The notes under the pieces: generated by a model | The model's input: the letters and a program-made list of their open reading frames with translations, nothing else | Databases searched by the model: none | Told to the model about the DNA's origin: nothing | Made by a program: the position numbers and the translations under genes | Shown: in pieces, positions 1 to 53,381 of the stretch | Numbering within the stretch: the stretch's first letter is position 1 | Layout: each line of letters begins with the position of its first letter | Source of the DNA: Haloarcula rubra | GTDB taxonomy: Archaea; Halobacteriota; Halobacteria; Halobacteriales; Haloarculaceae | Direction: 5' to 3' | Assembly (NCBI RefSeq): GCF_019599465.1 | Contig: NZ_RKLR01000019.1 | Span: 1 to 53,381, forward strand | Length of the DNA: 53,381 nt

Positions 1-70
1 CGTCGGCTTCGATCGACGCCGTCGGGCCCGCAGCGTGGACACGGACGGTTGAAGCGTCGTAGTCAGTCAT
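1..70 (-). CDS. Partial duplicate: N-terminus of the 95-aa protein at 53037-53324
   Basis: This encodes only the first 23 residues (MTDYDASTVRVHAAGP...), running off the left edge. It is the same gene as 53037-53324, seen twice because of the 127-bp end overlap. On the circular map it lies directly downstream of the gene at 74-253. Confidence 0.85.
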   Translation of the reverse strand, partial: MTDYDASTVRVHAAGPTASIEAD

Positions 71-127
71 GGATCAGATGGGGATGGTCTGCCCGTCAAG
101 CGTCGGAACGTGTTCGACTACCCGAGG
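1..127. repeat. 127-bp terminal direct repeat, left copy
   Basis: Bases 1-127 are identical to 53255-53381. A perfect end overlap of exactly 127 bases is what a de Bruijn assembler with k=127 leaves on a circular contig, so it most likely marks artificial ends and not a biological terminal repeat. The unit genome would be 53,254 bp. The repeat cuts through two genes (53037-53324 and 74-253), which is further evidence that the ends are arbitrary. Confidence 0.9.
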
Positions 128-253
128 ATCATCGGGGGCGGCGCCAGTTTCGAAGTACTGTTCGAGCGCGGCCTCAAGCTCTGAAAGGCCGACGTCGCCG
201 TCGACGTAAGCCTGTTTCCAGGCCACCGCTGTCCCGGATAGCGTATCAGTCAT
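74..253 (-). CDS. Small acidic protein of unknown function (59 aa)
   Basis: The protein starts MTDTLSGTAVAWKQAYVDGD and is strongly acidic, without cysteines or membrane segments. The start at 251-253 was chosen because residues further upstream in this frame are atypical. It ends 3 bp before the 95-aa gene that spans the artificial contig ends, so both probably belong to the long minus-strand operon. The residue pattern (short amphipathic helix, C-terminal DGQTIPI) gives no function. Confidence 0.7.
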   Translation of the reverse strand: MTDTLSGTAVAWKQAYVDGDVGLSELEAALEQYFETGAAPDDPRVVEHVPTLDGQTIPI

Positions 254-272
254 GGATGAACACAATCTGATG

Positions 273-530
273 TCATCGGCGCATCGCACCACTGAGCGCC
301 TGCTCGACGGCCGTTTCGGTCAGCGTCTGGATGTCCGAAAGATGGTCTTCGGTCAGGACGTCGTCGGGGACCTGCCCACAGTCTGCATTCACGCCGTCGT
401 CTTGCGCTTCCAGAGCTTCGAGCGCGTCGGCGGCGCGTTGCTCGAACTCGTCCCACGTCTCGTCCTCGCGCTTGAGGTCCTCGTGACGCGCTTTGGTCTC
501 GGCGTCGACAGTGATGCTCTTGCGGCTCAT
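273..530 (-). CDS. Ribbon-helix-helix-like small protein (85 aa)
   Basis: The N-terminus MSRKSITVDAETKARHEDLK, followed by REDETWDEF, matches the layout of haloarchaeal antitoxin-like RHH proteins: a short beta strand (SITV), then two helices. Such proteins usually bind DNA as dimers, but no toxin partner is visible next to it. The rest is acidic and helical. The start codon at 528-530 overlaps the upstream gene's stop, giving translational coupling. The RHH assignment comes from pattern recognition only and is moderately sure; a role as a simple virus regulator is an inference. Confidence 0.65.
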   Translation of the reverse strand: MSRKSITVDAETKARHEDLKREDETWDEFEQRAADALEALEAQDDGVNADCGQVPDDVLTEDHLSDIQTLTETAVEQALSGAMRR

Positions 531-781
531 GGTCGGACAGGTTCGAACTCTGAGGAGAGGATCCACTCGCGCTCTGTCGTGCGGTCCTCGATCAGGACGT
601 GAACCTCGGGGTCCGGGACGAAACGCTGGAGCGTCGTAGCGACGACGGAGTCGCGCGGGCCCGACAGTTTCGGTGGCGAGTCATCGCGGGCGGCGTGTCG
701 GTAGAGCCAGGGTTCGTCGACGGCCTCGACGATCCGGTGGGCGGCATCGGCACCACGTCGAAAGGTGTCGGCGTCGGTCAT
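527..781 (-). CDS. Hypothetical protein (84 aa)
   Basis: This is a soluble protein starting MTDADTFRRGADAAHRIVEA. It has a helical N-terminal half and a beta-rich C-terminal half (VHVLIEDRTTEREWIL). Its start overlaps the stop of the metallophosphoesterase gene by 4 nt, and its stop overlaps the next start, so it is embedded in a tightly packed operon. No family was recognised. Confidence 0.7.
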   Translation of the reverse strand: MTDADTFRRGADAAHRIVEAVDEPWLYRHAARDDSPPKLSGPRDSVVATTLQRFVPDPEVHVLIEDRTTEREWILSSEFEPVRP

Positions 782-2175
782 GGCTCAAAGTCTCGCGTGT
801 CGATGGGGAACGCCGATGTCAGTCCCTGGTCGGAGACGCCGTGGGCGGTCGCGACGTCCTGGTAACGTCGCGTCGGCCGGCCGCCGAGTCGCTCGACGAA
901 CTCGCCGGCGGGCTTCGGACTGCCAGTACAGAAAACGGGTGGGCCATCCCACGGGATGCGGCCGGAGATGTGGTGGTGGCCCATGTACGCGATATCGAAA
1001 TCGTGGTCCATCAGCGTCCCGCGCCACTCGTTCTGCCGGGCCGACGTCTCGGCCTGTGGGCGACGGTCCTGCCCATGGCGCAAGTGACCGAGGACGTCAC
1101 CACCACGCATCTCGAAGTTGCGGTACGCCTTCGCCTCGCCGATGAGGAACTGAACGTTCTCGAGCGTGTCGTCGTCAGAGTACTCGCGGATGGCAGCGAC
1201 GGCGTTGCGGATGTGCTTGTAGAGGATGAGGTCGGCGTTGGCCTGCCGGGACGTCCCGCTCGCTCGGTGCTGGCCGTGGTTGCCGACCTGGCAGACGACC
1301 TGCAGCGTCGGGAACCGCTCGGCGAACGCCTTGATCTGCCGCAGGAGTGGCGCGACGAGGATGTCGTGCTGCTCGTCCAGCCACGCGTCAAGGTGCTCGA
1401 ACTGCCCCTCGTAGATGCCCTCGTTGGTGATGAAGTCGCCACCCCACAGCAGGTGGCCGGCGTCGTAGAACGAGCCGTGCTTGTCCGCCAGCGAGAGGGA
1501 GCGCTCGGTAATGTGGTCGATGACCGCCGGTATCATGTCGGTCTCGTAGACGACCTCTCCGTCATCGCGACGGATGCGGTCGCCGGCGTGGAGGTCGGTC
1601 AGGTGTGTGACCCAGTCCTCGTTGCCAGCGTATGCATTCAGTGACGCTGTCGGCCACTCCAGCTGTGCGAAGTCGTGAACGAGCTCGTCGTGACGGGCCT
1701 GCCACCACTTGTTGGCCTTCCGCGTTCGCGTCTGCTTGTGTTCGCTGCTCCGGAGGTGATCCTGATCGGGGCCGTGGTAGTTCCCGGCGTCGTCGCCGTC
1801 GAGTGACCAGCCCTTCGCCTTGATGACGTCGAGGTGCGCCCTGACCACGCGCTCGTCGACGCCGAGGTCTTCGGCGAGGGCAGAGACCGACGACGGGAGC
1901 GAGCGGTAGATGTACGCCTCCCGCTCGGTGAGGTCCTCGCGGTCATCGTCGGCTTCGTCGTCGGTGGCGACGTCGACATCGGGACAGGCCCAGACGTTCT
2001 CACTCTGGTCGTACTCAAGTCCGATGTCGTGGTGTTTCTCTAGCCGGTTGCGATAGCCCTCGACTGTCGTTGGTTGCACGCCCATCGCCGCGGCGGCGTC
2101 AGCTGTCGAGGTCGGGAGAAGTTCGAGATACTCCCGTAGCCGTGGGGCTTCGTCGGGGTCAGGTAGGTCACTCAT
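778..2175 (-). CDS. Metallophosphoesterase with N-terminal helix-turn-helix region
   Basis: This 465-aa protein has two parts. Residues 1-130 look like two winged-helix/HTH units (about 20-50, TSTADAAAAMGVQPTTVEGY; about 85-125, SVSALAEDLGVDERVVRAHL). Residues 185-415 carry calcineurin-like phosphoesterase motifs: TDLHAGD (D194, H196), GGD (D247), GNH (N299, H300), GHLRH (H364) and GHHH (400-402). This metal-binding set is typical of Mre11/SbcD-like and related nucleases or phosphatases. An HTH on the same chain suggests that the enzyme is directed to specific DNA. The substrate is unknown. It is coupled to its neighbours by short overlaps (ATGAGTGA at the upstream gene). Confidence 0.88.
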   Translation of the reverse strand: MSDLPDPDEAPRLREYLELLPTSTADAAAAMGVQPTTVEGYRNRLEKHHDIGLEYDQSENVWACPDVDVATDDEADDDREDLTEREAYIYRSLPSSVSALAEDLGVDERVVRAHLDVIKAKGWSLDGDDAGNYHGPDQDHLRSSEHKQTRTRKANKWWQARHDELVHDFAQLEWPTASLNAYAGNEDWVTHLTDLHAGDRIRRDDGEVVYETDMIPAVIDHITERSLSLADKHGSFYDAGHLLWGGDFITNEGIYEGQFEHLDAWLDEQHDILVAPLLRQIKAFAERFPTLQVVCQVGNHGQHRASGTSRQANADLILYKHIRNAVAAIREYSDDDTLENVQFLIGEAKAYRNFEMRGGDVLGHLRHGQDRRPQAETSARQNEWRGTLMDHDFDIAYMGHHHISGRIPWDGPPVFCTGSPKPAGEFVERLGGRPTRRYQDVATAHGVSDQGLTSAFPIDTRDFEP

Positions 2176-2347
2176 GTTCGAGTCGCTTGCGTTCGGTCAG
2201 GTAGCGGTGCATGAACTCGACGCCCTCTATCCAGCCCGCGGAGAACACCTCGTCCGGCGCCGCGTCGGCTTGATCGCGAGCTGCGTCCAGTGCCTCGTCG
2301 AGGTCGCGGTCCGTGTAGAGGTTCTCGTTGGCCGGGCCGTCTGGCAT
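2168..2347 (-). CDS. Small acidic protein (59 aa)
   Basis: The frame starts at 2345-2347 (ATG overlapping the TGA of the membrane protein gene) and ends with TGA at 2168-2170, overlapping the metallophosphoesterase start by 8 nt. The protein begins MPDGPANENLYTDRDLDEAL and continues as an acidic helix ending in YLTERKRLEHE. Tight coupling on both sides and haloarchaeal-type composition make it credible despite its size. The function is unknown. Confidence 0.7.
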   Translation of the reverse strand: MPDGPANENLYTDRDLDEALDAARDQADAAPDEVFSAGWIEGVEFMHRYLTERKRLEHE

Positions 2348-2637
2348 CAGCTGTCTCGGGAAGGGAGTCGCCGTTTGACCTGGCGGCCGACGCGGCGGAG
2401 GACTGGCTGGAGGTCATCAGCCACGGCGCCGTCGTTGTCAGCATCCGCGACGTCGCGCGCAGTCTCGATGACCTGGGCGTCGGCGTAGCGGTACACAAAA
2501 ACTAGTAGCGCCATGACGACTGCAGTCAGGACGCCGACGACGCGATTCCCGAGCAGCACTTGTTTGTACGCGAACGGAGCGAGTGCAATCAGGAGACCCA
2601 CGACGGCGTCGCGGGCCTTGCGCTTGTGGTTGGACAT
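2347..2637 (-). CDS. Small membrane protein, two predicted TM segments (96 aa)
   Basis: The ATG at 2635-2637 was preferred over a TTG three codons upstream. The N-terminal basic stretch MSNHKRKARD is followed by two hydrophobic segments (about residues 12-28 and 36-54, e.g. VVGVLTAVVMALLVFVYRYA) and a charged C-terminal tail (RRVGRQVKRRL). Together with the next upstream membrane gene it forms a pair. Small two-TM proteins in tailed viruses can be holins, but no endolysin is recognisable and haloarchaeal lysis is poorly known, so holin is only a possibility. Confidence 0.7.
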   Translation of the reverse strand: MSNHKRKARDAVVGLLIALAPFAYKQVLLGNRVVGVLTAVVMALLVFVYRYADAQVIETARDVADADNDGAVADDLQPVLRRVGRQVKRRLPSRDS

Positions 2638-2642
2638 GGTGA

Positions 2643-2972
2643 TCAAGAGTTCTCCTCGTCGTCCTCAGACTGCTGGGCGCTTACCTCGGCGAGTGCCTGG
2701 AGGAGCGCCGCGTAGTCGCCGATCTCGATTCCGTTGTAGAGCATCAGCAACGCCAGCCCGAGCGAGCCAACCAACGTCGGGTCGGCCCCCAGACTGAGTG
2801 CGTACAACGTGATGGCGACGGTGCCGAGGTTGACGACCGTGGCGCGAAGGATTTTGAACGCTTTGAGCATCCTAAAATCGCCGCCATCCTGGAGTGCGGT
2901 CACGTAGTCGTCGACCAGTCCGTCTGGACAGTACCACGGTCGCGGCTGTGGAGTGGTTCGATGAGTGCTCAT
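2643..2972 (-). CDS. Small membrane protein (109 aa)
   Basis: A soluble N-terminus (MSTHRTTPQPRPWYCPDGLV) is followed by two hydrophobic stretches at about residues 45-62 and 66-82 (AITLYALSLGAD, LVGSLGLALLMLYNGIEIG) and an acidic tail ending in SEDDEENS. It lies 5 bp upstream of the other small membrane gene and overlaps the gene at 2969-3184 by 4 nt. The pair could modify the host envelope or act in lysis; nothing in the sequence decides this. Confidence 0.72.
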   Translation of the reverse strand: MSTHRTTPQPRPWYCPDGLVDDYVTALQDGGDFRMLKAFKILRATVVNLGTVAITLYALSLGADPTLVGSLGLALLMLYNGIEIGDYAALLQALAEVSAQQSEDDEENS

Positions 2973-3184
2973 AGGACATCGTATCCGTCCGGAAGGCCGA
3001 CCTCGTCCGACGAGCGTCGGAACGTCGAGCCTTCAACGTCGACCGTGTACCATCGTGTCCCGTCGGCTGAGAAGTCGGTCGCGACGACGTCACCGACGCG
3101 AATCTCGCCACGGGGCGTCTCGATTGCCACGCGGTCGGGGACGTGCGGTTCGATGGGCGAGGCGGTGTTGTTGATTGCGCTCAT
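2969..3184 (-). CDS. Hypothetical beta-rich small protein (71 aa)
   Basis: The start at 3182-3184 (MSAINNTASPIEPHVPDRV) overlaps the stop of the upstream 224-aa gene and fits better than an upstream alternative. The middle part (AIETPRGEIRVGDVVATDF, then TRWYTVDVEG) alternates strands and turns as in a small beta-barrel. The function is unknown. Confidence 0.68.
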   Translation of the reverse strand: MSAINNTASPIEPHVPDRVAIETPRGEIRVGDVVATDFSADGTRWYTVDVEGSTFRRSSDEVGLPDGYDVL

Positions 3185-3855
3185 CCGTCGAGATCCTCCA
3201 GTATCCTGAGCCAGCGTGGCTTCTGTGCCGGTGTCCACTCGACCTCGCGGACGCCCGTCTGGACGCCCAGCTGGTCACGAATCGGTTCAAGTTTGCCACG
3301 AGGCACCTTCGCCGGGACGTCGGGCGCTTCGTCGCCGGCGGCGACGGCGAGATACGTCGCAGTCGCAAAGATTTCGCGGTCTTTGCCCTGTCGCTCGGGG
3401 TCGGTCTTCAGCCGCTCGACGGCGCGGTAAAGCGTGTCGATGTCCGGGTAGTAACCGTGCCGATGGAGCGCACGGGCGATGTTGTGACTGCGACTGATCG
3501 CCTCCTGGAGCGAGCAGATTCGGGCACCGGACGCACGACCACTTGGCGAGCCACACTCGCCGCAGTATGTCCGTGCGTGATGGCTCCGCTGGGCGCCGTA
3601 GTCGTCGTGGTCGGTGGCATCCTGTCCGATGATGCCCTTCCCAGAGCGCTCGAGTGTCTCGGTCGGCTTGTTGCCAGTCCCGAGTGAGTCAGCCGATTGG
3701 TCGTGTTCAGTCCGGTCGCGGATGCGACTGAAACACGTCGAGCAGTACTCGGGGTGCTCGAAGAGCAGGTCGTCGAACAGGCGTAGGGCCCGGTCGCCAC
3801 GATTTGACGGCCGTTGGCCGGTGCTACCTGTCGATGTGGGACGTGATGTACTCAT
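3181..3855 (-). CDS. Zinc-binding protein of haloarchaeal virus/plasmid type (224 aa)
   Basis: Two cysteine pairs (CSTCF at about 38-42, and CGECGSP at about 97-103) probably form a single split zinc site. Phrases such as LFDDLLFEHPEYCSTCFSRI and the C-terminal YLAVAAGDEAPDV are reminiscent of conserved proteins on haloarchaeal plasmids and proviruses, but no biochemical role is known to me. The gene is preceded by a 172-bp spacer with inverted repeat 1, so transcription may be renewed or controlled here. Confidence 0.75.
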   Translation of the reverse strand: MSTSRPTSTGSTGQRPSNRGDRALRLFDDLLFEHPEYCSTCFSRIRDRTEHDQSADSLGTGNKPTETLERSGKGIIGQDATDHDDYGAQRSHHARTYCGECGSPSGRASGARICSLQEAISRSHNIARALHRHGYYPDIDTLYRAVERLKTDPERQGKDREIFATATYLAVAAGDEAPDVPAKVPRGKLEPIRDQLGVQTGVREVEWTPAQKPRWLRILEDLDG

Positions 3856-3990
3856 GGAAAAGCAGTGACTAGCGGACGATCCCAGTTCGGGACCGTATGG
3901 CGAGCGCCAGTGGCGCTGAGTCTGTCTACACGTATGCGCGCCAGTGGTGATGAACGATTATCTACCAGCAGTAATACCGGTTCTTTCGCA
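3856..3990. promoter_or_regulatory. Spacer between minus-strand genes, possible promoter for 3181-3855
   Basis: The spacer lacks a convincing ORF. Going upstream from the ATG at 3855 there is one AT-rich patch (around 3953-3966, read on the minus strand as TAGATAATCG) that could be a TATA element, but it is about 100 nt from the start and so implies a long leader. Inverted repeat 1 lies immediately beyond it. Only weak evidence. Confidence 0.3.
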
Positions 3991-4031
3991 CTAACCAACA
4001 TCGGCGAAGCCATGCAGGTAGTGTTGGTTAG
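3991..4031. repeat. Dispersed inverted repeat IR1 (10-21-10)
   Basis: Left arm CTAACCAACA (3991-4000), a 21-nt spacer, and right arm TGTTGGTTAG (4022-4031): a perfect 10-bp inverted repeat. The right arm covers the stop codon of the winged-helix gene 4028-4264. Four other copies with the same 21-nt spacing exist (20143, 26838, 28673, 28739). Arm centres are 31 bp apart, about three helical turns, which suits protein dimers on one face of the DNA. It may be an operator, a centromere-like site or, less likely, an RNA hairpin. Confidence 0.85.
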
Positions 4032-4264
4032 CCGGTGCGCTGGTAGAGCTCCTGTCGAGCGTCGGACGGGTTCGGCCGGGACGTGATCAGGCCGGCCGCC
4101 TCCAGACGGTCGACAGCGTAGCGGGTGGTCCGGTCACACAGCCACGACTCGTCCCGAATCTCCTGCTGAGTCCGGGGCTCGTCCTCCTCGAGGACCTTGT
4201 ACACGAGCTTCGCGCTCGGCGGGAGGTCCTCTAACACGTCGTCGGTCATGGTAGATCCGGTCAT
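4028..4264 (-). CDS. Small winged-helix DNA-binding protein (78 aa)
   Basis: The core (LPPSAKLVYKVLEEDEPRTQ, then QEIRDESWLCDRTTRYAVDR and LEAAGLITSRPNP) is a textbook MarR/TrmB-type winged helix: helix 1, helix 2, recognition helix with TTRYAVDRL, wing. It is little more than the wHTH itself, so it probably acts as a dimer. The start at 4264 overlaps the stop of the ParB-domain gene (ATGA), so the two are translated together. Its stop lies within IR1, making it a prime candidate to bind the IR family (inference). An internal Met at 4249 is an alternative start. Confidence 0.8.
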   Translation of the reverse strand: MTGSTMTDDVLEDLPPSAKLVYKVLEEDEPRTQQEIRDESWLCDRTTRYAVDRLEAAGLITSRPNPSDARQELYQRTG

Positions 4265-4983
4265 GCTGGTTTTGGGTTCTCCTGCGAGTCGGCGCGATAC
4301 TGCTCGTCGACGTCTAGTGCATTCACTTGCGGTCCCCAGCGCTCGCGGAGTCGGCGCAGTGCAACGCGCGCCTCGTCCCGAGTGTAACTGCCGTCGAGGT
4401 GATGCTCAACGAACCGCTGGGCTGCGTCCCAGTCGTCGATGTGGATGACGTGCGCTCGGATGCGGTCGAGGCCAGCCACGTGACTGGCCCACACACGCTT
4501 GTGGCCGTTGACGATCTCGTAGCCGTTGTCGACGTCACGAACGACTGGGATGGGGCGCGGGTAGCCTCGCTGTCGAATGCCATCGACGAACGCCCGGTTG
4601 GCCTCAACGTCGAAGTTGCGCGAGTGGTACGGCGCCGCGTCGATGGCATCTAGGGCGACGGTCGTCGGGTCGACCGTGTCGACGCGCTCGAGACGGGACT
4701 GCGGGAACGCGTAGTAGGAGACGTCGTCGGCATCCAGCTGCGCGAGTTCGAGATGCTGGTAGCCGGCGTACTTTGGCCGTCGGCGTCGAAGCGTGTCGCG
4801 ATAGACGACGATCGCGACGGTCTCGTCGGCCGGGTAGTTGGGGTTGTCCCGCGCGACTGTCGTGTCGTGGCCCTGGACGTGCCAGTCTTTGCTCGCGACC
4901 GGCGGGGTGTTCACGACGACGGCTTCGTCGGGGTCGGCCTGCTCGCGGTCGATGACGACGTCGCCCGGCGAGAGACTACGCAT
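4261..4983 (-). CDS. ParB-N domain (ParB/Srx-like) protein, 240 aa
   Basis: Residues about 112-195 carry a ParB/Srx-type domain: RNFDVEANRAFVDGIRQRG, a PIPVVRD strand, the signature YEIVNGHKRVWAS (nucleotide-binding box, 155-168) and RAHVIHIDDWD. In partition ParB proteins this domain binds CTP, while in other members it is an enzyme. No central HTH follows; instead a separate winged-helix protein is encoded directly downstream with ATGA coupling, as if a ParB had been split in two. The N-terminal 100 residues are unassigned. The start at 4981-4983 follows the upstream overlap. Its role in partition or gene control is an inference. Confidence 0.78.
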   Translation of the reverse strand: MRSLSPGDVVIDREQADPDEAVVVNTPPVASKDWHVQGHDTTVARDNPNYPADETVAIVVYRDTLRRRRPKYAGYQHLELAQLDADDVSYYAFPQSRLERVDTVDPTTVALDAIDAAPYHSRNFDVEANRAFVDGIRQRGYPRPIPVVRDVDNGYEIVNGHKRVWASHVAGLDRIRAHVIHIDDWDAAQRFVEHHLDGSYTRDEARVALRRLRERWGPQVNALDVDEQYRADSQENPKPA

Positions 4984-5272
4984 TCTGCAGCACCTCCATG
5001 GCGCCGATAGCGAGCAGCGAGAGGATGAGGACCGCCCCACCGCCGATGGCGGCACCGTATCCAGCGGTGGCCGGCAGTTCGGACCAGTCGGCGTTCCGGT
5101 ACGTGTAGCGGGCTACTGTTCGGGTCTTTCCGATGAGAGTTGCGTCGTCCTCCCAGATGACTCGGCGTCGGAAGCTAGCCGCAGTGAGATAGATGCCTAG
5201 CCCAGACAGAAAGACAGCGCCAGCAACGGCGCCGCCGGCGGTCCAGACGAGGAGAGTCGTCGGGCCGATCAT
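4976..5272 (-). CDS. Membrane protein with two TM segments (98 aa)
   Basis: Two hydrophobic segments (about residues 6-30, LLVWTAGGAVAGAVFLSGLG; and 70-92, GAAIGGGAVLILSLLAIGAM) flank a charged loop rich in Arg and Tyr (RRRVIWEDDATLIGKTRTVA). Topology suggests a hairpin in the cytoplasmic membrane. It overlaps the ParB-domain gene by 8 nt and the upstream gene by 4 nt. The function is unknown. Confidence 0.72.
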   Translation of the reverse strand: MIGPTTLLVWTAGGAVAGAVFLSGLGIYLTAASFRRRVIWEDDATLIGKTRTVARYTYRNADWSELPATAGYGAAIGGGAVLILSLLAIGAMEVLQNA

Positions 5273-5535
5273 CGCTGTCCCTCCGTGCCGACGTAGGCCT
5301 CGATCTCTTCGAGTGAGATCCGACGCTTGACGCGGTGCCCGCGGTTGAAGTAGGCGTGCCCCTCGCCGAGACTGCCGAGTTTCGACCGGATGCGCTCGGG
5401 GGTTGGCTTGCGGCCGACGCGGTCTTGCTCGCGACGGATGGCCTCCTCAATCGTCAGCGTCCAGTTGCAGTGTTCGCACGACTCGCCGATGCGCTCGACG
5501 ACGCGGTCGGCATCGGTTCGTGAAGAGTCACTCAT
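5269..5535 (-). CDS. Small CxxC protein (88 aa)
   Basis: The protein contains CEHC at about 20-23, a single pair that could take part in an intermolecular or incomplete zinc site. It continues with a basic helical part (RREQDRVGRKPTPERIRSKL) and RGHRVKRRISLEEIEAYVG. The latter looks like a short HTH-like tail, so nucleic-acid binding is possible. The start overlaps the upstream stop by 8 nt. Confidence 0.7.
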   Translation of the reverse strand: MSDSSRTDADRVVERIGESCEHCNWTLTIEEAIRREQDRVGRKPTPERIRSKLGSLGEGHAYFNRGHRVKRRISLEEIEAYVGTEGQR

Positions 5536-5893
5536 CTGTGGCCTCCTTGTCGTCGATGTGGCGCGCTGCTTGCTCGATCAACTCTGTCGTCGGGTGCTCT
5601 TGGTCGTTCTCGTGGCCGATGAGTTCGCGCAGATCATCGTCGAGCGTCCGGGTGAGTCGGGTGTGGCTGTTGCGGTCTCTCCAGACAATGAGGTCGTCAG
5701 CATCCAGAGCCGCCTGGATGCTCGCGTCGACCCCGTCTCGAGAGTAGTCCCCGTAGCCGATCGGGGCGCCGACAAGGACGCCGTAGACTGTGCTGGGCCG
5801 ACAGCCGGGTAACTGCGGGTCGCCGGTGTTGTGCTCAACCACGGAGAGGACGCGCTCGTAGCGTTCCTCCGTGTCGACATCGTCCTCAGTCAT
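5528..5893 (-). CDS. Hypothetical protein (121 aa)
   Basis: The start MTEDDVDTEERYERVLSVVE at 5891-5893 overlaps the 3' end of the large winged-helix gene by 8 nt. The residues that follow (CRPSTVYGVLVGAPIGYGDY, ... ALDADDLIVWRDRNSHTRL) have the shape of a compact winged-helix fold with a short wing, but this is not certain. The C-terminus is acidic and helical. It may work with the large protein upstream, given the coupled translation. Confidence 0.7.
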   Translation of the reverse strand: MTEDDVDTEERYERVLSVVEHNTGDPQLPGCRPSTVYGVLVGAPIGYGDYSRDGVDASIQAALDADDLIVWRDRNSHTRLTRTLDDDLRELIGHENDQEHPTTELIEQAARHIDDKEATDE

Positions 5894-8483
5894 CGACCGT
5901 AGCACCTCCAGTGGCGCTAGCCTGCAGACTAGTCTGTCGGACGGTCGCCCCGACCCGGACAGTCTCGGCCTCGCTCTCGATGCTGTCGGTCAGTGCCATC
6001 GCGACGTCGACCCACGGCTGGAGCTGTGGGCAGTGTCTCCTGAGAGCGTCTAGGTCGACTGGCCACTGGAACGCAGCGCCGAGCGGTTGGTCCGGGTCGA
6101 CGAGTCGCGAGGTGTCGTCGACGAGCGCCATCGCGATGTCGAAGAGGTTGTCCTGCGGCGCCGCCGTCGTGTCGCTGACCGGCGACGGGCAGACGTCGCC
6201 TCGCTCGCTGCTGTCGATCGGCAGTGCAAGCCGAAGCCCATCGTCGGTCTGGCGGACGAGATCCAACGCTTCGAGGGCGTCGAGATGTCGGCCGACCGAC
6301 CGGGTCGAGACGTCGGCGGCGTCGGCGAGCTCGCTCTTCGAGAGTGTACCGGCCGTCCGAAGCATGACCGAGACGACTTTCGAGACGGTCGGTGGGCAGT
6401 TCGGCAGGATGCGAGCCGGGTCGAGGTTCGCGAGGGAGACGCGGACCTCGTCGAGGCCGATGTCTCGAGGACGGTCCTCGCTGTCGAGCCAGTGGACGGC
6501 GTCGCAGGTTGCATGGACGCTGTCCGTCAGGGCCCGACAGAGCGTGACTGCGTCCCGAGTCGTGTGGATGTGCTTCGGATTCAGCATGCGGTTGAGTGCA
6601 GCAGTGTAGTGTTCGCGACCGGCCGTCGCGACCGGCACGTCGACGGCGATCTCCGGTGCGTCGTCTCGCGGCGTCCGCCGGGCGAGATGGCCCTGGACGT
6701 GGTAGCCGAGACGGGTGGCTCGTCGACCGCGAATGACGAGCCCGCCGATGTAGCTCCCGAGTGGGTCGGCGGCGTCGACAGTTACCGACAGCGTCTGGCT
6801 GAGCTTCTCATCACGCGTCTCGAACAGCTTCCGGTAGAGTGCGTGTTTGCTGTAGTGCGACTGGATCGTCGCCGCGAGACTGATCGTCTCAGCGATGGCC
6901 GCGAGTCGGCGGTCGTCGATGTGTTCGGGGATGCGGAGTTCGCGAACAACGTCGACGCCGGCGACGTCCAGGAGATGCACCATCGTCCCGGCGAGGCCGT
7001 GTGCCGACCGCATGATCGTCGACCGGAGTCCGTCGCGGTCCTCGTACTGCTGGTTGGAGAGGTCCGTCGTGAGGTCCGCTAGCTCCTCGCCCCACTCGAC
7101 GAGTGCATCGCGGAACGTCTCTGGGTCGTCGGCGGCCTCGTCGGAGAGGGCACCGATGCACCGAGCACCACGCAAGAGTTCCGGCGACAGGTCGAGATCC
7201 TCGAGGCGGTCCGTGGGAAGTGTTCGGTCGATCAGTCGGGGTGACGCTAAACCAATCGCAACGCTCGTTATGTACTGCAGGGCCGACGTGGCCCGGACAG
7301 CGACGACGGCCTCGTCGGCGTCGTCTTCGTAGCTGACGTACCGGACGTGAGCCTCATCAGCCTCGTCATCGGCTGTCTGGCCGGCCGTCACGTCCTCTTC
7401 GGCCACCGTGACGCCGCCGTCAGTAGCGAGGGCGGCAGCGGCGACGTGCTGTGGCCGGGAGAGGTAGCGGGTGCGGTAGGGTCCGGCGGATGAGGGGGCA
7501 CCCCTCTTGCCCGCGTGGTTACACGGCCTGTCGTGAGACTGTCGGGCTTCGCTAAACTTCGCATCCAGTTCCTGCTGGACGCCGACTTCGAGGTCGAGAT
7601 GGTCCAGAAACGCCGATCCCGCTGGCGACAGTTCGATGCGCATATTCCCACGACTCCCAGTCTTCTGCAGCAGGTCGAGTTCCTGGAGGCGGCCGACGAG
7701 GTCGGAGATGCGTCCCACGGTCACGTCGTGTTGAGCCTGTAGTTCGTCGTAGGACAGCATCTCGGCGGGCTCTGCGGCGAGGTCGCGAAGAATCTGGACG
7801 CCACGGCCGTCGGGGTCCAGTTGCGTCGCCGCCGTCGCGACAGCCTCCTCGATGGGGGTATCCTGTGTACGCCCTGCATTCGTCCAGTCGCTAAACTCGG
7901 CGGGCAGGTCGTGGCCGTGCAGCTGGGCCAGTCGCTCGACGTCGATGGGCGACCCGACGATGAGGACTTCACACCCACTGGCCAGCTCGGCGAGCCAGCG
8001 GCAGATGTCCCGACGCTGGGCGGCGTCCTGGTCGAGGAACTCGGCCGTGATCTCCACGCCGATGGTCGGTGTCGCCTCGACCGTCGCGAACACGCGCGGG
8101 TAGCTGGTCCAGATGTCCTCGGTGTCCGACTGAATGCTTAGTTGCGTCCGTTGCCCGAGTTGTTGGGTCACGCGCAAGAACGTCGCCCGCGTGTGGTGCT
8201 GGTCGACGGCCGCCTGACCGGCGAGACTCGAGTAAATGTGGGTTGGCTGGCCGCCAGCTACACTCGTCGCGAGCGCAGTCACGTCGGCGCCGACGAGGTC
8301 GTCGGCGAGTGCTGTCGCCGTCGTCTCGACAGCGCCCTCGAGGGCGGCGAGCAGCTCGCGCTGGAAGCTGGCCTGCTTCGTCAGCGCCGCCGACAACTCG
8401 GTAAGGGGGCGTCCGTCCAGTTCGACCCGCCCAGCGGCGCCGGCGACGTCCGTCGTCCGGACTTCGATGCCGGCCTCAGACAT
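5886..8483 (-). CDS. Large winged-helix protein, possible replication initiator (865 aa)
   Basis: This is the largest gene of the non-structural block. It holds two clear HTH units: residues about 230-290 (MLSYDELQAQHDVTVGRISD, then LVGRLQELDLLQKTGSRGNM) and about 713-755 (TLSKSELADAADVSTRSVGR, then HLDALEALDLVRQTDDG). Between them is a long helical region with LGSYIGGLVIRGRRATRLGY. No polymerase, helicase or primase motif was seen. Size, position and the non-coding stretch upstream resemble the RepH-like initiators of haloarchaeal plasmids and of phiCh1-type viruses, but this comparison is from memory. A transcription regulator is the main alternative. The start MSEAGIEVRTT at 8481-8483 was chosen because upstream residues look non-native. 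Confidence 0.75.
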   Translation of the reverse strand: MSEAGIEVRTTDVAGAAGRVELDGRPLTELSAALTKQASFQRELLAALEGAVETTATALADDLVGADVTALATSVAGGQPTHIYSSLAGQAAVDQHHTRATFLRVTQQLGQRTQLSIQSDTEDIWTSYPRVFATVEATPTIGVEITAEFLDQDAAQRRDICRWLAELASGCEVLIVGSPIDVERLAQLHGHDLPAEFSDWTNAGRTQDTPIEEAVATAATQLDPDGRGVQILRDLAAEPAEMLSYDELQAQHDVTVGRISDLVGRLQELDLLQKTGSRGNMRIELSPAGSAFLDHLDLEVGVQQELDAKFSEARQSHDRPCNHAGKRGAPSSAGPYRTRYLSRPQHVAAAALATDGGVTVAEEDVTAGQTADDEADEAHVRYVSYEDDADEAVVAVRATSALQYITSVAIGLASPRLIDRTLPTDRLEDLDLSPELLRGARCIGALSDEAADDPETFRDALVEWGEELADLTTDLSNQQYEDRDGLRSTIMRSAHGLAGTMVHLLDVAGVDVVRELRIPEHIDDRRLAAIAETISLAATIQSHYSKHALYRKLFETRDEKLSQTLSVTVDAADPLGSYIGGLVIRGRRATRLGYHVQGHLARRTPRDDAPEIAVDVPVATAGREHYTAALNRMLNPKHIHTTRDAVTLCRALTDSVHATCDAVHWLDSEDRPRDIGLDEVRVSLANLDPARILPNCPPTVSKVVSVMLRTAGTLSKSELADAADVSTRSVGRHLDALEALDLVRQTDDGLRLALPIDSSERGDVCPSPVSDTTAAPQDNLFDIAMALVDDTSRLVDPDQPLGAAFQWPVDLDALRRHCPQLQPWVDVAMALTDSIESEAETVRVGATVRQTSLQASATGGATVDD

Positions 8484-8780
8484 GGCACGGCACCTCCGAC
8501 AGCCACGGCTGGGTGCTGGGCTGGCCCGCCAACGGCTCTGTAGTGTCCACGGTCGTGGGACTGGGCAGTCCAACGGCTCCTCGCCGTCCCCGAGATATGC
8601 GCTGCGCAGAGCTACCGCTCTCGGTGGGCGATAGCTTTACATGACCGGCTCCAGAACAAGGAAGTGTACCACCACTCCTCGTTCTTAACCGGGTAGCGAT
8701 GCGTGTAGATGTCGACCTATCTTGGCTGTGAAAGATGTCTTTCGCATGTACCTTAAATGATGGGGCAGCCGTCATACACT
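8484..8780. promoter_or_regulatory. Non-coding leader upstream of the large winged-helix gene
   Basis: This 297-bp stretch has no convincing gene and is less GC-rich than its surroundings. On the minus strand two AT-rich patches could be TATA elements: TTTAAG near 8751-8756 and TTAAG near 8684-8689. A weak stem (AGCTACCG ... AGCT) lies around 8610-8640. If the downstream protein initiates replication, this is the first place to look for an origin, but no iterons were found here. Confidence 0.35.
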
Positions 8781-9018
8781 TTAACCGAAGCTGACACGTT
8801 CTTTTGCTGTGTTCACGACACCGCCGTCGTTGAGTTCGACGTCGACGCGAGTCGGCGACCCCTCGAAACAACCAGACCGCCGCAATCGCCCCAGACTCCT
8901 CGCCGGCTTCGTTGCCGCCTTCGTCAAAGCGCGTCACCGTGCAGTCCATGCTGACAACGTGGCGGCCGGTGTCGACCGTCCAGCGTCCGTCGTCGATGTC
9001 GGGGTGGTCGAGCGTCAT
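8781..9018 (-). pseudogene. Small gene interrupted by a one-base frameshift
   Basis: The frame starting at 9016-9018 reads MTLDHPDIDDGRWTVDTGRH and on to SGAIAAVWLF, then turns into an arginine-rich, clearly wrong frame. Removing one base in the triplet A run at 8866-8868 (plus strand) restores a sensible acidic ending, EGSPTRVDVELNDGGVVNTA and KERVSFG, with TAA at 8781-8783. The intact product would be about 78 aa. An assembly or sequencing slip, a true mutation, or a +1 programmed shift at TTT-C are all possible. The function is unknown. Confidence 0.75.
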
Positions 9019-9167
9019 CGCACACCTCCGACTCGCCCCGGTCCGTCCCGAGCGAATCGCGTCAGACAGTTGTAGCAGGCGAACGTGTCGGCGTTGACGA
9101 TAGCGAGCCGACGGTCGCAGTTCGGGCAGTCGGGAACGGTGTCCCGGCCGGTGACGCCCGCCGCCAT
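9015..9167 (-). CDS. Zinc-ribbon micro-protein (50 aa)
   Basis: Two CxxC knuckles (CPNC at 14-17, CYNC at 31-34) form a complete small zinc ribbon on a 50-residue chain starting MAAGVTGRDTVPDC. The stop overlaps the start of the frameshifted gene (ATGA), and its own start overlaps the upstream stop by one base. Such micro-proteins are numerous in haloarchaeal virus genomes; they may bind nucleic acid or host proteins, but no specific role is known. Confidence 0.75.
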   Translation of the reverse strand: MAAGVTGRDTVPDCPNCDRRLAIVNADTFACYNCLTRFARDGPGRVGGVR

Positions 9168-9559
9168 CACTGACCCTCCCCGCCGATGTCGATCTGCTCG
9201 CGGTCGAACGTGTCGTCACAACCCTCGTACGAGCAGACGTAGTGGTCGCCGCGGTTCTGGACACCGCCGTGTTCGCACGGGCAGTAGGTCTCGCGGTTCT
9301 CCAGCGCGTCCTCGATGTACACCCACGCGGCCTCCGTGTACTGGAACACGTGATACGGCTCGCCAGCGTCGTCTTCGACGCGTTCGCGCGAGATGATCGA
9401 CGTATACTGCTGCAATGATCGGAACACGTCGTTACCGTGATCGGGGACGTCGAGGTCGCGCCACGTGTCGTCGGGGCTGTCAGCGAGCTCGGCCCAGAGG
9501 TCCAGATGCTTGCGCAGGATCTGGACGCCCGACCGGTCCAGTGACACTGACTCACTCAT
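9167..9559 (-). CDS. C-terminal zinc-finger protein (130 aa)
   Basis: The first 85 residues (MSESVSLDRSGVQILRKHLD ... SLQQYTSIISRERVEDD) are helical and resemble a regulatory or adaptor fold. The C-terminal part has CPCEH, then YVCSYEGCDDTFD, giving four cysteines for one zinc ion. The start at 9557-9559 overlaps the upstream gene by 8 nt. The function is unknown; a transcription or translation modulator is one option. Confidence 0.72.
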   Translation of the reverse strand: MSESVSLDRSGVQILRKHLDLWAELADSPDDTWRDLDVPDHGNDVFRSLQQYTSIISRERVEDDAGEPYHVFQYTEAAWVYIEDALENRETYCPCEHGGVQNRGDHYVCSYEGCDDTFDREQIDIGGEGQ

Positions 9560-9845
9560 GCTGACCTCCATCATCGTGCGTGGTCCCAGGATGGTGGACG
9601 CGGGGCGCCACCTCTGGGTCGGACACTGGCTCAAGTGGTGGCAGCTCGACGTCGTCGAGGCACATCTCACAGTAGTGCAGCCGGATGACGCGCTCGTCTG
9701 GCCGGTCCTCGCTTTTGATGTCGACGTAGTTCTCGGCCGACGGTTCCGGGAGATCCTCGTAGTGAGGCGGCTCGATCTCGATATGCGAGAGATCACATGC
9801 GCGAAACGGTCGCTTGCAGTTACTGCAGGGCAGGACCAGCGTCAT
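9552..9845 (-). CDS. Zinc-binding small protein (97 aa)
   Basis: The N-terminal knuckle CSNCKRPF (residues 7-14) and a second pair CEMCLDD near residue 67 can make one zinc ribbon with a long acidic insertion (EPPHYEDLPEPSAENYVDIK). The start MTLVLPCSNC at 9843-9845 is at the overlap with the upstream gene. This is one of a run of similarly built genes from 9015 to 13280. Confidence 0.72.
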   Translation of the reverse strand: MTLVLPCSNCKRPFRACDLSHIEIEPPHYEDLPEPSAENYVDIKSEDRPDERVIRLHYCEMCLDDVELPPLEPVSDPEVAPRVHHPGTTHDDGGQHE

Positions 9846-10231
9846 TCGCGCGGACCCTCCAGAAACGTGACGACGGCGCACTCTTCGACCTCTTCTGGGC
9901 ACCGGCGCTGGCCCGGCGCGAGGGACTTCTGGAGTGTCCCCTCGGCGCCGCAGGCCGGGCATCGATCGTCGTCGCGAAGCCGTTCGGCGAGCTCGGCCCA
10001 CGACTCACCGTCGCCGCGGGGTTCGCCGATGTCCTCGATATCGGTATCGTGGCCGCTGCCGTCGGCGACGACCGGCGCCGTTTCCTGACGCGTCTCCTCG
10101 AGGACAGCTTCGCGCTGGTCCATCGACAGGCCAGACCCGTCCGTCGCGACGACGACCGCCATCCGAGGGTCCTCGTCGAACTGCTCGACGCGGCGGACGG
10201 CACGGTCGACGTGGTCGGACAGGTTACTCAC
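9842..10231 (-). CDS. Zinc-finger protein with GTG start (129 aa)
   Basis: The start is GTG at 10229-10231, supported by GGAGGTGA ending about 5 nt upstream, which also encodes the end of the preceding gene. The protein begins (M)SNLSDHVDRAVRRVEQFDE. The C-terminal part has CPACGAEGT and, further on, CPEEVEEC, likely one zinc site. The internal VVADGSGHDTDIEDIGEPRG is a flexible acidic linker. The function is unknown. Confidence 0.7.
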   Translation of the reverse strand: MSNLSDHVDRAVRRVEQFDEDPRMAVVVATDGSGLSMDQREAVLEETRQETAPVVADGSGHDTDIEDIGEPRGDGESWAELAERLRDDDRCPACGAEGTLQKSLAPGQRRCPEEVEECAVVTFLEGPRE

Positions 10232-10541
10232 CAGACTCACCTCCTGCCTGTTCGAGCTCGTGGGCACACTCCAGGCACACGCGCCGGTACTCGGCGTCGA
10301 GCATCCCGCGGATGTTCTCGACCGTCGAGCGGTCGCTGACTGCGTCGGCGCTGGTGTCCATCGGAAAGTCCAGCTTCTGCATCGCGTAGCTCCCGCACCA
10401 CTCACCACACTCGTCGCAGTGGTTGTCGTGCCGGCGCCGGCCGAGCACCAACTTTGGGTGGCAGATGGCCCTCGCGATGACGATGCCGAGTGCGAGGCGA
10501 AGACGGCCGAACCGGTAGTCATCGACGTCTGCCTCAGACAC
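10224..10541 (-). CDS. Zinc-binding small protein with GTG start (105 aa)
   Basis: GTG at 10539-10541 is preceded by GGAGGTG at a spacing of 5 nt, as in the next gene; a GTG three codons upstream is possible but has no better signal. The chain has a hydrophobic segment (LRLALGIVIARAI) then CDECGEWC and CLEC, four to five cysteines for a zinc ribbon. The role is unknown. Confidence 0.68.
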   Translation of the reverse strand: MSEADVDDYRFGRLRLALGIVIARAICHPKLVLGRRRHDNHCDECGEWCGSYAMQKLDFPMDTSADAVSDRSTVENIRGMLDAEYRRVCLECAHELEQAGGESGE

Positions 10542-11112
10542 CGCGACCACCTCCTAGTCCCGACTCCAGCTCCCGCTCAGTCTCGAGGCGCTCCTCCCAC
10601 TCGTCTTTCGGGAAGACGTTGACGAGGTAGTCGCGGTCGTCGTGGTCGAGCTTGAGCCTGACCTGCAGGTCAGAAGCCTGTTCGGCGAGCGATTCGTTCG
10701 GGAACTCGAAGGTCTCGCGCTCGCCGTCGCCACGGTCGTGGTGCCGGACGAGGACGTGCGGCTTGCCGTCGTCTGCTTCGAGGCAATCGCGGGCGTGACC
10801 AGTACTGTTCCGCGCGATGGAGGCGCTGCGACCGAGGTGGAACGCGAGTGGTTCGAACTCGCCGTCCTGGTTGATCGTCTCGTAGGCGACGCTGTAGTAG
10901 CGGTCGTGCGTGCGGTCGCGCTCGACGAGCCACGTCACGATGACGAGGCGGTGCTCGCCGTCGGTGATTTCCGCTCCGCCGCGGTCGACGGCTTTACCGT
11001 CCGGGTCGTCATCCCACTCGAGAACCTCGAAGCGCCACTCGTTCGGCAGGTCGTTGACCTTGTTGAAGTCGAACCAGTGGGGCGCTCGCGGGTCGGCGCC
11101 ATCAGTCGCCAT
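10534..11112 (-). CDS. Hypothetical acidic protein (192 aa)
   Basis: Start MATDGADPRAPHWFDFNKVN at 11110-11112; the residues before it in the same frame look non-native. The protein alternates beta strands (RLVIVTWLVERD, YYSVAYETINQDGEF) and ends in a helix followed by a glycine-rich tail (ESGLGGGRGV). A compact single-domain fold is likely, but no family was recognised. It overlaps its neighbours by 8-11 nt. Confidence 0.7.
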   Translation of the reverse strand: MATDGADPRAPHWFDFNKVNDLPNEWRFEVLEWDDDPDGKAVDRGGAEITDGEHRLVIVTWLVERDRTHDRYYSVAYETINQDGEFEPLAFHLGRSASIARNSTGHARDCLEADDGKPHVLVRHHDRGDGERETFEFPNESLAEQASDLQVRLKLDHDDRDYLVNVFPKDEWEERLETERELESGLGGGRGV

Positions 11113-11473
11113 CGGCGTCACCCCCAGCCTTCGAAGGGAGCCAGTCCCGACATTTCTCGATGAGGATCTGCCTCGTGACATCTGACCGCTGCTCGCTCTG
11201 CACGACGGCGTTCAAGTACGGGATGGTCGCCAGCGTCAGGTGGCCGTGCCAGTATAGGACCTCGCGCTCGTCGATGAGGTCGGCTAGCGCGACCTCGACC
11301 GGCTCTTGCTGGACTGGCGTCGAGAACTTGTTAGCGTGCTTGACGAGCCGCTCCTTCGACGTCCACAGGTCGGCTTCGACGCCCTGCGCACTGTCCGGAT
11401 TCGCTTCGGTTCGGCCGTCGAGCTCCTCGAGGACCCACTTGCGAGGGTCGGTGGCCTGTTCGGCTTCAGACAT
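11102..11473 (-). CDS. Hypothetical protein (123 aa)
   Basis: This is a helical acidic protein beginning MSEAEQATDPRKWVLEELDG and containing a segment TPVQQEPVEVALADLIDERE. The gene overlaps the downstream start by 11 nt, and its start directly follows the stop of the 60-aa zinc gene. No motif was recognised. Confidence 0.7.
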   Translation of the reverse strand: MSEAEQATDPRKWVLEELDGRTEANPDSAQGVEADLWTSKERLVKHANKFSTPVQQEPVEVALADLIDEREVLYWHGHLTLATIPYLNAVVQSEQRSDVTRQILIEKCRDWLPSKAGGDADGD

Positions 11474-11656
11474 CTACTCGTCACCTCCGAACACACACTC
11501 GAAGCACGGCGCGTCCGTGTCGCCGGCACCGAGACGGCAGTCGATGTTGCCGTGCGGGCACCGGCCCTGATTCCCAGCGCCGGCGAGGGCGCGAGCACTA
11601 CCCTCAGTCTGACGGACGACCTCGCGGTGCGCCGTCGACGCTCGGGTCCTACGCAT
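11474..11656 (-). CDS. Cysteine-containing micro-protein (60 aa)
   Basis: The C-terminal half has CPHGNIDC and CFEC, enough ligands for one zinc ion; the N-terminal half is a basic helix (MRRTRASTAHREVVRQTEGS). A basic helix plus zinc knuckle suits nucleic-acid binding, but this is inference. It overlaps the DUF5131 gene's stop by 8 nt. Confidence 0.65.
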   Translation of the reverse strand: MRRTRASTAHREVVRQTEGSARALAGAGNQGRCPHGNIDCRLGAGDTDAPCFECVFGGDE

Positions 11657-12500
11657 CGACGGTCACCTCCTGGCCGGCGAGGTCGGGACGGGCGTCCCGC
11701 AGCGCCGGCGTCAGTTCGGGCAGCTCCCGGTACTCGGTCTGGTCGGCGCCAAGCAGTGCGGCCTCGTTGAGGTCCTCACCGGCTTCGGCGAGTCGACGGT
11801 CACGCTCGGGGTAGCGAGCACTGGACTGCTTGAAGAACACGGGGATGTCCTGTGCCTTCGCAGCGTCGCGAATCTCCCGGGCCCACGCGTGGTCCATCTC
11901 GCGACGGTCCGCATCGGGCCCGGACTCGCCGCCGATTACGACCCAGTCGATGCCCTCGAGGTCATCGGCGTCGATACCGACCCGACCGAGCAGCGGCTCG
12001 AAGCTGACCCACTTCGTCGACGCGGCCGTGTTCCGCAGGTGCTCGATTCGGTAGGTCCGCTCTGCACTCTCGACGGTGACGCCCATCCAGAGGTTGTCCG
12101 GCCAGCGCGTGGCCTCGCGGTCCCAGACGAGCATCCGGTTGTCGTGCTCGGCGCCGTGTTTGGTCAGCGCCTGGAAGACGTGCTGGTCGCAGTCTTCGAT
12201 GACGTCGAAGACGTCGTGCAGGTAGTCGTCGGGGACGAGGTCTTCGGGCAGGAACAGGTCCGACATGCTGTTGACGAAGATGCGTTTGGGGTCGCGGTTG
12301 CGCGGCCAGTCGAGGTGATCACGCTGCAGCTGGACGTTCGCCTCGGCGTTGTCGACCGTCCATGCGTGTTCGGTGTGGTCCCAGCGCTGGGACTGGACGG
12401 AAGCGTAACAGTTCGCGCAACCTTCGCTGGTCTTGAAGCAGCCGTGGACGGGGTTCCACGTCGAGTCGGTCCAGCCGATGCCACTGTCCTCACTCGGCAT
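11649..12500 (-). CDS. DUF5131 / phage Gp37-Gp68 family protein (283 aa)
   Basis: The N-terminal motif IGWTDSTWNPVHGC followed by SEGCANCYA gives the family's C-x6-C-x2-C cluster, arranged as in radical-SAM-like iron-sulfur proteins. VFQALTKH and KWVSFEPLLG-like strands are typical of the (beta/alpha) barrel, and WVVIGGESGPDADRREM is the conserved family box. Members are common in phages and mobile elements; their reaction is not established as far as I know. The start at 12498-12500 follows a strong AAGGAGGTG. The gene sits among the zinc micro-proteins. Confidence 0.85.
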   Translation of the reverse strand: MPSEDSGIGWTDSTWNPVHGCFKTSEGCANCYASVQSQRWDHTEHAWTVDNAEANVQLQRDHLDWPRNRDPKRIFVNSMSDLFLPEDLVPDDYLHDVFDVIEDCDQHVFQALTKHGAEHDNRMLVWDREATRWPDNLWMGVTVESAERTYRIEHLRNTAASTKWVSFEPLLGRVGIDADDLEGIDWVVIGGESGPDADRREMDHAWAREIRDAAKAQDIPVFFKQSSARYPERDRRLAEAGEDLNEAALLGADQTEYRELPELTPALRDARPDLAGQEVTVDA

Positions 12501-12549
12501 CGGCCACACCTCCTTCCGAGTTAGTGGTCACCACGTAGGTACCGCTCAT
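12490..12549 (-). CDS. 19-codon coupling minigene
   Basis: An ATG at 12547-12549 overlaps the upstream stop (ATGA); the frame reads MSGTYVVTTNSEGGVADAE and stops at 12490-12492, overlapping the DUF5131 start by 11 nt. It contains that gene's AAGGAGGTG. It may mainly carry ribosomes from one gene to the next and not make a functional peptide. It could also be chance. Confidence 0.35.
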   Translation of the reverse strand: MSGTYVVTTNSEGGVADAE

Positions 12550-12710
12550 CGATACACCTCCACGTCGCTGTCGTCGACGCCGTCCTCCAGCGCCGACACC
12601 ACACCGTCGATGTGTTCGGAGCACGCACGGATTTCGACTTCGACCTCGTCAACGACGTATACTGAACCGCTCGATGGCGTGTTCGTACACTGGGGATGAG
12701 CACAGCTCAC
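12546..12710 (-). CDS. Small cysteine-containing protein, GTG start (54 aa)
   Basis: GTG at 12708-12710 overlaps the upstream TGA (GTGA). The frame gives (M)SCAHPQCTNTPSSGSVYVVD, then EVEVEIRACSEHIDGVVSAL and an acidic end. Cysteines and histidines (CAHPQC ... CSEH) could bind one metal ion. Codon use and coupling on both sides support it as a real gene; the function is unknown. Confidence 0.65.
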   Translation of the reverse strand: MSCAHPQCTNTPSSGSVYVVDEVEVEIRACSEHIDGVVSALEDGVDDSDVEVYR

Positions 12711-12937
12711 GAGTGGGTCACCTCTCTAGAGACTGCGGTGTGTTCGTCGGCGATCTCGCTCAGTGATTTGTCTCGAGGCGTCGATTGGGCGAAGTAGCGC
12801 CGGAGGACATCCGCGTGCCGGGAGCAGTAGCCGACGGTCCTGTCGACTGGCGTGTATCGGACCTGCTCGCACACGTCAGCGCGACAGTCGTCATACGCAC
12901 AATGCGCAGTATCGCCGACAGATTGCTCACTCGGCAT
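12707..12937 (-). CDS. Small zinc protein (76 aa)
   Basis: The protein starts MPSEQSVGDTAHCAYDDCRA; cysteines at CAYDDC, C23 and YCSRH give a possible CCCH/CCC site, a pattern shared with the 54-aa neighbour (CAHPQC ... CSEH), so the two may be paralogues. The start lies in a repeated junction sequence that also begins the genes at 12500 and 13280. The function is unknown. Confidence 0.68.
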   Translation of the reverse strand: MPSEQSVGDTAHCAYDDCRADVCEQVRYTPVDRTVGYCSRHADVLRRYFAQSTPRDKSLSEIADEHTAVSREVTHS

Positions 12938-13280
12938 CGGCTACACCTCCGTGGATGATCTGCTCCCAGCTGCGCTGTATGTCGGTCAGGAGCTCCCGAT
13001 CGGTCGGGGCGTGACTACACTCGGTACACTCCGTGTGATCGGTGAACCCCCAACTCCGAGCGCCACACTCCGGGCATCCTGGCTGCTGTACGTCCATCCG
13101 ACCACAGAGTTCGTGCCAGACGGTTGCGCGGCGCTGGCGCTCCTGCTCACCGAGCGTGCTCGAAAAGCGACGTTCCGTCAGCTCCTGGTACTCTCGCTGG
13201 AGCGTATCGAGGCTGAGTATCTCGACGTCAACGCCGATGTTGACGTGGTTACCCTCGCCTGTGGACTGCTCACTCGGCAT
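12927..13280 (-). CDS. Zinc-ribbon protein (117 aa)
   Basis: The N-terminus MPSEQSTGEGNHVNIGVDVE leads to a helical part (LDTLQREYQELTERRFSSTL), and the zinc ribbon lies at CPECGARSWG ... CTECSHAP. The final residues GGVADAE and the start MPSEQ both fall in the duplicated junction. It overlaps the DHH phosphoesterase stop by 11 nt. It might be an adaptor to nucleic acid or to the neighbouring nuclease (inference). Confidence 0.7.
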   Translation of the reverse strand: MPSEQSTGEGNHVNIGVDVEILSLDTLQREYQELTERRFSSTLGEQERQRRATVWHELCGRMDVQQPGCPECGARSWGFTDHTECTECSHAPTDRELLTDIQRSWEQIIHGGVADAE

Positions 13281-14373
13281 CAGACCCACCTCCTCCATCG
13301 ACGATGCCGATAGCATACTGGATGTCGTCGTAGACGTTCGCACCTTCCCGAGTCCAGTACTCGGCCAACTCTCGGAACGTGTCGACCGGTGCCTCACACC
13401 CCGCGGCGGTCGGATGCCCACCGCCGCCGAGCTCACCAGCGATTTCGTGGCACTTTGCGAAGCCCTCGCGGTCGCTGTGCGAGTAGATCCCGATGCCGCC
13501 GTGGGATTTCATCACGACCGCGATGTCGTAGTCGTCCTCGTGGTCCTCAGCGAGTCGGTTGCCGATCACGCTGGATCGGCCGCCGCTGCAGTAGGTGAGT
13601 GCGATGTCGAGGTCGTTGACCCACGTGGACACTGCCCGCTCGACGGCGAGGTCTTCGAGCTGTTCGTCGAGCGCCTGTCGCTCGTCGATTCGCTGCTCGA
13701 CGTCGCCGGGCAGGTCGACACCGCACTCGAGGACGGTCGCGACGTAGTCCTCGGGGTCGGCGATGCTCGCGAACGTGTTGAGGCGGCCGGAGCGTGGATC
13801 GTCTCGAATCCACAGGTCGATGTCCTTCGTGACCTCGGCGAGCTCCTCCAGGTGTGGGTCGAGTTGTCGGAAGTTGGCCAGCAACGACGCCGTACACTCG
13901 TCCTCGTCGACGGTGAGGCGGAACCCCGCATCTATGACGGACTGTGCGGTATCGTCGTCCCACTGGTGGTGGTCGAACCACTCGGCCGTCCGTGCTCGTT
14001 TTCCGACGACGGCAAGAGCATCGGTGGGCTCGTCGAGTGCGAAGTCACAGACGACGACGGTCGTGTTGGGAAGGTCAGCGTACTCGATGAGGTCCTCCAA
14101 CACGTGCTCGAAGCGGTACGCGCCGTGGTAGTCGATCGGCTGTACGACTGTCTCGGGGCCGTACTTGTCGACGACCAGCGCGGCGCTGGAGAGGCCGTCG
14201 GCGTCAGTGTGTGTGATGCAGACTGCCGGCGGGTCGCTACGGAGCTTCGAGCGGAACGCCTCGCGGGCCCGCTCGCGTTCGAGCGAGTCGGGGACGAGAT
14301 GGTCGGGGTCGGGCGTGATGGCCCACTCCTTGAAGCCGAGTTCGGCACGGTCGAGCAGGGCGTCGTCAGTCAT
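13270..14373 (-). CDS. DHH/DHHA1-family phosphoesterase (367 aa)
   Basis: Motifs are those of DHH phosphoesterases: THTDADG (H55, D57, D59), CDFALDEPTD (D110), WFDHHQWD (D134, H135, H136), and in the C-terminal DHHA1 domain GGGGHPTAAG (about 316-325). Relatives include RecJ 5'-3' exonucleases, nanoRNases and cyclic-dinucleotide phosphodiesterases; archaeal relatives act on DNA ends or short RNAs. With the metallophosphoesterase at 778-2175 the virus encodes two metal-dependent phosphoesterases, useful for recombination, nucleotide salvage or countering nucleotide-signal defences (inference). The start at 14371-14373 overlaps the upstream stop. Confidence 0.9.
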   Translation of the reverse strand: MTDDALLDRAELGFKEWAITPDPDHLVPDSLERERAREAFRSKLRSDPPAVCITHTDADGLSSAALVVDKYGPETVVQPIDYHGAYRFEHVLEDLIEYADLPNTTVVVCDFALDEPTDALAVVGKRARTAEWFDHHQWDDDTAQSVIDAGFRLTVDEDECTASLLANFRQLDPHLEELAEVTKDIDLWIRDDPRSGRLNTFASIADPEDYVATVLECGVDLPGDVEQRIDERQALDEQLEDLAVERAVSTWVNDLDIALTYCSGGRSSVIGNRLAEDHEDDYDIAVVMKSHGGIGIYSHSDREGFAKCHEIAGELGGGGHPTAAGCEAPVDTFRELAEYWTREGANVYDDIQYAIGIVDGGGGSDAE

Positions 14374-14746
14374 CGCGATCACCGTCCAGCGCGTCGACGT
14401 CGTATCGAACGCCGCAGTTGATGCAGTCGATGAGAACGACCTCACGGTCGCGATGGCTGAGCGCCACGATGGGTTGCTCGTCGTCGGTGCAGTCGCACTC
14501 ACTCGACAGACCTGGCGTCGCGATCCACCCCTCGTCGAACGAACCGGGATCGGCCTCGGCGGCAGCGTCGCCGACGGTGGCGTGGATCTCGGTGGTGCGA
14601 CCGGTCGTGTCCATGCCAAACCCGGCGCCGGACTCAAGGGCTCCGTCGGCGTCCTGGACAGCTTCGGCCCACTCCACGAGTCGGTCCATGTCGTCCTCGA
14701 ACAGTGGGACGGCGCCGGTCAGCAGGTCCTGCAGGGCGTCACTCAT
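14366..14746 (-). CDS. Hypothetical protein with a cysteine pair (126 aa)
   Basis: It starts MSDALQDLLTGAVPLFEDDM, is acidic and helical in its first half, and has CDC near residue 83 and CINCG near residue 107, possibly a zinc site. The final part (YDVDALDGDRDD) is acidic. Overlaps of 8 nt with both neighbours make it part of the same operon. The function is unknown. Confidence 0.7.
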   Translation of the reverse strand: MSDALQDLLTGAVPLFEDDMDRLVEWAEAVQDADGALESGAGFGMDTTGRTTEIHATVGDAAAEADPGSFDEGWIATPGLSSECDCTDDEQPIVALSHRDREVVLIDCINCGVRYDVDALDGDRDD

Positions 14747-15593
14747 CACCGTCACCCCCGTCGGCCATGTGGACTGTGTTTAAGTTATCGAACGTCTGCT
14801 GGTCCTCGTCGGTCACCTGGACATCGCCAACGTCGGTTCGCTCGTGGACGATGTTGTCCACAGCTTCGTCCTCGCTCTCAGCAGTGATTGCGTAGGGAAG
14901 GATCTCCTCGGACACGAACTCGAGGAACTCCGCCGTCTCCATCTCGGGCTCGAACACTTCAATCCAGCCCGACTGCGCGAGTGAGACCCGACGGTAGTCG
15001 CCCTGATAGTCGACGTCCAGTGTCAGCACCGCATGTCGGTCGATGGCCTCGTCGATCTCCGAGTCCGTCATCTCCTCACGGCCGGACCAGGACATCGTCG
15101 TCTTCGCTCCTGGCTTGTCCCGGCCAATCTCCCACACGTCGAGACGGTCGCGCTTGTCCTCCAGCCATGACCGGAGGTCGAGGTACGCGGGCTCGATGCT
15201 GCAGTCTGTCTGATGACTGGCTAGCTGATCGAACGCGAACGTCCCTGCGCTGGTGGATGTCATCGCGTAGCCGTCGTGGCCGTTCTCAGCGGGCACCGCT
15301 GCCCAGCGGGTGCCGGTTCGAACGCGCGTCTCCACCTGTTTTTTGTTGATGGTGGTGCCAGCGCCGAACCACTGCTCGGGCTCTCGCTTCTCGTCCCAAA
15401 TGGCGGCCCCCTCGTACACGTCGACGTCGCCGATGGTCGAGAGCGTCGCCTGCGAGGACTCGTCGACCGACAGCATCCGGACGAACTCTTCCATGCCGCC
15501 GTCGACGTAGTCCTCTTTCGCGGACCGGTACGCCGCGCCGGCGACGTCCTCGATCCACCCTCTGGTGACGAGGCCGAGCTTGCCGGCCTGCAT
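14739..15593 (-). CDS. Hypothetical protein (284 aa)
   Basis: The ATG at 15591-15593 overlaps the TGA of the zinc micro-gene (TGATG). The sequence begins MQAGKLGLVTRGWIEDVAGA and is a mixed alpha/beta, acidic chain with few recognisable features; DLRSWLEDKRDRLDVWEIGR and the acidic tail VHMADGGDGDE stand out. No catalytic motif was identified. Confidence 0.7.
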   Translation of the reverse strand: MQAGKLGLVTRGWIEDVAGAAYRSAKEDYVDGGMEEFVRMLSVDESSQATLSTIGDVDVYEGAAIWDEKREPEQWFGAGTTINKKQVETRVRTGTRWAAVPAENGHDGYAMTSTSAGTFAFDQLASHQTDCSIEPAYLDLRSWLEDKRDRLDVWEIGRDKPGAKTTMSWSGREEMTDSEIDEAIDRHAVLTLDVDYQGDYRRVSLAQSGWIEVFEPEMETAEFLEFVSEEILPYAITAESEDEAVDNIVHERTDVGDVQVTDEDQQTFDNLNTVHMADGGDGDE

Positions 15594-15727
15594 CACCGGT
15601 CACCTCCGACGGCCGCGCGATCGCCAGCAGTCTCTTTGACGTCGACGAGGTCGTGGCCGCACCCTCCACAACGGAAGATGCACGCACTGAGACAGCCGCA
15701 AGACGGGCATTCGACAGTGTGTCTCAT
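15593..15727 (-). CDS. Cysteine-rich micro-protein (44 aa)
   Basis: The frame reads MRHTVECPSCGCLSACIFRC and then GGCGHDLVDVKE: seven cysteines in the first 25 residues, with CPSC and CGGC as the likely zinc knuckles. Both ends overlap neighbouring genes by 1 nt. It is one of the smallest zinc ribbons in the genome. Confidence 0.7.
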   Translation of the reverse strand: MRHTVECPSCGCLSACIFRCGGCGHDLVDVKETAGDRAAVGGDR

Positions 15728-17058
15728 CAGTCGTCACCTCCCGTCGGCGCTCGGACATGCCAGAGCCGGCCATCGTTCTCGATGATGTAGTCCTCGAGGT
15801 CTTCCGACAGCGTCTCCAGAGCGTCGCGGGCCTCGTTGCCCGTGATGTCGCACTCGATGGCAACGTCCTCGGTCTTCCAGTAGCTGTACTCGGGGACGTT
15901 CTGCCCGAACCACTCAGCGACGCGCTGGTAGGCAGTCAGGCTGGTGTCAGTGGTTAGTTCGGGGCCGTCGCCATCGAGCAGTTGCTCTTCGGCAGGGTCC
16001 GTCGTCCGTGGGACGTACTCACCGGGGTGATCGTTGCGGTTGTGGTGGCCTTCGACCTGCGTCTCGCGCCTGAATGGGCCCTGACCACAGAAACCACACC
16101 AGAAGCGAACGTCCTCCTCGTCGGGCTCATCGAGTCCGGAGTCACTGCCACCGAGGACGTCGTTGATTGCTTCGTCCAACTCGTCGTCAGACTCGTCGCT
16201 AGCGTCCGTTTCGTCCTCCGTGGTGCCGGCCGATGCGGGGTCCTCGGTTTCGTCGTCGCCGGCGCGTCGGACGGCCCAGATCGCGGCCTCGCCGTCGTCG
16301 GCCTTGTCGGTCTTCTCGGCCTCGTACTCGTCGAGGCCCTTCAGCGCATGCGGGATGGCGCGACCGTCTTCGTCGACGGCGTCGCCGATCTCCCCACACG
16401 TTGTTTCAAGTGTTCCGCCGTCGCCCTCGATCTCTCGGTGCAGGTACGCCGCGACCTTCTCCTCAGTCGTCGGGTCGTCAGCGTCCTCAAGCACAGGCAC
16501 GTCCGCGACACTGGTTGACTGAGTCTCGTCTCCTGACTCAGACTCGTCGGGCGTAGTTTCGTCGACGGCGGCCTCGACGTCAGCGTCGGTCGCTTCGTCG
16601 GTGTCGTCGGGTTCGGCGCCGTCGTTTTCGCTGTAATCGACGTCGTCCTCGCGGCCGATATCGACGTCGCCGACCACATCGCTCACCACAAGCAATGCGG
16701 ACACATCGGCGACGACCAGCCCATCGGCGGGCTCGAGATCGAAGTAGCGCGTCTCCTCGATCGCGTCGAGGTCCACGCCGAGCGTGCGCAGGGGCGTCCG
16801 GAGTCGGATATCTGCGCCGGCGTCGGTGTGGGTCAGCGAGTACGTGTCGACGTTGTTGACCTCGTCAGCCGGCCGAAACGCGATGCGGCCGGCATCCTGG
16901 TCGATGAGGACCTGGACACCGTCGACGTCCTCGAAGTGCCGGTCGATGGCGGTCGCATTGAGGTAGCCGTTGCCGTCCTGGTAGACGGTCAGGCGCGGGT
17001 CGGCCCGCCGCGTCGACTGTTTCCGGACGACCTCGAAGCCGTCGGTCTCGGAACTCAT
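15727..17058 (-). CDS. Modular acidic zinc-finger protein (443 aa)
   Basis: The N-terminal about 130 residues (MSSETDGFEVVRKQSTRRAD, LTVYQDGNGYLNATAIDRHF) form an alpha/beta domain. A very acidic linker (about 140-185) follows, then a helical segment (EEKVAAYLHREIEGDGG ... AIPHALKGLDEYEAEKTDKA) that looks like a winged helix, another acidic linker, a C2H2-like finger (FWCGFCGQGPFRRE ... VEGHHNRNDH) and a C-terminal winged-helix-like part (AIECDITGNEARDALETLSE). Several DNA-binding-like modules on acidic linkers suggest a regulator or scaffold. No known family was recognised. Confidence 0.75.
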   Translation of the reverse strand: MSSETDGFEVVRKQSTRRADPRLTVYQDGNGYLNATAIDRHFEDVDGVQVLIDQDAGRIAFRPADEVNNVDTYSLTHTDAGADIRLRTPLRTLGVDLDAIEETRYFDLEPADGLVVADVSALLVVSDVVGDVDIGREDDVDYSENDGAEPDDTDEATDADVEAAVDETTPDESESGDETQSTSVADVPVLEDADDPTTEEKVAAYLHREIEGDGGTLETTCGEIGDAVDEDGRAIPHALKGLDEYEAEKTDKADDGEAAIWAVRRAGDDETEDPASAGTTEDETDASDESDDELDEAINDVLGGSDSGLDEPDEEDVRFWCGFCGQGPFRRETQVEGHHNRNDHPGEYVPRTTDPAEEQLLDGDGPELTTDTSLTAYQRVAEWFGQNVPEYSYWKTEDVAIECDITGNEARDALETLSEDLEDYIIENDGRLWHVRAPTGGDD

Positions 17059-17471
17059 GCGAGACCACCATCCAGGAAGTGGTTGTGGACGTCGTCGAGC
17101 GGGACCAGCTCCGGAGCGCCGCGGGCCTCCACCAGCGTCTCGATGATGTCGCCGCTCACCTGCGCTGCATGAGCGGTCGCGGTATCGCGGACGGGCACCC
17201 GCTGGTACAGCCCGACCGTGTCACCCGCCCGAACGAGGATGTCCGTGCCGTGGTCATCCGCAGACGGCCAGCGACCGACCACGTCAGGACAGCGGTCGAG
17301 TGCGCGCCGGTAGTCGGTCCAGTTCGGACTCGCCTCGCGGTCGTCGACGTAGGCGTTGAGAACCCGTGCGACCGCCGCGTCCTCGATACCGTCGAGGTAG
17401 TCCAGCAGCGCGTTCGCGACCGGGTCGTTGGGCGCGAGGTCGCGACTGGCGCCGTCGTCGGCGACCGTCAT
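17055..17471 (-). CDS. Hypothetical protein (138 aa)
   Basis: Mostly helical (NALLDYLDGIEDAAVARVLN) in its first half and mixed in the second (DILVRAGDTVGLYQRVPVRD). The start codon overlaps the upstream stop by 4 nt and its stop overlaps the next start by 4 nt. No motif was recognised. Confidence 0.7.
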   Translation of the reverse strand: MTVADDGASRDLAPNDPVANALLDYLDGIEDAAVARVLNAYVDDREASPNWTDYRRALDRCPDVVGRWPSADDHGTDILVRAGDTVGLYQRVPVRDTATAHAAQVSGDIIETLVEARGAPELVPLDDVHNHFLDGGLA

Positions 17472-17701
17472 GCAGCATCACCCACCTGGTCGGGGTCCGC
17501 TCGGTCCAGCTCTCTCGCGAGGCCGCGAAGCGTGTTCGTGTTCCGCGCTTCGCGGGTGACCGGCTCGTCGAACGCGTGCCCGCAACTGTAACACTTGTAG
17601 TCCTCGTCGACGTCGGCGCTGTCGACCCGATCCTCGTGAATGAGCTTGTGGAGTTTCGACGTCGAATCGCACGCCGGACAGGCCTGCACGGTGTCGCTCA
17701 T
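17468..17701 (-). CDS. Zinc-ribbon protein (77 aa)
   Basis: MSDTVQACPACDSTSKLHKL followed by YKCYSCGHAFDEPVTREARN: CPAC and CYSC, about 29 residues apart, form a classic zinc ribbon of the transcription-factor/ribosomal type. The start was set at 17699-17701, where the gene overlaps the neighbour. It could bind RNA polymerase or RNA (inference). Confidence 0.75.
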   Translation of the reverse strand: MSDTVQACPACDSTSKLHKLIHEDRVDSADVDEDYKCYSCGHAFDEPVTREARNTNTLRGLARELDRADPDQVGDAA

Positions 17702-17883
17702 GCCGACCCCTCCCCGTGGGAGTAGATGCTGATTTGGCCCGACTCGACGACAGCGTGAGCGCCGGCCTTCTCGAAGGCGCCCTGCTCGATGATGTCCTCG
17801 TCGACGGCGAACGACTGTGCCGACTCGACGGGCTGGCCGCACTCCGGACAGAAGTTCGCCGAGACGTCGATAGCGTCCGCCAT
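17698..17883 (-). CDS. Small protein with CPEC knuckle (61 aa)
   Basis: MADAIDVSANFCPECGQPVE gives one knuckle near the N-terminus; no second pair follows, so a dimeric zinc site or a half site is possible. The remainder ends in QISIYSHGEGSA. It is coupled to both neighbours by overlaps of 1-4 nt. Confidence 0.65.
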   Translation of the reverse strand: MADAIDVSANFCPECGQPVESAQSFAVDEDIIEQGAFEKAGAHAVVESGQISIYSHGEGSA

Positions 17884-18068
17884 CACTCCCACCTCCAGCG
17901 CTTGACCGTCGCGGACTCGTCCACCTCGATGTACCCCTCGTCACTCCCCCACTCGCCGATCGCGACGCGTCGGTCGTCCGTTTCGACCGAGAGCACGTCG
18001 TAGTCGTACGGGTCGCGCTCGTAGGCCGCCATCTCGGCGTCGCGACTATCGTCGCTCGGGGCCTGCAT
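17883..18068 (-). CDS. Hypothetical small protein (61 aa)
   Basis: The chain (MQAPSDDSRDAEMAAYERDP ... IEVDESATVKRWRWE) contains several short strands and ends in an aromatic, basic tail. No motif was found. One-base overlaps with both neighbours place it in the operon headed by the PadR-like gene. Confidence 0.65.
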   Translation of the reverse strand: MQAPSDDSRDAEMAAYERDPYDYDVLSVETDDRRVAIGEWGSDEGYIEVDESATVKRWRWE

Positions 18069-18421
18069 CAGAGCTCACCCCCGAGGCTGTCGACGATGGT
18101 CGCGCGTCGGTCAGCGTCGCGACGGAGCAGGCGCTTGCCCGTCTCGGTCAGCTCGTAGAGGTTGGTCCGGTTGTCGAGTTCGCCCTTCTTGATGTAGCCG
18201 GCGTCGACGAGCTGGTCGAGGTTCGGATACAGTCGTCCGTGATTGACTTCGTCACCGTAGTACGCCTCGAGCGCGCGTTTGATGCCGAGGCCGTACTCGC
18301 TCTGGCCGTCTTCGCGGGCGAGCAGGTACAATATCGTCCACTGGAAGCGGGTGAGTTCGCCGTCATCGACAGCGGGCTCGACGTCTTTGACGTAATCGCC
18401 CTTCTGGTCGGCGGCCGCCAT
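18068..18421 (-). CDS. PadR-family-like transcription regulator (117 aa)
   Basis: TRFQWTILYLLAREDGQSEY (helix 1), GLGIKRALEAYYGDEVNHGR (recognition helix) and LYPNLDQLVDAGYIKKGELD (wing) follow the PadR winged-helix scheme, ending in a helix (ETGKRLLRRDADRR) that usually dimerises. ATG at 18419-18421 overlaps the upstream TGA. As the second gene of the long minus-strand operon, it could autoregulate or switch early genes. Confidence 0.85.
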   Translation of the reverse strand: MAAADQKGDYVKDVEPAVDDGELTRFQWTILYLLAREDGQSEYGLGIKRALEAYYGDEVNHGRLYPNLDQLVDAGYIKKGELDNRTNLYELTETGKRLLRRDADRRATIVDSLGGEL

Positions 18422-18846
18422 CACGCATCACCTCCCTCGGCGACCACCGGGATGCCTGCGTCGTCGGGACCGTCACGGAGATGTCCCGCTGCCGTCGCAA
18501 GGTCATCCACTTCGTCGTCTTCGAGTGCCGGTTCTGCGGCAGTGATGACGCCCTCGATGAGCATCGCGGCTTCGGCGTCGGTCAGCTGACCGCCGTCGGT
18601 GACCGTCTCGGGCTCGGTCAGCCCCTCGGGGTCTTTCTCGAGGTCGTAGTCCTCGGTCAGGTCGTACGTCGCGACGATGGTCGCTTCCCCATCGTGGACA
18701 TCGACGTCGAGGTCGTCGCTAGCGAGCTGACGGCCCGCGCGCTCGAGTTCGTCTGCGAGGCAGCGGAACTTGCTCGCGAGGCGATGGTGTGGTTCAGGTT
18801 CGGTACGCTGTTCGGTATCGTTTTGAGTGTCGTCTGCGTTTGACAT
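18421..18846 (-). CDS. Acidic protein, first gene of the long minus-strand operon (141 aa)
   Basis: The protein starts MSNADDTQNDTEQRTEPEPH, then a basic-helical part (HRLASKFRCLADELERAGRQ) and a beta hairpin (HDGEATIVATYDL), similar to haloarchaeal amphi-type accessory proteins. The rest is acidic and helical. Being first in the operon and carrying a likely leaderless promoter suggests an early gene. The function is unknown. Confidence 0.75.
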   Translation of the reverse strand: MSNADDTQNDTEQRTEPEPHHRLASKFRCLADELERAGRQLASDDLDVDVHDGEATIVATYDLTEDYDLEKDPEGLTEPETVTDGGQLTDAEAAMLIEGVITAAEPALEDDEVDDLATAAGHLRDGPDDAGIPVVAEGGDA

Positions 18847-18864
18847 CGTGGTCTCGGGTCGTTC

Positions 18865-18873
18865 GTGTATCTA
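18865..18873 (-). promoter_or_regulatory. Possible TATA element of the long minus-strand operon
   Basis: On the minus strand TAGATACAC lies about 22-25 nt ahead of the ATG at 18846, the spacing of an archaeal leaderless promoter. The element is not a strong consensus and no clear BRE precedes it, so this is a guess guided by position. Confidence 0.35.
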
Positions 18874-18884
18874 GCGGGCGATGC

Positions 18885-19061
18885 GGGGCTGCCCTGCACG
18901 CGCGGACCGTGACTTGGTACCTTGGGGTCCGTGTGTGCAGACAGGCTCACGAGCACCGAGACAAGTATCCAGATACGTGCCAGTAGGACCGGACTACCGC
19001 GTTTAGCAGGTGTATAGTAACACCCTGTGGCTGTATGCTGGGACATGTGGTCTCGGTTCTT
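18885..19061. other. Spacer between the minus-strand operon and the RHH gene
   Basis: No gene is supported here. A short stem GGTGT-atagta-ACACC (19009-19024) and a GGACC/GGTCC pair around 18903-18930 are visible but weak. The region probably holds upstream control sequence of the long minus-strand operon. Confidence 0.4.
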
Positions 19062-19083
19062 CCGGCCTGTTTGGGCAGGCCGG
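19062..19083 (-). terminator. Perfect 8-bp hairpin downstream of the small RHH gene
   Basis: CCGGCCTG (19062-19069), a 6-nt loop, and CAGGCCGG (19076-19083) form a GC-rich perfect stem about 35 bp after the stop of the RHH gene at 19118. It may end that transcript; there is only a short T/A tract, so an intrinsic terminator of the bacterial kind is not proven. Confidence 0.5.
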
Positions 19084-19117
19084 TTTCGGTCAGTTCGTGA
19101 GCGGTGCTGGCGTCTCG

Positions 19118-19279
19118 TCAGTTAGCCGTCTGCTCGTCGTTTTCCGGCTCGTAATCCGTCTCCTCGGCTAGCAAGGCCTCGGCAGCATTCCGGTAAAACT
19201 CACTCTTGCTACCGTATCCGACGTAGTCTTCGACGGCTTCGTCGAGCTCGTCGGGGAGACGGAGTGTCACTCTCGCCAT
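19118..19279 (-). CDS. Ribbon-helix-helix repressor-like protein (53 aa)
   Basis: The frame gives MARVTLRLPDELDEAVEDYV, then GYGSKSEFYRNAAEALLAEE: a textbook CopG/Arc-type RHH (strand VTLRLP; helix A; GYGSKSEFYRNA turn; helix B). Such proteins act as dimers on palindromic operators. It is preceded at a 26-32 nt distance by a TATA-like TTTATTA, so the transcript is likely leaderless. It faces a second RHH-like gene across a 107-bp shared control region, an arrangement typical of a regulatory switch. Confidence 0.85.
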   Translation of the reverse strand: MARVTLRLPDELDEAVEDYVGYGSKSEFYRNAAEALLAEETDYEPENDEQTAN

Positions 19280-19386
19280 GCGTATTACCGTCCTACCGAC
19301 TGACTAATAAATCTTGTCGTGCCGTATGACGATATGACGGGACTAATGGGTAAACGGCTTTTAATCACATGGTCATACTGTAAGAC
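19280..19386. promoter_or_regulatory. Divergent promoters with GTATGAC heptamers
   Basis: The plus-strand promoter has TTTTAAT at 19359-19365, 25 nt before the ATG at 19387. The minus-strand promoter has TTTATTA (plus-strand 19305-19311), about 29 nt before the ATG at 19279. Three copies of one heptamer lie between or over the starts: GTATGAC (19324-19330), ATATGAC (19332-19338) and inverted GTCATAC (19372-19378). They are good candidates for RHH operator half-sites. Confidence 0.6.
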
Positions 19387-19635
19387 ATGGGTGATGATGA
19401 GGACGTTCGTATCACGTTCAGAATCAGCGAAGATAAGAAGAATCGGTGGCAGCGTCTGATAGATCTGCACAACGCACTGGCCGATAGCGACGATAAGCTC
19501 ACGATGAGTGATCTGTTGCAGGAGTCTGTTGAAGAGTCCATAACAGACCTTGAGGACGAACTCCAGGAGGAGGTTGGAGCGATAGAGGAGTTCCTCGAGG
19601 GAAATCCGAAGGTCCCGCCGACGACCGCTGACTGA
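19387..19635 (+). CDS. RHH-like protein with coiled-coil tail (82 aa)
   Basis: MGDDEDVRITFRISEDKKNR starts with a short strand and is followed by a helix (WQRLIDLHNALADSDDK), then KLTMSDLLQESVEESITDLE, in keeping with an RHH fold whose second helix extends into an acidic coiled coil. A leaderless promoter is present. It ends 11 bp from the convergent zinc gene. It probably forms the counterpart of the divergent RHH repressor; which one represses the other is not visible. Confidence 0.72.
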   Translation: MGDDEDVRITFRISEDKKNRWQRLIDLHNALADSDDKLTMSDLLQESVEESITDLEDELQEEVGAIEEFLEGNPKVPPTTAD

Positions 19636-19646
19636 AGCCACCGTCA

Positions 19647-19916
19647 TTACGCGTCCTCCGCGAATCTGACAGCAGCGTAGGGGATCGTCTCTCCAGTCTT
19701 TTCGTCGACTATTTCCCAGTGCTCAGCACTCTCGACTTGCATGATGCTCCAGCGGCCTTGCTGCTCCATCGAACGGCGACAACTCGGGCACCAGAGGTGC
19801 GAGTTGGTCCGGTCCCATGTCGTGTGTCCGTTCGGACACCGCCACCGATAGGGCTCATCTTCACGGTCTATCACCACTTCGTCGTGCGCGTCGGCTAGCG
19901 CCGACCCGTCGGCCAT
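19647..19916 (-). CDS. Zinc-ribbon protein of haloarchaeal type (89 aa)
   Basis: MADGSALADAHDEVVIDRED leads to WRCPNGHTTWDRTNSHLWCP and SCRR: CPNGH and CPSC build a zinc ribbon. C-terminal strands (WSIMQVESAEHWEIVDEKTG) finish the fold. Similar one-domain proteins occur in many haloarchaeal genomes; none has a role I know. The start at 19914-19916 follows a good BRE/TATA about 45 nt upstream. Confidence 0.75.
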   Translation of the reverse strand: MADGSALADAHDEVVIDREDEPYRWRCPNGHTTWDRTNSHLWCPSCRRSMEQQGRWSIMQVESAEHWEIVDEKTGETIPYAAVRFAEDA

Positions 19917-20142
19917 GATTGCTGACACGGTACATCTCAGGATGACGAGAGGTGGGGGTATAGTCCTTTTTCTGGGAACCATAGTGGAAGTAAAAATGTG
20001 CGGATTGTGGCGTTTGCGCCGGGTTTCTGGCAGGCACACGGCCGTCTCGAACACCCGTGTGGAAGTGAAAGTAAACGCAGAATTTAGCAAAAGGGTACAT
20101 AAAATGTAGTATTAATTCCGGAACTGGGTGGGCCGACCATCG
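19917..20142. promoter_or_regulatory. Divergent control region with repeated TGGAAGTRAAA
   Basis: On the minus strand an AG-rich BRE followed by CTATA (19959-19975) is a likely promoter for the zinc gene at 19916. TGGAAGTAAAA (19985-19995) and TGGAAGTGAAA (20060-20070) are direct repeats 75 bp apart and may be activator or repressor sites. An AT-rich stretch (20080-20118, with TTTAGC and ATTAATT) lies before IR2. No gene is convincing in this 226-bp piece. Confidence 0.5.
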
Positions 20143-20183
20143 CTAACCAACACCGGCGGCGTGCACCCCCGAATGTTGGTTAG
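20143..20183. repeat. Dispersed inverted repeat IR2 (10-21-10)
   Basis: CTAACCAACA (20143-20152), a 21-nt spacer, TGTTGGTTAG (20174-20183); one more base pair (G...C) extends the match outward. It lies 52 bp before the start of the membrane protein gene at 20235, in a divergent region. It is the same element as IR1, IR3 and IR4. Confidence 0.85.
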
Positions 20184-20234
20184 CCCCTGCAGCATGGGGA
20201 AAGACTGTTTGTGCGAGCCTGACACGTACTTGAT

Positions 20235-20978
20235 ATGGTGGAAATCACTCTTCGGAACGTAGTTGGGTACTTATTCGGCTTAGCTGCGATCCTCGCAGGC
20301 CTCGTCTTCGCGTTCGTGAGTGTGGCATCCGGTGTGGCACTCATCATCGCTGGGGCAGTGGCGCTACCAGTCATCCGCCGCAGCCTCGACACGCGGCTAG
20401 ACGTCAGCTTCTCGGCGGCGGCCGTCGTCGGGCTGGTCGTGCTCCTGACAGTGGCGTCGATGGGGATGTTCGTCGCTGCGGCGCTAGATGGGTCTGGGCA
20501 GTCGGGCCCGACTGGGGCCGGCAGCGATGTCTCGAACGTTTCAGTGACTGCGCAAGATGCTGACCCACCAGCCACACAGAGCCTCAACGTCGTCTGGAAT
20601 GCTCGTGCCCAGTCCGCGGTGGACCCAACGCCAGACGATTCCTTGTCGTACGACGCTGAAGAGGGGCAGAAGTATCTGGTCGTCAGGATGCAGTTAACGA
20701 ACAACGCCTCGAGCTCTATCGACCTGACGCCGACACTGTTTCGCGCACTGTCTGATGGCGTTGAATACGAGTACCAGGCACTTTTCGGCAGTACGTCAGG
20801 TGATCTTCGAGGCGTGACGTTGAGAGAGGGCGCCACGTTTGATGGCTGGGTAGCCTTCTCGATCCCGGAGGATACCACCTCCGTAGAGCTGATCGTCCAT
20901 CAGGATGCGTACTACAATGAGCGGACGGCAGTACAGTTCGAAAAAGACGCGTCGATGCCGGTGAACGTCAGTGCGTAG
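20235..20978 (+). CDS. Membrane protein with DUF4352-like extracellular domain (247 aa)
   Basis: Three hydrophobic segments occupy residues 8-88 (VVGYLFGLAAILAGLVFAFV; GVALIIAGAVALPVI; AAAVVGLVVLLTVASMGMFV). A linker and a beta-sandwich-like domain follow (YLVVRMQLTNNASSSIDLTP; VTLREGATFDGWVAFSIPED; SVELIVHQDA), like the DUF4352 immunoglobulin-type domains of secreted and membrane proteins. The domain should face outside. It stands alone between IR2 and a convergent operon and looks like a host-derived accessory gene. Superinfection exclusion or envelope modification is a guess. Its stop directly abuts that of the convergent gene. Confidence 0.78.
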   Translation: MVEITLRNVVGYLFGLAAILAGLVFAFVSVASGVALIIAGAVALPVIRRSLDTRLDVSFSAAAVVGLVVLLTVASMGMFVAAALDGSGQSGPTGAGSDVSNVSVTAQDADPPATQSLNVVWNARAQSAVDPTPDDSLSYDAEEGQKYLVVRMQLTNNASSSIDLTPTLFRALSDGVEYEYQALFGSTSGDLRGVTLREGATFDGWVAFSIPEDTTSVELIVHQDAYYNERTAVQFEKDASMPVNVSA

Positions 20979-21209
20979 TCACTGCTTGTGGATGTCGTAG
21001 TACCACTCGCTGCGGACGTCCGCCTGTGAGCAGTCCGGCAGGTGATTGATGTACTCCGGCGCTGCGGCCGACTGGCCGCACTCGTCGCACTCGACCTCGC
21101 CCGTCGGCTCTCCCAGCTTGAACCCGTCGACGTCGACGGGCGTGTCGCTCCTGATCAGGGTGAACAGCGTATCAGGGTCGGCGAACGAGCGCTTGCTGGG
21201 TCTGTTCAT
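20979..21209 (-). CDS. Small zinc-finger protein (76 aa)
   Basis: VECDECGQSAAAPEYINHLP followed by DC gives a C-x2-C...H-x3-C finger; the N-terminal half (MNRPSKRSFADPDTLFTLIR) is basic then helical. Its stop abuts the stop of the plus-strand gene with no spacer, so the two transcripts must meet or overlap. It is last in the operon running from 23103. Confidence 0.7.
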   Translation of the reverse strand: MNRPSKRSFADPDTLFTLIRSDTPVDVDGFKLGEPTGEVECDECGQSAAAPEYINHLPDCSQADVRSEWYYDIHKQ

Positions 21210-21370
21210 TGTAGGTCCACCTCCGGACCGCCGCTGCGACGGTACGCGAGCAGGAGCGTGCGTCCGATGAGCGGGAGTGGGATGTAGACCCCGACGGCAG
21301 CTCGCGACAACGGCAACATCTCGAAGTGGGCCCAGTCGACGAGCCCTTCCCCGTACTGCATCTTAGACAT
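21206..21370 (-). CDS. Small possible membrane protein (54 aa)
   Basis: The frame MSKMQYGEGLVDWAHFEMLP is followed by a hydrophobic stretch (AAVGVYIPLPLIGRTLLLAY) and a basic end. A single membrane-associated helix is likely. It is coupled by an 8-nt overlap to the upstream gene and a 4-nt overlap to the downstream one. The function is unknown. Confidence 0.62.
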   Translation of the reverse strand: MSKMQYGEGLVDWAHFEMLPLSRAAVGVYIPLPLIGRTLLLAYRRSGGPEVDLQ

Positions 21371-21782
21371 CGGCCGCCTCCCCCTCACGCTCGATCGTGA
21401 GGACGTCGACCGGCTCGCGCCCCTCGGTGCGCCACTGACAGCCAGTCCAGACTTCGGTGTAGCGCCACATCCCGCCGTCGGCGGCTCTGGGCTCAAGCCG
21501 CAGCCGACGGTGCGGGCCCGTCGTCGGTTGGTACGTGACAGACAGCCGGTCGTGGACAGCTGCCGACGCGTCATCGTCCTCGAGGACCGCTCCGCCATCG
21601 GGCCGCGGCCCGCCGTCGATAGCCTGGATGGCTTCCTCGCAGTGTTCGACGGCAGCCTGTGCCCGATGCCACTGTGGGGTATCGGGTTTGAGGTCCTCGC
21701 GAGCTAGCCGGGCCTGCTTGCGCGCTTCGCGCAGGCGCTGTTCGGGGCTGCCGAGTGCGGGTTCGTCGCTGTCGTCCGTCAT
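21363..21782 (-). CDS. Hypothetical protein (139 aa)
   Basis: A helical first half (SPEQRLREARKQARLAREDL ... QAAVEHCEEAIQAIDG) is followed by a beta-rich second half (DRLSVTYQPTTGPHRRLRLE, MWRYTEVWTGCQWRTEGREP). No family was recognised. The start lies just after a 13-codon minigene. Confidence 0.7.
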   Translation of the reverse strand: MTDDSDEPALGSPEQRLREARKQARLAREDLKPDTPQWHRAQAAVEHCEEAIQAIDGGPRPDGGAVLEDDDASAAVHDRLSVTYQPTTGPHRRLRLEPRAADGGMWRYTEVWTGCQWRTEGREPVDVLTIEREGEAADV

Positions 21783-21820
21783 CGCGACCCCCCGTTATCG
21801 ATGTGTAGATGCTCAGACAT
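21779..21820 (-). CDS. 13-codon coupling minigene
   Basis: ATG at 21818-21820 overlaps the upstream stop region and the frame (MSEHLHIDNGGSR) ends TGA at 21779-21781, overlapping the next ATG (ATGA). It bridges a 30-bp gap, so it probably serves translation coupling if used at all. Chance is possible. Confidence 0.3.
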   Translation of the reverse strand: MSEHLHIDNGGSR

Positions 21821-22145
21821 CAGCACTCACCTCGCCGGCCTCGAACTCGTCGAAGTCTGGAAACCTGTCACCGTCTTCCGAGCGCTGGTCGAGATCGTCG
21901 ACGACTAGCCACGGCGCCGGCGCGTCGACGCGACCGCGGACGATATCGACTGCCCACTGGTGCTTGCAGCGGTCGTTGCCTTCGAGGTGGTACTCGACGT
22001 CGGGGCAGAGGTGCTGACCCTCGGTCGGGATGGCGAGGTACGTATCGCACCACGTCACGACCTGGAACAGGCCTGCATCCTCGTCGTGTTCGATCGCGAC
22101 GACGTCCTCGAACGCGCCGATAACGCGCTGGACTTCGTCGGCCAT
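21813..22145 (-). CDS. SWIM-type zinc-finger protein, probable (110 aa)
   Basis: The segment QHLCPDVEYHLEGNDRCKHQ followed by WAVDIVRG fits a SWIM-like site (C...CxH) with surrounding strands (LFQVVTWCDTYLAIPTEG). Short SWIM proteins are common in haloarchaeal viruses and plasmids; SWIM domains bind DNA or proteins in recombination-related complexes. The first ligand pair is H-x-C, not C-x-C, so assignment is moderate. The start at 22143-22145 overlaps the upstream stop. Confidence 0.65.
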   Translation of the reverse strand: MADEVQRVIGAFEDVVAIEHDEDAGLFQVVTWCDTYLAIPTEGQHLCPDVEYHLEGNDRCKHQWAVDIVRGRVDAPAPWLVVDDLDQRSEDGDRFPDFDEFEAGEVSADV

Positions 22146-22579
22146 CAGAGCACCTCCAGCGCGCCGACGCGCTCGGCTTCCGTCGTGTGGGTCTGCAGCC
22201 ACTCGCGAGCTTCCTGTTTCGCGCCGTCGATGGTCGTCTGTTCCCAGTGGCCCTCTTCGACCCACTGGTCGCCGTCCTGAATGAGCGTCGCACACACTTC
22301 GGCGACCGCTTCAACGGCTCGCTGCCGAGCAACCCAGCCGAGCGTCCCTTCGGCCTCTTCGATCGGTTCGAGATGGTCAACGTCCTCGCCGAGGTAGCTG
22401 ACTCGCAGGTCCGCAGCGGCGTCGGCCATCGCAGCCGCGTCGCACAGGCGAGCTAGCTGGTCGTCCTCGCCGAGGTCGTCCCAGACCTTGTTGTGGAGCG
22501 GTGCCTCGTCGAACTCGTCAGCGAACCGCTCGGCGAAGTCAGACTGCATCTGCTTCGAGGCAGGCGACCGGCGCGTCAT
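22145..22579 (-). CDS. Hypothetical helical protein (144 aa)
   Basis: Begins MTRRSPASKQMQSDFAERFA and continues as an acidic, mostly helical protein (AVEAVAEVCATLIQDGDQWV, ... AKQEAREWLQTHTTEAERVG). No motif stands out. It overlaps its neighbours by one base on each side. Confidence 0.7.
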   Translation of the reverse strand: MTRRSPASKQMQSDFAERFADEFDEAPLHNKVWDDLGEDDQLARLCDAAAMADAAADLRVSYLGEDVDHLEPIEEAEGTLGWVARQRAVEAVAEVCATLIQDGDQWVEEGHWEQTTIDGAKQEAREWLQTHTTEAERVGALEVL

Positions 22580-23103
22580 CAGTTGTCCACCTCGTAGAGG
22601 TCGCGGATCAGCGAGCGGTACGCGTCGCGACGTTCGGCGTCGACCTCGTCGCCGGCGCCGGCGGGTCGGGTGATGATGCTCGCCCAGTCCTCGCGCGGCG
22701 TGATGCTGCTGCCTGACCGCTCGGCCTGAGACTCGACGACGATGGCGCGGCCGCCATCCTCGGAGACGTAGAGCGTCCGGATGCCGGGACGTTCGCGGTT
22801 CGCGACGCCAGCCGCCTCACCGGCGCTGTTGGTGTCGTACTCGAGGAGGATCCCGAACCGGACCTCGACGGCGAAGAACTGCTCTTCGCCGTTGTCGGCC
22901 GTCTCGTAACCGCCTGCCTGGGCCCACGAATCGGGAATGATCATGGGGTCTTTCGCCGTATCGTTCCACTTCCAAACTCGGGTCGTGCCGGCAGTTTGAT
23001 TGCCGGTGCGCGTGTGTATGCTCATGCTTCGGTTGCTCGAAGCACGGTCGAGGGCGTTGTCGCGCCCGTCGGCCGATTTCTGCGCCGAACTCCCGCGCTT
23101 CAT
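22579..23103 (-). CDS. Hypothetical protein, first gene of the 23.1-kb minus operon (174 aa)
   Basis: It starts MKRGSSAQKSADGRDNALDR with a basic N-terminus; a second possible start, MSIHTRTGNQ, lies at 23025. The body is beta-rich (FFAVEVRFGILLEYDT, IRTLYVSEDGGRAIVVESQA) and ends in a helix. ATG at 23103 lies 27 nt after a TATAAG box on the minus strand, favouring the long form as a leaderless transcript. The function is unknown. Confidence 0.72.
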   Translation of the reverse strand: MKRGSSAQKSADGRDNALDRASSNRSMSIHTRTGNQTAGTTRVWKWNDTAKDPMIIPDSWAQAGGYETADNGEEQFFAVEVRFGILLEYDTNSAGEAAGVANRERPGIRTLYVSEDGGRAIVVESQAERSGSSITPREDWASIITRPAGAGDEVDAERRDAYRSLIRDLYEVDN

Positions 23104-23221
23104 GTTAGTACAATCTACCCCCAGTGACTTATAGCTTGTGCAATCTGCACAGTCTAATCTACAGTGCTGACAGACATGTCTTACAGAAAGGTCTAAGTGC
23201 GCACAGGTGGGATATATGCAC
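23104..23221. promoter_or_regulatory. Divergent promoter region with two palindromes
   Basis: Minus-strand promoter: TATAAG (23128-23133 in plus coordinates), 27 nt before the ATG at 23103, with palindrome TGTGCA-ATC-TGCACA (23137-23151) next to it. Plus-strand promoter: BRE-like CAGAAAGG and TCTAAG (23184-23197), 27 nt before the ATG at 23222, with AGACATGTCT (23172-23181) immediately upstream. Each promoter thus has its own symmetric site, a likely operator for the winged-helix protein encoded next to it. Confidence 0.6.
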
Positions 23222-23479
23222 ATGGCGTCTGCACAAGCAGATCCACCAATGGACGCCGAGGACCTCACCAAGACGGATCAGGCGATACTCGATGAGCTGA
23301 AGAAAGGGCGCGCTACGAAAGGGGCGCTCGTAGACTGGACTGGGTTCTCACGGAACAGTGTGTATAATCGACTGGACGTGCTCGAAGCGGGTGAGCACAT
23401 CAAGTGCGTGCATGAAGGTACGCGCCTGTTCGAGTTTGTCAGCGACCCGCGGGAGGGTGGTGATGACGTCGAAGACTGA
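23222..23479 (+). CDS. Winged-helix transcription regulator (85 aa)
   Basis: TKTDQAILDELKKGRATKGA followed by LVDWTGFSRNSVYNRLDVLE and AGEHIKCVHEGTRLFEFVSD are the three helices and wing of a MarR/ArsR-like winged helix. ATG at 23222 is favoured over nearby upstream starts by the leaderless promoter spacing. It is the first gene of the plus-strand operon (23.2-26.6 kb) and may govern the divergent region. It overlaps the J-domain gene by 17 nt. Confidence 0.85.
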   Translation: MASAQADPPMDAEDLTKTDQAILDELKKGRATKGALVDWTGFSRNSVYNRLDVLEAGEHIKCVHEGTRLFEFVSDPREGGDDVED

Positions 23480-24089
23480 CCGCACCGGCGGCGAGATAGA
23501 TTGGCCGGCGTGGGCATCGCGAACGCAACGGCGAGAGAGCACGCACAAGTACTCGACGACGCTGGCGAAGTCCATCACCCACATCGAGACCGAACTCGAG
23601 GACCGCCTCGGCGTCGACGACTGGCGGCTCTCGACGGCCGCACCCCACCGCAAGAACGACGGCCGCCCGTACGCGAACGCGAACCCGTCGGATCCCGGCG
23701 CCGTCGTCCGCTGGAGTATGGACGGCGAGCAGTACTGCATCGCCGTCGACGAGTACGACGACCTCCGGGACAACGTCCGGACCATCGGCCTCTACATCAA
23801 AGAGAAGCGGAAGATGTCGAACCGACCGGTCAAGACCGGCCAGGACGAGTTCGCGACGGCGCAGCTGCCCTCGGGGAACGAGGACGTCATCGTCGCCGGC
23901 GACGGGTCCGGTGTCGCGTCGACGGAGGCGCCGCACGAGGTGCTGGGTCTCGCCGAGGACGCCCCGGACGACGTGATCAAGGCGGCCGCTCGCCGGCTCG
24001 CAGCGAACGAGCATCCCGACAACGGCGGCGATCGCGAGGCGTACAAGCGCATCCAGCAGGCGAAGGAGGCGATGCTGGATGGCGACTGA
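23463..24089 (+). CDS. J-domain protein of haloarchaeal virus type (208 aa)
   Basis: The N-terminal domain (EIDWPAWASRTQRRESTHKY; DDWRLSTAAPHRKNDGRPYA; GLYIKEKRKMSNRPVKTGQD; ATAQLPSGNED) matches from memory a conserved haloarchaeal/viral family. The C-terminus is a J domain: PHEVLGLAEDAPDDVIKAAA then HPD (184-186) in NEHPDNGGDREAYKRIQQAK. J domains recruit and stimulate Hsp70/DnaK, so the virus may steer the host chaperone to replication or head assembly. The first domain's role is unknown. ATG at 23463-23465 is the natural start after the upstream overlap. Confidence 0.88.
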   Translation: MTSKTDRTGGEIDWPAWASRTQRRESTHKYSTTLAKSITHIETELEDRLGVDDWRLSTAAPHRKNDGRPYANANPSDPGAVVRWSMDGEQYCIAVDEYDDLRDNVRTIGLYIKEKRKMSNRPVKTGQDEFATAQLPSGNEDVIVAGDGSGVASTEAPHEVLGLAEDAPDDVIKAAARRLAANEHPDNGGDREAYKRIQQAKEAMLDGD

Positions 24090-24258
24090 CACCGACCGCG
24101 TCGACGCCCGTTTCGATCACCAGCACACTCGGGATCTCGGCTGGTACCTGTTCACGCTGTTGCCGTCGGGGCTGGACGACTGCGTCGCCGACCACATGGT
24201 TGCCGAGGGCGTCTACGGCCGACCGCGCTACGTCGGAGGGCCACTCGATGCCGAGTGA
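24079..24258 (+). CDS. Hypothetical small protein (59 aa)
   Basis: The frame MATDTDRVDARFDHQHTRDL, GWYLFTLLPSGLDDCVADHM, VAEGVYGRPRYVGG begins with an 11-nt overlap with the J-domain gene (ATGGCGACTGA) and ends with an 11-nt overlap with the next gene. Composition and coupling suggest a genuine gene of unknown function. Confidence 0.7.
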   Translation: MATDTDRVDARFDHQHTRDLGWYLFTLLPSGLDDCVADHMVAEGVYGRPRYVGGPLDAE

Positions 24259-24490
24259 GTGCGAGCAGTGCGGCGTCACCTCGCGCGGCGCCGTCGTCCG
24301 GGAGTTCGGCGACGAGATGCTGTGTGTCGACTGCGCGGCGCCTGGCGAGTGCAAGCGCTGTGGTGCGAAGACGTCGGAGTTGACGCTCGCCGGCGACTGG
24401 CTGTGCGGCCGGTGTCAGGACCAGCGGCAGGACCAACAGAAATGTCGTGAGGCCAGCCAGCACGGCCTCGGGAGGTTCGCCGATGGCTGA
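24248..24490 (+). CDS. Double zinc-ribbon protein (80 aa)
   Basis: Four CxxC knuckles (CEQC, CVDC, CKRC, CGRC) in 60 residues indicate two zinc ribbons; the start MPSECEQCGVTSRGAVVREF is placed in the ATGCCGAGTGA overlap also seen on the minus strand at 12490, 12927 and 13270. The C-terminus is a short basic/Gln-rich tail. Nucleic-acid or polymerase binding is a reasonable guess only. Confidence 0.75.
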   Translation: MPSECEQCGVTSRGAVVREFGDEMLCVDCAAPGECKRCGAKTSELTLAGDWLCGRCQDQRQDQQKCREASQHGLGRFADG

Positions 24491-24662
24491 CCAGGTCGAA
24501 CCAGAGGTGTACGAACTCTGGAACGACGACGAGAGCAAGTTCATCTGTCCGTTCTGCGACGGGCGCGTCCTGCGAATCGCCAACCACGGCGAGTGTCTCG
24601 GCGACTGCACGGCCGTGTTCAAGCGACCCGACGAGGATTCGCTTTGGAGGGCGAAACGATGA
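24483..24662 (+). CDS. Zinc-finger micro-protein (59 aa)
   Basis: MADQVEPEVYELWNDDESKF precedes ICPFCDGRVLRIANHGECLG and DC; CPFC plus C-x3-C provides a zinc site. The start at 24483-24485 overlaps the upstream stop by 8 nt. The role is unknown. Confidence 0.7.
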   Translation: MADQVEPEVYELWNDDESKFICPFCDGRVLRIANHGECLGDCTAVFKRPDEDSLWRAKR

Positions 24663-24850
24663 GCGACCTCGAGGACTACGTCGACGTCCGCGAGCTGCAT
24701 CCGGCCTGTGTCCTGCTGCCGTGCCGGTACGAATCGTGCGACAACGAACGCTGGGTCTGTGGGCCTGGCTCGGACCGCGAGTACACGGTCTGTCCTGACT
24801 GTGGCCCAGACGTCGAAGGCTTACGCAACACAACACGGGTGCGAGTTTGA
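24659..24850 (+). CDS. Zinc-finger protein (63 aa)
   Basis: MSDLEDYVDVRELHPACVLL is followed by PCRYESCDNERWVCGPGSDR and EYTVCPDCGP; six cysteines suggest one or two metal sites. The final residues (LRNTTRVRV) are basic. It overlaps its neighbours by 1-4 nt. Confidence 0.7.
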   Translation: MSDLEDYVDVRELHPACVLLPCRYESCDNERWVCGPGSDREYTVCPDCGPDVEGLRNTTRVRV

Positions 24851-25089
24851 TGACACTCGACGAGCTGCGCGTGAAGTTCAAGAACGGAGAGCCAGTCGAC
24901 ATCAAAGCCGGTCGGGGCTATTTCGGAGACCCGGTCGCAAAAGCATCGATGCGGTCGATGGATGACGGCAAGGCGCTGGTCATGTTCGACAAGCTCGGCA
25001 GCAGAGACTTCGAGAAGATGCTGCTGGAGTTGCCGTTCGTCGACGAAGTGATCCGGCCAGACAACTCCGACGCTGACGGTGATGCATAG
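24850..25089 (+). CDS. Hypothetical protein (79 aa)
   Basis: MTLDELRVKFKNGEPVDIKA GR, then GYFGDPVAKASMRSMDDGKA: a small alpha/beta protein with an acidic end (DNSDADGDA). ATG at 24850 is coupled to the upstream stop (TGATG). No family was recognised. Confidence 0.7.
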   Translation: MTLDELRVKFKNGEPVDIKAGRGYFGDPVAKASMRSMDDGKALVMFDKLGSRDFEKMLLELPFVDEVIRPDNSDADGDA

Positions 25090-25350
25090 ATGACCACTAG
25101 CGAACGCCGCGATTCGACCGAGGATCCAAAAGCTTGCTCTCGATGTGGTGTCCACACCGGCCTCGGGAACGGTGACTATTGCGACCCGTGCGCCCGCGAA
25201 TACGGCTCGAAACCGCCGATGCGACGCTGCATAGGCTGTGGTCGCGACGGCCCGCAAGAGGACATGGAGACAGTGGATGTCTCTGCTCCTGACGATTACT
25301 ACCCCGACATCCAGTATCTCTGTCGGGACTGCTCGGGAGGTAACGACTAG
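25090..25350 (+). CDS. Double zinc-ribbon protein (86 aa)
   Basis: CSRCG, CDPC, CIGCG and CRDC knuckles at about 16, 31, 47 and 78 make two separate ribbons joined by a basic stretch (AREYGSKPPMRR) . It starts right after the previous stop. This is part of the run of zinc genes 24248-26622 in the plus-strand operon. Confidence 0.72.
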   Translation: MTTSERRDSTEDPKACSRCGVHTGLGNGDYCDPCAREYGSKPPMRRCIGCGRDGPQEDMETVDVSAPDDYYPDIQYLCRDCSGGND

Positions 25351-25587
25351 ATGACTCAGACTGCAAACGGACTCTACGACAAGTACGAGGTGTACAGGGA
25401 CGGCGAACCGGTCGAGGAGTGCTTCGTCCTCGAGCCTGCCGACGACCCGGCCGCTCGTGAGGCGCTGCTGTCGTACGCCAGTGCGACCGACGACGACGCA
25501 CTGAGCGACGAGCTCCGGAAGTGGGCGTACGACCACATTCTCGACGACGGCGAGCTGCCACAGAGTGGTGAGTCTGATGACGAGTGA
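25351..25587 (+). CDS. Small conserved virus-type protein (78 aa)
   Basis: The pattern YDKYEVYRDGEPVEECFVLE, PADDPAAREALLSYASATDD resembles a short protein of many phages and archaeal viruses that reads 'K-(Y/F)-x-V ... FVL ... D-D-P-A-R-x-A-L-x-A-Y-A' (recognition from memory). Its function is unknown. The C-terminal GESDDE overlaps the next start by 11 nt. Confidence 0.72.
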   Translation: MTQTANGLYDKYEVYRDGEPVEECFVLEPADDPAAREALLSYASATDDDALSDELRKWAYDHILDDGELPQSGESDDE

Positions 25588-26122
25588 GTCCAGTCCGTCG
25601 GACCTGCTCGACCGCGTCGACGAGTCGACGGCACTCCGCGTCTACGACAGCCAGTACGAGGGCTGCTGGGACGTCAACGCTGACGAGGACCCGCGGCCGT
25701 GTCTGTCCTACTACGTCCAGACAGATTTCGGCCTCGCCTGCATCCGCTCGGCGTACGCAGACGGGTTCGGCAACGAGGCCCACCGGCTCTGCATCCCGAA
25801 CCTCGGGTACATCCCCGAACGAACTCGTGAGAGCGTCGACCGGAAGAGCGCCAAGAAGACGTTCGACCTCGTCGACGCCGACGTCTTGCCCTCGCAGCGA
25901 GACCCGCACGGCGAAGATCCCGTCACCGGCCACGAGCTGCAGATCACGGGGTTCGGGTTCGACATCAAGCCGTGGGCCAAGCGCGAGTGCGCGAAGTGCG
26001 GGCTCGCCGTCGACGCGACGAAGGCTGACCAGTCACCAGACGGGTGGATCCACCAGGACTGCAACCCGTCGAACTGGGATGATGCATCGCTCGAGGCGTT
26101 CGTCGGTGGTGAGACCGCATGA
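25577..26122 (+). CDS. Hypothetical zinc-containing protein (181 aa)
   Basis: MTSESSPSDLLDRVDESTAL starts an acidic alpha/beta chain; CECAKCGLAV-type residues (ECAKCG, about 141-146) and HQDCNPSNW near the C-terminus form a probable zinc site. ATG at 25577-25579 lies in an ATGACGAGTGA overlap with the upstream gene. The function is unknown. Confidence 0.7.
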   Translation: MTSESSPSDLLDRVDESTALRVYDSQYEGCWDVNADEDPRPCLSYYVQTDFGLACIRSAYADGFGNEAHRLCIPNLGYIPERTRESVDRKSAKKTFDLVDADVLPSQRDPHGEDPVTGHELQITGFGFDIKPWAKRECAKCGLAVDATKADQSPDGWIHQDCNPSNWDDASLEAFVGGETA

Positions 26123-26268
26123 ACGTCGCCGACGCCGATGAGTATTGGATGTGCGATGGTTGCTTCGAGCAGTTCGATACTGCCCTCTACGAAGAGGGTG
26201 ACTGCCCGCGGCCCTACTGCGACAACTCGGACAACTCCACGCTCGCCGATTTCGGAGCTGATGCGTAG
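26119..26268 (+). CDS. Zinc-finger micro-protein (49 aa)
   Basis: MNVADADEYWMCDGCFEQFD, TALYEEGDCPRPYCDNSDNS: CDGC plus C-x4-C make a small zinc finger, like a rubredoxin-type knuckle. It overlaps the upstream stop by 4 nt and abuts the next start. The function is unknown. Confidence 0.7.
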   Translation: MNVADADEYWMCDGCFEQFDTALYEEGDCPRPYCDNSDNSTLADFGADA

Positions 26269-26622
26269 ATGTCCGGCCTTGATCTCGAGGGCGGCTGTCC
26301 CGGCGACGGCCCGGATGAGTGTGTCGTCTGCGGCGGCGATGCAAGTGACACGCTGGGCCGCCACTGCTCGTGCGAATGCGCGATGAAGACTGCAGGCATC
26401 CCAAAGCGTATCGGTTGGCGGTGCGACCTTTGTGGATACTCGTCTACTGGTGCGGAAGCCGCTGACGACGTCGCCCAGCATCTTATCGACCAGCACAGCG
26501 ATGACCATAGAGTCTGCTCGGAAATCATCGGAGGCACTGGTCTCGCATCGGCCCATATGATCTGCTCGCGACTGACTGTCTCTCGCGAACAGGCCACGCT
26601 CCAGAGTACTGCCGATGATTAG
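26269..26622 (+). CDS. C2H2-type zinc-finger protein (117 aa)
   Basis: CVVCGGDASDTLGRHCSCEC in the N-terminal third and a C2H2 finger WRCDLCGYSSTGAEAADDVA, QHLIDQH in the middle, both likely to bind zinc. A C2H2 finger in an archaeal virus protein suggests DNA binding. It is the last gene of the operon from 23222. Confidence 0.72.
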   Translation: MSGLDLEGGCPGDGPDECVVCGGDASDTLGRHCSCECAMKTAGIPKRIGWRCDLCGYSSTGAEAADDVAQHLIDQHSDDHRVCSEIIGGTGLASAHMICSRLTVSREQATLQSTADD

Positions 26623-26630
26623 TCAGCCAG

Positions 26631-26640
26631 AAGATATTTA
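26631..26640 (+). promoter_or_regulatory. TATA element ahead of a 41-codon gene
   Basis: AAGATATTTA centres about 28 nt before the ATG at 26665, the spacing of an archaeal leaderless promoter; AT-rich context stands out from the surrounding GC-rich DNA. Confidence 0.45.
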
Positions 26641-26664
26641 GAGCTTCTGATAGTAGGGATACAT

Positions 26665-26790
26665 ATGGTGTGTGAGAGTACTGGGGGACCATTTGGTGAT
26701 AACCTCATGTTTGAGATTGGGCAATGGTTGCTTTGCGAATCGCCCGAGTGGATAGCTGATGTACTTGCCATGTCAGCTGTGATTTTCTAA
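26665..26790 (+). CDS. Possible small gene (41 aa)
   Basis: ATG at 26665-26667 opens MVCESTGGPFGDNLMFEIGQ, WLLCESPEWIADVLAMSAVI, F and TAA. The only support is the well-placed TATA element and the lack of any other gene in this 388-bp stretch. GC content is lower than in neighbours, so it could be recently acquired, or just non-coding. Confidence 0.4.
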   Translation: MVCESTGGPFGDNLMFEIGQWLLCESPEWIADVLAMSAVIF

Positions 26791-26837
26791 GAGAATAGCC
26801 GCATCCTCTTGATGGCAACTTTCCTCGCCGACAACGT

Positions 26838-26878
26838 CTAACCAACACACCCTGCCTTTCTGCCCCGGTGTTGGTTAG
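26838..26878. repeat. Dispersed inverted repeat IR3 (10-21-10) in the par region
   Basis: CTAACCAACA (26838-26847), 21 nt, TGTTGGTTAG (26869-26878); an eleventh pair (C...G, inside) also matches. It begins with GTCTAACC, the same core as the iterons that start 12 bp downstream. This makes IR3 the link between the dispersed repeats and the ParA promoter. Confidence 0.88.
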
Positions 26879-26889
26879 CAACTGTAGTT

Positions 26890-26949
26890 AGTCTAACTCA
26901 GCATCCTAACCTGCAAGTCTAACCTGCAAGTCTAACCGACCAGTCTAAC
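26890..26949 (+). repeat. Five 13-bp iterons upstream of parA
   Basis: AGTCTAAC occurs at 26890, 26916, 26929 and 26942, with a variant ATCCTAAC at 26903: five copies with an exact 13-bp period. A sixth, inverted copy (GTTAGACT, 26991-26998) lies between the TATA box and the ATG. The last direct copy is embedded in the palindrome CCAGT-CTA-ACTGG. Arrays like this in front of parA genes act as operator and centromere for the DNA-binding partner of ParA. A replication-iteron role is the alternative. Confidence 0.85.
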
Positions 26950-26980
26950 TGGTTGGTGTGTCACGTACGTCTGACGAGTG

Positions 26981-26986
26981 TTTATG
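26981..26986 (+). promoter_or_regulatory. TATA element of the par operon
   Basis: TTTATG lies 27 nt before the ATG at 27011 and immediately downstream of the iteron array; the inverted iteron half-site (26991-26998) sits at the expected initiation region. Binding there should block transcription, giving autoregulation (inference). Confidence 0.6.
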
Positions 26987-27010
26987 ACGGGTTAGACTCA
27001 CCAGTGAGAC

Positions 27011-27838
27011 ATGCTCGCATACACGGTCTACTCCGAGGCCGGCGGCGTCGGCAAGACGACGCTCGCCGCGTCGCTCGCGACGGCGCACGCCGACCACGGT
27101 CGCGACGTCCTCACCATCGACCTTGACCCACAGCAGGGCTCGTTGACGTACCTGCTGGGCGTCGATGCTCCTCGCAACGACGGCGATGCTGACAACATCG
27201 GCCGGCACCTCATCGACCGGCCGCTCGGCGAGTTCGACGAGCTCGTCCACGACACGGGCTACGGCTTCGACCTCATACCCAACCACGACATGCTGGAAAA
27301 CCTGCCTAGCCTGCTCTCTCGAGCGGAGGAGATGGCCGAGGACCTCGGCGAGTACTTCTCGCCGAACGAACGCCTCCTGGAGGTCCTCATCGACGCCGAC
27401 GTGATGACTGACTACGACACGCTGATCGTCGACCCGCCGGCGACCGCGGGCCCGCACCTCTACAACGCGATCCACGCGACGCGGTCGCTAGTCGTGCCGG
27501 TCGAGCCGACGGGCAAGGGGATGCAGTCCGTCGAGGGCCTCGAGGACGTCGTCCTCAACCTGAGCGACTCGCTCGATATCGACGTCGGCGTGCTGGCGGT
27601 GATCCCGAACGGCATCGGCTCGACGAGCGACCAGCAGAAGTACCTCGAGCGCATCCGCGACCTCGGGTTCGACGCGCCAGTCGCCATCGCTGACCGGTCG
27701 TCACTCTTCGAGGGGTGCTGGGACCAGCAGTACCCGCCGGCGTACTACACGCAGGAGGTCCGGGCGGCGTACGACTATGAGGAGGCGACGCTCGCCGAGC
27801 TGGATGAGCTCGCGACGCACATCGAGGAGGTGGCGTAG
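27011..27838 (+). CDS. parA: ParA-family partition ATPase (275 aa)
   Basis: Walker A is SEAGGVGKTT (residues 8-17); A' is IDLDPQQGS (36-44); Walker B is YDTLIVDPP (135-143). These motifs and the length define a ParA/MinD-type ATPase that segregates plasmids by binding nucleoid DNA. The usual signature lysine in KGGxGKT is Ala10 here, a change I believe is common in haloarchaeal ParA relatives. Start ATG at 27011 is leaderless, with iterons upstream. The next gene starts directly after the stop. A par system suggests low-copy episomal maintenance of a prophage state. Confidence 0.92.
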   Translation: MLAYTVYSEAGGVGKTTLAASLATAHADHGRDVLTIDLDPQQGSLTYLLGVDAPRNDGDADNIGRHLIDRPLGEFDELVHDTGYGFDLIPNHDMLENLPSLLSRAEEMAEDLGEYFSPNERLLEVLIDADVMTDYDTLIVDPPATAGPHLYNAIHATRSLVVPVEPTGKGMQSVEGLEDVVLNLSDSLDIDVGVLAVIPNGIGSTSDQQKYLERIRDLGFDAPVAIADRSSLFEGCWDQQYPPAYYTQEVRAAYDYEEATLAELDELATHIEEVA

Positions 27839-28249
27839 ATGGGCAACGGCATGAAGTCGGGCTCCGGCGAGGATCCGTTCGCCGACGTCGACGCCGGTGA
27901 CGGCGATGGCGAATCCGAAGACGAGGCCGACACAGTGAACGAGGCCCAACACGACGAGACCAGCGTCGACGACGGCGACGAGAACAGCGGAAACAGTGGT
28001 GTGTCCTCGTCGGGCTATCCGTGGCTGTTCACCCGCAACAACGCCAAGGACGGCCGCGAGATGGTCCAGTTCTTCCTCCAGCAAGACACTCAGCAGCTAG
28101 AGAGTCAGGCACAGGCCGACCTCGAGTCGCTGGTCGGCGAGGAACCACTCGTCCTGGACATCCGCGAGGCCGCCTACCAGGTCGCGCTTGATCAGCACCT
28201 TGACGACGTCGCCGACCAGCTACGCGAGTGGGGCTACGACGCCGAGTGA
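27839..28249 (+). CDS. ParA partner protein, probable centromere-binding adaptor (136 aa)
   Basis: It starts immediately after parA. The first about 58 residues are very acidic and disordered (GDGDGESEDEADTVNEAQHD); the folded part (YPWLFTRNNAKDGREMVQFF, LVLDIREAAYQVALDQHLDD, VADQLREWGYD) resembles a family found directly after parA on haloarchaeal replicons (from memory). It probably binds the iterons and activates ParA, but the fold is not a recognised RHH or HTH. Confidence 0.75.
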   Translation: MGNGMKSGSGEDPFADVDAGDGDGESEDEADTVNEAQHDETSVDDGDENSGNSGVSSSGYPWLFTRNNAKDGREMVQFFLQQDTQQLESQAQADLESLVGEEPLVLDIREAAYQVALDQHLDDVADQLREWGYDAE

Positions 28250-28253
28250 TCGA

Positions 28254-28418
28254 TTATTCTACTCGGCCCGGAAAACAGTCTTCGCAGGGCTCGTAGTCGG
28301 ACTGTGCAAGCTCGTCTTCGTCCAAATACTCGTTTGGAGACTTGTGGCCAACCATCTGGAGAATGGAACAGTCGCCATCAGGGTCGTGGTACAAATCGCG
28401 CGAGAGGGTAACTTTCAT
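28254..28418 (-). CDS. Small zinc-knuckle protein (54 aa)
   Basis: ATG at 28416-28418 opens MKVTLSRDLYHDPDGDCSIL, QMVGHKSPNEYLDEDELAQS, DYEPCEDCFPGRVE; TAA at 28254-28256. CEDC plus an upstream C/H may hold zinc. A TATA box TTTAAA lies 27 nt upstream on the minus strand, so the transcript is likely leaderless. It converges with the par operon at a 4-bp distance. Confidence 0.75.
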   Translation of the reverse strand: MKVTLSRDLYHDPDGDCSILQMVGHKSPNEYLDEDELAQSDYEPCEDCFPGRVE

Positions 28419-28442
28419 GCTCAGAATGCGGCAGCGATTTCA

Positions 28443-28449
28443 TTTAAAT
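28443..28449 (-). promoter_or_regulatory. TATA element of the 54-aa gene
   Basis: TTTAAAT within an AT-rich island, about 27 nt ahead of the ATG at 28418 on the minus strand, is a close match to the haloarchaeal TATA consensus. Confidence 0.6.
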
Positions 28450-28672
28450 TTGGGGGAGCGTTCCAACTCTGTATAGCGCTATACGCTATATCGAACCCGA
28501 CGCCCCGGCGTTTCGAGTGTTTCTCTGACGGCGCAACCCCACACTTCGAGTGCGAAAACCACCATACAGCGACGGGATACAGCGGAAACGTGGTGTCAGT
28601 TACACAAATACTGATTGTTATCTGGGGGGATGGGGGCAGTGAGACAGCGCTGCCGCTGGTCGTCGACGAGTC
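28450..28672. other. Non-coding region between par and IR5
   Basis: No reliable gene was found. It contains the perfect palindrome GTATAGCGCTATAC (28471-28484) followed by CGCTATAT, and TTCGAGTG twice (around 28515 and 28546). A plus-strand open frame crosses it, but without a credible start. AT-rich, palindromic sequence between converging units could be a replication origin or a regulatory node. Confidence 0.45.
28471..28484. repeat. 14-bp perfect palindrome
   Basis: GTATAGCGCTATAC reads the same on both strands and is followed by a further GCTATA, so overlapping half-sites are present. It lies upstream of the promoter of the 54-aa minus-strand gene (28 bp further out) and could be its operator. 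Confidence 0.65.
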
Positions 28673-28713
28673 TTAACCAACGCACGACCGCCAGTAGTCT
28701 CGATGTAGGTTAA
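28673..28713. repeat. Dispersed inverted repeat IR5, degenerate copy
   Basis: TTAACCAACG (28673-28682), 21 nt, TGTAGGTTAA (28704-28713). Two positions in the left arm and two in the right arm differ from the consensus, yet the 21-nt spacing is kept; the outer change (C to T, G to A) is compensated, so symmetry at the ends is preserved. It lies 25 bp from IR4. Confidence 0.75.
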
Positions 28714-28738
28714 GAAACAGCGGAACTACTGGGGTCCG

Positions 28739-28779
28739 CTAACCAACACGGCCGCCGTACCGGCGCCGATGTTGGTTAG
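28739..28779. repeat. Dispersed inverted repeat IR4 (10-21-10)
   Basis: CTAACCAACA (28739-28748), 21 nt, TGTTGGTTAG (28770-28779), with an additional outer G...C pair. It lies 9 bp beyond the end of the last tail-module gene (28789). IR4 and IR5 form a tandem pair in the space between converging transcription units. Confidence 0.86.
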
Positions 28780-28788
28780 CCACTCGGG

Positions 28789-29271
28789 TTACTGCGGGAG
28801 GATGCCGTCCGCCGTCTTCGACGAGTCGATATCGAGCAGTGCCCACGCTTTCTCGATGCCGGGTTGGGGCTGCCAGTCAACGCCGGCGTAGTGATCACGC
28901 GGCCGCACCCACGGGTTGAGCTCGTAGTGGGCCGACACGCCGATGCCCTCCTCGTGAGACCACAGTCTGAAGTGATACTGATACTCGCTCCAGAAGCCGT
29001 CCGGACGCAACGCGTACGACCCACGCTCGTAGGCCCGGCCCTGCGAGGTCTCGTGGTACTTCAGCGTGGCCGTGTTGACGGGATAGACGTCGTCCATCGC
29101 AAGCAACTCGTAGCGGACGTCGTCGACGTCGGCGTCCCGAACGACGCCGGCGAAACACCGAGTCTGCAGGGGCTTTGAGAACATGACGTCCCGACCGAAC
29201 AGGCGGCGCTCGTTGCGCTCCAGCGGCGGGAGAGCGATGCGTCTGAACGTGATGAGGTCTGGCCAGATCAT
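28789..29271 (-). CDS. Hypothetical protein at the end of the tail module (160 aa)
   Basis: Starts MIWPDLITFRRIALPPLERN (ATG 29269-29271) and consists mainly of beta strands with aromatic residues (YERGSYALRPDGFWSEYQYH; GIGVSAHYELNPWVRPRDHY). It could be a virion or adsorption-related protein because of its location, but a plus-strand gene separates it from the tail genes, so it needs its own promoter. No family was recognised. Confidence 0.7.
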   Translation of the reverse strand: MIWPDLITFRRIALPPLERNERRLFGRDVMFSKPLQTRCFAGVVRDADVDDVRYELLAMDDVYPVNTATLKYHETSQGRAYERGSYALRPDGFWSEYQYHFRLWSHEEGIGVSAHYELNPWVRPRDHYAGVDWQPQPGIEKAWALLDIDSSKTADGILPQ

Positions 29272-29360
29272 GGTTACAGCTCGAAAACGGGGGGTGCGAC
29301 GCCGCGCTGCCTGGCGCCGTCGCCGATGCAGTCTTGACGACGGCCGGCGGATCACCGTCC

Positions 29361-29612
29361 ATGGATCTCCGGGCCCGCAAGGCGGATGGGTGGACGACCG
29401 TCGCGTTCGACGACGTCGAGAAAATCGAGGTCGTGACCGGCAAGACCGACGACCACCTGACACTCACCCTCATCGGCCATCGCGAGGACGCACCGAACGT
29501 CCTCGAGACCGGCATCCTCGACGTCGATCGTGAGGACGAGTCTCTCCTCGCGAACGATATCCCACGAACGGACGACGGCACGAGCTGGGTGATCGACCGA
29601 CTCCGCTCCTAA
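29361..29612 (+). CDS. Orphan plus-strand gene inside the tail region (83 aa)
   Basis: ATG at 29361 opens MDLRARKADGWTTVAFDDVE, KIEVVTGKTDDHLTLTLIGH; strands alternate as in a PH-like or small beta-barrel fold and the protein ends DDGTSWVIDRLRS. It runs against all its neighbours and its stop abuts the tail-hub stop with no spacer. It has the position of a moron gene. The function is unknown. Confidence 0.68.
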   Translation: MDLRARKADGWTTVAFDDVEKIEVVTGKTDDHLTLTLIGHREDAPNVLETGILDVDREDESLLANDIPRTDDGTSWVIDRLRS

Positions 29613-32354
29613 TCAGACGATCTTGCTGACGGCCTGCAACTGCGACCGGATGTCTTGCAGAGCGTCACTGATGGTCGACCGACTGCCCAGCAACACGGTC
29701 GGCGAGCCGGTGGACTGCTGGATGTCCCGTAACTCCACGGCCTCGCCGGCCGTCGGCAGGTCCGGGATCGTGAGCGTCTCGACGATACTCACCGTCGGCG
29801 GCAACTCGTCCAGCGTCGCCTCGGCTTCGACCAGTGGCTCGTCGACGACGCGATAGAGATAGAGCGCTGCCTGCTCACACCCCCGACTCGACGGCAGCGA
29901 GGGCACGTCCCGCACCAGCGTCTTCGGACTCGAGGGAGCGTCCGGCGCCGTATAACTGCCCGAGACCTTCCAGTTGTAGTCGACGAGCAACGACTCGCCG
30001 TCGCTGATCGCCCCGCCGGAGAGGGCGACCAACTCGCCGGGCAGCCGATTGAACTCGTAATCTTCACCCTCGACGTAGACCGTCCCATCCGTCGCTGCGA
30101 CACGACCCGATCCCTCGACGACGGGGCTGTTGTCGAGCGCGACGGCGTTGCCGACGTCCGCCGTCACTGACTCCTCTTGGACGGACTTGCTCTGGCCCTT
30201 GATGACGATCTTGTCGTAGCTGCCGGAGTTGATCTTCGCCGTCTCGTAGTCGATGAGATCGGCGTCCGTCTCTTGCACACGCTGGCCGGGCTGGGTCCAC
30301 TGGACGCGCAACCCGCCGATGGACTCGTCCCACGTCAGCGCGAAGATTGAATCCGAGAAGGTCGCGATGTTTTGCAGCGCCTCGAGAGCCTGCTCGTCGT
30401 ACGTCTTGTTGATGAGCAACGGCGTGTCGTCGAGGTCGGCATACAGGTCGTAGAGGTCGACCTCGTGGGCTTGCTTGCGACCGGCCGGTGACGTCGACGG
30501 GTCAGTATCGAAGCCCGAGAGCCGGAAGCGAGCGCGGATCTGGGCCGTCGCAGATGTGAACGAGCCCGACACGGACGAGGAGTTGGCGGCCGTGAGCCAG
30601 TTCGACGCTTGATCGTTGCTTATCGCGACCTGCTGGTCGCCGCTCGTGTCGTTCCACGCCGACTGCAGTTCGCCGGCGACGACCGACAAGAACGTCGTCG
30701 CATCCTGCGTCTGGCGCTCGACGCCGTCGGGATGCAGGTCCGGCCCCTCGATGACGCCGTTACTGACGTTCTCTGTGAAGCCTGGCGTGTAGCGGTTGTC
30801 GTAGAACGCGACACAGTCGATGTTGAATCCTGGCTCGTCGGCGGTGCCCTGCTCAGTGACCTTGGCCGTCACCTCGTGATCGCCTGCCGACAGCGTGCTG
30901 ATGTTGTCCGCGCCAACCGAGGTGTGCCACACCAGTCCGTTGGTGTCGACGTTGCGCGGATACGCGCCGACTTCGTTGCCGTCGACGAACAGCGTCACAC
31001 CGTGCGAGAGGTTGTTGCTGTCGAGGTCGCCGTAGAACTCCACGCGCATCGCGACGCCGACCTGGTCGGCCGGGATTGCGTGCTCGGTGGTGAACGTGTG
31101 GCTGACCTCCGGATGCGTGTTGTTGAGCTCGTACTCGGTGATGTTGAGCATCGTCTCGTTGCTCGCGACGTCGCCGGGGGTCGACAGTTCCGAGTTGATG
31201 ATGAGCTGTGTGTCGGCGTTCTCGGCCTCAACGAACCACGCCGTCTGGTCCGAGGTCAGCTTGCCATTTTCGACCAGTGTCGGGTCCGTCGACGGAACGC
31301 TCGCCAACCGGTCCTGCCACTCACTCGTCGAGTCGGCCGACTGCATTCGGTTGTCGGTCGTCACGGTCGACTGCGGGTCGTCGACGTTGCGAGCCAGTCC
31401 CGTTTGGTCGACGAGACTTCGGACGGCGACGGGCACCTCCTCCTCGACGTACTCGGCCTGGACGCGCTCTTTGAGAGCGTCGCCGCCGTTGCCCTCGAGG
31501 ATGACGCGGTCGGGCCGCTCGCGCACGTTCTGAAGTTTCGTGATCGGCAAGCGCTTGCCCTCGTACCAGACGCGCATGGGCTGTTCCTCCAGTTGATCGG
31601 AGCGCAGCCAGTGGTCGGATTTGGGGACAGGAATGCGGATCTCTGGAAGGGCGTTCACCTTGTGGGGAAACTCGACGCCGTCGGCCAAGACCTGGGGCGT
31701 GAGCGGCGCCGCTGCGTTGGGGTGATCGATCTCGACGTGCCATCCGGTGGCGGGGACGCGGCGCTGCTGGACGCCGGCGCTGGTCGTGGTCGTGCTGACC
31801 GTGTTGGAGTAGGCGTCGGTGTCCTCTGTGTAGGCGTAGATGCGGTAGCGATACTCCCGCTCGGGTTGGGCGGTGTCGTCGGTGTAGGACGTCGTATTCG
31901 GCGCCAGGTCGTCCAGTGTTCGCCACGGCCCCCAGCCCGTGTCGTACTGTTTCGCGCGCTGGATCTCGAACCCGTCCTCGTTGTCCGAGTTGTCAGTCCA
32001 GGAGAGATCGACCGACGTTGTCGTGACGGCGTCGACGGAGAGCGAGGAGGCGCCGGGGAACTTCGTCGTGATCGACGTCGGCGTCGTCCACGCGCCATCG
32101 ACGTGCTCGGTCTGCGTGCGGATGCGGACTTCGTACGCTTCGCCGTCTTCGAGGCCAGTGATGGTCGCACTGGAGGCAGTGTCGTCGACGGTCGGGCCGG
32201 CGAGCCACGTCGACGACGTCGTCTCGCGATACTGGACAGCGTACTCGCCGTAGTTGATGACGTCCGTCCAGTCGACGGCGATCTCGTCCTCGACGCCGTT
32301 ACCGAGGTCGGGCTGTGCGACGTCCGGGAGATCGGTGGTGAACTGGACCGGCAT
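29613..32354 (-). CDS. Tail hub/baseplate-like protein with fibronectin type III repeats (913 aa)
   Basis: Residues about 25-200 carry two FnIII repeats (WTDVINYGEYAVQYRETTSS ... YEVRIRTQTEHVDG; VDLSWTDNSDNEDGFEIQRA ... YRYRIYAYTEDTD). The following part (VEIDHPNAAAPLTPQVLADG, MRVWYEGKRLPITKLQNVRE, LVDQTGLARNV) has the layout of tail-hub proteins that close the tail tip. A middle jelly-roll-like region (TFTTEHAIPADQVGVAMRVE, GVTLFVDGNEVGAYPRN) may bind glycans. The C-terminus VEETLTIPDLP-like segment and helix (SDALQDIRSQLQAVSKIV) end it. It overlaps the adhesin gene by 1 nt. It probably forms the tail tip and part of host recognition. Confidence 0.8.
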   Translation of the reverse strand: MPVQFTTDLPDVAQPDLGNGVEDEIAVDWTDVINYGEYAVQYRETTSSTWLAGPTVDDTASSATITGLEDGEAYEVRIRTQTEHVDGAWTTPTSITTKFPGASSLSVDAVTTTSVDLSWTDNSDNEDGFEIQRAKQYDTGWGPWRTLDDLAPNTTSYTDDTAQPEREYRYRIYAYTEDTDAYSNTVSTTTTSAGVQQRRVPATGWHVEIDHPNAAAPLTPQVLADGVEFPHKVNALPEIRIPVPKSDHWLRSDQLEEQPMRVWYEGKRLPITKLQNVRERPDRVILEGNGGDALKERVQAEYVEEEVPVAVRSLVDQTGLARNVDDPQSTVTTDNRMQSADSTSEWQDRLASVPSTDPTLVENGKLTSDQTAWFVEAENADTQLIINSELSTPGDVASNETMLNITEYELNNTHPEVSHTFTTEHAIPADQVGVAMRVEFYGDLDSNNLSHGVTLFVDGNEVGAYPRNVDTNGLVWHTSVGADNISTLSAGDHEVTAKVTEQGTADEPGFNIDCVAFYDNRYTPGFTENVSNGVIEGPDLHPDGVERQTQDATTFLSVVAGELQSAWNDTSGDQQVAISNDQASNWLTAANSSSVSGSFTSATAQIRARFRLSGFDTDPSTSPAGRKQAHEVDLYDLYADLDDTPLLINKTYDEQALEALQNIATFSDSIFALTWDESIGGLRVQWTQPGQRVQETDADLIDYETAKINSGSYDKIVIKGQSKSVQEESVTADVGNAVALDNSPVVEGSGRVAATDGTVYVEGEDYEFNRLPGELVALSGGAISDGESLLVDYNWKVSGSYTAPDAPSSPKTLVRDVPSLPSSRGCEQAALYLYRVVDEPLVEAEATLDELPPTVSIVETLTIPDLPTAGEAVELRDIQQSTGSPTVLLGSRSTISDALQDIRSQLQAVSKIV

Positions 32355-34720
32355 CAGCTGTCCTCCGTTTGGGTGTGCTCAGTGTTCGCGACAACGCGAG
32401 CATCGTACTCTTCGCCGTTCCGCAGGCCGGTGATGGTCTCGGTCTCTGTCGTCCGCGAGACCGTCGCGAAGGTCGTCCACGACCCCACGTCGGTCGGCCT
32501 GTACTGGACCAGCGTGTCGCCGTAGTCGTGGTTGGCCGTCCACGAGAGGTCGACCGAGTCGGCGGTGACGTTCGACGCCGCGAGGTCGGTCGGAGCGGGC
32601 AGTAACGTGACAGCGGTGGCCGTCACTTCGTCGGCGAACCACGACGTGGACTGAGACCCGTTGCGGTACTGGACGACATACGTCTCGTTGCCCGCGATGT
32701 AGTCCTGCCCGTCGGACAGCCCGCTGAACGTGTAGCTGGTCGCGGTCGGCCCCAGCGCTGCCTCGTAGCTGGTGCCGTTCTCGGCCAGCCCGATGCGCAT
32801 GTCCTGATAATCAGCGAACGCCGCGTTGTTCGTCCACGTCGCCGTGATTTCGTCTTCGACGCTGGTGTCCAGCGACCAGTCCGTCGGCGCTGCTGGGGTC
32901 GTGTACTCGTGCAGGATGTCGCTCACGACTACCCGGTCGACGGCGAAGAAGTCGCCGGAGAACATCCCGTCGTCGGTTGTCGTCCCGACGCGGATGCGGT
33001 TGTCAGTAGACAGATACGAGTCGGGGACGCGCGCGGAGACTTCGAACCAGCCCTGTTCGTTGTGCTCCCAGTAGATCCGCGCTATGTCGTCCTGCCACGC
33101 GGAGCCATCGTACCACGAGATGCCGAAGTTCTCGGTGGCGTTATCCAGCGACCCGACCGCGAACGCGCACTTGACGAACACGTCGCTCTCGCCGGAGAGG
33201 TCGCCGAGGTCCTTCTGCAGCCACGTCCCTTCGGTGTCGTCCTCGCCGGTACCGGCCCAGTAGTACGACCCCTCGTCGGGGCCGCTGATGCCGGTGTCCG
33301 AGTGGCTGCCGCCCTGCACTTGCGCACTTCCGTTGTCGTTGTTGACCGCGTCCCACGCCGACGTGTCACCGCTCTCGAAGTCGTCGCTGAAGAAGACGTT
33401 GCCGTCGTTGCCGTAATCGGCGTAGACCCACGCACTGGTCTTACCGTCCGGCCCCTCAGACCGGACCCGAAACTGATACCGAGCGTCGCTGTCCAGCCCG
33501 ATGGTCTCGCCGCTGTCTTTGGGATTCCCGCCGAGCGCGTTCCACGACCCGTACCCGCTACCGCTGTCTTTCCGGTACTGGCCGTTGACCTCCGTGACGG
33601 TGTCGCTTGTCGTGGTCCAGTTGATGGCCGCCGTTGTCGCATCAGGCCGGCTAACACTCGGATTGTGCGGCGGGACCGGTGTCGTGTGGACTGTGTCGCT
33701 CTGGACCCACGTCGTGGACCCGGCGTCGTTGACGGCCCGAACGCGGAACTTAAACGACGAGTCGATGCCGACCTGTCGGCCGTAGGTGGTGTCCGACGCC
33801 GGGCCGTAGCTGTAGGTCCCGTCGCTCGTCGGGTCCGACGGACCGCCCGCTGGGTCCTCCCACGACGCGCCGTCGCGCATGATCTCCACGTCGAAGTGGT
33901 CGACCGGGCCGCCGGATGTGTCCTCGTCGAACGAGAGGTCAACCTGATCGTCCGCGACGTAGGTCGCATCGACGTTGTTCGGTGGCTCCGCCGGCTCCGT
34001 GTAGCTGATGACGACCTCGCCGTCGCCAGTGGACGCGCCGCCGACGGTCGCCTCTAACTGGGTGCCGCCGGGCACGCCACCATCGCCACCGGCCCCGCCA
34101 GCCGCCTCGTTGCCGTCCGCCTCGCCGGCGGTCCCAGCGTTGAGCCCCCCACCGCCGGCGCCGCTGATCGCGAATACGTCAGTGCCCTCGTACACGTCGG
34201 CATCGCCGCCTTGAAACCCGCTGGCCGCGCCGCCGTCGCCACCGGCCGTGAAATCGACGTCCTGCGCGTCCGGGGCCTGCCCGCCGCCGCCGGTCCCATC
34301 GCTCTCTTCTTCGACACCTTCAGATCGGACGAGGCCGTCAACGCCGCCGCCGCCAGCGATGATAGCGATGTCATCGGTCGTGCTACCGCCCTGCCGGACG
34401 TCCGACGAGCCACCGGCCCCGTAGTTGGTCCCGAAGGTGTCCGGATCGTTTTCGTACTCGGCGTAGGCCCCGCTACCGCCGTTCGGCCAGCCGCCAGAAT
34501 TGTCACCACTTCCTCCCATCTCGCCGACGTAGATATACAGCGTCTCGCCCGGCGAGACGGAGAGTTCGCCCCTGACGTAGCCCCCATCTCCACCCTGTGG
34601 CTGGTCCACGTCGTATGTCCCGGACGACCCGCCGTAGCACTCGATTTCGACGGTCTGGATCCCATCAGGAACGGTCCACGTCTGCTCACTGCCCGTGTAC
34701 GAAAACGTCTCCGTCGGCAT
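32354..34720 (-). CDS. Tail adhesin: glycine-rich N-terminus, FnIII repeats, jelly-roll domain (788 aa)
   Basis: Starts MPTETFSYTGSEQTWTVPDG. The first about 240 residues are glycine-rich with runs such as GGGGVDG and GAGGGGLNAGTAGEADGNEA, like Gly-rich adhesin domains of phage tail tips. Several FnIII modules follow (ending TVHTTPVPPHNP; YQFRVRSEGPDG; LLPAPTDLAASNVTADSVDL). A lectin-like sandwich lies at about residues 440-600 (FFSDDFESGDTSAWDAVNND; VFVKCAFAVGSLDNATENFG; RIYWEHNEQGWFEVSARVPD). This composition suits attachment to the host surface layer. FnIII modules are shared with the hub protein next to it. Confidence 0.82.
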   Translation of the reverse strand: MPTETFSYTGSEQTWTVPDGIQTVEIECYGGSSGTYDVDQPQGGDGGYVRGELSVSPGETLYIYVGEMGGSGDNSGGWPNGGSGAYAEYENDPDTFGTNYGAGGSSDVRQGGSTTDDIAIIAGGGGVDGLVRSEGVEEESDGTGGGGQAPDAQDVDFTAGGDGGAASGFQGGDADVYEGTDVFAISGAGGGGLNAGTAGEADGNEAAGGAGGDGGVPGGTQLEATVGGASTGDGEVVISYTEPAEPPNNVDATYVADDQVDLSFDEDTSGGPVDHFDVEIMRDGASWEDPAGGPSDPTSDGTYSYGPASDTTYGRQVGIDSSFKFRVRAVNDAGSTTWVQSDTVHTTPVPPHNPSVSRPDATTAAINWTTTSDTVTEVNGQYRKDSGSGYGSWNALGGNPKDSGETIGLDSDARYQFRVRSEGPDGKTSAWVYADYGNDGNVFFSDDFESGDTSAWDAVNNDNGSAQVQGGSHSDTGISGPDEGSYYWAGTGEDDTEGTWLQKDLGDLSGESDVFVKCAFAVGSLDNATENFGISWYDGSAWQDDIARIYWEHNEQGWFEVSARVPDSYLSTDNRIRVGTTTDDGMFSGDFFAVDRVVVSDILHEYTTPAAPTDWSLDTSVEDEITATWTNNAAFADYQDMRIGLAENGTSYEAALGPTATSYTFSGLSDGQDYIAGNETYVVQYRNGSQSTSWFADEVTATAVTLLPAPTDLAASNVTADSVDLSWTANHDYGDTLVQYRPTDVGSWTTFATVSRTTETETITGLRNGEEYDARVVANTEHTQTEDS

Positions 34721-35838
34721 TACTGCACCACCGCCCGGTTGACGAGACCCAGATCAGCGCCGGGGTCGTAGAGCTGCTCGCTCGCCGCCGGGTCGAGCAG
34801 GTCCGCCACCCTTGGCTCCGTCCCGCCCTCGCCGTCGATCTCCATCCACAGCGGGTCCGTCCACCCGCGCTTGATCGAGACGTCCAGCGGGTACTCACTG
34901 CTGCCGTCCGCAAAGACCACGCGAGCGTCGGCGCGGGCCATCCCGATGTGGCGGATGTCGATATCGGAGACACTCCACGACGAGGAACCGAGTGACTGGC
35001 TGGTCCACTCCCCGGCGCCGTCGTCCCAGCGCTCGACCGACAGCGCTGGCGACTGGTCGACGCGCAGGCGGACGAGGCCGTTGGAGATGACGCGCTCGCC
35101 CGAGTACTCGTGGGCCGTCGAGAAGACTTTTTGAAACTGCAGGACGCCATCTGCGTCGGTTCGGGAACCGACACCGCGCTCGTCCCAGACACGCACGTCG
35201 ACGGGCCCCTCGTCGGCGTAGGGGATGTCGTAGACGAGCGTGGCGTTGGCGTACGGCGCCGCCTGCAGGTCGTAGATCTCGACGTCGCCGAGTTCGGCGC
35301 TGCGGGTCGTGACCAGCGACGGATCCGACGTGGATTCGGTCTCGCGGTCCAGCCACTGCACCTGTGTGGCCGTCGCTGGCACCGCGACCTCGGCGGTCGT
35401 CTCGTTACCGAACGGATGGTCGGCTTGGTTCTTGTTCAGGCGGACGACGCGGCGCTTGTTTGCGCGAGTGCCAGCCTCGACTAGCACGCCATCGAAGACC
35501 TGGAGTTTGTCCGTGCGAGGGTCGTTCCGATTTGCGGACGCTGACTGGACGGTGTAGTAGCCATCAGACGGCGTCGACTCGGAGACCGCAGCGTAGGGTA
35601 CCTCATCGATCGTCGAGCTACTCGCGAGCTCCTTGAGTTCGGACACTATCTTCTCGGCGTACTGTCCGCGATATTCGAAGCGGATGTCCTTCTCACCCGG
35701 CTCTGTCGCGATAGCTTGGACCGAGCCAGTATCCGAATTGAGGAGGCCCTGGGCGGCGGTCTTCTGCCGACCTCGCCGCTTGGCGTTGGTCTGCACACTG
35801 GTCGGAGCCCTGATTACGTAGAGTTCTCTGTCGGTCAT
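34720..35838 (-). CDS. Tail protein, probable distal tail component (372 aa)
   Basis: Start MTDRELYVIRAPTSVQTNAK at 35836-35838; upstream residues in the frame look non-native. It is beta-rich with RFEYRGQYAEKIVSELKELA and VQSASANRNDPRTDKLQVFD, and ends VNRAVVQ. Position between the tape-measure side and the adhesins suggests a distal tail (Dit-like) or tail-tip ring protein, but no diagnostic motif was seen. Confidence 0.72.
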   Translation of the reverse strand: MTDRELYVIRAPTSVQTNAKRRGRQKTAAQGLLNSDTGSVQAIATEPGEKDIRFEYRGQYAEKIVSELKELASSSTIDEVPYAAVSESTPSDGYYTVQSASANRNDPRTDKLQVFDGVLVEAGTRANKRRVVRLNKNQADHPFGNETTAEVAVPATATQVQWLDRETESTSDPSLVTTRSAELGDVEIYDLQAAPYANATLVYDIPYADEGPVDVRVWDERGVGSRTDADGVLQFQKVFSTAHEYSGERVISNGLVRLRVDQSPALSVERWDDGAGEWTSQSLGSSSWSVSDIDIRHIGMARADARVVFADGSSEYPLDVSIKRGWTDPLWMEIDGEGGTEPRVADLLDPAASEQLYDPGADLGLVNRAVVQ

Positions 35839-36419
35839 GATATCGTCTGAGAAGCGCCGTCGATAGTTTTCTCGAGCGACTGCAGCGTTACCAGTGTGAT
35901 GTTCCCGCTCCACCACGAGCCGTCTTCGGCGGAGCGAGTTCCCTGTGGGCCTTCGACGGCGACGTCGAGTTCGTCGTACAGTCCGTTAGCGTGGTGCTCA
36001 CCACACCGCAGTGTCGCAGGGTTTCGGGAATCGATCTCGGCGACAGCAAGATATTCCATCAGCACTTCGAGTTGGGTCATCGGCGCCGCGCCAGTCGCGT
36101 CAGTTTGACTGACCGACGAACTATCGCCGGTGTTGCCCCACTGATCGTCTGAGCCTTCCCATTGATCGAACTCGATCTCATAAAGGCGAGCACCGCCACC
36201 GAGGTCGAGATAGAACCCTTGCCGTTTGGCTTGATCTGACCCGCTCGTACTCGAGGCGACTGAGTTGACTGTCGACCCACGTCCACCGATGAGATAGCCA
36301 GTGCGGATGCTGGGTGTGATTTTGAGGTTGCCGCTCATGTGGAACTCGCCGGTCTCAGCGGTGCCGTCGCCGTCGACATCGGCTTCAACGACAAGGACAG
36401 CCTTGTTCAGGACAGTCAT
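35835..36419 (-). CDS. Tail protein next to the tape measure (194 aa)
   Basis: MTVLNKAVLVVEADVDGDGT, GEFHMSGNLKITPSIRTGYL, then RLYEIEFDQWEGSDDQWGNT and PMTQLEVLMEYLAVAEID: a beta-sandwich protein of the length and position of siphovirus distal tail proteins. It starts in a 4-nt overlap with the tape-measure stop. Either this or the 372-aa neighbour is likely Dit. Confidence 0.7.
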   Translation of the reverse strand: MTVLNKAVLVVEADVDGDGTAETGEFHMSGNLKITPSIRTGYLIGGRGSTVNSVASSTSGSDQAKRQGFYLDLGGGARLYEIEFDQWEGSDDQWGNTGDSSSVSQTDATGAAPMTQLEVLMEYLAVAEIDSRNPATLRCGEHHANGLYDELDVAVEGPQGTRSAEDGSWWSGNITLVTLQSLEKTIDGASQTIS

Positions 36420-37522
36420 ACACCACCCAACACGTCGGTGAACTCCTGCTCAAGTTGCTTGACCGCGTCGTCGACGACGTCGTCGCGGAAGTCGTCGAAC
36501 GCACTCCGGAGCTCACGCTCAAGCTGTCCAGTCCCGAGCTGGAACTTCGGTGCGGGAAGGTCGACGTTGAAGTTGAGGCCGATGTTGCTGAGCGCATTCA
36601 GCCACGGCGGTTCCTGGATGGAGATGTTCTGGTCAAGTTGCGACAGCCACGCCGGCTGCTGCAGTGTGCCGAGGTTCTGCAGCCACGTCGGTTCCTGCAG
36701 TGTCCCAAGGTCCGATAGCCATGTCGGTTTCTGCAGGTCAAGGTTGGATAGCCACTGTGGCTTCTCGATTTGGATGTCGTCAATCTTCGATGGAAGGTTT
36801 TTGACACCTTTGACGCCTCTGTCGACCTCGTTGACGAACGACTGCGGCGCCGCATTCCGAATCTTCGACCCTGCTGCGCGGACGCCTGTTTCAAGCAGCC
36901 CTGATGGATCGTACAGGTTCTTTGCGCCGGTCGCGAGCGCCCCGAGTGGATCCTGCATCGCGTTTCGAGCGCCGCTCACCCCTTCGAATTTCTTCCGGCC
37001 TTGCAGCGCCTGTCGGCCAGCACGTCCAAACGTGCCCTGTCCCATCGCATAGCGCGCACCTCCGATACCCGCGCCGACACCAGTGAGTGCGCCACCGGCG
37101 ACGGCGGCCGTGCTGAGAAGACCGCCCAGCGCACCGGCACCTCCGCTCCCGATAATCGTGGTACCCCCACCACCGCCGTCACCACCACTTACGCCGATCT
37201 TCTCGAGTTCGTCGTGGATGTCGTTGAGCTTCTCGAGTTGCGCCAGTTCGACGTTCCCCGACCCGGACAGAGCGTCGCCAGCGCCGGCGCCGCCGCCACT
37301 ACCGCCACCACCCGCCCCACGGACGGCGTCGACGGCCGTCCCGATCACGCCGCCGCCGGGGATGGCCCGCTCTAGCTGCCGCTGTATCTGTCCCGTGTCG
37401 ATGCTAGGGGTCAACTGCGCAGCCTTCCCTAGCCGATTCTCCATCTGCTGGGCTTCCTGTTCGAGCTGGCGGTCGTCAACTTCGGGGCGGATGACGCCGG
37501 CGAGCTCGGCTCTACGCGGCAT
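36416..37522 (-). CDS. Tape measure protein (368 aa)
   Basis: Helical N-terminus (VDDRQLEQEAQQMENRLGKA), a glycine-rich hinge (RGAGGGGSGGGAGAGD), hydrophobic segment about 140-165 (GALGGLLSTAAVAGGALTGV), then a basic segment and a block of five PxWLxxL repeats (about 252-311), ending in a helix (ELRSAFDDFRDDVVDDAVKQ). Location directly after the chaperone frameshift identifies it. At about 0.15 nm per residue the tail would be near 55 nm. ATG at 37520-37522 overlaps the stop of the frameshifted chaperone (TGATG). Confidence 0.85.
   Translation of the reverse strand: MPRRAELAGVIRPEVDDRQLEQEAQQMENRLGKAAQLTPSIDTGQIQRQLERAIPGGGVIGTAVDAVRGAGGGGSGGGAGAGDALSGSGNVELAQLEKLNDIHDELEKIGVSGGDGGGGGTTIIGSGGAGALGGLLSTAAVAGGALTGVGAGIGGARYAMGQGTFGRAGRQALQGRKKFEGVSGARNAMQDPLGALATGAKNLYDPSGLLETGVRAAGSKIRNAAPQSFVNEVDRGVKGVKNLPSKIDDIQIEKPQWLSNLDLQKPTWLSDLGTLQEPTWLQNLGTLQQPAWLSQLDQNISIQEPPWLNALSNIGLNFNVDLPAPKFQLGTGQLERELRSAFDDFRDDVVDDAVKQLEQEFTDVLGGV
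36590..36769 (-). repeat. Coding repeat: five PxWLxxL units in the tape measure
   Basis: Units EKPQWLSNL, QKPTWLSDL, QEPTWLQNL, QQPAWLSQL and QEPPWLNAL follow each other at 11-15 residue intervals. Regular tryptophans in tape-measure proteins are known in several tailed viruses and are believed to contact successive tail-tube rings. Here they appear as near-identical copies, suggesting recent internal duplication. Confidence 0.8.
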
Positions 37523-37668
37523 CACTGCCCTCCCTGTTGCTGTATGTCATATGCCTGTTTGAGCAGTGCGAGGAGGTCCTCGACGTAGTAATCGTCAAGC
37601 GTGAGTCCCTGCCTCGCGAGGGTGGTCACGATCACTTGTCGATACTCCGGATCGGCGATGTATCTCAA
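37522..37668 (-). CDS. Frameshift extension of the tail assembly chaperone (gpGT-like)
   Basis: The -1 frame from 37668 to TGA at 37522-37524 has no start of its own but encodes a sensible chain: LRYIADPEYRQVIVTTLARQ, GLTLDDYYVEDLLALLKQAY and a Gln-rich end. In the zero frame GAT-TTT-TGA occurs at the end of the upstream gene. Slipping back by one base on the run of five T (minus strand, 37667-37671) fuses the two into a 234-aa protein. This gene order (tube, G, GT, tape measure) is universal in long-tailed phages. Confidence 0.8.
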   Translation of the reverse strand: MRYIADPEYRQVIVTTLARQGLTLDDYYVEDLLALLKQAYDIQQQGGQ

Positions 37669-38225
37669 AAATCTTCGAGCTCGAGCTTGCCGTAGCGGTT
37701 GAAGTTCCGCACCTTCTGGTGGAGGTGGTTGAACGTCGGCGTCTCGAAGGCCGTGGTCTGCAGCTCGCCCTTGGCGTCGGTCGGGGTGTCCGGCGGCACC
37801 TGCTGGACACAGACCTGCACGAGTCGGTGCTTGCTCGACTCGACGTTCGCGCGGGCGTCCTGGTCAGACTGCAGCGAGTCCGTCGCGACGAGGTCGTTCG
37901 CTCGGGCAATCTCGCCGGCGCGTGCCTTCGTGATGACGATCTCCGACCCCCCAAAGCGCTCGATGTCCGAGCGGACAAGTTCGGCGCTGTGCTCGACCTC
38001 CAGTACCGGTCGCTGCATGCCGCGGTACTCCTCTGGCGGCCACTGGACGTCCTCGTCCTCTTTCGCCTCCTCCCGTAGCTCGCGGAGGTCCTCGGCCTCG
38101 GCTTCGAGGCTCTCGACGAGACCCTCGAGGTCGACCGTCGCTGTGTCGCCGCCGGTCGCGACGCTCTTCAGATCGGCTTCGGAGTCGGTACTACTCTTGG
38201 TGTTGGTAGTTGTGTTGTCAGTCAT
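37665..38225 (-). CDS. Tail assembly chaperone, zero-frame product (186 aa)
   Basis: Acidic, helical N-terminus (MTDNTTTNTKSSTDSEADLK; LEGLVESLEAEAEDLRELRE) and a folded C-terminal part (EVEHSAELVRSDIERFGGSE; TTAFETPTFNHLHQKVRNFN) ending RYGKLELEDF at the slippery T run. It lies between tube and tape-measure genes as the lambda gpG equivalent does. It is expected to coat the tape measure during tail assembly, and is absent from finished virions. Confidence 0.82.
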   Translation of the reverse strand: MTDNTTTNTKSSTDSEADLKSVATGGDTATVDLEGLVESLEAEAEDLRELREEAKEDEDVQWPPEEYRGMQRPVLEVEHSAELVRSDIERFGGSEIVITKARAGEIARANDLVATDSLQSDQDARANVESSKHRLVQVCVQQVPPDTPTDAKGELQTTAFETPTFNHLHQKVRNFNRYGKLELEDF

Positions 38226-38237
38226 GATGATCCTACG

Positions 38238-39227
38238 TCAGGGCGGCGTCGCGGTCTCGTTGGTGACGTCGACGGTGACGTTGGTCGTCGGCCGCGAGAG
38301 GTTCTCGGTGATGGCCTCCGTGGGCTGGCCGGCGCCGTCCTCGCCGTAGCTATCGGGATACGTGCCAGACAGCGAGTAGACGTGCTGGTTGATGCCCGAG
38401 CCCGCTGCCTTGCCGTTGTCGAGCGACAGTTCGGCCGAGACACTGTTCTCGATGTCTTCTTGCACGACCGTCGCCGACGCCCCGCCGTAGACGTCCTGCA
38501 GGGCCGCGGCGTCGGTCTTCAGCTTCGAGTAGTCGAGGTTGGGGGAAAACAGGCCGACGAGATAGTCTGTTGCGAAGCGCGAGCCGAACGTCTGGATGGC
38601 GCGCGAAGCCTCCCACGACAGGTCCAGCGTCGCGTTCTGGACGAGTGCCTCAGCCGAGCCGTCGCGCTTCAGCGTGGCGTCGGCGTAGTTGAGGACGTCC
38701 TCGTCGATCGTGTCCTGGCTGGTGAGTGAGACGCCGGTATCTGTGTTCTCGATGGCGTAGAACCCATCCATCGTAACGCGGCTGCCGCCATCATCGTCGA
38801 CGGACGGTTCAATGCGAACGGAGCCAGTAACGCAGCCCTTCAGCGCGCGTTCGGCAGCCGTCGACGTCTCGTACCCCTCCAGAATTTGGAAGGAATCGGG
38901 ATCGCCCGTGCCCAACGAGTAGGCATGGGTGTACGAGCCGTCGCCGTTGTCCGTGGTGTTGGGCGCCCCGAAGATGGACCGCAGCCACCACGGCGTCGTG
39001 AGGTCCCACGACAGGCTCCAGGCCCCCTCGAACGCGCCGGCTTTCATCGTCGCAGCGACGTCCTTGCTGAAGTTGGTGATGCGCGTGATGTTGTTCACGG
39101 CCTCGGCGGTCTCGAGCGTCCCGCCGGCGCCAGGTACAAACGGCGAGGGGCTGGACTCGGCGTTGCGGAAGTCGCTCTCCCACTGGATGTTGGTGCGAAC
39201 ATCTGCACCGGTTGGAACGCCGCCCAT
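38238..39227 (-). CDS. Major tail (tube) protein (329 aa)
   Basis: MGGVPTGADVRTNIQWESDF leads into beta-rich sequence (AAGWTL-like strands such as AWSLSWDLTTPWW; DSFQILEGYETSTAAERALK; CVTGSVRIEPSVDDDGGSRV; AELSLDNGKAAGSGINQHVY) typical of tail-tube proteins with an HTJ-type beta-sandwich. The location upstream of the chaperone and a good GGAGGTGATG in front of the ATG support it. No sheath gene accompanies it, so the tail should be non-contractile. Confidence 0.83.
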   Translation of the reverse strand: MGGVPTGADVRTNIQWESDFRNAESSPSPFVPGAGGTLETAEAVNNITRITNFSKDVAATMKAGAFEGAWSLSWDLTTPWWLRSIFGAPNTTDNGDGSYTHAYSLGTGDPDSFQILEGYETSTAAERALKGCVTGSVRIEPSVDDDGGSRVTMDGFYAIENTDTGVSLTSQDTIDEDVLNYADATLKRDGSAEALVQNATLDLSWEASRAIQTFGSRFATDYLVGLFSPNLDYSKLKTDAAALQDVYGGASATVVQEDIENSVSAELSLDNGKAAGSGINQHVYSLSGTYPDSYGEDGAGQPTEAITENLSRPTTNVTVDVTNETATPP

Positions 39228-39304
39228 CAGCCATCACCTCCGCCGCGGATACCGGTTGCTGGTCGATGCATCTCGCCGTAGGTCTGGAGTGTCGTGTGAA
39301 TCAT
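39227..39304 (-). CDS. 25-codon minigene before the tail-tube gene
   Basis: ATG at 39302-39304 opens MIHTTLQTYGEMHRPATGIR and GGGDG, and its TGA overlaps the tube ATG (TGATG). It carries the tube gene's GGAGGTGATG. It may enhance translation of the abundant tube protein by coupling, or may be chance. Confidence 0.38.
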   Translation of the reverse strand: MIHTTLQTYGEMHRPATGIRGGGDG

Positions 39305-39308
39305 CGGT

Positions 39309-39590
39309 TTAGTCGTTATCGGGCCCGCAACGCGGGCAGACGGCGCCGCCCATCGCCTTGACCCGGTCCATCCCGCAGTCAGGACATTCGCCAGGACCAT
39401 CGTCTTCATCGTCGACGTCGTCGGGGTCGTCTTCGTGGCCGAGATCCTCGGCGGCCTCGCGATATTGCTTCGCGATGATCGCCCACTGGTCTGCCTGCAG
39501 CTGGGCAACCGTCGCAGCCCCCTCGAACCATGCCTGTCGCTCGGCGTCGGGTCGGTCCTCCGGCGGGGCCGGCAGTTCGCCCTCAGTCAT
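39309..39590 (-). CDS. Zinc-ribbon protein in the tail module (93 aa)
   Basis: A helical part (AWFEGAATVAQLQADQWAII) and acidic linker (EDDPDDVDDEDDGPGE) are followed by a ribbon CPDCGMDRVKAMGGAVCPRC G. Its position between tail terminator and tube genes is unusual for a zinc protein; it may assist assembly. The function is unknown. Confidence 0.72.
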   Translation of the reverse strand: MTEGELPAPPEDRPDAERQAWFEGAATVAQLQADQWAIIAKQYREAAEDLGHEDDPDDVDDEDDGPGECPDCGMDRVKAMGGAVCPRCGPDND

Positions 39591-40105
39591 GGTGCGGGAT
39601 TGATCTGGTCGGCTTCCTGGACGAAGCGAATGTCCACGTCAGCCCGGTAGTAGTTCTTGCCCTCGGCCGAACTCTCGTTGCGGATCTCGCTGGAGTAAAC
39701 GTTGCAGAACTCCGCGAAGCCCTTGCGGTTGGCCTCGAGGATGCGGCGTGTCTCCCCAGTCAGCCCGACGTACCGGTCGGGCTCGCCGGTCCCGCTGCGA
39801 GCGCCGAACATCTCTTCGTGGCCGTCTTGCGTGGCGCCGCCGTCGACGCGACGGTCCGCCGTCCGTAGTTCGACTGTGACGTCCGCCTCGATCCGCTGGT
39901 GTGTCCATCCGAAGCCGCGGGGTTCGAACGTCTTGCCGCCGCCGTCGACGATGCGCGCATACGGCTCCGTTTTCAGGTCGGACTGGGAGACGTTCTGCTG
40001 GAGGACGATGGTCGGCTTCGGAACGTCAGTCGTCCGGTCGCTGATGGTCGTCTCCCACTCTGTGTCGAGCAGAGCCTGAGCAGCCTGCATCTCGGTCATC
40101 GACAT
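39587..40105 (-). CDS. Probable tail terminator/completion protein (172 aa)
   Basis: MSMTEMQAAQALLDTEWETT then strands (PKPTIVLQQNVSQSDLKTEP; RIEADVTVELRTADRRVDGG; NYYRADVDIRFVQEADQINP) with a central helix (TGETRRILEANRKGF), the alpha/beta arrangement of tail terminators (gpU-like). It sits directly before the tail-tube side, as expected. The family match is not diagnostic at motif level. Confidence 0.72.
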   Translation of the reverse strand: MSMTEMQAAQALLDTEWETTISDRTTDVPKPTIVLQQNVSQSDLKTEPYARIVDGGGKTFEPRGFGWTHQRIEADVTVELRTADRRVDGGATQDGHEEMFGARSGTGEPDRYVGLTGETRRILEANRKGFAEFCNVYSSEIRNESSAEGKNYYRADVDIRFVQEADQINPAP

Positions 40106-40543
40106 CTACCGACCCTCCAGCCAGTCACGAGCGTCTTCGAGCCCTTGTTTCACGAAGTCGATGCGGTCGATCCCCTCGACTTCGACGCTCTTGAAGAAGA
40201 CCGTCGGGAACGTGCTTTCGAACATGTCTTGAACTTCAGGCGGTGCATCGGGCCACTCGAAAGCCAGCATGCCGTCGTCGGCGACAATCTCGTGGGTCTG
40301 CGTGCCGACTTCGAAGTAGTACGCTGCTGGGTGGGAGTACTCGAAGCGGGCGGCATTCTCCGTCTCGTCCCACACCGGCGGCGTGCCGCTCTGGACAACG
40401 GGGAACACTTCGTAGCCTCGACTGTCGCCGACCTTCGTCAGCCTCTCCTGTGACGAGGAGAACGCGCGGTTGGCAGCCTCCATGGCCTCTTGCTTACCGA
40501 GAAGTTCGAACTTGGCCTCGAGTTCGCTGCTGTCGATCTCCAT
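40106..40543 (-). CDS. HK97 gp10-like neck/head-closure protein (145 aa)
   Basis: MEIDSSELEAKFELLGKQEA begins a helix; the diagnostic segment is FEYSHPAAYYFEVGTQTHEI, then DGMLAFEWPDAPPEVQDMFE, the HxxA-Y-x-E-x-GTxxH box of gp10-type morphogenesis proteins. It ends KQGLEDARDWLEGR. A GTG at 40552 overlapping the upstream stop is an alternative start. It should close the head-tail junction. Confidence 0.8.
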   Translation of the reverse strand: MEIDSSELEAKFELLGKQEAMEAANRAFSSSQERLTKVGDSRGYEVFPVVQSGTPPVWDETENAARFEYSHPAAYYFEVGTQTHEIVADDGMLAFEWPDAPPEVQDMFESTFPTVFFKSVEVEGIDRIDFVKQGLEDARDWLEGR

Positions 40544-40548
40544 GCAGC

Positions 40549-41469
40549 TCACATCCTGTGTACGGCCGAGTGATTCGCACAGGCGTCAGTCCATGATTGC
40601 TCCCAGGCATCCATCTTGTCGGACGCGCCGAGGCCGTTGCCCGCCTCGATGAGTTCGTCGACCCAGTCCTCGTAGCGCAGGAGCTCGCGAGCAGTCTTTG
40701 CGGCGACTGCGTCACGGACCTCAAGCGGGCAGTAGTGGACTGTATCACCGCTGGCGTGACTGGCCGCCGAGGTCGCCCGGATGCCACGCGCCACGGTGAG
40801 TGTGTCCGTGCTCGTGTCGACGTCGGTCACCCTGACGTACTCGGCATCGGTACCGGTTCCGACTAGCATCACGCCGCCATCGGCCGGCAGGCGAGCGCTG
40901 TCAGCCACCGACAGCGACGTCGCCGAGTCATCAATCTGGCTGGCGAGCGTGGTCTGGCCGCCGCGGCGACGGCCGCCACCGAGGGCACCGTGTCGATAGG
41001 TTGCCCGGAGGTAGCGCTCGTTGCGGGCTTCGAAGTAGATACGGTTGACTAGCAGCTCGAAGATTTTGAGTTCGCCGTCGTCGTAGTCGAGGAACCAGTC
41101 GTCGCCCTCTCCGGCTGTGATATCGTCCCACGAGTCGCGGCCGTCTCGCACTTCGAGCGTGTCGCCGGCGCCCGGGTCGATCGGGACGATGTCCTCGTGG
41201 TCGAGGTCAATTTCCAGCGGATAACGATGGCGCTGGCGCTGCGCATCGTAGTACTCGTAGGTACGGGGCGAGCCCGGCGACCCGACGCGAACCTCGCGCA
41301 TCGCCCGGCCAGTGCTCTCATCAAACTGGTCGGAGACAGCGTCGATGCGAGCGCGAATTTGCTCGCGATCTTCGTTCCCGATGTAGTCGTTCGCCTCTAG
41401 GGCTGCCTCACCCAGCTGCGGGTTGAACTTCCTGACGACGTCGATGTCAGTGCAGTACGGGACGGGCAT
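40549..41469 (-). CDS. Head-tail adaptor/connector protein (306 aa)
   Basis: MPVPYCTDIDVVRKFNPQLG and IGNEDREQIRARIDAVSDQF are like the N-terminal helices of gp6/gp15-type adaptors that dock under the portal. The C-terminal part (CPLEVRDAVAAKTARELLRY, EDWVDELIEAGNGL) returns to that helical fold. A large inserted beta region (about 75-235) with LASQIDDSATSLSVADSARL sits between. The length is well above a simple adaptor (about 100-170 aa), so the insertion is notable. Confidence 0.78.
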   Translation of the reverse strand: MPVPYCTDIDVVRKFNPQLGEAALEANDYIGNEDREQIRARIDAVSDQFDESTGRAMREVRVGSPGSPRTYEYYDAQRQRHRYPLEIDLDHEDIVPIDPGAGDTLEVRDGRDSWDDITAGEGDDWFLDYDDGELKIFELLVNRIYFEARNERYLRATYRHGALGGGRRRGGQTTLASQIDDSATSLSVADSARLPADGGVMLVGTGTDAEYVRVTDVDTSTDTLTVARGIRATSAASHASGDTVHYCPLEVRDAVAAKTARELLRYEDWVDELIEAGNGLGASDKMDAWEQSWTDACANHSAVHRM

Positions 41470-41472
41470 GGG

Positions 41473-41811
41473 TCAGTAATCGCGCTTCCGTGGGTCGTAC
41501 TGTTCGTAGCGCTGGTCTGTCGCGTCGTGCTGATGCTCGTCGTCGCGGTCTGGACGGTCCTCTTCCCGTATGATGACCTGCGCCCTGCCGCCTTCGAGTA
41601 GCCGGATTCGGTAAAGATGGTACCCCTCGAGAAACAGACCATTGCGTTGGTCGTTTGGGATTGTATCTTCGAAGATAGCTACCCACGTGCCGGGAAACCG
41701 CGTTGGGTGGACGTCCGGTAGGATGAGTTCGTCTGGGTGCCGGCGAGCTGGCCAGAGCTGTTCCTGCTCTCGGGGTTCACTGCAGGTGCCTGTGTCGGAC
41801 TTAACTGGCAT
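41473..41811 (-). CDS. Hypothetical virion-module protein (112 aa)
   Basis: The central part (RFPGTWVAIFEDTIPNDQRN; LFLEGYHLYRIRLLEGGRAQ, VIIREED) is a beta-rich small domain and the C-terminus is charged and likely disordered (RPDRDDEHQHDATDQRYEQY). It lies between the adaptor and a 248-aa structural candidate. The role is unknown. Confidence 0.68.
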   Translation of the reverse strand: MPVKSDTGTCSEPREQEQLWPARRHPDELILPDVHPTRFPGTWVAIFEDTIPNDQRNGLFLEGYHLYRIRLLEGGRAQVIIREEDRPDRDDEHQHDATDQRYEQYDPRKRDY

Positions 41812-41814
41812 CAG

Positions 41815-42561
41815 TCACTCCTCGCTGTCGTCGTCTTCGAGCGCGGCCCGGACATCGGCCGCGTCCTGCTTGGCGAGCCACTCTGCGAAGTCGCTCTTGC
41901 CGTTCTGCAGGCTGATGTCCTCGGGCCCCTCGCGGAGTTCGTCGACGGCGTCTTTCAGCTCGGCGCGAGTGTGATCGTCGACGTACTGCTGGGACCGCTG
42001 GCTGTCGGTCGGCGAGTCGTCCTCGCCGGCGAGGTCGACGCCGGCGATGTCGGCCAGCTGCTCGCGGTACATCTGATGGGATCCGGGGCCCGAGCCACGA
42101 TCCTCGAGCTCGTCGAAAAACTCGAACACGGCCTCCCGAATCTCGAAGTCTGGCGCCGTCCGCTGGCCGCCGGTCTGGTCGCCGGGTGAGCCGAACACGT
42201 CGGGTGGCAGGTAGTTCGCGTCGAGCATCGCTTGTGCGAGCTCGGCCTCGTCGTAGACGACCTCGATGTCCGGTAGCGCTTCAAGGCCGGCGAGGGAGCC
42301 GCCCTCAACAGTGTCGTCGAGCCAGTCGGGGTTGAGCCCAATCTGCATCGGGCCCGGCTCCCGCTCGATTACCGTCCCGTCCTCGTCGCGTTCGACGACG
42401 TCGCCGGCCTGGAAGGGTTGTGTCCCGGGCCAGCCGCCCTGCTGGCGTGCCTGGTTCGGCGAGACAGAACTGTTCGTGCCCACGTAGCGTAGGCCGATAA
42501 GGGCCGTTTCGACACGACCCTCCTGTTCGAGTTCGTTCGTGAAGTTTTCGTAGTGGAACAT
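41815..42561 (-). CDS. Hypothetical virion-module protein (248 aa)
   Basis: Start MFHYENFTNELEQEGRVETA at 42559-42561, since the earlier residues in this frame look non-native. The N-terminal half is beta-rich with YVGTNSSVSPNQARQQGGWP and FQAGDVVERDEDGTVIER; the C-terminal half is helical (ELKDAVDELREGPEDISLQN; SDFAEWLAKQDAADVRAAL) and could be an interaction tail. Its position just after the capsid gene suggests a head component; no family was recognised. Confidence 0.7.
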   Translation of the reverse strand: MFHYENFTNELEQEGRVETALIGLRYVGTNSSVSPNQARQQGGWPGTQPFQAGDVVERDEDGTVIEREPGPMQIGLNPDWLDDTVEGGSLAGLEALPDIEVVYDEAELAQAMLDANYLPPDVFGSPGDQTGGQRTAPDFEIREAVFEFFDELEDRGSGPGSHQMYREQLADIAGVDLAGEDDSPTDSQRSQQYVDDHTRAELKDAVDELREGPEDISLQNGKSDFAEWLAKQDAADVRAALEDDDSEE

Positions 42562-42577
42562 TGGTGTTAGTGGTTTG

Positions 42578-42769
42578 TTAGTCTCTGACGTGTGTGCCGT
42601 GGTTGGCATCGAAAATCGCGGTGAACTCGGGCGCATCGACCTCTGCGACAGGGTCGGCGTCGGTAGTGTCGTCGGCGTAAACGTAGACGTCGCCGTTGTC
42701 GTCGCGCGTCCAGCGCTCGCCGTCGACGTCGAACGAGCCCGAGGTAGTGATGATGGTGAACGTCTTCAT
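42578..42769 (-). CDS. Small virion-module protein (63 aa)
   Basis: MKTFTIITTSGSFDVDGERW, TRDDNGDVYVYADDTTDADP, VAEVDAPEFTAIFDANHGTH: a compact beta-sheet protein located directly after the major capsid gene, 7 bp away. Could be a small capsid-decorating or head-completion protein. No homology recognised. Confidence 0.7.
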   Translation of the reverse strand: MKTFTIITTSGSFDVDGERWTRDDNGDVYVYADDTTDADPVAEVDAPEFTAIFDANHGTHVRD

Positions 42770-42776
42770 GCGGGCG

Positions 42777-44021
42777 TTACTCCTGCAGGTCGCGAAGCTT
42801 GCCGAGCGCGGAGAAGTCCCGCGTGACGATCTCGTGGTCCATGAGGTAGTACGCCGCGTTCTCCTTCTTGCCGCGGGAGAGGTACGGGGCGTTCTCTGGG
42901 TTCGCGTCGGTGAGCTCCTCGTAGTGCGGGTTGCGCAGCTCCTCGACAGCGATGCGCGGAACCTGCTGGCCGTCGCCGGCCTGGATCGTGTCCGTCGGGA
43001 TGAGGTAGATCCGACCGAGGCTGTCGGCAGGGATGTGCTGGCTCGGGACGATCGGGATGCCCTTGTAGTGGCGGGACTTGGTGTTGGTCGGCAGCCCCAT
43101 GACCGTCTCGGCGTCGTTGACGCCGTCGCGGCCGATGTCCTCGGGGTCGTAGTTGACGACCGCCTGGACGCCATCCGTCGAGTCGGACTGGATCTCACCC
43201 AGCACCTTGGCCGTGGTGCGTCCGGTGAGGATGTAGACGTTCTCTCGCGAGGCACTCCCGAAGTCGAAGTACTGCGCGAGGAACGAGTCCATCAGACTCT
43301 CGGTCAGCTGGCGCAGCGTCCCGCTGTTGTGGTCGACGTAGGCGTCAGCCCACGAGTCAGCCGACCGGTCGATGTCGTAGACGTCGAGGTCACCGTCGGC
43401 GAAGGCCGTACTCGACGTGTCCGTCGCGTTGGCCTCCTCGTCACCCGACGCGATGATGCGGTCGAGCTCGGTGATCTTGTCCCGACTGGAGTAACCACCG
43501 TTGTTCGCGGAGACCGCGGCCATGACGCCGTCGCGGTCGATGGCCAGCTCCTGGAAGAGTTCGTCGACGCGGGTGAGCTCGTCCCACGGGACGCCGTCGA
43601 GGATTTCAGCCCGCACCTGCTGGAGGTGCGTCTGCTCGACGACGGCCTCAGACTGCTTGATGGCCGCACTGACCTCTTCCTGACTGTACTTCCGGCCGTC
43701 CGGGATGCTGGCGCCCTCGCCGGTCGACTGCAGCGCCGGCGGCGTGTGCGCGGCACGGAACGTCAGCGGCAGCGGCTGGGACGCGTCCGTGTTCATCCCC
43801 GAGCGATCGATCTTCGGCAGCGAGCCGTAGCCGTTTGCTTCGAGGTTCGTCTGGACGTACAGCGCGGCGCCGAAGAGGTCGTTGACCAGTGCGGCGTCGC
43901 TTGTACTGTACGTTGCTTCCTGCGAGATGGCCGACAGCGCCTCAACGGCGCGGTCGAGCATGCCCTGCTGTTCGAGCAGGTCCCGCGGACTGTGCCCGTG
44001 ATTGATGTGTCCGACACTCAT
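42777..44021 (-). CDS. Major capsid protein, HK97-type (414 aa)
   Basis: It directly follows the scaffold gene. The N-terminal about 100 residues are helical (LDRAVEALSAISQEATYSTS), a likely scaffold-contacting arm. The core includes ASRENVYILTGRTTAKVLGE, PTNTKSRHYKGIPIVPSQHI and SLGRIYLIPTDTIQAGDGQQ, strands of the A-domain and P-domain, and ends with YLMDHEIVTRDFSALGKLRD. The final arrangement (spine helix with RLDR-like residues, E-loop) is not resolvable by eye, but length, order and strand pattern fit. Confidence 0.88.
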   Translation of the reverse strand: MSVGHINHGHSPRDLLEQQGMLDRAVEALSAISQEATYSTSDAALVNDLFGAALYVQTNLEANGYGSLPKIDRSGMNTDASQPLPLTFRAAHTPPALQSTGEGASIPDGRKYSQEEVSAAIKQSEAVVEQTHLQQVRAEILDGVPWDELTRVDELFQELAIDRDGVMAAVSANNGGYSSRDKITELDRIIASGDEEANATDTSSTAFADGDLDVYDIDRSADSWADAYVDHNSGTLRQLTESLMDSFLAQYFDFGSASRENVYILTGRTTAKVLGEIQSDSTDGVQAVVNYDPEDIGRDGVNDAETVMGLPTNTKSRHYKGIPIVPSQHIPADSLGRIYLIPTDTIQAGDGQQVPRIAVEELRNPHYEELTDANPENAPYLSRGKKENAAYYLMDHEIVTRDFSALGKLRDLQE

Positions 44022-44023
44022 TG

Positions 44024-44692
44024 TTAGTCGCCCCCGTTGTCGCCGCCCTCAGCGTCGCCGCTGAAGAGGTCGTTCTTGTTGATGTCCGTCGAACCCGCGC
44101 TGTCCGGACCGGGGGTAGAGCCAGTCAGCGCCTGCTCGACAGTCGTCTCGGTCTCTTCGGCCATGGTGTCCGCGAAGGACTCCATGCGCTCGTTGAGTTC
44201 CTGCTCGAGTTCCACCTGCGTCGGGACGTCGTCGAGCTGGTCGTCCAGCTTCTGGTCGACGACCTCGGCAGCGGCTTCGGCAGCCGCATCCGCGACCTCG
44301 GCCGCGTCGACGTCCGCCTCTGCGGACATCTCGCCGTCGTCATCGCCGGTGTCACCACCGTCTTCGCCGGACCCGCCCGCACCCACGGCCTCAGCAAAGG
44401 CCATGGCTTCCTCGCGGTCGAAGTCGGTGTTGGCGACGAGCATGTCGACGGCGTCACCGGCGTCCATCTCCATCTCGGTGTCGTCGTCTTCGTCCTCGTC
44501 GTCTTCACCGTCCCCGTAGTCGCCTTCTTGTTCGGTGGCATCATCGCCACCATCGGTTGTCTCACTATCCGCCTCTTGCTCAGTGGTCGGCTCGTCGTCC
44601 TCGGTGTCGGTACCATCACCCGACATGAAGTCGAGCTTAGAGTGGAGCCGTTCACGGAGCGTTTCGTCCGTTTCGTCTGCGTCGTTACTCAT
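44024..44692 (-). CDS. Capsid scaffold protein (222 aa)
   Basis: Very acidic and mostly helical: EDDEDEDDDTEMEMDAGDAV, DAAEVADAAAEAAAEVVDQK, then a coiled coil (LDDQLDDVPTQVELEQELNE) and a C-terminal tail (STDINKNDLFSGDAEGGDNG) that should bind the capsid protein. Its position between protease and capsid genes is standard. It is expected to be digested on head maturation. Confidence 0.83.
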   Translation of the reverse strand: MSNDADETDETLRERLHSKLDFMSGDGTDTEDDEPTTEQEADSETTDGGDDATEQEGDYGDGEDDEDEDDDTEMEMDAGDAVDMLVANTDFDREEAMAFAEAVGAGGSGEDGGDTGDDDGEMSAEADVDAAEVADAAAEAAAEVVDQKLDDQLDDVPTQVELEQELNERMESFADTMAEETETTVEQALTGSTPGPDSAGSTDINKNDLFSGDAEGGDNGGD

Positions 44693-44760
44693 GGAGAATC
44701 GTTGGGTGTTACCGCACCGTCCACGACAGCCAGTACCTCTGCCACTATTGGGGGCGTCAT
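44689..44760 (-). CDS. 23-codon minigene before the scaffold gene
   Basis: ATG at 44758-44760 opens MTPPIVAEVLAVVDGAVTPN, DSP, and the TGA overlaps the scaffold ATG (ATGA). It fills most of a 105-bp spacer, the longest in the head module. It could be a coupling peptide, or the spacer may hold a promoter; both are unproven. Confidence 0.3.
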   Translation of the reverse strand: MTPPIVAEVLAVVDGAVTPNDSP

Positions 44761-44797
44761 CGGTGTAGCTGGCTTCGTGGCGTCGTTGGCGAGCGGT

Positions 44798-46111
44798 TTA
44801 GTCTGCAGTCTGCGAGAAGGCCTGGTACTCCGCGACGCCGAACGTCGACCCGGCGTTCTTGACGATCTCGCTCGTTCCGAGCGTCACGGCGTGCAGGTCA
44901 CACTGCGTGACCAGCCGGCCGTCGTCGGTCTGCTCGTCGCGGTTGCGATGGATCGTCACGGAGTAGCCGTTGAGTTCGTTCTGTAGGGCCCGGATGCGGA
45001 CCTCCTTGGCCATCTCGGAGTCGCCGGCCAGGTTGGAGAGGAGCCACATCTCGGGCCGCCCGTCGCCATCGCCGTCTTCGACGTGCGTGGTCAGCTTCTC
45101 GCCGGCCTCGAACTCGTAGCGCTCGGGCTCGCCGTTCGGGCTCTCGAGGTGGATGACGGTGTCCTCGTCGAGGACGTGCTCGCGGACGGGCACGCCGACG
45201 GGGATGTCGTCGTGGTACAGCGAGATGATACCCGGCGCCTCCTGACTCTCGAAGAACCGGTCGAGGGCGTCCTCGAGCGCCTCCATCTCGATCTTGATGG
45301 GGTCGTCCGAGCGGTCGTACTGCTCGATGCTGGCTTTGCCGTACACGAGGAAATCATCAGCCTCGATGGCGGCCTGATACTCCTCGGGCAGCGACTCGAC
45401 GTCGATCTCGTTGCTGCCCTCCTTGGTGATAGAGCTGCGTAGCGGGCCCGGCGCGTCTAAGTCATCGGCGGCGACCGACGCCTGCGTGACTGCGGTCGCG
45501 GGCCCGTCAGCCTGCCAACCTTCAGCCGTCGTCGCGCCGGCTATAGCCTCCTGCTCGGTCTCGCTGTCGACGGCCTCCATCTCCTCGATGAGGTCCTCAG
45601 CCCAGTCCAGCATCGCGTCGCCGCCCCACAGCAGATGCGCTGTGTAGCCGTCGTCGAGCCACGGCTGGTCGTCGGGGACGTCGTCGTCCAGCTCGGCCCG
45701 ACCCTCCTGGGCGTCGCTGCGGGAGAGGTAGCCCTGAATCTCGACGACGTACTCCGGTGGGAGTGGCTCGTCGTCCTTGTGGTGCTCGACGATCTGGCGG
45801 GCCCGGCGGATGCCTTCACCGTCTTCGGCGCCAGCGTCGAACTCCTCGGGGTACTCCTCGTACCACTCCAGAGCCTGGCGGGCGTTGTCGGCCGCCGTCT
45901 CCGGCGGGACAAACGCGTCTTCGCCGATGTTCTCACGGTACTTGTCGGGGAGCTCGGCGAAGTACGAGATGGCGCCGTCGGCCGACGACCACACGACGCG
46001 GCCCGCCTCGGGTTCGGCCCGTGAGAGGACGTCCATCTCCATCGCGATGCCGTCGAGCTCTCGAACGGTCCACTCCGACGCCCAGGCTGGCACAGCAGTT
46101 TCGTCAGCCAT
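44798..46111 (-). CDS. Prohead protease-like protein with N-terminal extension (437 aa)
   Basis: Two parts: residues 1-190 (WSSADGAISYFAELPDKYRE; ARQALEWYEEYPEEFDAGAE; HLLWGGDAMLDWAEDLI) form a helical domain found before proteases in some phages. Residues about 210-437 resemble XkdF/U35-type prohead proteases: DDIPVGVPVREHVLDEDTVI, RIRALQNELNGYSVTIHRNR (Ser candidate), then VTQCDLHAVTLGTSEIVKNA. Catalytic His and Ser cannot be assigned with certainty. ATG at 46111 is preferred; a GTG at 46120 overlaps the upstream stop. It should cleave the scaffold and capsid arm. Confidence 0.75.
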   Translation of the reverse strand: MADETAVPAWASEWTVRELDGIAMEMDVLSRAEPEAGRVVWSSADGAISYFAELPDKYRENIGEDAFVPPETAADNARQALEWYEEYPEEFDAGAEDGEGIRRARQIVEHHKDDEPLPPEYVVEIQGYLSRSDAQEGRAELDDDVPDDQPWLDDGYTAHLLWGGDAMLDWAEDLIEEMEAVDSETEQEAIAGATTAEGWQADGPATAVTQASVAADDLDAPGPLRSSITKEGSNEIDVESLPEEYQAAIEADDFLVYGKASIEQYDRSDDPIKIEMEALEDALDRFFESQEAPGIISLYHDDIPVGVPVREHVLDEDTVIHLESPNGEPERYEFEAGEKLTTHVEDGDGDGRPEMWLLSNLAGDSEMAKEVRIRALQNELNGYSVTIHRNRDEQTDDGRLVTQCDLHAVTLGTSEIVKNAGSTFGVAEYQAFSQTAD

Positions 46112-46116
46112 GGTGA

Positions 46117-46635
46117 TCACCGAGTGTACCAGTCAGTGCCGTCGGAGTAGAGGCGTAGAACGCCGTAGTTCGAGCCGATCGTGGCCGATGCCGACCCGTC
46201 GATACTCTCGCTTCCTTCGGTGTCGACGGTGATGGCGTTCGTGCCGGCGTTGCCGGCCTCGTCTTTGACGATGATCTCGGCGCCGTCCTCGACCATCGCG
46301 CTCGCGAGCGTGACGGTGACCGTCCCGCCGCTAGTGTCGACGGCCTGGATGATGCCCTGGTCGGAGACAGAGGTGTTCGCGGTCGCCGGGCCGGCGCGGC
46401 GCCAGACGTGGTTGGACTCGAGGCCGACCAGCGAGGCAGCCGTCTGCCACGCGCTCCCGTCGCCGACGTAGACCGTGCCGGTACTCGTCACCTCTGCGAC
46501 ACGGCCAGCAGTCGGCGCGTAGTTGTTTGTCAACGCCGACTGCGTGTCGGCGGTCGTTACCTCGTCGACGACGCTCTTGAGAAGCTCGCCAGTGGTGACG
46601 TCGTCAGTCGCTGTCAGGGGGATGGTCTCAGTCAT
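46117..46635 (-). CDS. Head fibre/decoration-like protein (172 aa)
   Basis: MTETIPLTATDDVTTGELLK is helical; a GTVYVGDGSAWQTAASLVGL hinge and a C-terminal beta-rich repeat region follow (GGTVTVTLASAMVEDGAEII, VKDEAGNAGTNAITVDTEGS, YGVLRLYSDGTDWYTR), similar to the trimeric C-terminal domains of phage fibres and head spikes. Between portal and protease it could decorate the capsid. It overlaps the portal-MuF stop by 4 nt. Confidence 0.74.
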   Translation of the reverse strand: MTETIPLTATDDVTTGELLKSVVDEVTTADTQSALTNNYAPTAGRVAEVTSTGTVYVGDGSAWQTAASLVGLESNHVWRRAGPATANTSVSDQGIIQAVDTSGGTVTVTLASAMVEDGAEIIVKDEAGNAGTNAITVDTEGSESIDGSASATIGSNYGVLRLYSDGTDWYTR

Positions 46636-48863
46636 GTGTTGTAGTGTTGCACGTATGTATCGCGGCAACCGATGTGCGGGCTGTACCGGCGGGCGTCATG
46701 CCCGTCGACGAAGCGGTCGTTGGCCTCCTGGACGAGGTCGCGAAGCTCGTCCAGTGGCCGGGGCGTGCCGCCGTGTTCGGGGTTGGTCTTCTCGAGAAGC
46801 CACCAGCACGCCTCGTGCTTGCGGTCGTCCTCTGGCCCCAGCCATTTGAACTCGGCCTCGTCTTCGATATCCTGCTGCTCGTACGCGACCTCGCGAGCCT
46901 GGTCGTTGATGGCCTTGACCTCGTTGCGGGCCAGACTGTTGGCCTCGTCTTCGGAGAGGCCGAACTCGTCTTGCAGGTCCTCGGAAATCGACCGGAGCGA
47001 CCAGCCCTGTGGCTGGGTAAGGTTGTCCTCGAGCAGGGCGGCCAGCCGGCCTCTGGCGCCAGCCGACAGCGTCTCGAAACTCGTCGAAAGAGCGCCGTCG
47101 TTGATGGCCTCCTGAATCAGTTCGATGACGAACTCTGGGACGTTGTCGTCCTCATCGAAAAACGGCTCTGCCTGCTGCTCCACATCGCCATCTTCAGCCC
47201 AGACGATGTGGCGATGGGCGTCGAAGAGGACGTCATCAGCCTGCTTCGCAAGGTTGCCCAGTCGCGGGCTCGCCGACTGCTGTCCTGGTGGCGTCGGCGT
47301 GTCCGGACCGTCCTGGCCAGATCCCTCGGGCTGATCCTCGCCGCTATCTCCCGCCCCTCCGAGTGGATTCTCGGGTGGCGCTTCGAACTCTCCGCTGTCG
47401 ATGACGAGTTCACCATCCTCCCAGCGAGCGTCAAGCCCAGACTCAGCGGCGAGTTGGCCGGCTCGCAAAGTCCGCTGCAGGTCTAAGGCACCTTCGTCGT
47501 CTTCCGTCGATGGCAGGAACTCGATGCGCCAGTCGTCGATGCCCAGCCGCTTCGCGAGCGTGTCGAGCCAGCCTTCGATGTAGTCGTGCTGCTGGCTCGC
47601 GATGTCGCGGTCGGTGACCTCCAGCTGCAGCCCCTCGTTGTTGAGCCCGCCGGCATCCTGCAGGTCCGAGTCGTGCGCATTCGAGATGCCGATGGCCTGC
47701 CGGATGTCCTCCTTGTAGTCCTGCTTGATCTCGGCCGACTGCCCCAGCAGTTCGTCAGGCATCGCGTCGACGACCTCCAGTGTCGGCGTCGACGAGTCCT
47801 GCGGCGAGTACTCGTTCGAGAGGATTGGCGAGTCGTACGGGTCGTCGTCATCCCGGATACGCTGGATCTCCTTGCGGAACGAGTCAGCGTTCGTCGTGTG
47901 GAGAATCATCAGCTGGTTGGGCAGCCGGTCGCTCTCCTGATCGTAGAACGCGGCGCCGTACCGGTGCATCATCTCGAGGATGAGCTGCCGGAGCATCACG
48001 CCGCCCGCCGGCGCCAGGCCATCGAGGCCGTGCAGGCGGGGCATCGGGAACGCCCACGTCACGATTTCGTCGCGGAAGTAGTAGTTGTGGTCGCCCTGTT
48101 GCTGCTGCTCGGCGAAGAACACCTCCTGGAGTTCGGCGTTGCACGTCTTGCAGCGGCCGGGCTGTTCGGCCGGGTCTTCGCGATGGATGGGGCAGGTCCA
48201 CCAGTGTCCGCCGGCGCGATTGTGTTCGTCGACGACCGGCTTGATCGTGTTCGGGTCGCCGTAGACGATCTCGTCGGGCTCCTTGGCGAGGACCTCGCCG
48301 TCCTGATACATCGCCGAGCCCTGCGCGATGACGTAGTCGTACTGGATGACCATCACGGAGACACCGGCGAACCACTGGTCGACCTCGCAGTACTTCGCGA
48401 GGTCGCGCAAACTCTGGCCCTCGCTGTTGACCGATTCGAACAGGCGCTTGGCCCAGCGCTTCTCCTCGGGATCAGGGCGACGGAGTGCGTCCTCGCCGCA
48501 GGCCGGACAGACGTCGTTCTGTTCGTCGAACTCGGACTCGCAGGCCTCGCACTTCTGCGTGAACCGTGGCTTGAGCAGCGGGAACTCGTTGCGGTAGAGT
48601 TCGTCACGACGGGTCCGGACGGCGTCACCCAGTTCGTGGGCCTGCATGCCGAGTGTCCGCAGCCCCTTGATTCCGAAGACGGTCGATGAGTTGGTCGCCC
48701 GGCTCGCGACACCACCGTCACCGGAGCCACGCCCCGACGGCGTCGGCGTGTCGACCGAGCGACGCAGCTGTTGCTCGACCGATGCCAGTGCATCGTCATC
48801 GTTGAACCCAGAGACGAGGAGACTGGAGCCGTCGCCGAGGTCATGCTGTTGTATGCCATCCAT
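46632..48863 (-). CDS. Portal protein fused to a MuF-like domain, with zinc-knuckle insertions (743 aa)
   Basis: The first about 500 residues are portal-like (SLRDLAKYCEVDQWFAGVSV; EIVYGDPNTIKPVV; IVTWAFPMPRLHGLDGLAPA; QSAEIKQDYKEDIRQAIGIS; NNEGLQLEVTDRDIASQQHD). The C-terminal part (about 600-743: SLARNEVKAINDQAREVAYE; FKWLGPEDDRKHEACWWLLE; SPHIGCRDTY) is a gp7/MuF-type minor head domain. Two zinc-knuckle units interrupt the portal: C105/C108/C119/C122 and C224/H227/C238/C241. In most phages portal and MuF are two genes; here they are one polypeptide. It anchors the DNA entry vertex. Confidence 0.86.
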   Translation of the reverse strand: MDGIQQHDLGDGSSLLVSGFNDDDALASVEQQLRRSVDTPTPSGRGSGDGGVASRATNSSTVFGIKGLRTLGMQAHELGDAVRTRRDELYRNEFPLLKPRFTQKCEACESEFDEQNDVCPACGEDALRRPDPEEKRWAKRLFESVNSEGQSLRDLAKYCEVDQWFAGVSVMVIQYDYVIAQGSAMYQDGEVLAKEPDEIVYGDPNTIKPVVDEHNRAGGHWWTCPIHREDPAEQPGRCKTCNAELQEVFFAEQQQQGDHNYYFRDEIVTWAFPMPRLHGLDGLAPAGGVMLRQLILEMMHRYGAAFYDQESDRLPNQLMILHTTNADSFRKEIQRIRDDDDPYDSPILSNEYSPQDSSTPTLEVVDAMPDELLGQSAEIKQDYKEDIRQAIGISNAHDSDLQDAGGLNNEGLQLEVTDRDIASQQHDYIEGWLDTLAKRLGIDDWRIEFLPSTEDDEGALDLQRTLRAGQLAAESGLDARWEDGELVIDSGEFEAPPENPLGGAGDSGEDQPEGSGQDGPDTPTPPGQQSASPRLGNLAKQADDVLFDAHRHIVWAEDGDVEQQAEPFFDEDDNVPEFVIELIQEAINDGALSTSFETLSAGARGRLAALLEDNLTQPQGWSLRSISEDLQDEFGLSEDEANSLARNEVKAINDQAREVAYEQQDIEDEAEFKWLGPEDDRKHEACWWLLEKTNPEHGGTPRPLDELRDLVQEANDRFVDGHDARRYSPHIGCRDTYVQHYNT

Positions 48864-48864
48864 G

Positions 48865-50103
48865 TCAGAACCCTCCGCCGTTGCGCATCGCTGCGTAGTT
48901 GACGTCTGTCGCGTTGCTTGTAGCGGGACGAACGAGCATCGCGAACACCTCGTCCGATGCCAGTTCGACGTTTTTCAGCTCGGAGCCCACCTGAATCGGA
49001 CTCTGTTTGTCCCCCGGGACGACGTCGTACCACTCACGCTCGCCGCGCGAGTCGATGGTCGTTTCCGTACTCTTCTCACTGTCGTTCGCGAGGTCGTACG
49101 TTTTCACGTCGTACTCAGCAGCTGCCTCGGTCGTCGATGTATCTTCAGGCAGTCCAAAGGAGGTTCCCGAAAACGTGCCCCGGACCGTCAACTGCACCTC
49201 GACGTCGTGGGTCGCATTCAGCGAGATAGCTGACGGCGTGACGTCGGTGTTCTCCCAGCCAGCGCGCTTTTTTAGGCCGATGATGAACGTCCAGGCTGGA
49301 TATGCGTTCAGCGTGATCTTGGTGCCGCTGTTCTTTTGCGGCGTCCAGCCCTCGCCAGTCTCGCGTTTCACCTGACGGCCCTGCTCGCCCTCGTAGTGAC
49401 AGGCAGTCGCTGCGAGGAAGTTGCCGTCGCCCTCGGTACCGTCGAAGTGCCACTCGATGGGGACGTCGAACTGTTCCCACATTGTCTGCCCGCGTTCGTT
49501 GAACTGATGGACAGGGTAGAGGTCGAATCCGCCGTTGTCAGACTTGACGCCGATGACGATCACCGCTTTGGCGTGGCCGTAGCAGGCGTGTGGAATCCGG
49601 AGCGTGAATCCGTCGGTTGGGTCGAGAGTCGGTCCCTCGCCCTCGTCACCATTCAGCTTGTGAAGGTTCCAGTCAGACTGGCGGACTGTGGTTCGGCCGC
49701 CGGCGCGGTCGTTGAACACGTACGGCGACGTCGCATCCCAGCCAAAGCCAGTCCCGTTGTCGCCGCTGGTGTAGCCGACCCAGCCATCCTGATCTCCAGT
49801 GGGCGCACTGTCGAAGTGGCCCGCGGCGCCGGCGAGGACCGGCTGTCCGGCGCCGTAGTCACCGGCCTCTTTGGTGCGTATGAAGCCACCCTCGCCGACC
49901 TGGACGTCCGGGCCGCTTCGAGTGACGCCGCTGTAGTCGAAGAACTTGTCCGTGATGCCATCGCCGGCGTTCTCGTCGACCTTCTGGAACGTGTGCTCCC
50001 AGATAATCTGCAGCTCGCGGAAGATGTACTCGTCAAACTGGTTGAGTCGGCCCGACGTGCTATCGGCTGCAGGGTCGTTGTCTTCATCACCGCCGAATCC
50101 CAT
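48865..50103 (-). CDS. Putative structural protein of unknown type (412 aa)
   Basis: MGFGGDEDNDPAADSTSGRL, NQFDEYIFRELQIIWEHTFQ, then a long beta-rich chain (RQSDWNLHKLNGDEGEGPTL; AKAVIVIGVKSDNGGFDLYP; DVEVQLTVRGTFSGTSFGLP; DEVFAMLVRPATSNATDVNY). It is located between TerL and portal, where most phages have nothing or a small gene, and abuts the portal start. It might be a capsid turret or spike protein; no motif was recognised. Confidence 0.72.
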   Translation of the reverse strand: MGFGGDEDNDPAADSTSGRLNQFDEYIFRELQIIWEHTFQKVDENAGDGITDKFFDYSGVTRSGPDVQVGEGGFIRTKEAGDYGAGQPVLAGAAGHFDSAPTGDQDGWVGYTSGDNGTGFGWDATSPYVFNDRAGGRTTVRQSDWNLHKLNGDEGEGPTLDPTDGFTLRIPHACYGHAKAVIVIGVKSDNGGFDLYPVHQFNERGQTMWEQFDVPIEWHFDGTEGDGNFLAATACHYEGEQGRQVKRETGEGWTPQKNSGTKITLNAYPAWTFIIGLKKRAGWENTDVTPSAISLNATHDVEVQLTVRGTFSGTSFGLPEDTSTTEAAAEYDVKTYDLANDSEKSTETTIDSRGEREWYDVVPGDKQSPIQVGSELKNVELASDEVFAMLVRPATSNATDVNYAAMRNGGGF

Positions 50104-50118
50104 CCTGTGTGCCTCCAG

Positions 50119-50415
50119 TTACTCCTCGCTGACGCCGAGTAGCGCGTCAGCGGTGTCCGCCGCCGTCGTTGTGTTTCGGATCCGGACGCGCCGCGCCTCG
50201 GGGAGAGTGGCGCCGTCGTTCTCGTCGGTCGTTGACGATACTGACTTGTGCGTCAGCCAGCCGACGTCGTTGCCTTTCACCTCGACGACGAGGTCGACAG
50301 CGGTGCCAGCCTTGACGTTCCAACCGATATCGCTACCGTGATTGGCGGTCGTCTCAACGATGGTGCCGGTGCTACTGAGGTCGTAGTCGCTAGCTTCGTC
50401 TTGTTTACTTGGCAT
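50119..50415 (-). CDS. Small beta-rich virion-module protein (98 aa)
   Basis: DYDLSSTGTIVETTANHGSD, WNVKAGTAVDLVVEVKGNDV, ARRVRIRNTTTAADTADALL: a small Ig-like or jelly-roll chain. With the 412-aa neighbour it forms an unusual pair between TerL and the portal. It may be a capsid decoration protein. The function is uncertain. Confidence 0.7.
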   Translation of the reverse strand: MPSKQDEASDYDLSSTGTIVETTANHGSDIGWNVKAGTAVDLVVEVKGNDVGWLTHKSVSSTTDENDGATLPEARRVRIRNTTTAADTADALLGVSEE

Positions 50416-50436
50416 GGTAGGTTGCTCCGTCAGTCG

Positions 50437-52035
50437 TCAGAGGAGGTCGCGCATCGAGCCGATGCGCTCCGTGCCGCCGCCGTGGCGAACGTTTCGGAGC
50501 GCGATCTCGATGGCGTCGAGTCGGTCATCGTGAGCTGCATTCGGGAACTGCAGCCACTCCTCCTGCTCGAAGTCCCGCCACCGCCTGTCTGTGGAGTCGC
50601 CCACGATGACGAGGTCGCCGCGCTGAAAGACTGCTGAGAGGTCGTGCAGCCGACCCTCTTTGGCGCCGGTTGAGTCCTCGCCGCGGACTCGGTATGGTGA
50701 CTCGTCGCGTAGCGTCTGGGCGACGCCCGGCGCCTTGTTCGTCTCGACGCGGACCTCTGACGGGTTGATCGAGTGGTCGCCGAGGGTCGCCGATCGGAGC
50801 TTGCGAGCAGCCCAGTCAGCGTTGTCCTGCACGCTGAGGCCGCGCTCGTGCCAGAGGTGCGTGAGGTACTGTCGGGAGTCGGAGTCGGCTAGCACTGACA
50901 GCGCCGAGTAGTCGCTGTTTCCCTCGGCGGCAGCCTGGGCGTCCTCGACGACGGCGACGTCGAACCCGGCGTAGTAAGTGTACGTCGACGGGTCGCCGGG
51001 CAGCTCGTCGGTGTAGGTGAGCCAGTCCGACTGGAAGACCGTTCCCTGGAGTGCGGCCGGGTCGTTCTGGTTCTCGCGCTTCCAGATGACCGGCGCGTCG
51101 TCGCCGAAGGCGATATCGTACAGCAGCGCCGGCAGCGGTTTCAGCTCCGGCCAGAGGACGTCGACGTCACGGTCGGGCTCGATGCCGTTCTCGACGGGGT
51201 CGACGCCCGGTGGAATGTCAGCTGGCTCGTCGTACAGCTGCCCGTCCTGGGCACGGATCTTGTAGGCCCCCTCGGAAACGATCGACCAGTCCGAGAGGGC
51301 GCGCTCGACGAACACCTTCCACGAGCGGTTGCCCAGGATTTCTGTCTCGTAGAGGTCCTGTGGGTGTTTGCGGGTGCCGACAGCGACGGTGACGGGACCG
51401 GTAGGCAGCGTCGAGTCCTTCTCGAGGAGGTTCTTCGAGTAGTCGCGGAAGGCGTTGCGGATCTTCTGTCGGCGACTCTCCAGGCGCTGGTTCTCCCAGT
51501 CGACTGGGTCGTCGAAGATGACGACGTCGTAGTGCCCGCCAGTAATCTGAGAGTTGATGCCGTGGGCCGACATCGTCGGCTCCTTGTGGCGGGCAGCGGC
51601 GTTGGCCTTCGTCGTGATCTGGGTCTTGGTCTGCTCGGCGAGTCCGATGCCGAGGCGCTCGCCGTGTCGCTCGAGTGTGCTCCCGACTTTCCGGACGCGC
51701 TCGGCGGCCGAACCCTGCGTCTTGCTGATGACAGCTATCTTGACGTCGGGCCACCGCGTTATCGCCCAGGTCGGGAAGACGATCGTGCCACCCTCGGTCT
51801 TCCCGTGGCCTCGAGGCATCAACGCCGCGATGCGACGCAATGCATCAGGGTAGCCGGCCGACGCCGCCTTGAACAGGGCATTGTACAGCCGAAGGAGGTG
51901 GGGGGCCGTGTGGACTGGCTGAGAGTATTCGAAGAGGTGTTCGGCCGTCGCGACGGGGTGGGCCCGCGGGCCGGTCTGTGGGTCGGCCAGCAGTTCCTGG
52001 ACGTCGCCGGCATCAGGCGTGTCAGCGCTAGCCAT
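50437..52035 (-). CDS. terL: Terminase large subunit, TerL (532 aa)
   Basis: The ATPase part has Walker A MPRGHGKTEG (73-82) and Walker B VVIFDDPVDW (171-180), with the coupling motif nearby. The C-terminal RNase-H-like nuclease has YYAGFDVAVVEDAQ (acidic residue) and AHDDRLDAIEIAL at the end. It drives packaging of DNA into preformed heads and cuts the concatemer. The type of packaging (headful or site-specific) cannot be read from the sequence; circular assembly favours headful. It overlaps the TerS stop by 8 nt. Confidence 0.93.
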   Translation of the reverse strand: MASADTPDAGDVQELLADPQTGPRAHPVATAEHLFEYSQPVHTAPHLLRLYNALFKAASAGYPDALRRIAALMPRGHGKTEGGTIVFPTWAITRWPDVKIAVISKTQGSAAERVRKVGSTLERHGERLGIGLAEQTKTQITTKANAAARHKEPTMSAHGINSQITGGHYDVVIFDDPVDWENQRLESRRQKIRNAFRDYSKNLLEKDSTLPTGPVTVAVGTRKHPQDLYETEILGNRSWKVFVERALSDWSIVSEGAYKIRAQDGQLYDEPADIPPGVDPVENGIEPDRDVDVLWPELKPLPALLYDIAFGDDAPVIWKRENQNDPAALQGTVFQSDWLTYTDELPGDPSTYTYYAGFDVAVVEDAQAAAEGNSDYSALSVLADSDSRQYLTHLWHERGLSVQDNADWAARKLRSATLGDHSINPSEVRVETNKAPGVAQTLRDESPYRVRGEDSTGAKEGRLHDLSAVFQRGDLVIVGDSTDRRWRDFEQEEWLQFPNAAHDDRLDAIEIALRNVRHGGGTERIGSMRDLL

Positions 52036-52507
52036 CGTTCGACAGAGCGTCGACCATCTGGCCGATTCGCTGATCCATCTCTTCGCTGAGGCCGTGGTCG
52101 ACAGCGTGGTCCAACTCGCCAGTCAGTTCGACTTCGTCGCCGTTCTCGACGATGTTGAACTCCGAGAGCCACTGCCGGACTTCCCGGAGAAAGCGCTCGT
52201 CGCCGGTGCGTTTGTACTTGATGTAGGCTTCCTTGACTGCGTCGTGGACGAACTGGTCACCAGCCTGCTCAAGGTCGAGTTCGTCGAAGAACTCCTGCTC
52301 GGCTTCGGTTGCGTCCTTCGCGATGAAGTCCTCAACCTGAGAGTAGGCGCCGTGTTTGTAGTTGCCGTTGTTCTCGCCGCGGTTGTCGGCCGCGCCGCCG
52401 TGATGCTTGCAGGGCCCGTGATCCTTGTCGGTCCCCCAACCCTCTGGGTGGCCGCACGGCTCTCCGTTGCGGTTCGTCGCAGGGCAGCCAGTAGTATCGT
52501 CGTTCAT
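52028..52507 (-). CDS. terS: Terminase small subunit, TerS (159 aa)
   Basis: MNDDTTGCPATNRNGEPCGH, then CKHHGG and ADNRGENNGNYKHGAYSQVE at the N-terminus is the zinc-containing leader typical of haloarchaeal-virus TerS candidates. A helical core (EQEFFDELDLEQAGDQFVHD; AVKEAYIKYKRTGDERFLRE) follows. It sits directly upstream of terL and probably recognises the packaging site. Confidence 0.84.
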   Translation of the reverse strand: MNDDTTGCPATNRNGEPCGHPEGWGTDKDHGPCKHHGGAADNRGENNGNYKHGAYSQVEDFIAKDATEAEQEFFDELDLEQAGDQFVHDAVKEAYIKYKRTGDERFLREVRQWLSEFNIVENGDEVELTGELDHAVDHGLSEEMDQRIGQMVDALSNDG

Positions 52508-52541
52508 GGAGTGTTCGTCACGGCAGGGGGGTCATGGGGTG

Positions 52542-52823
52542 TCAGCGCGGCGAGGTGCGTGGTCGGCTCGGGCCTGATCGGCGTGGCCCAGACGGGCGCC
52601 GGGAAGAGTCGACGTCGTCGGGACGATCGTGCTCGCCGGCGAAGTGGCACTTCGGACAGCGTTTCCGGAGGTTCTCCGGGCTGCCGTTGCGCTCGTTGCC
52701 GTCGTTGTGGTGGACGTCGGCGCCACCAGCTTGGTCGAACGAGGCCCCACACCGCGGACACTGGTCGCCGGCTCGTTCAGTCCAGACTCGGTCGCGATGC
52801 CGGTCGCGTGGGTTGTCGTTCAT
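52542..52823 (-). CDS. HNH endonuclease (93 aa)
   Basis: QCPRCGASFDQAGGADVHHN, DGNERNGSPENLRKRCPKCH: CxxC, HH-N and CxxC in the order of zinc-binding HNH nucleases. The C-terminus is Arg/Pro-rich and may be disordered. HNH genes directly before terS are common in long-tailed phages, where they assist terminase cleavage of DNA. Confidence 0.88.
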   Translation of the reverse strand: MNDNPRDRHRDRVWTERAGDQCPRCGASFDQAGGADVHHNDGNERNGSPENLRKRCPKCHFAGEHDRPDDVDSSRRPSGPRRSGPSRPRTSPR

Positions 52824-52825
52824 GC

Positions 52826-53023
52826 TCAGTTGTGTAAGAGAAGCCGTCGGGTGCAGGGCCCACAGAGGGTGACGAGGTCGCCGAGGTCGAAGCCAGCCTC
52901 ATGCAGCTCGCCGCCGATCTGCGTGGACTTGTAGAACTGTTCGTTGAACTCGGCAGTTAGAGCCGGACGCTCATCGTGAACGCTGTCGTCACACCAGCCG
53001 TCACAGTCGTAAATGTACGTCAT
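52826..53023 (-). CDS. Small zinc-finger protein (65 aa)
   Basis: MTYIYDCDGWCDDSVHDERP, then TLCGPCTRRLLLHN: two Cys pairs (C7/C11 and CGPC) may bind zinc. It ends 2 bp before the HNH gene. The function is unknown; an HNH accessory is possible. Confidence 0.7.
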   Translation of the reverse strand: MTYIYDCDGWCDDSVHDERPALTAEFNEQFYKSTQIGGELHEAGFDLGDLVTLCGPCTRRLLLHN

Positions 53024-53036
53024 GGGTCAAATAGGA

Positions 53037-53324
53037 CTACTCTGCACCAACGAGGTCGTCGGGATGCGGGCCACAGGGCGGGTCCGGCGTGACGTGAGCG
53101 AGAAGATCCTGGATGATCGGCACCGGCAGGTCACCGAGTGCGTCGCGGTCGTAACACTCGACGTGGTCGGCGAGCATGTCGATCGCCTCGTCCAGCGTCG
53201 GGCAGGGCTTGCCGTCTAGGTAGGACTCGAGCGTGTCGTGGTCCATGATCTGGACGTCGGCTTCGATCGACGCCGTCGGGCCCGCAGCGTGGACACGGAC
53301 GGTTGAAGCGTCGTAGTCAGTCAT
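53037..53324 (-). CDS. Hypothetical protein (95 aa)
   Basis: MTDYDASTVRVHAAGPTASI starts an alpha/beta chain (QIMDHDTLESYLDGKPCPTL; DEAIDMLADHVECYDRDALG) ending PHPDDLVGAE. Its N-terminus is duplicated at the left contig edge (1-70) because of the assembly overlap. It links the early block with the HNH-terminase genes. No motif was recognised. Confidence 0.7.
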   Translation of the reverse strand: MTDYDASTVRVHAAGPTASIEADVQIMDHDTLESYLDGKPCPTLDEAIDMLADHVECYDRDALGDLPVPIIQDLLAHVTPDPPCGPHPDDLVGAE

Positions 53325-53381
53325 GGATCAGATGGGGATGGTCTGCCCGTCAAGCGTCGGAACGTGTTCGACTACCCGAGG
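53255..53381. repeat. 127-bp terminal direct repeat, right copy
   Basis: Identical to bases 1-127. See the left copy: an assembly overlap that shows circularity of the contig and not a proven biological terminus. Confidence 0.9.
53328..53381 (-). CDS. Partial duplicate: C-terminus of the 59-aa protein at 74-253
   Basis: These bases repeat the last 17 codons (ending LDGQTIPI) and stop of the gene at 74-253, running off the right edge. On the circular map this is one and the same gene. Confidence 0.85.
   Translation of the reverse strand, partial: PRVVEHVPTLDGQTIPI

Follow-up and report, generated by a model that had tools for sequence, protein, structure and literature searches.

The inverted repeat that recurs in the haloarchaeal DNA analysed here is a real, selected and widespread element and a putative protein-binding site, whose assignment to an unstudied family of small DUF6788-like proteins is well supported by sequence comparison. 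The family gains a concrete predicted DNA target as well as a testable function, and an explanation is offered for a repeat that many haloarchaeal plasmids carry, pNRC200 of the Halobacterium laboratory strain NRC-1 among them. The best explanation overall, which we consider reasonably probable, is that a DUF6788-like protein binds the repeat, represses its own gene and uses the dispersed copies as promoter-distal anchors.

Sites in the window and their conservation

The window, i.e. the whole stretch of 53,381 nucleotides under analysis, corresponds to one entire contig (C10) of the Haloarcula rubra genome. Its first 127 bases are identical to its last 127; the molecule is therefore circular and complete, with a length of 53,254 bp. 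The nearest named complete relative is the 41.9-kb circular plasmid of Haloarcula sp. CBA1115 (designated L151), which possesses portal and tail genes and encodes a ParA protein 88% identical to that of the window. A closer sister is represented by the 50.7-kb contig C8 of Haloarcula pellucida. All three molecules are phage-plasmids.

A pattern search detected exactly four perfect copies of CTAACCAACA-N21-TGTTGGTTAG in the window. The chance expectation for such copies is 0.00, and not a single shuffle yielded even one. All four perfect copies and the degenerate fifth copy listed in the initial annotation were recovered. Perfect site 1 (positions 3991–4031, no strand assigned) is located at the 3' end of a winged-helix gene (4028–4249, minus strand), whose stop codon is overlapped by one of its arms, and its position is kept in L151 with N22 and in the H. 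pellucida sister with N21. Perfect site 2 (20143–20183) resides in the divergent gap between genes 19647–19916 (minus strand) and 20235–20978 (plus strand) and is conserved in H. pellucida, with N22 there. Perfect site 3 (26838–26878) is positioned 133 bp upstream of the adjoining parA-type ATPase gene (27011–27838, plus strand), which is regarded as context and not as the predicted binder; its counterpart in L151 keeps the same 133 bp to parA and identical arms, with a diverged spacer that is 1 bp longer. The gene for a small acidic ParA partner (27839–28249, plus strand) likewise provides context, and its product is a rival candidate binder (see below). Downstream of the parA operon follows the degenerate site TTAACCAACG-N21-TGTAGGTTAA (28673–28713), which matches 16 of 18 core positions and has a degenerate counterpart in L151 as well, with N22. 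Perfect site 4 (28739–28779) is found 25 bp from the degenerate site, and the matching area in H. pellucida contains two perfect copies. The proposal that all copies lie between genes holds for the five sites apart from the overlap of site 1 with the stop codon, and the structural half of the window is free of sites, as had been claimed.

To assess conservation, the four perfect sites were compared with those of the H. pellucida sister. None of 72 arm positions had changed as compared to 18 of 85 spacer positions (p = 1.3e-5), which points to purifying selection on the arms of the window sites, and one of the four sites had shifted between N21 and N22. Unchanged arms, diverged spacers, the 21/22 shift and the constant distance of 133 bp to parA argue that selection acts on both arms and on their helical phase, but not on the letters or the exact length of the spacer. 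The A+T content is highest at the centre of the spacer, and this peak might fit DNA bending at that place.

Spacings were also determined in a genus-wide scan that allowed N8 to N38. Among the 75 copies listed, spacers of 11 (3 copies), 19 (1), 20 (7), 21 (37), 22 (23) and 23 (4) nucleotides were found. All five sites have N21 in the window and all five have N22 in L151, whereas the H. pellucida sister mixes both lengths. The invariance of the 21-nt spacer put forward by the initial annotation is therefore a property of the window, and what is selected in general is the helical phase (about 21–22 bp, or 11 bp, that is one turn less) and not an exact length. The search of related viruses for the pattern that had been suggested there retrieved the repeat from 17 virus contigs. 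A replicon-specific spacing code is not supported, as other viruses mix 21 and 22 and homogeneity within replicons reached p = 0.09.

The host genome contains 34 copies of the repeat core. Within the host's family, 76 of 146 genomes have the repeat, for the most part on plasmids and viruses. A species-wide collection contains it in at least 114 stretches, and those of them that are complete records are largely plasmids. Where genomes are complete, secondary replicons carry the bulk of the copies. A virus-specific element is ruled out by this pan-haloarchaeal occurrence, and a MITE or insertion element is rejected because the arms are fixed while the spacers are unrelated. Two bacterial matches (L123 and L129), each of them single and located inside a coding sequence or in a long terminator-like hairpin, were taken as chance, and the intergenic repeats of Halovirus HF2 are promoters of different sequence. 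A literature search for the repeat sequence retrieved no relevant paper among those it listed.

The candidate binding protein

Clustering of the gene neighbours of about 170 sites revealed a 107-aa unannotated protein whose start repeatedly faces the site. When haloarchaeal genes of this family were located by the protein alone, the repeat ended 14–17 bp before the ATG in all 30 cases, each time with N21, 29 of these copies being perfect and one carrying a single mismatch. The family gene is found in 69 of 76 site-bearing genomes vs 14 of 70 site-free genomes (Fisher p = 3e-19, Spearman 0.78, n = 146 genomes); some of the seven site-bearing genomes without a detected family member are incomplete. 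Among the haloarchaeal site-bearing genomes that were reached through the repeat, 43 of 46 possess the family gene, in a set that overlaps with the 146 genomes.

The association extends to bacteria. A scan with the bare pattern matched four bacterial contigs, among them one from the Omnitrophota and one from the Synergistaceae. In both of these genomes, a small gene encoding the same C-terminal motif has a promoter that contains the repeat twice in tandem. Subsequent protein searches in Omnitrophota and Synergistota yielded loci with promoter inverted repeats in 31 of 32 cases (76 repeats observed vs 2.6 expected), mostly arranged as pairs at about -110 and -55. The bacterial arms co-vary symmetrically between species, as exemplified by GTTAACCAACA, GTTACCAAACA, GTTACCTAACA, GTTACCATACA and GTTACCCAACA. 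Profile comparison shows that the archaeal proteins are homologous to the bacterial ones (hhalign probability 96% over 36 columns), and a profile of c1b, a second and divergent haloarchaeal subfamily, finds bacterial members at 2e-5. Nearly the same operator is seen in haloarchaea, Omnitrophota and Synergistota.

Genes of the c1b subfamily have, in three species, C..G-ended repeats like those of the window in their own promoters. Their spacings are N22, N22 and N19 as compared to N21 in the window, a difference that counts against the assignment of the window sites. A third paralogue on host contig C36 is accompanied by its own variant of the repeat, GTTACCCCACA-N20-TGTGGGGTAAC. This co-variation of operator and protein is the main argument for assigning the site to the family, and the binder of the repeat is thus predicted, with high probability, to be a small DUF6788-like protein. 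Each 41-bp element would provide two half-sites for one such protein, and a dimer or higher oligomer would hold both of them on one face of the DNA, their centres being about three turns apart. At its own promoter, the protein would act as an autorepressor. The predicted target DNAs of the c1b and c1a proteins are CTAACCAACA-N21-TGTTGGTTAG and TTAACCAACA-N21-TGTTGGTTAA. Examples of c1a genes are those at 141211–141534 and 160229–160552 of pNRC200 in Halobacterium NRC-1, and the c1b genes include one of H. sebkhae (L317).

Members of the family comprise about 90–150 aa, with N-terminal helices followed by a three-stranded sheet that displays the motif KxIxxxxYYYxxWREGxKVxSxY. In an AlphaFold model, two helices at the N-terminus are accompanied by an antiparallel sheet of three strands (mean pLDDT 79, pTM 0.43), and a search of PDB structures with this predicted fold gave no significant match. 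The family shares the core YYYxxxREGxKVxSxY with DUF6788 (Pfam PF20586). One divergent haloarchaeal member of the neighbour cluster scores above the Pfam cut-off (39.4 vs 27.2 bits), while typical members from haloarchaea, Omnitrophota and Synergistota stay below detection by this model. None of the papers covered by a literature search mentions DUF6788. In bacteria, a gene for an NTP_transf_8 nucleotidyltransferase follows the family gene in most loci (26 members in the cluster); in haloarchaea, a winged-helix gene and a DUF6036 nucleotidyltransferase gene often diverge from the same site as the family gene.

Placement and possible roles of the dispersed copies

The placement of the copies was analysed in replicons read at length (79 copies, 78% of the DNA being coding). 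None of the 79 copies resides in coding DNA, and there is no orientation bias. On pNRC200, dispersed copies are situated at about 73103, 91000, 267324, 287175, 308493, 323165 and 330573. Of the copies away from a family gene, 3% are located within 40 bp of a start as compared to 17% of random intergenic points; 12 are in divergent gaps vs 17.8 expected, and 14 in convergent gaps vs 10.8 expected. Since coding sequence and core promoters are avoided, the dispersed copies are probably not ordinary operators, and the avoidance of start-proximal DNA likewise makes simple operator-type silencing unlikely. Enrichment near orc1/cdc6 or near family genes beyond the operator copy had looked strong in a site-centred set of loci, but was not significant in unbiased plasmids. 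Because the copies avoid starts, lack a preference for divergent gaps and show no clear association with parA or orc genes, we tentatively assume that they serve maintenance or silencing as architectural elements remote from promoters. The dispersed copies would represent anchors at which a c1-type protein encoded by a co-resident plasmid would load onto the replicon, comparable to the promoter-distal KorB sites of plasmid RK2.

One alternative is that the dispersed copies are ordinary operators after all, through which a DUF6788-like regulator would govern numerous promoters of plasmids and viruses. The copy beside the family gene does sit at its promoter in all 30 haloarchaeal cases, and the bacterial repeat overlaps a -10-like sequence. 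However, the depletion of non-adjacent copies in the 40 bp before starts, the lack of an excess in divergent gaps and the use of convergent ones render this explanation unlikely.

The sites could also constitute the phage-plasmid's own centromere, bound by the ParA partner (27839–28249) or by the ParB_N-domain protein (4261–4983), both of which the initial annotation had named as candidate binders. The 133-bp arrangement of site 3 and parA in the window and L151 would agree with such a function, as would a pNRC200 site 62 bp upstream of one parA gene and the precedent of dispersed inverted repeats in N15. Dispersed sites within 2 kb of parA are weakly enriched (12 vs 7.3 for random intergenic points, p = 0.04), but at 0.3 or 1 kb the enrichment did not reach significance. 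Moreover, L151 lacks a counterpart of the ParB_N gene and yet carries five sites, for which reason the ParB_N protein was rejected as binder. The ParA partner shows no connection with the bacterial copies and is a poor candidate, the same kind of repeat being present at DUF6788-like promoters in bacteria without such a ParA pair. The parA promoter, in addition, has its own distinct 13-bp iterons of the tCTAACC type (26883–26951, plus strand, between site 3 and parA), a separate element that probably provides the control or centromere repeats of the parA operon itself. A centromere bound by a protein of the replicon itself is improbable for the 41-bp sites, which may or may not take part in partition by other means. 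The third binder suggested previously, the winged-helix protein (4028–4264), fares no better: it is common to several site-bearing viruses, and beyond these nothing connects it with the repeat.

A decoy or immunity function appears similarly improbable. Here, the copies would titrate an autorepressing antitoxin-like regulator and thereby tune a linked nucleotidyltransferase module, or they would cause an incoming replicon to be tolerated or silenced by resident plasmids. The nucleotidyltransferase genes next to the bacterial family genes or diverging from the haloarchaeal site fit this idea, as does the absence of a family gene from the window. Yet, a few additional sites would have little titrating effect in a polyploid cell, the toxin activity of the module is putative, and many dispersed sites are far from such modules. 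Finally, an RNA-level element, i.e. a transcription terminator or processed stem-loop, is highly improbable: the arms could form a 10-bp stem and certain copies adjoin the 3' ends of genes, but the copies at family promoters are upstream of the start codon, the sequence of the 21-nt loop is free, the N11 class and the spacings of 19–23 indicate DNA helical phase, and many copies occupy divergent gaps.

Probable action in trans and comparison with known systems

Returning to a DUF6788-like binder, we note that its gene is absent from the window. Profile searches of the window, L151 and the H. pellucida element found no family member, and a hidden family gene in the window or L151 was rejected on this basis. 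Among the contigs of the host, C8 and C37 harbour c1a genes, and the c1b genes are on C34 (18566–18937) and C7; the repeat was not found in the promoters of these two c1b genes. H. pellucida carries seven perfect copies on its phage-plasmid and a single, divergent c1b-like gene, whose promoter is without the repeat. Both observations weaken the case for action in trans. The initial annotation had proposed a binding site for a viral protein. Comparison strongly supports the reading as a binding site, but the attribute 'viral' does not hold, as the family is absent from the window and its two closest relatives and is encoded elsewhere in the host. Because all three phage-plasmids lack the gene, the family would be linked to their copies by action in trans. 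A window devoid of the gene in a host with several suggests that proteins from other, co-resident plasmids probably act on it. In their arm ends, the C..G-ended sites of the window are like the c1b operators, and the host c1b genes on C34 and C7 may supply the protein.

In extension, it is conceivable, if rather speculative, that the repeat is part of a cross-replicon address system, in which the protein of one replicon marks others for co-maintenance or silencing. The small DUF6788-like proteins encoded by haloarchaeal plasmids would recognise two or more kinds of operator (T..A- and C..G-ended), and matching promoter-distal copies would be kept by unrelated plasmids and phage-plasmids without the gene. 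The DNA code would be common to bacterial toxin-antitoxin-like operons, having been conserved across the divide between archaea and bacteria or moved by gene transfer. If the dispersed copies do act, the protein of one plasmid would be working via fixed sites on co-resident plasmids and viruses, an arrangement that is rarely seen.

Several known systems share features with this arrangement. In plasmid RK2, KorB binds palindromic OB operators across the plasmid, some at promoters and others promoter-distal; KorB is an autoregulated ParB-family CTPase encoded by RK2 itself. Dispersed palindromic sites of both kinds and a single autoregulated protein, predicted in our case, are common to both, whereas here the family is small, unrelated and encoded on other replicons, and the role in maintenance is putative. 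N15-type phage-plasmids have dispersed centromere inverted repeats that are bound by a phage-encoded SopB homologue. The window resembles them in the few inverted repeats scattered over the non-structural half, but differs in that the element has no cognate gene and that the repeat is common to many unrelated plasmids. The stoperators of mycobacteriophage L5 are likewise dispersed intergenic repressor-type sites outside promoters; they are asymmetric and oriented with transcription, in contrast to the palindromic arms without orientation bias found here, and the repressor is not phage-encoded in our case. The promoters of AbiEi-type antitoxin genes provide a further parallel: AbiEi operators consist of 23-bp repeats 3 bp apart, the distance being 13 bp for Rv2827c, whose promoter contains two pairs of inverted elements (PMC7319586). 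A small antitoxin-like gene, a nucleotidyltransferase partner and repeated inverted promoter elements are shared with these systems, but the protein family is a different one and the arms are 10–11 bp long and about 21 bp apart. As the partners are NTP_transf_8 or DUF6036 proteins and not DUF1814/AbiEii, the likeness to AbiE is one of layout only.

The outer arm type (T..A vs C..G) is homogeneous within replicons (p = 2e-4), to which lineage may contribute. In the host, C..G-type sites predominate on contigs C2, C10 (the window), C13 and C34, and T..A-type sites on C36 and C37.

Topology of the replicon and DNA flanking parA

The window carries an exact direct terminal repeat of 127 bp (1-127 and 53255-53381). 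This assembly overlap shows that the contig is the whole of a circular replicon, 53,254 bp in length. Upstream of parA lie 13-bp iterons of the tCTAACC type (26883-26951), which are also kept in the related Haloarcula phage-plasmid L151 and may serve the parA operon as its control elements or its centromere. Similar GTCTAAC repeats precede parA in Salinibaculum sp. KK48 (L152; 81% identity for parA). On the 3' side of the operon, the window and L151 share a conserved non-coding stretch (about 28440-28720; e.g. TGTATAGCGCTATACGCTATAT at about 28470), which is possibly origin or centromere DNA.

Spacing and copy-number variants of the repeat

A version of the repeat that is one turn shorter, with an 11-bp spacer (N11), occurs at G007:C59:2217, G009:C10:84350 and G013:C1:93151. 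Its spacer is conserved across these three genomes (TTAACCAACAGAAGCGATGAGTGTTGGTTAA), the G009 copy differing by one base. In the H. pellucida sister contig, two N22 sites are arranged in tandem with a 55-bp offset (L314; G640:C8:38932-38971 and 38987-39026), whereas only one site occupies this place in the window.

Promoters of DUF6788-like genes

In Omnitrophota (L226-L255) and Synergistota (L224, L225), genes for DUF6788-like proteins form two-gene operons with NTP_transf_8 nucleotidyltransferase genes, putatively constituting an undescribed toxin-antitoxin-like module. Inverted repeats in the promoters of these operons are often paired, about 55-62 bp apart. Halobacterium NRC-1 possesses a third family gene on pNRC200 (294043-294366; locus L257), whose promoter repeat retains the right half alone.
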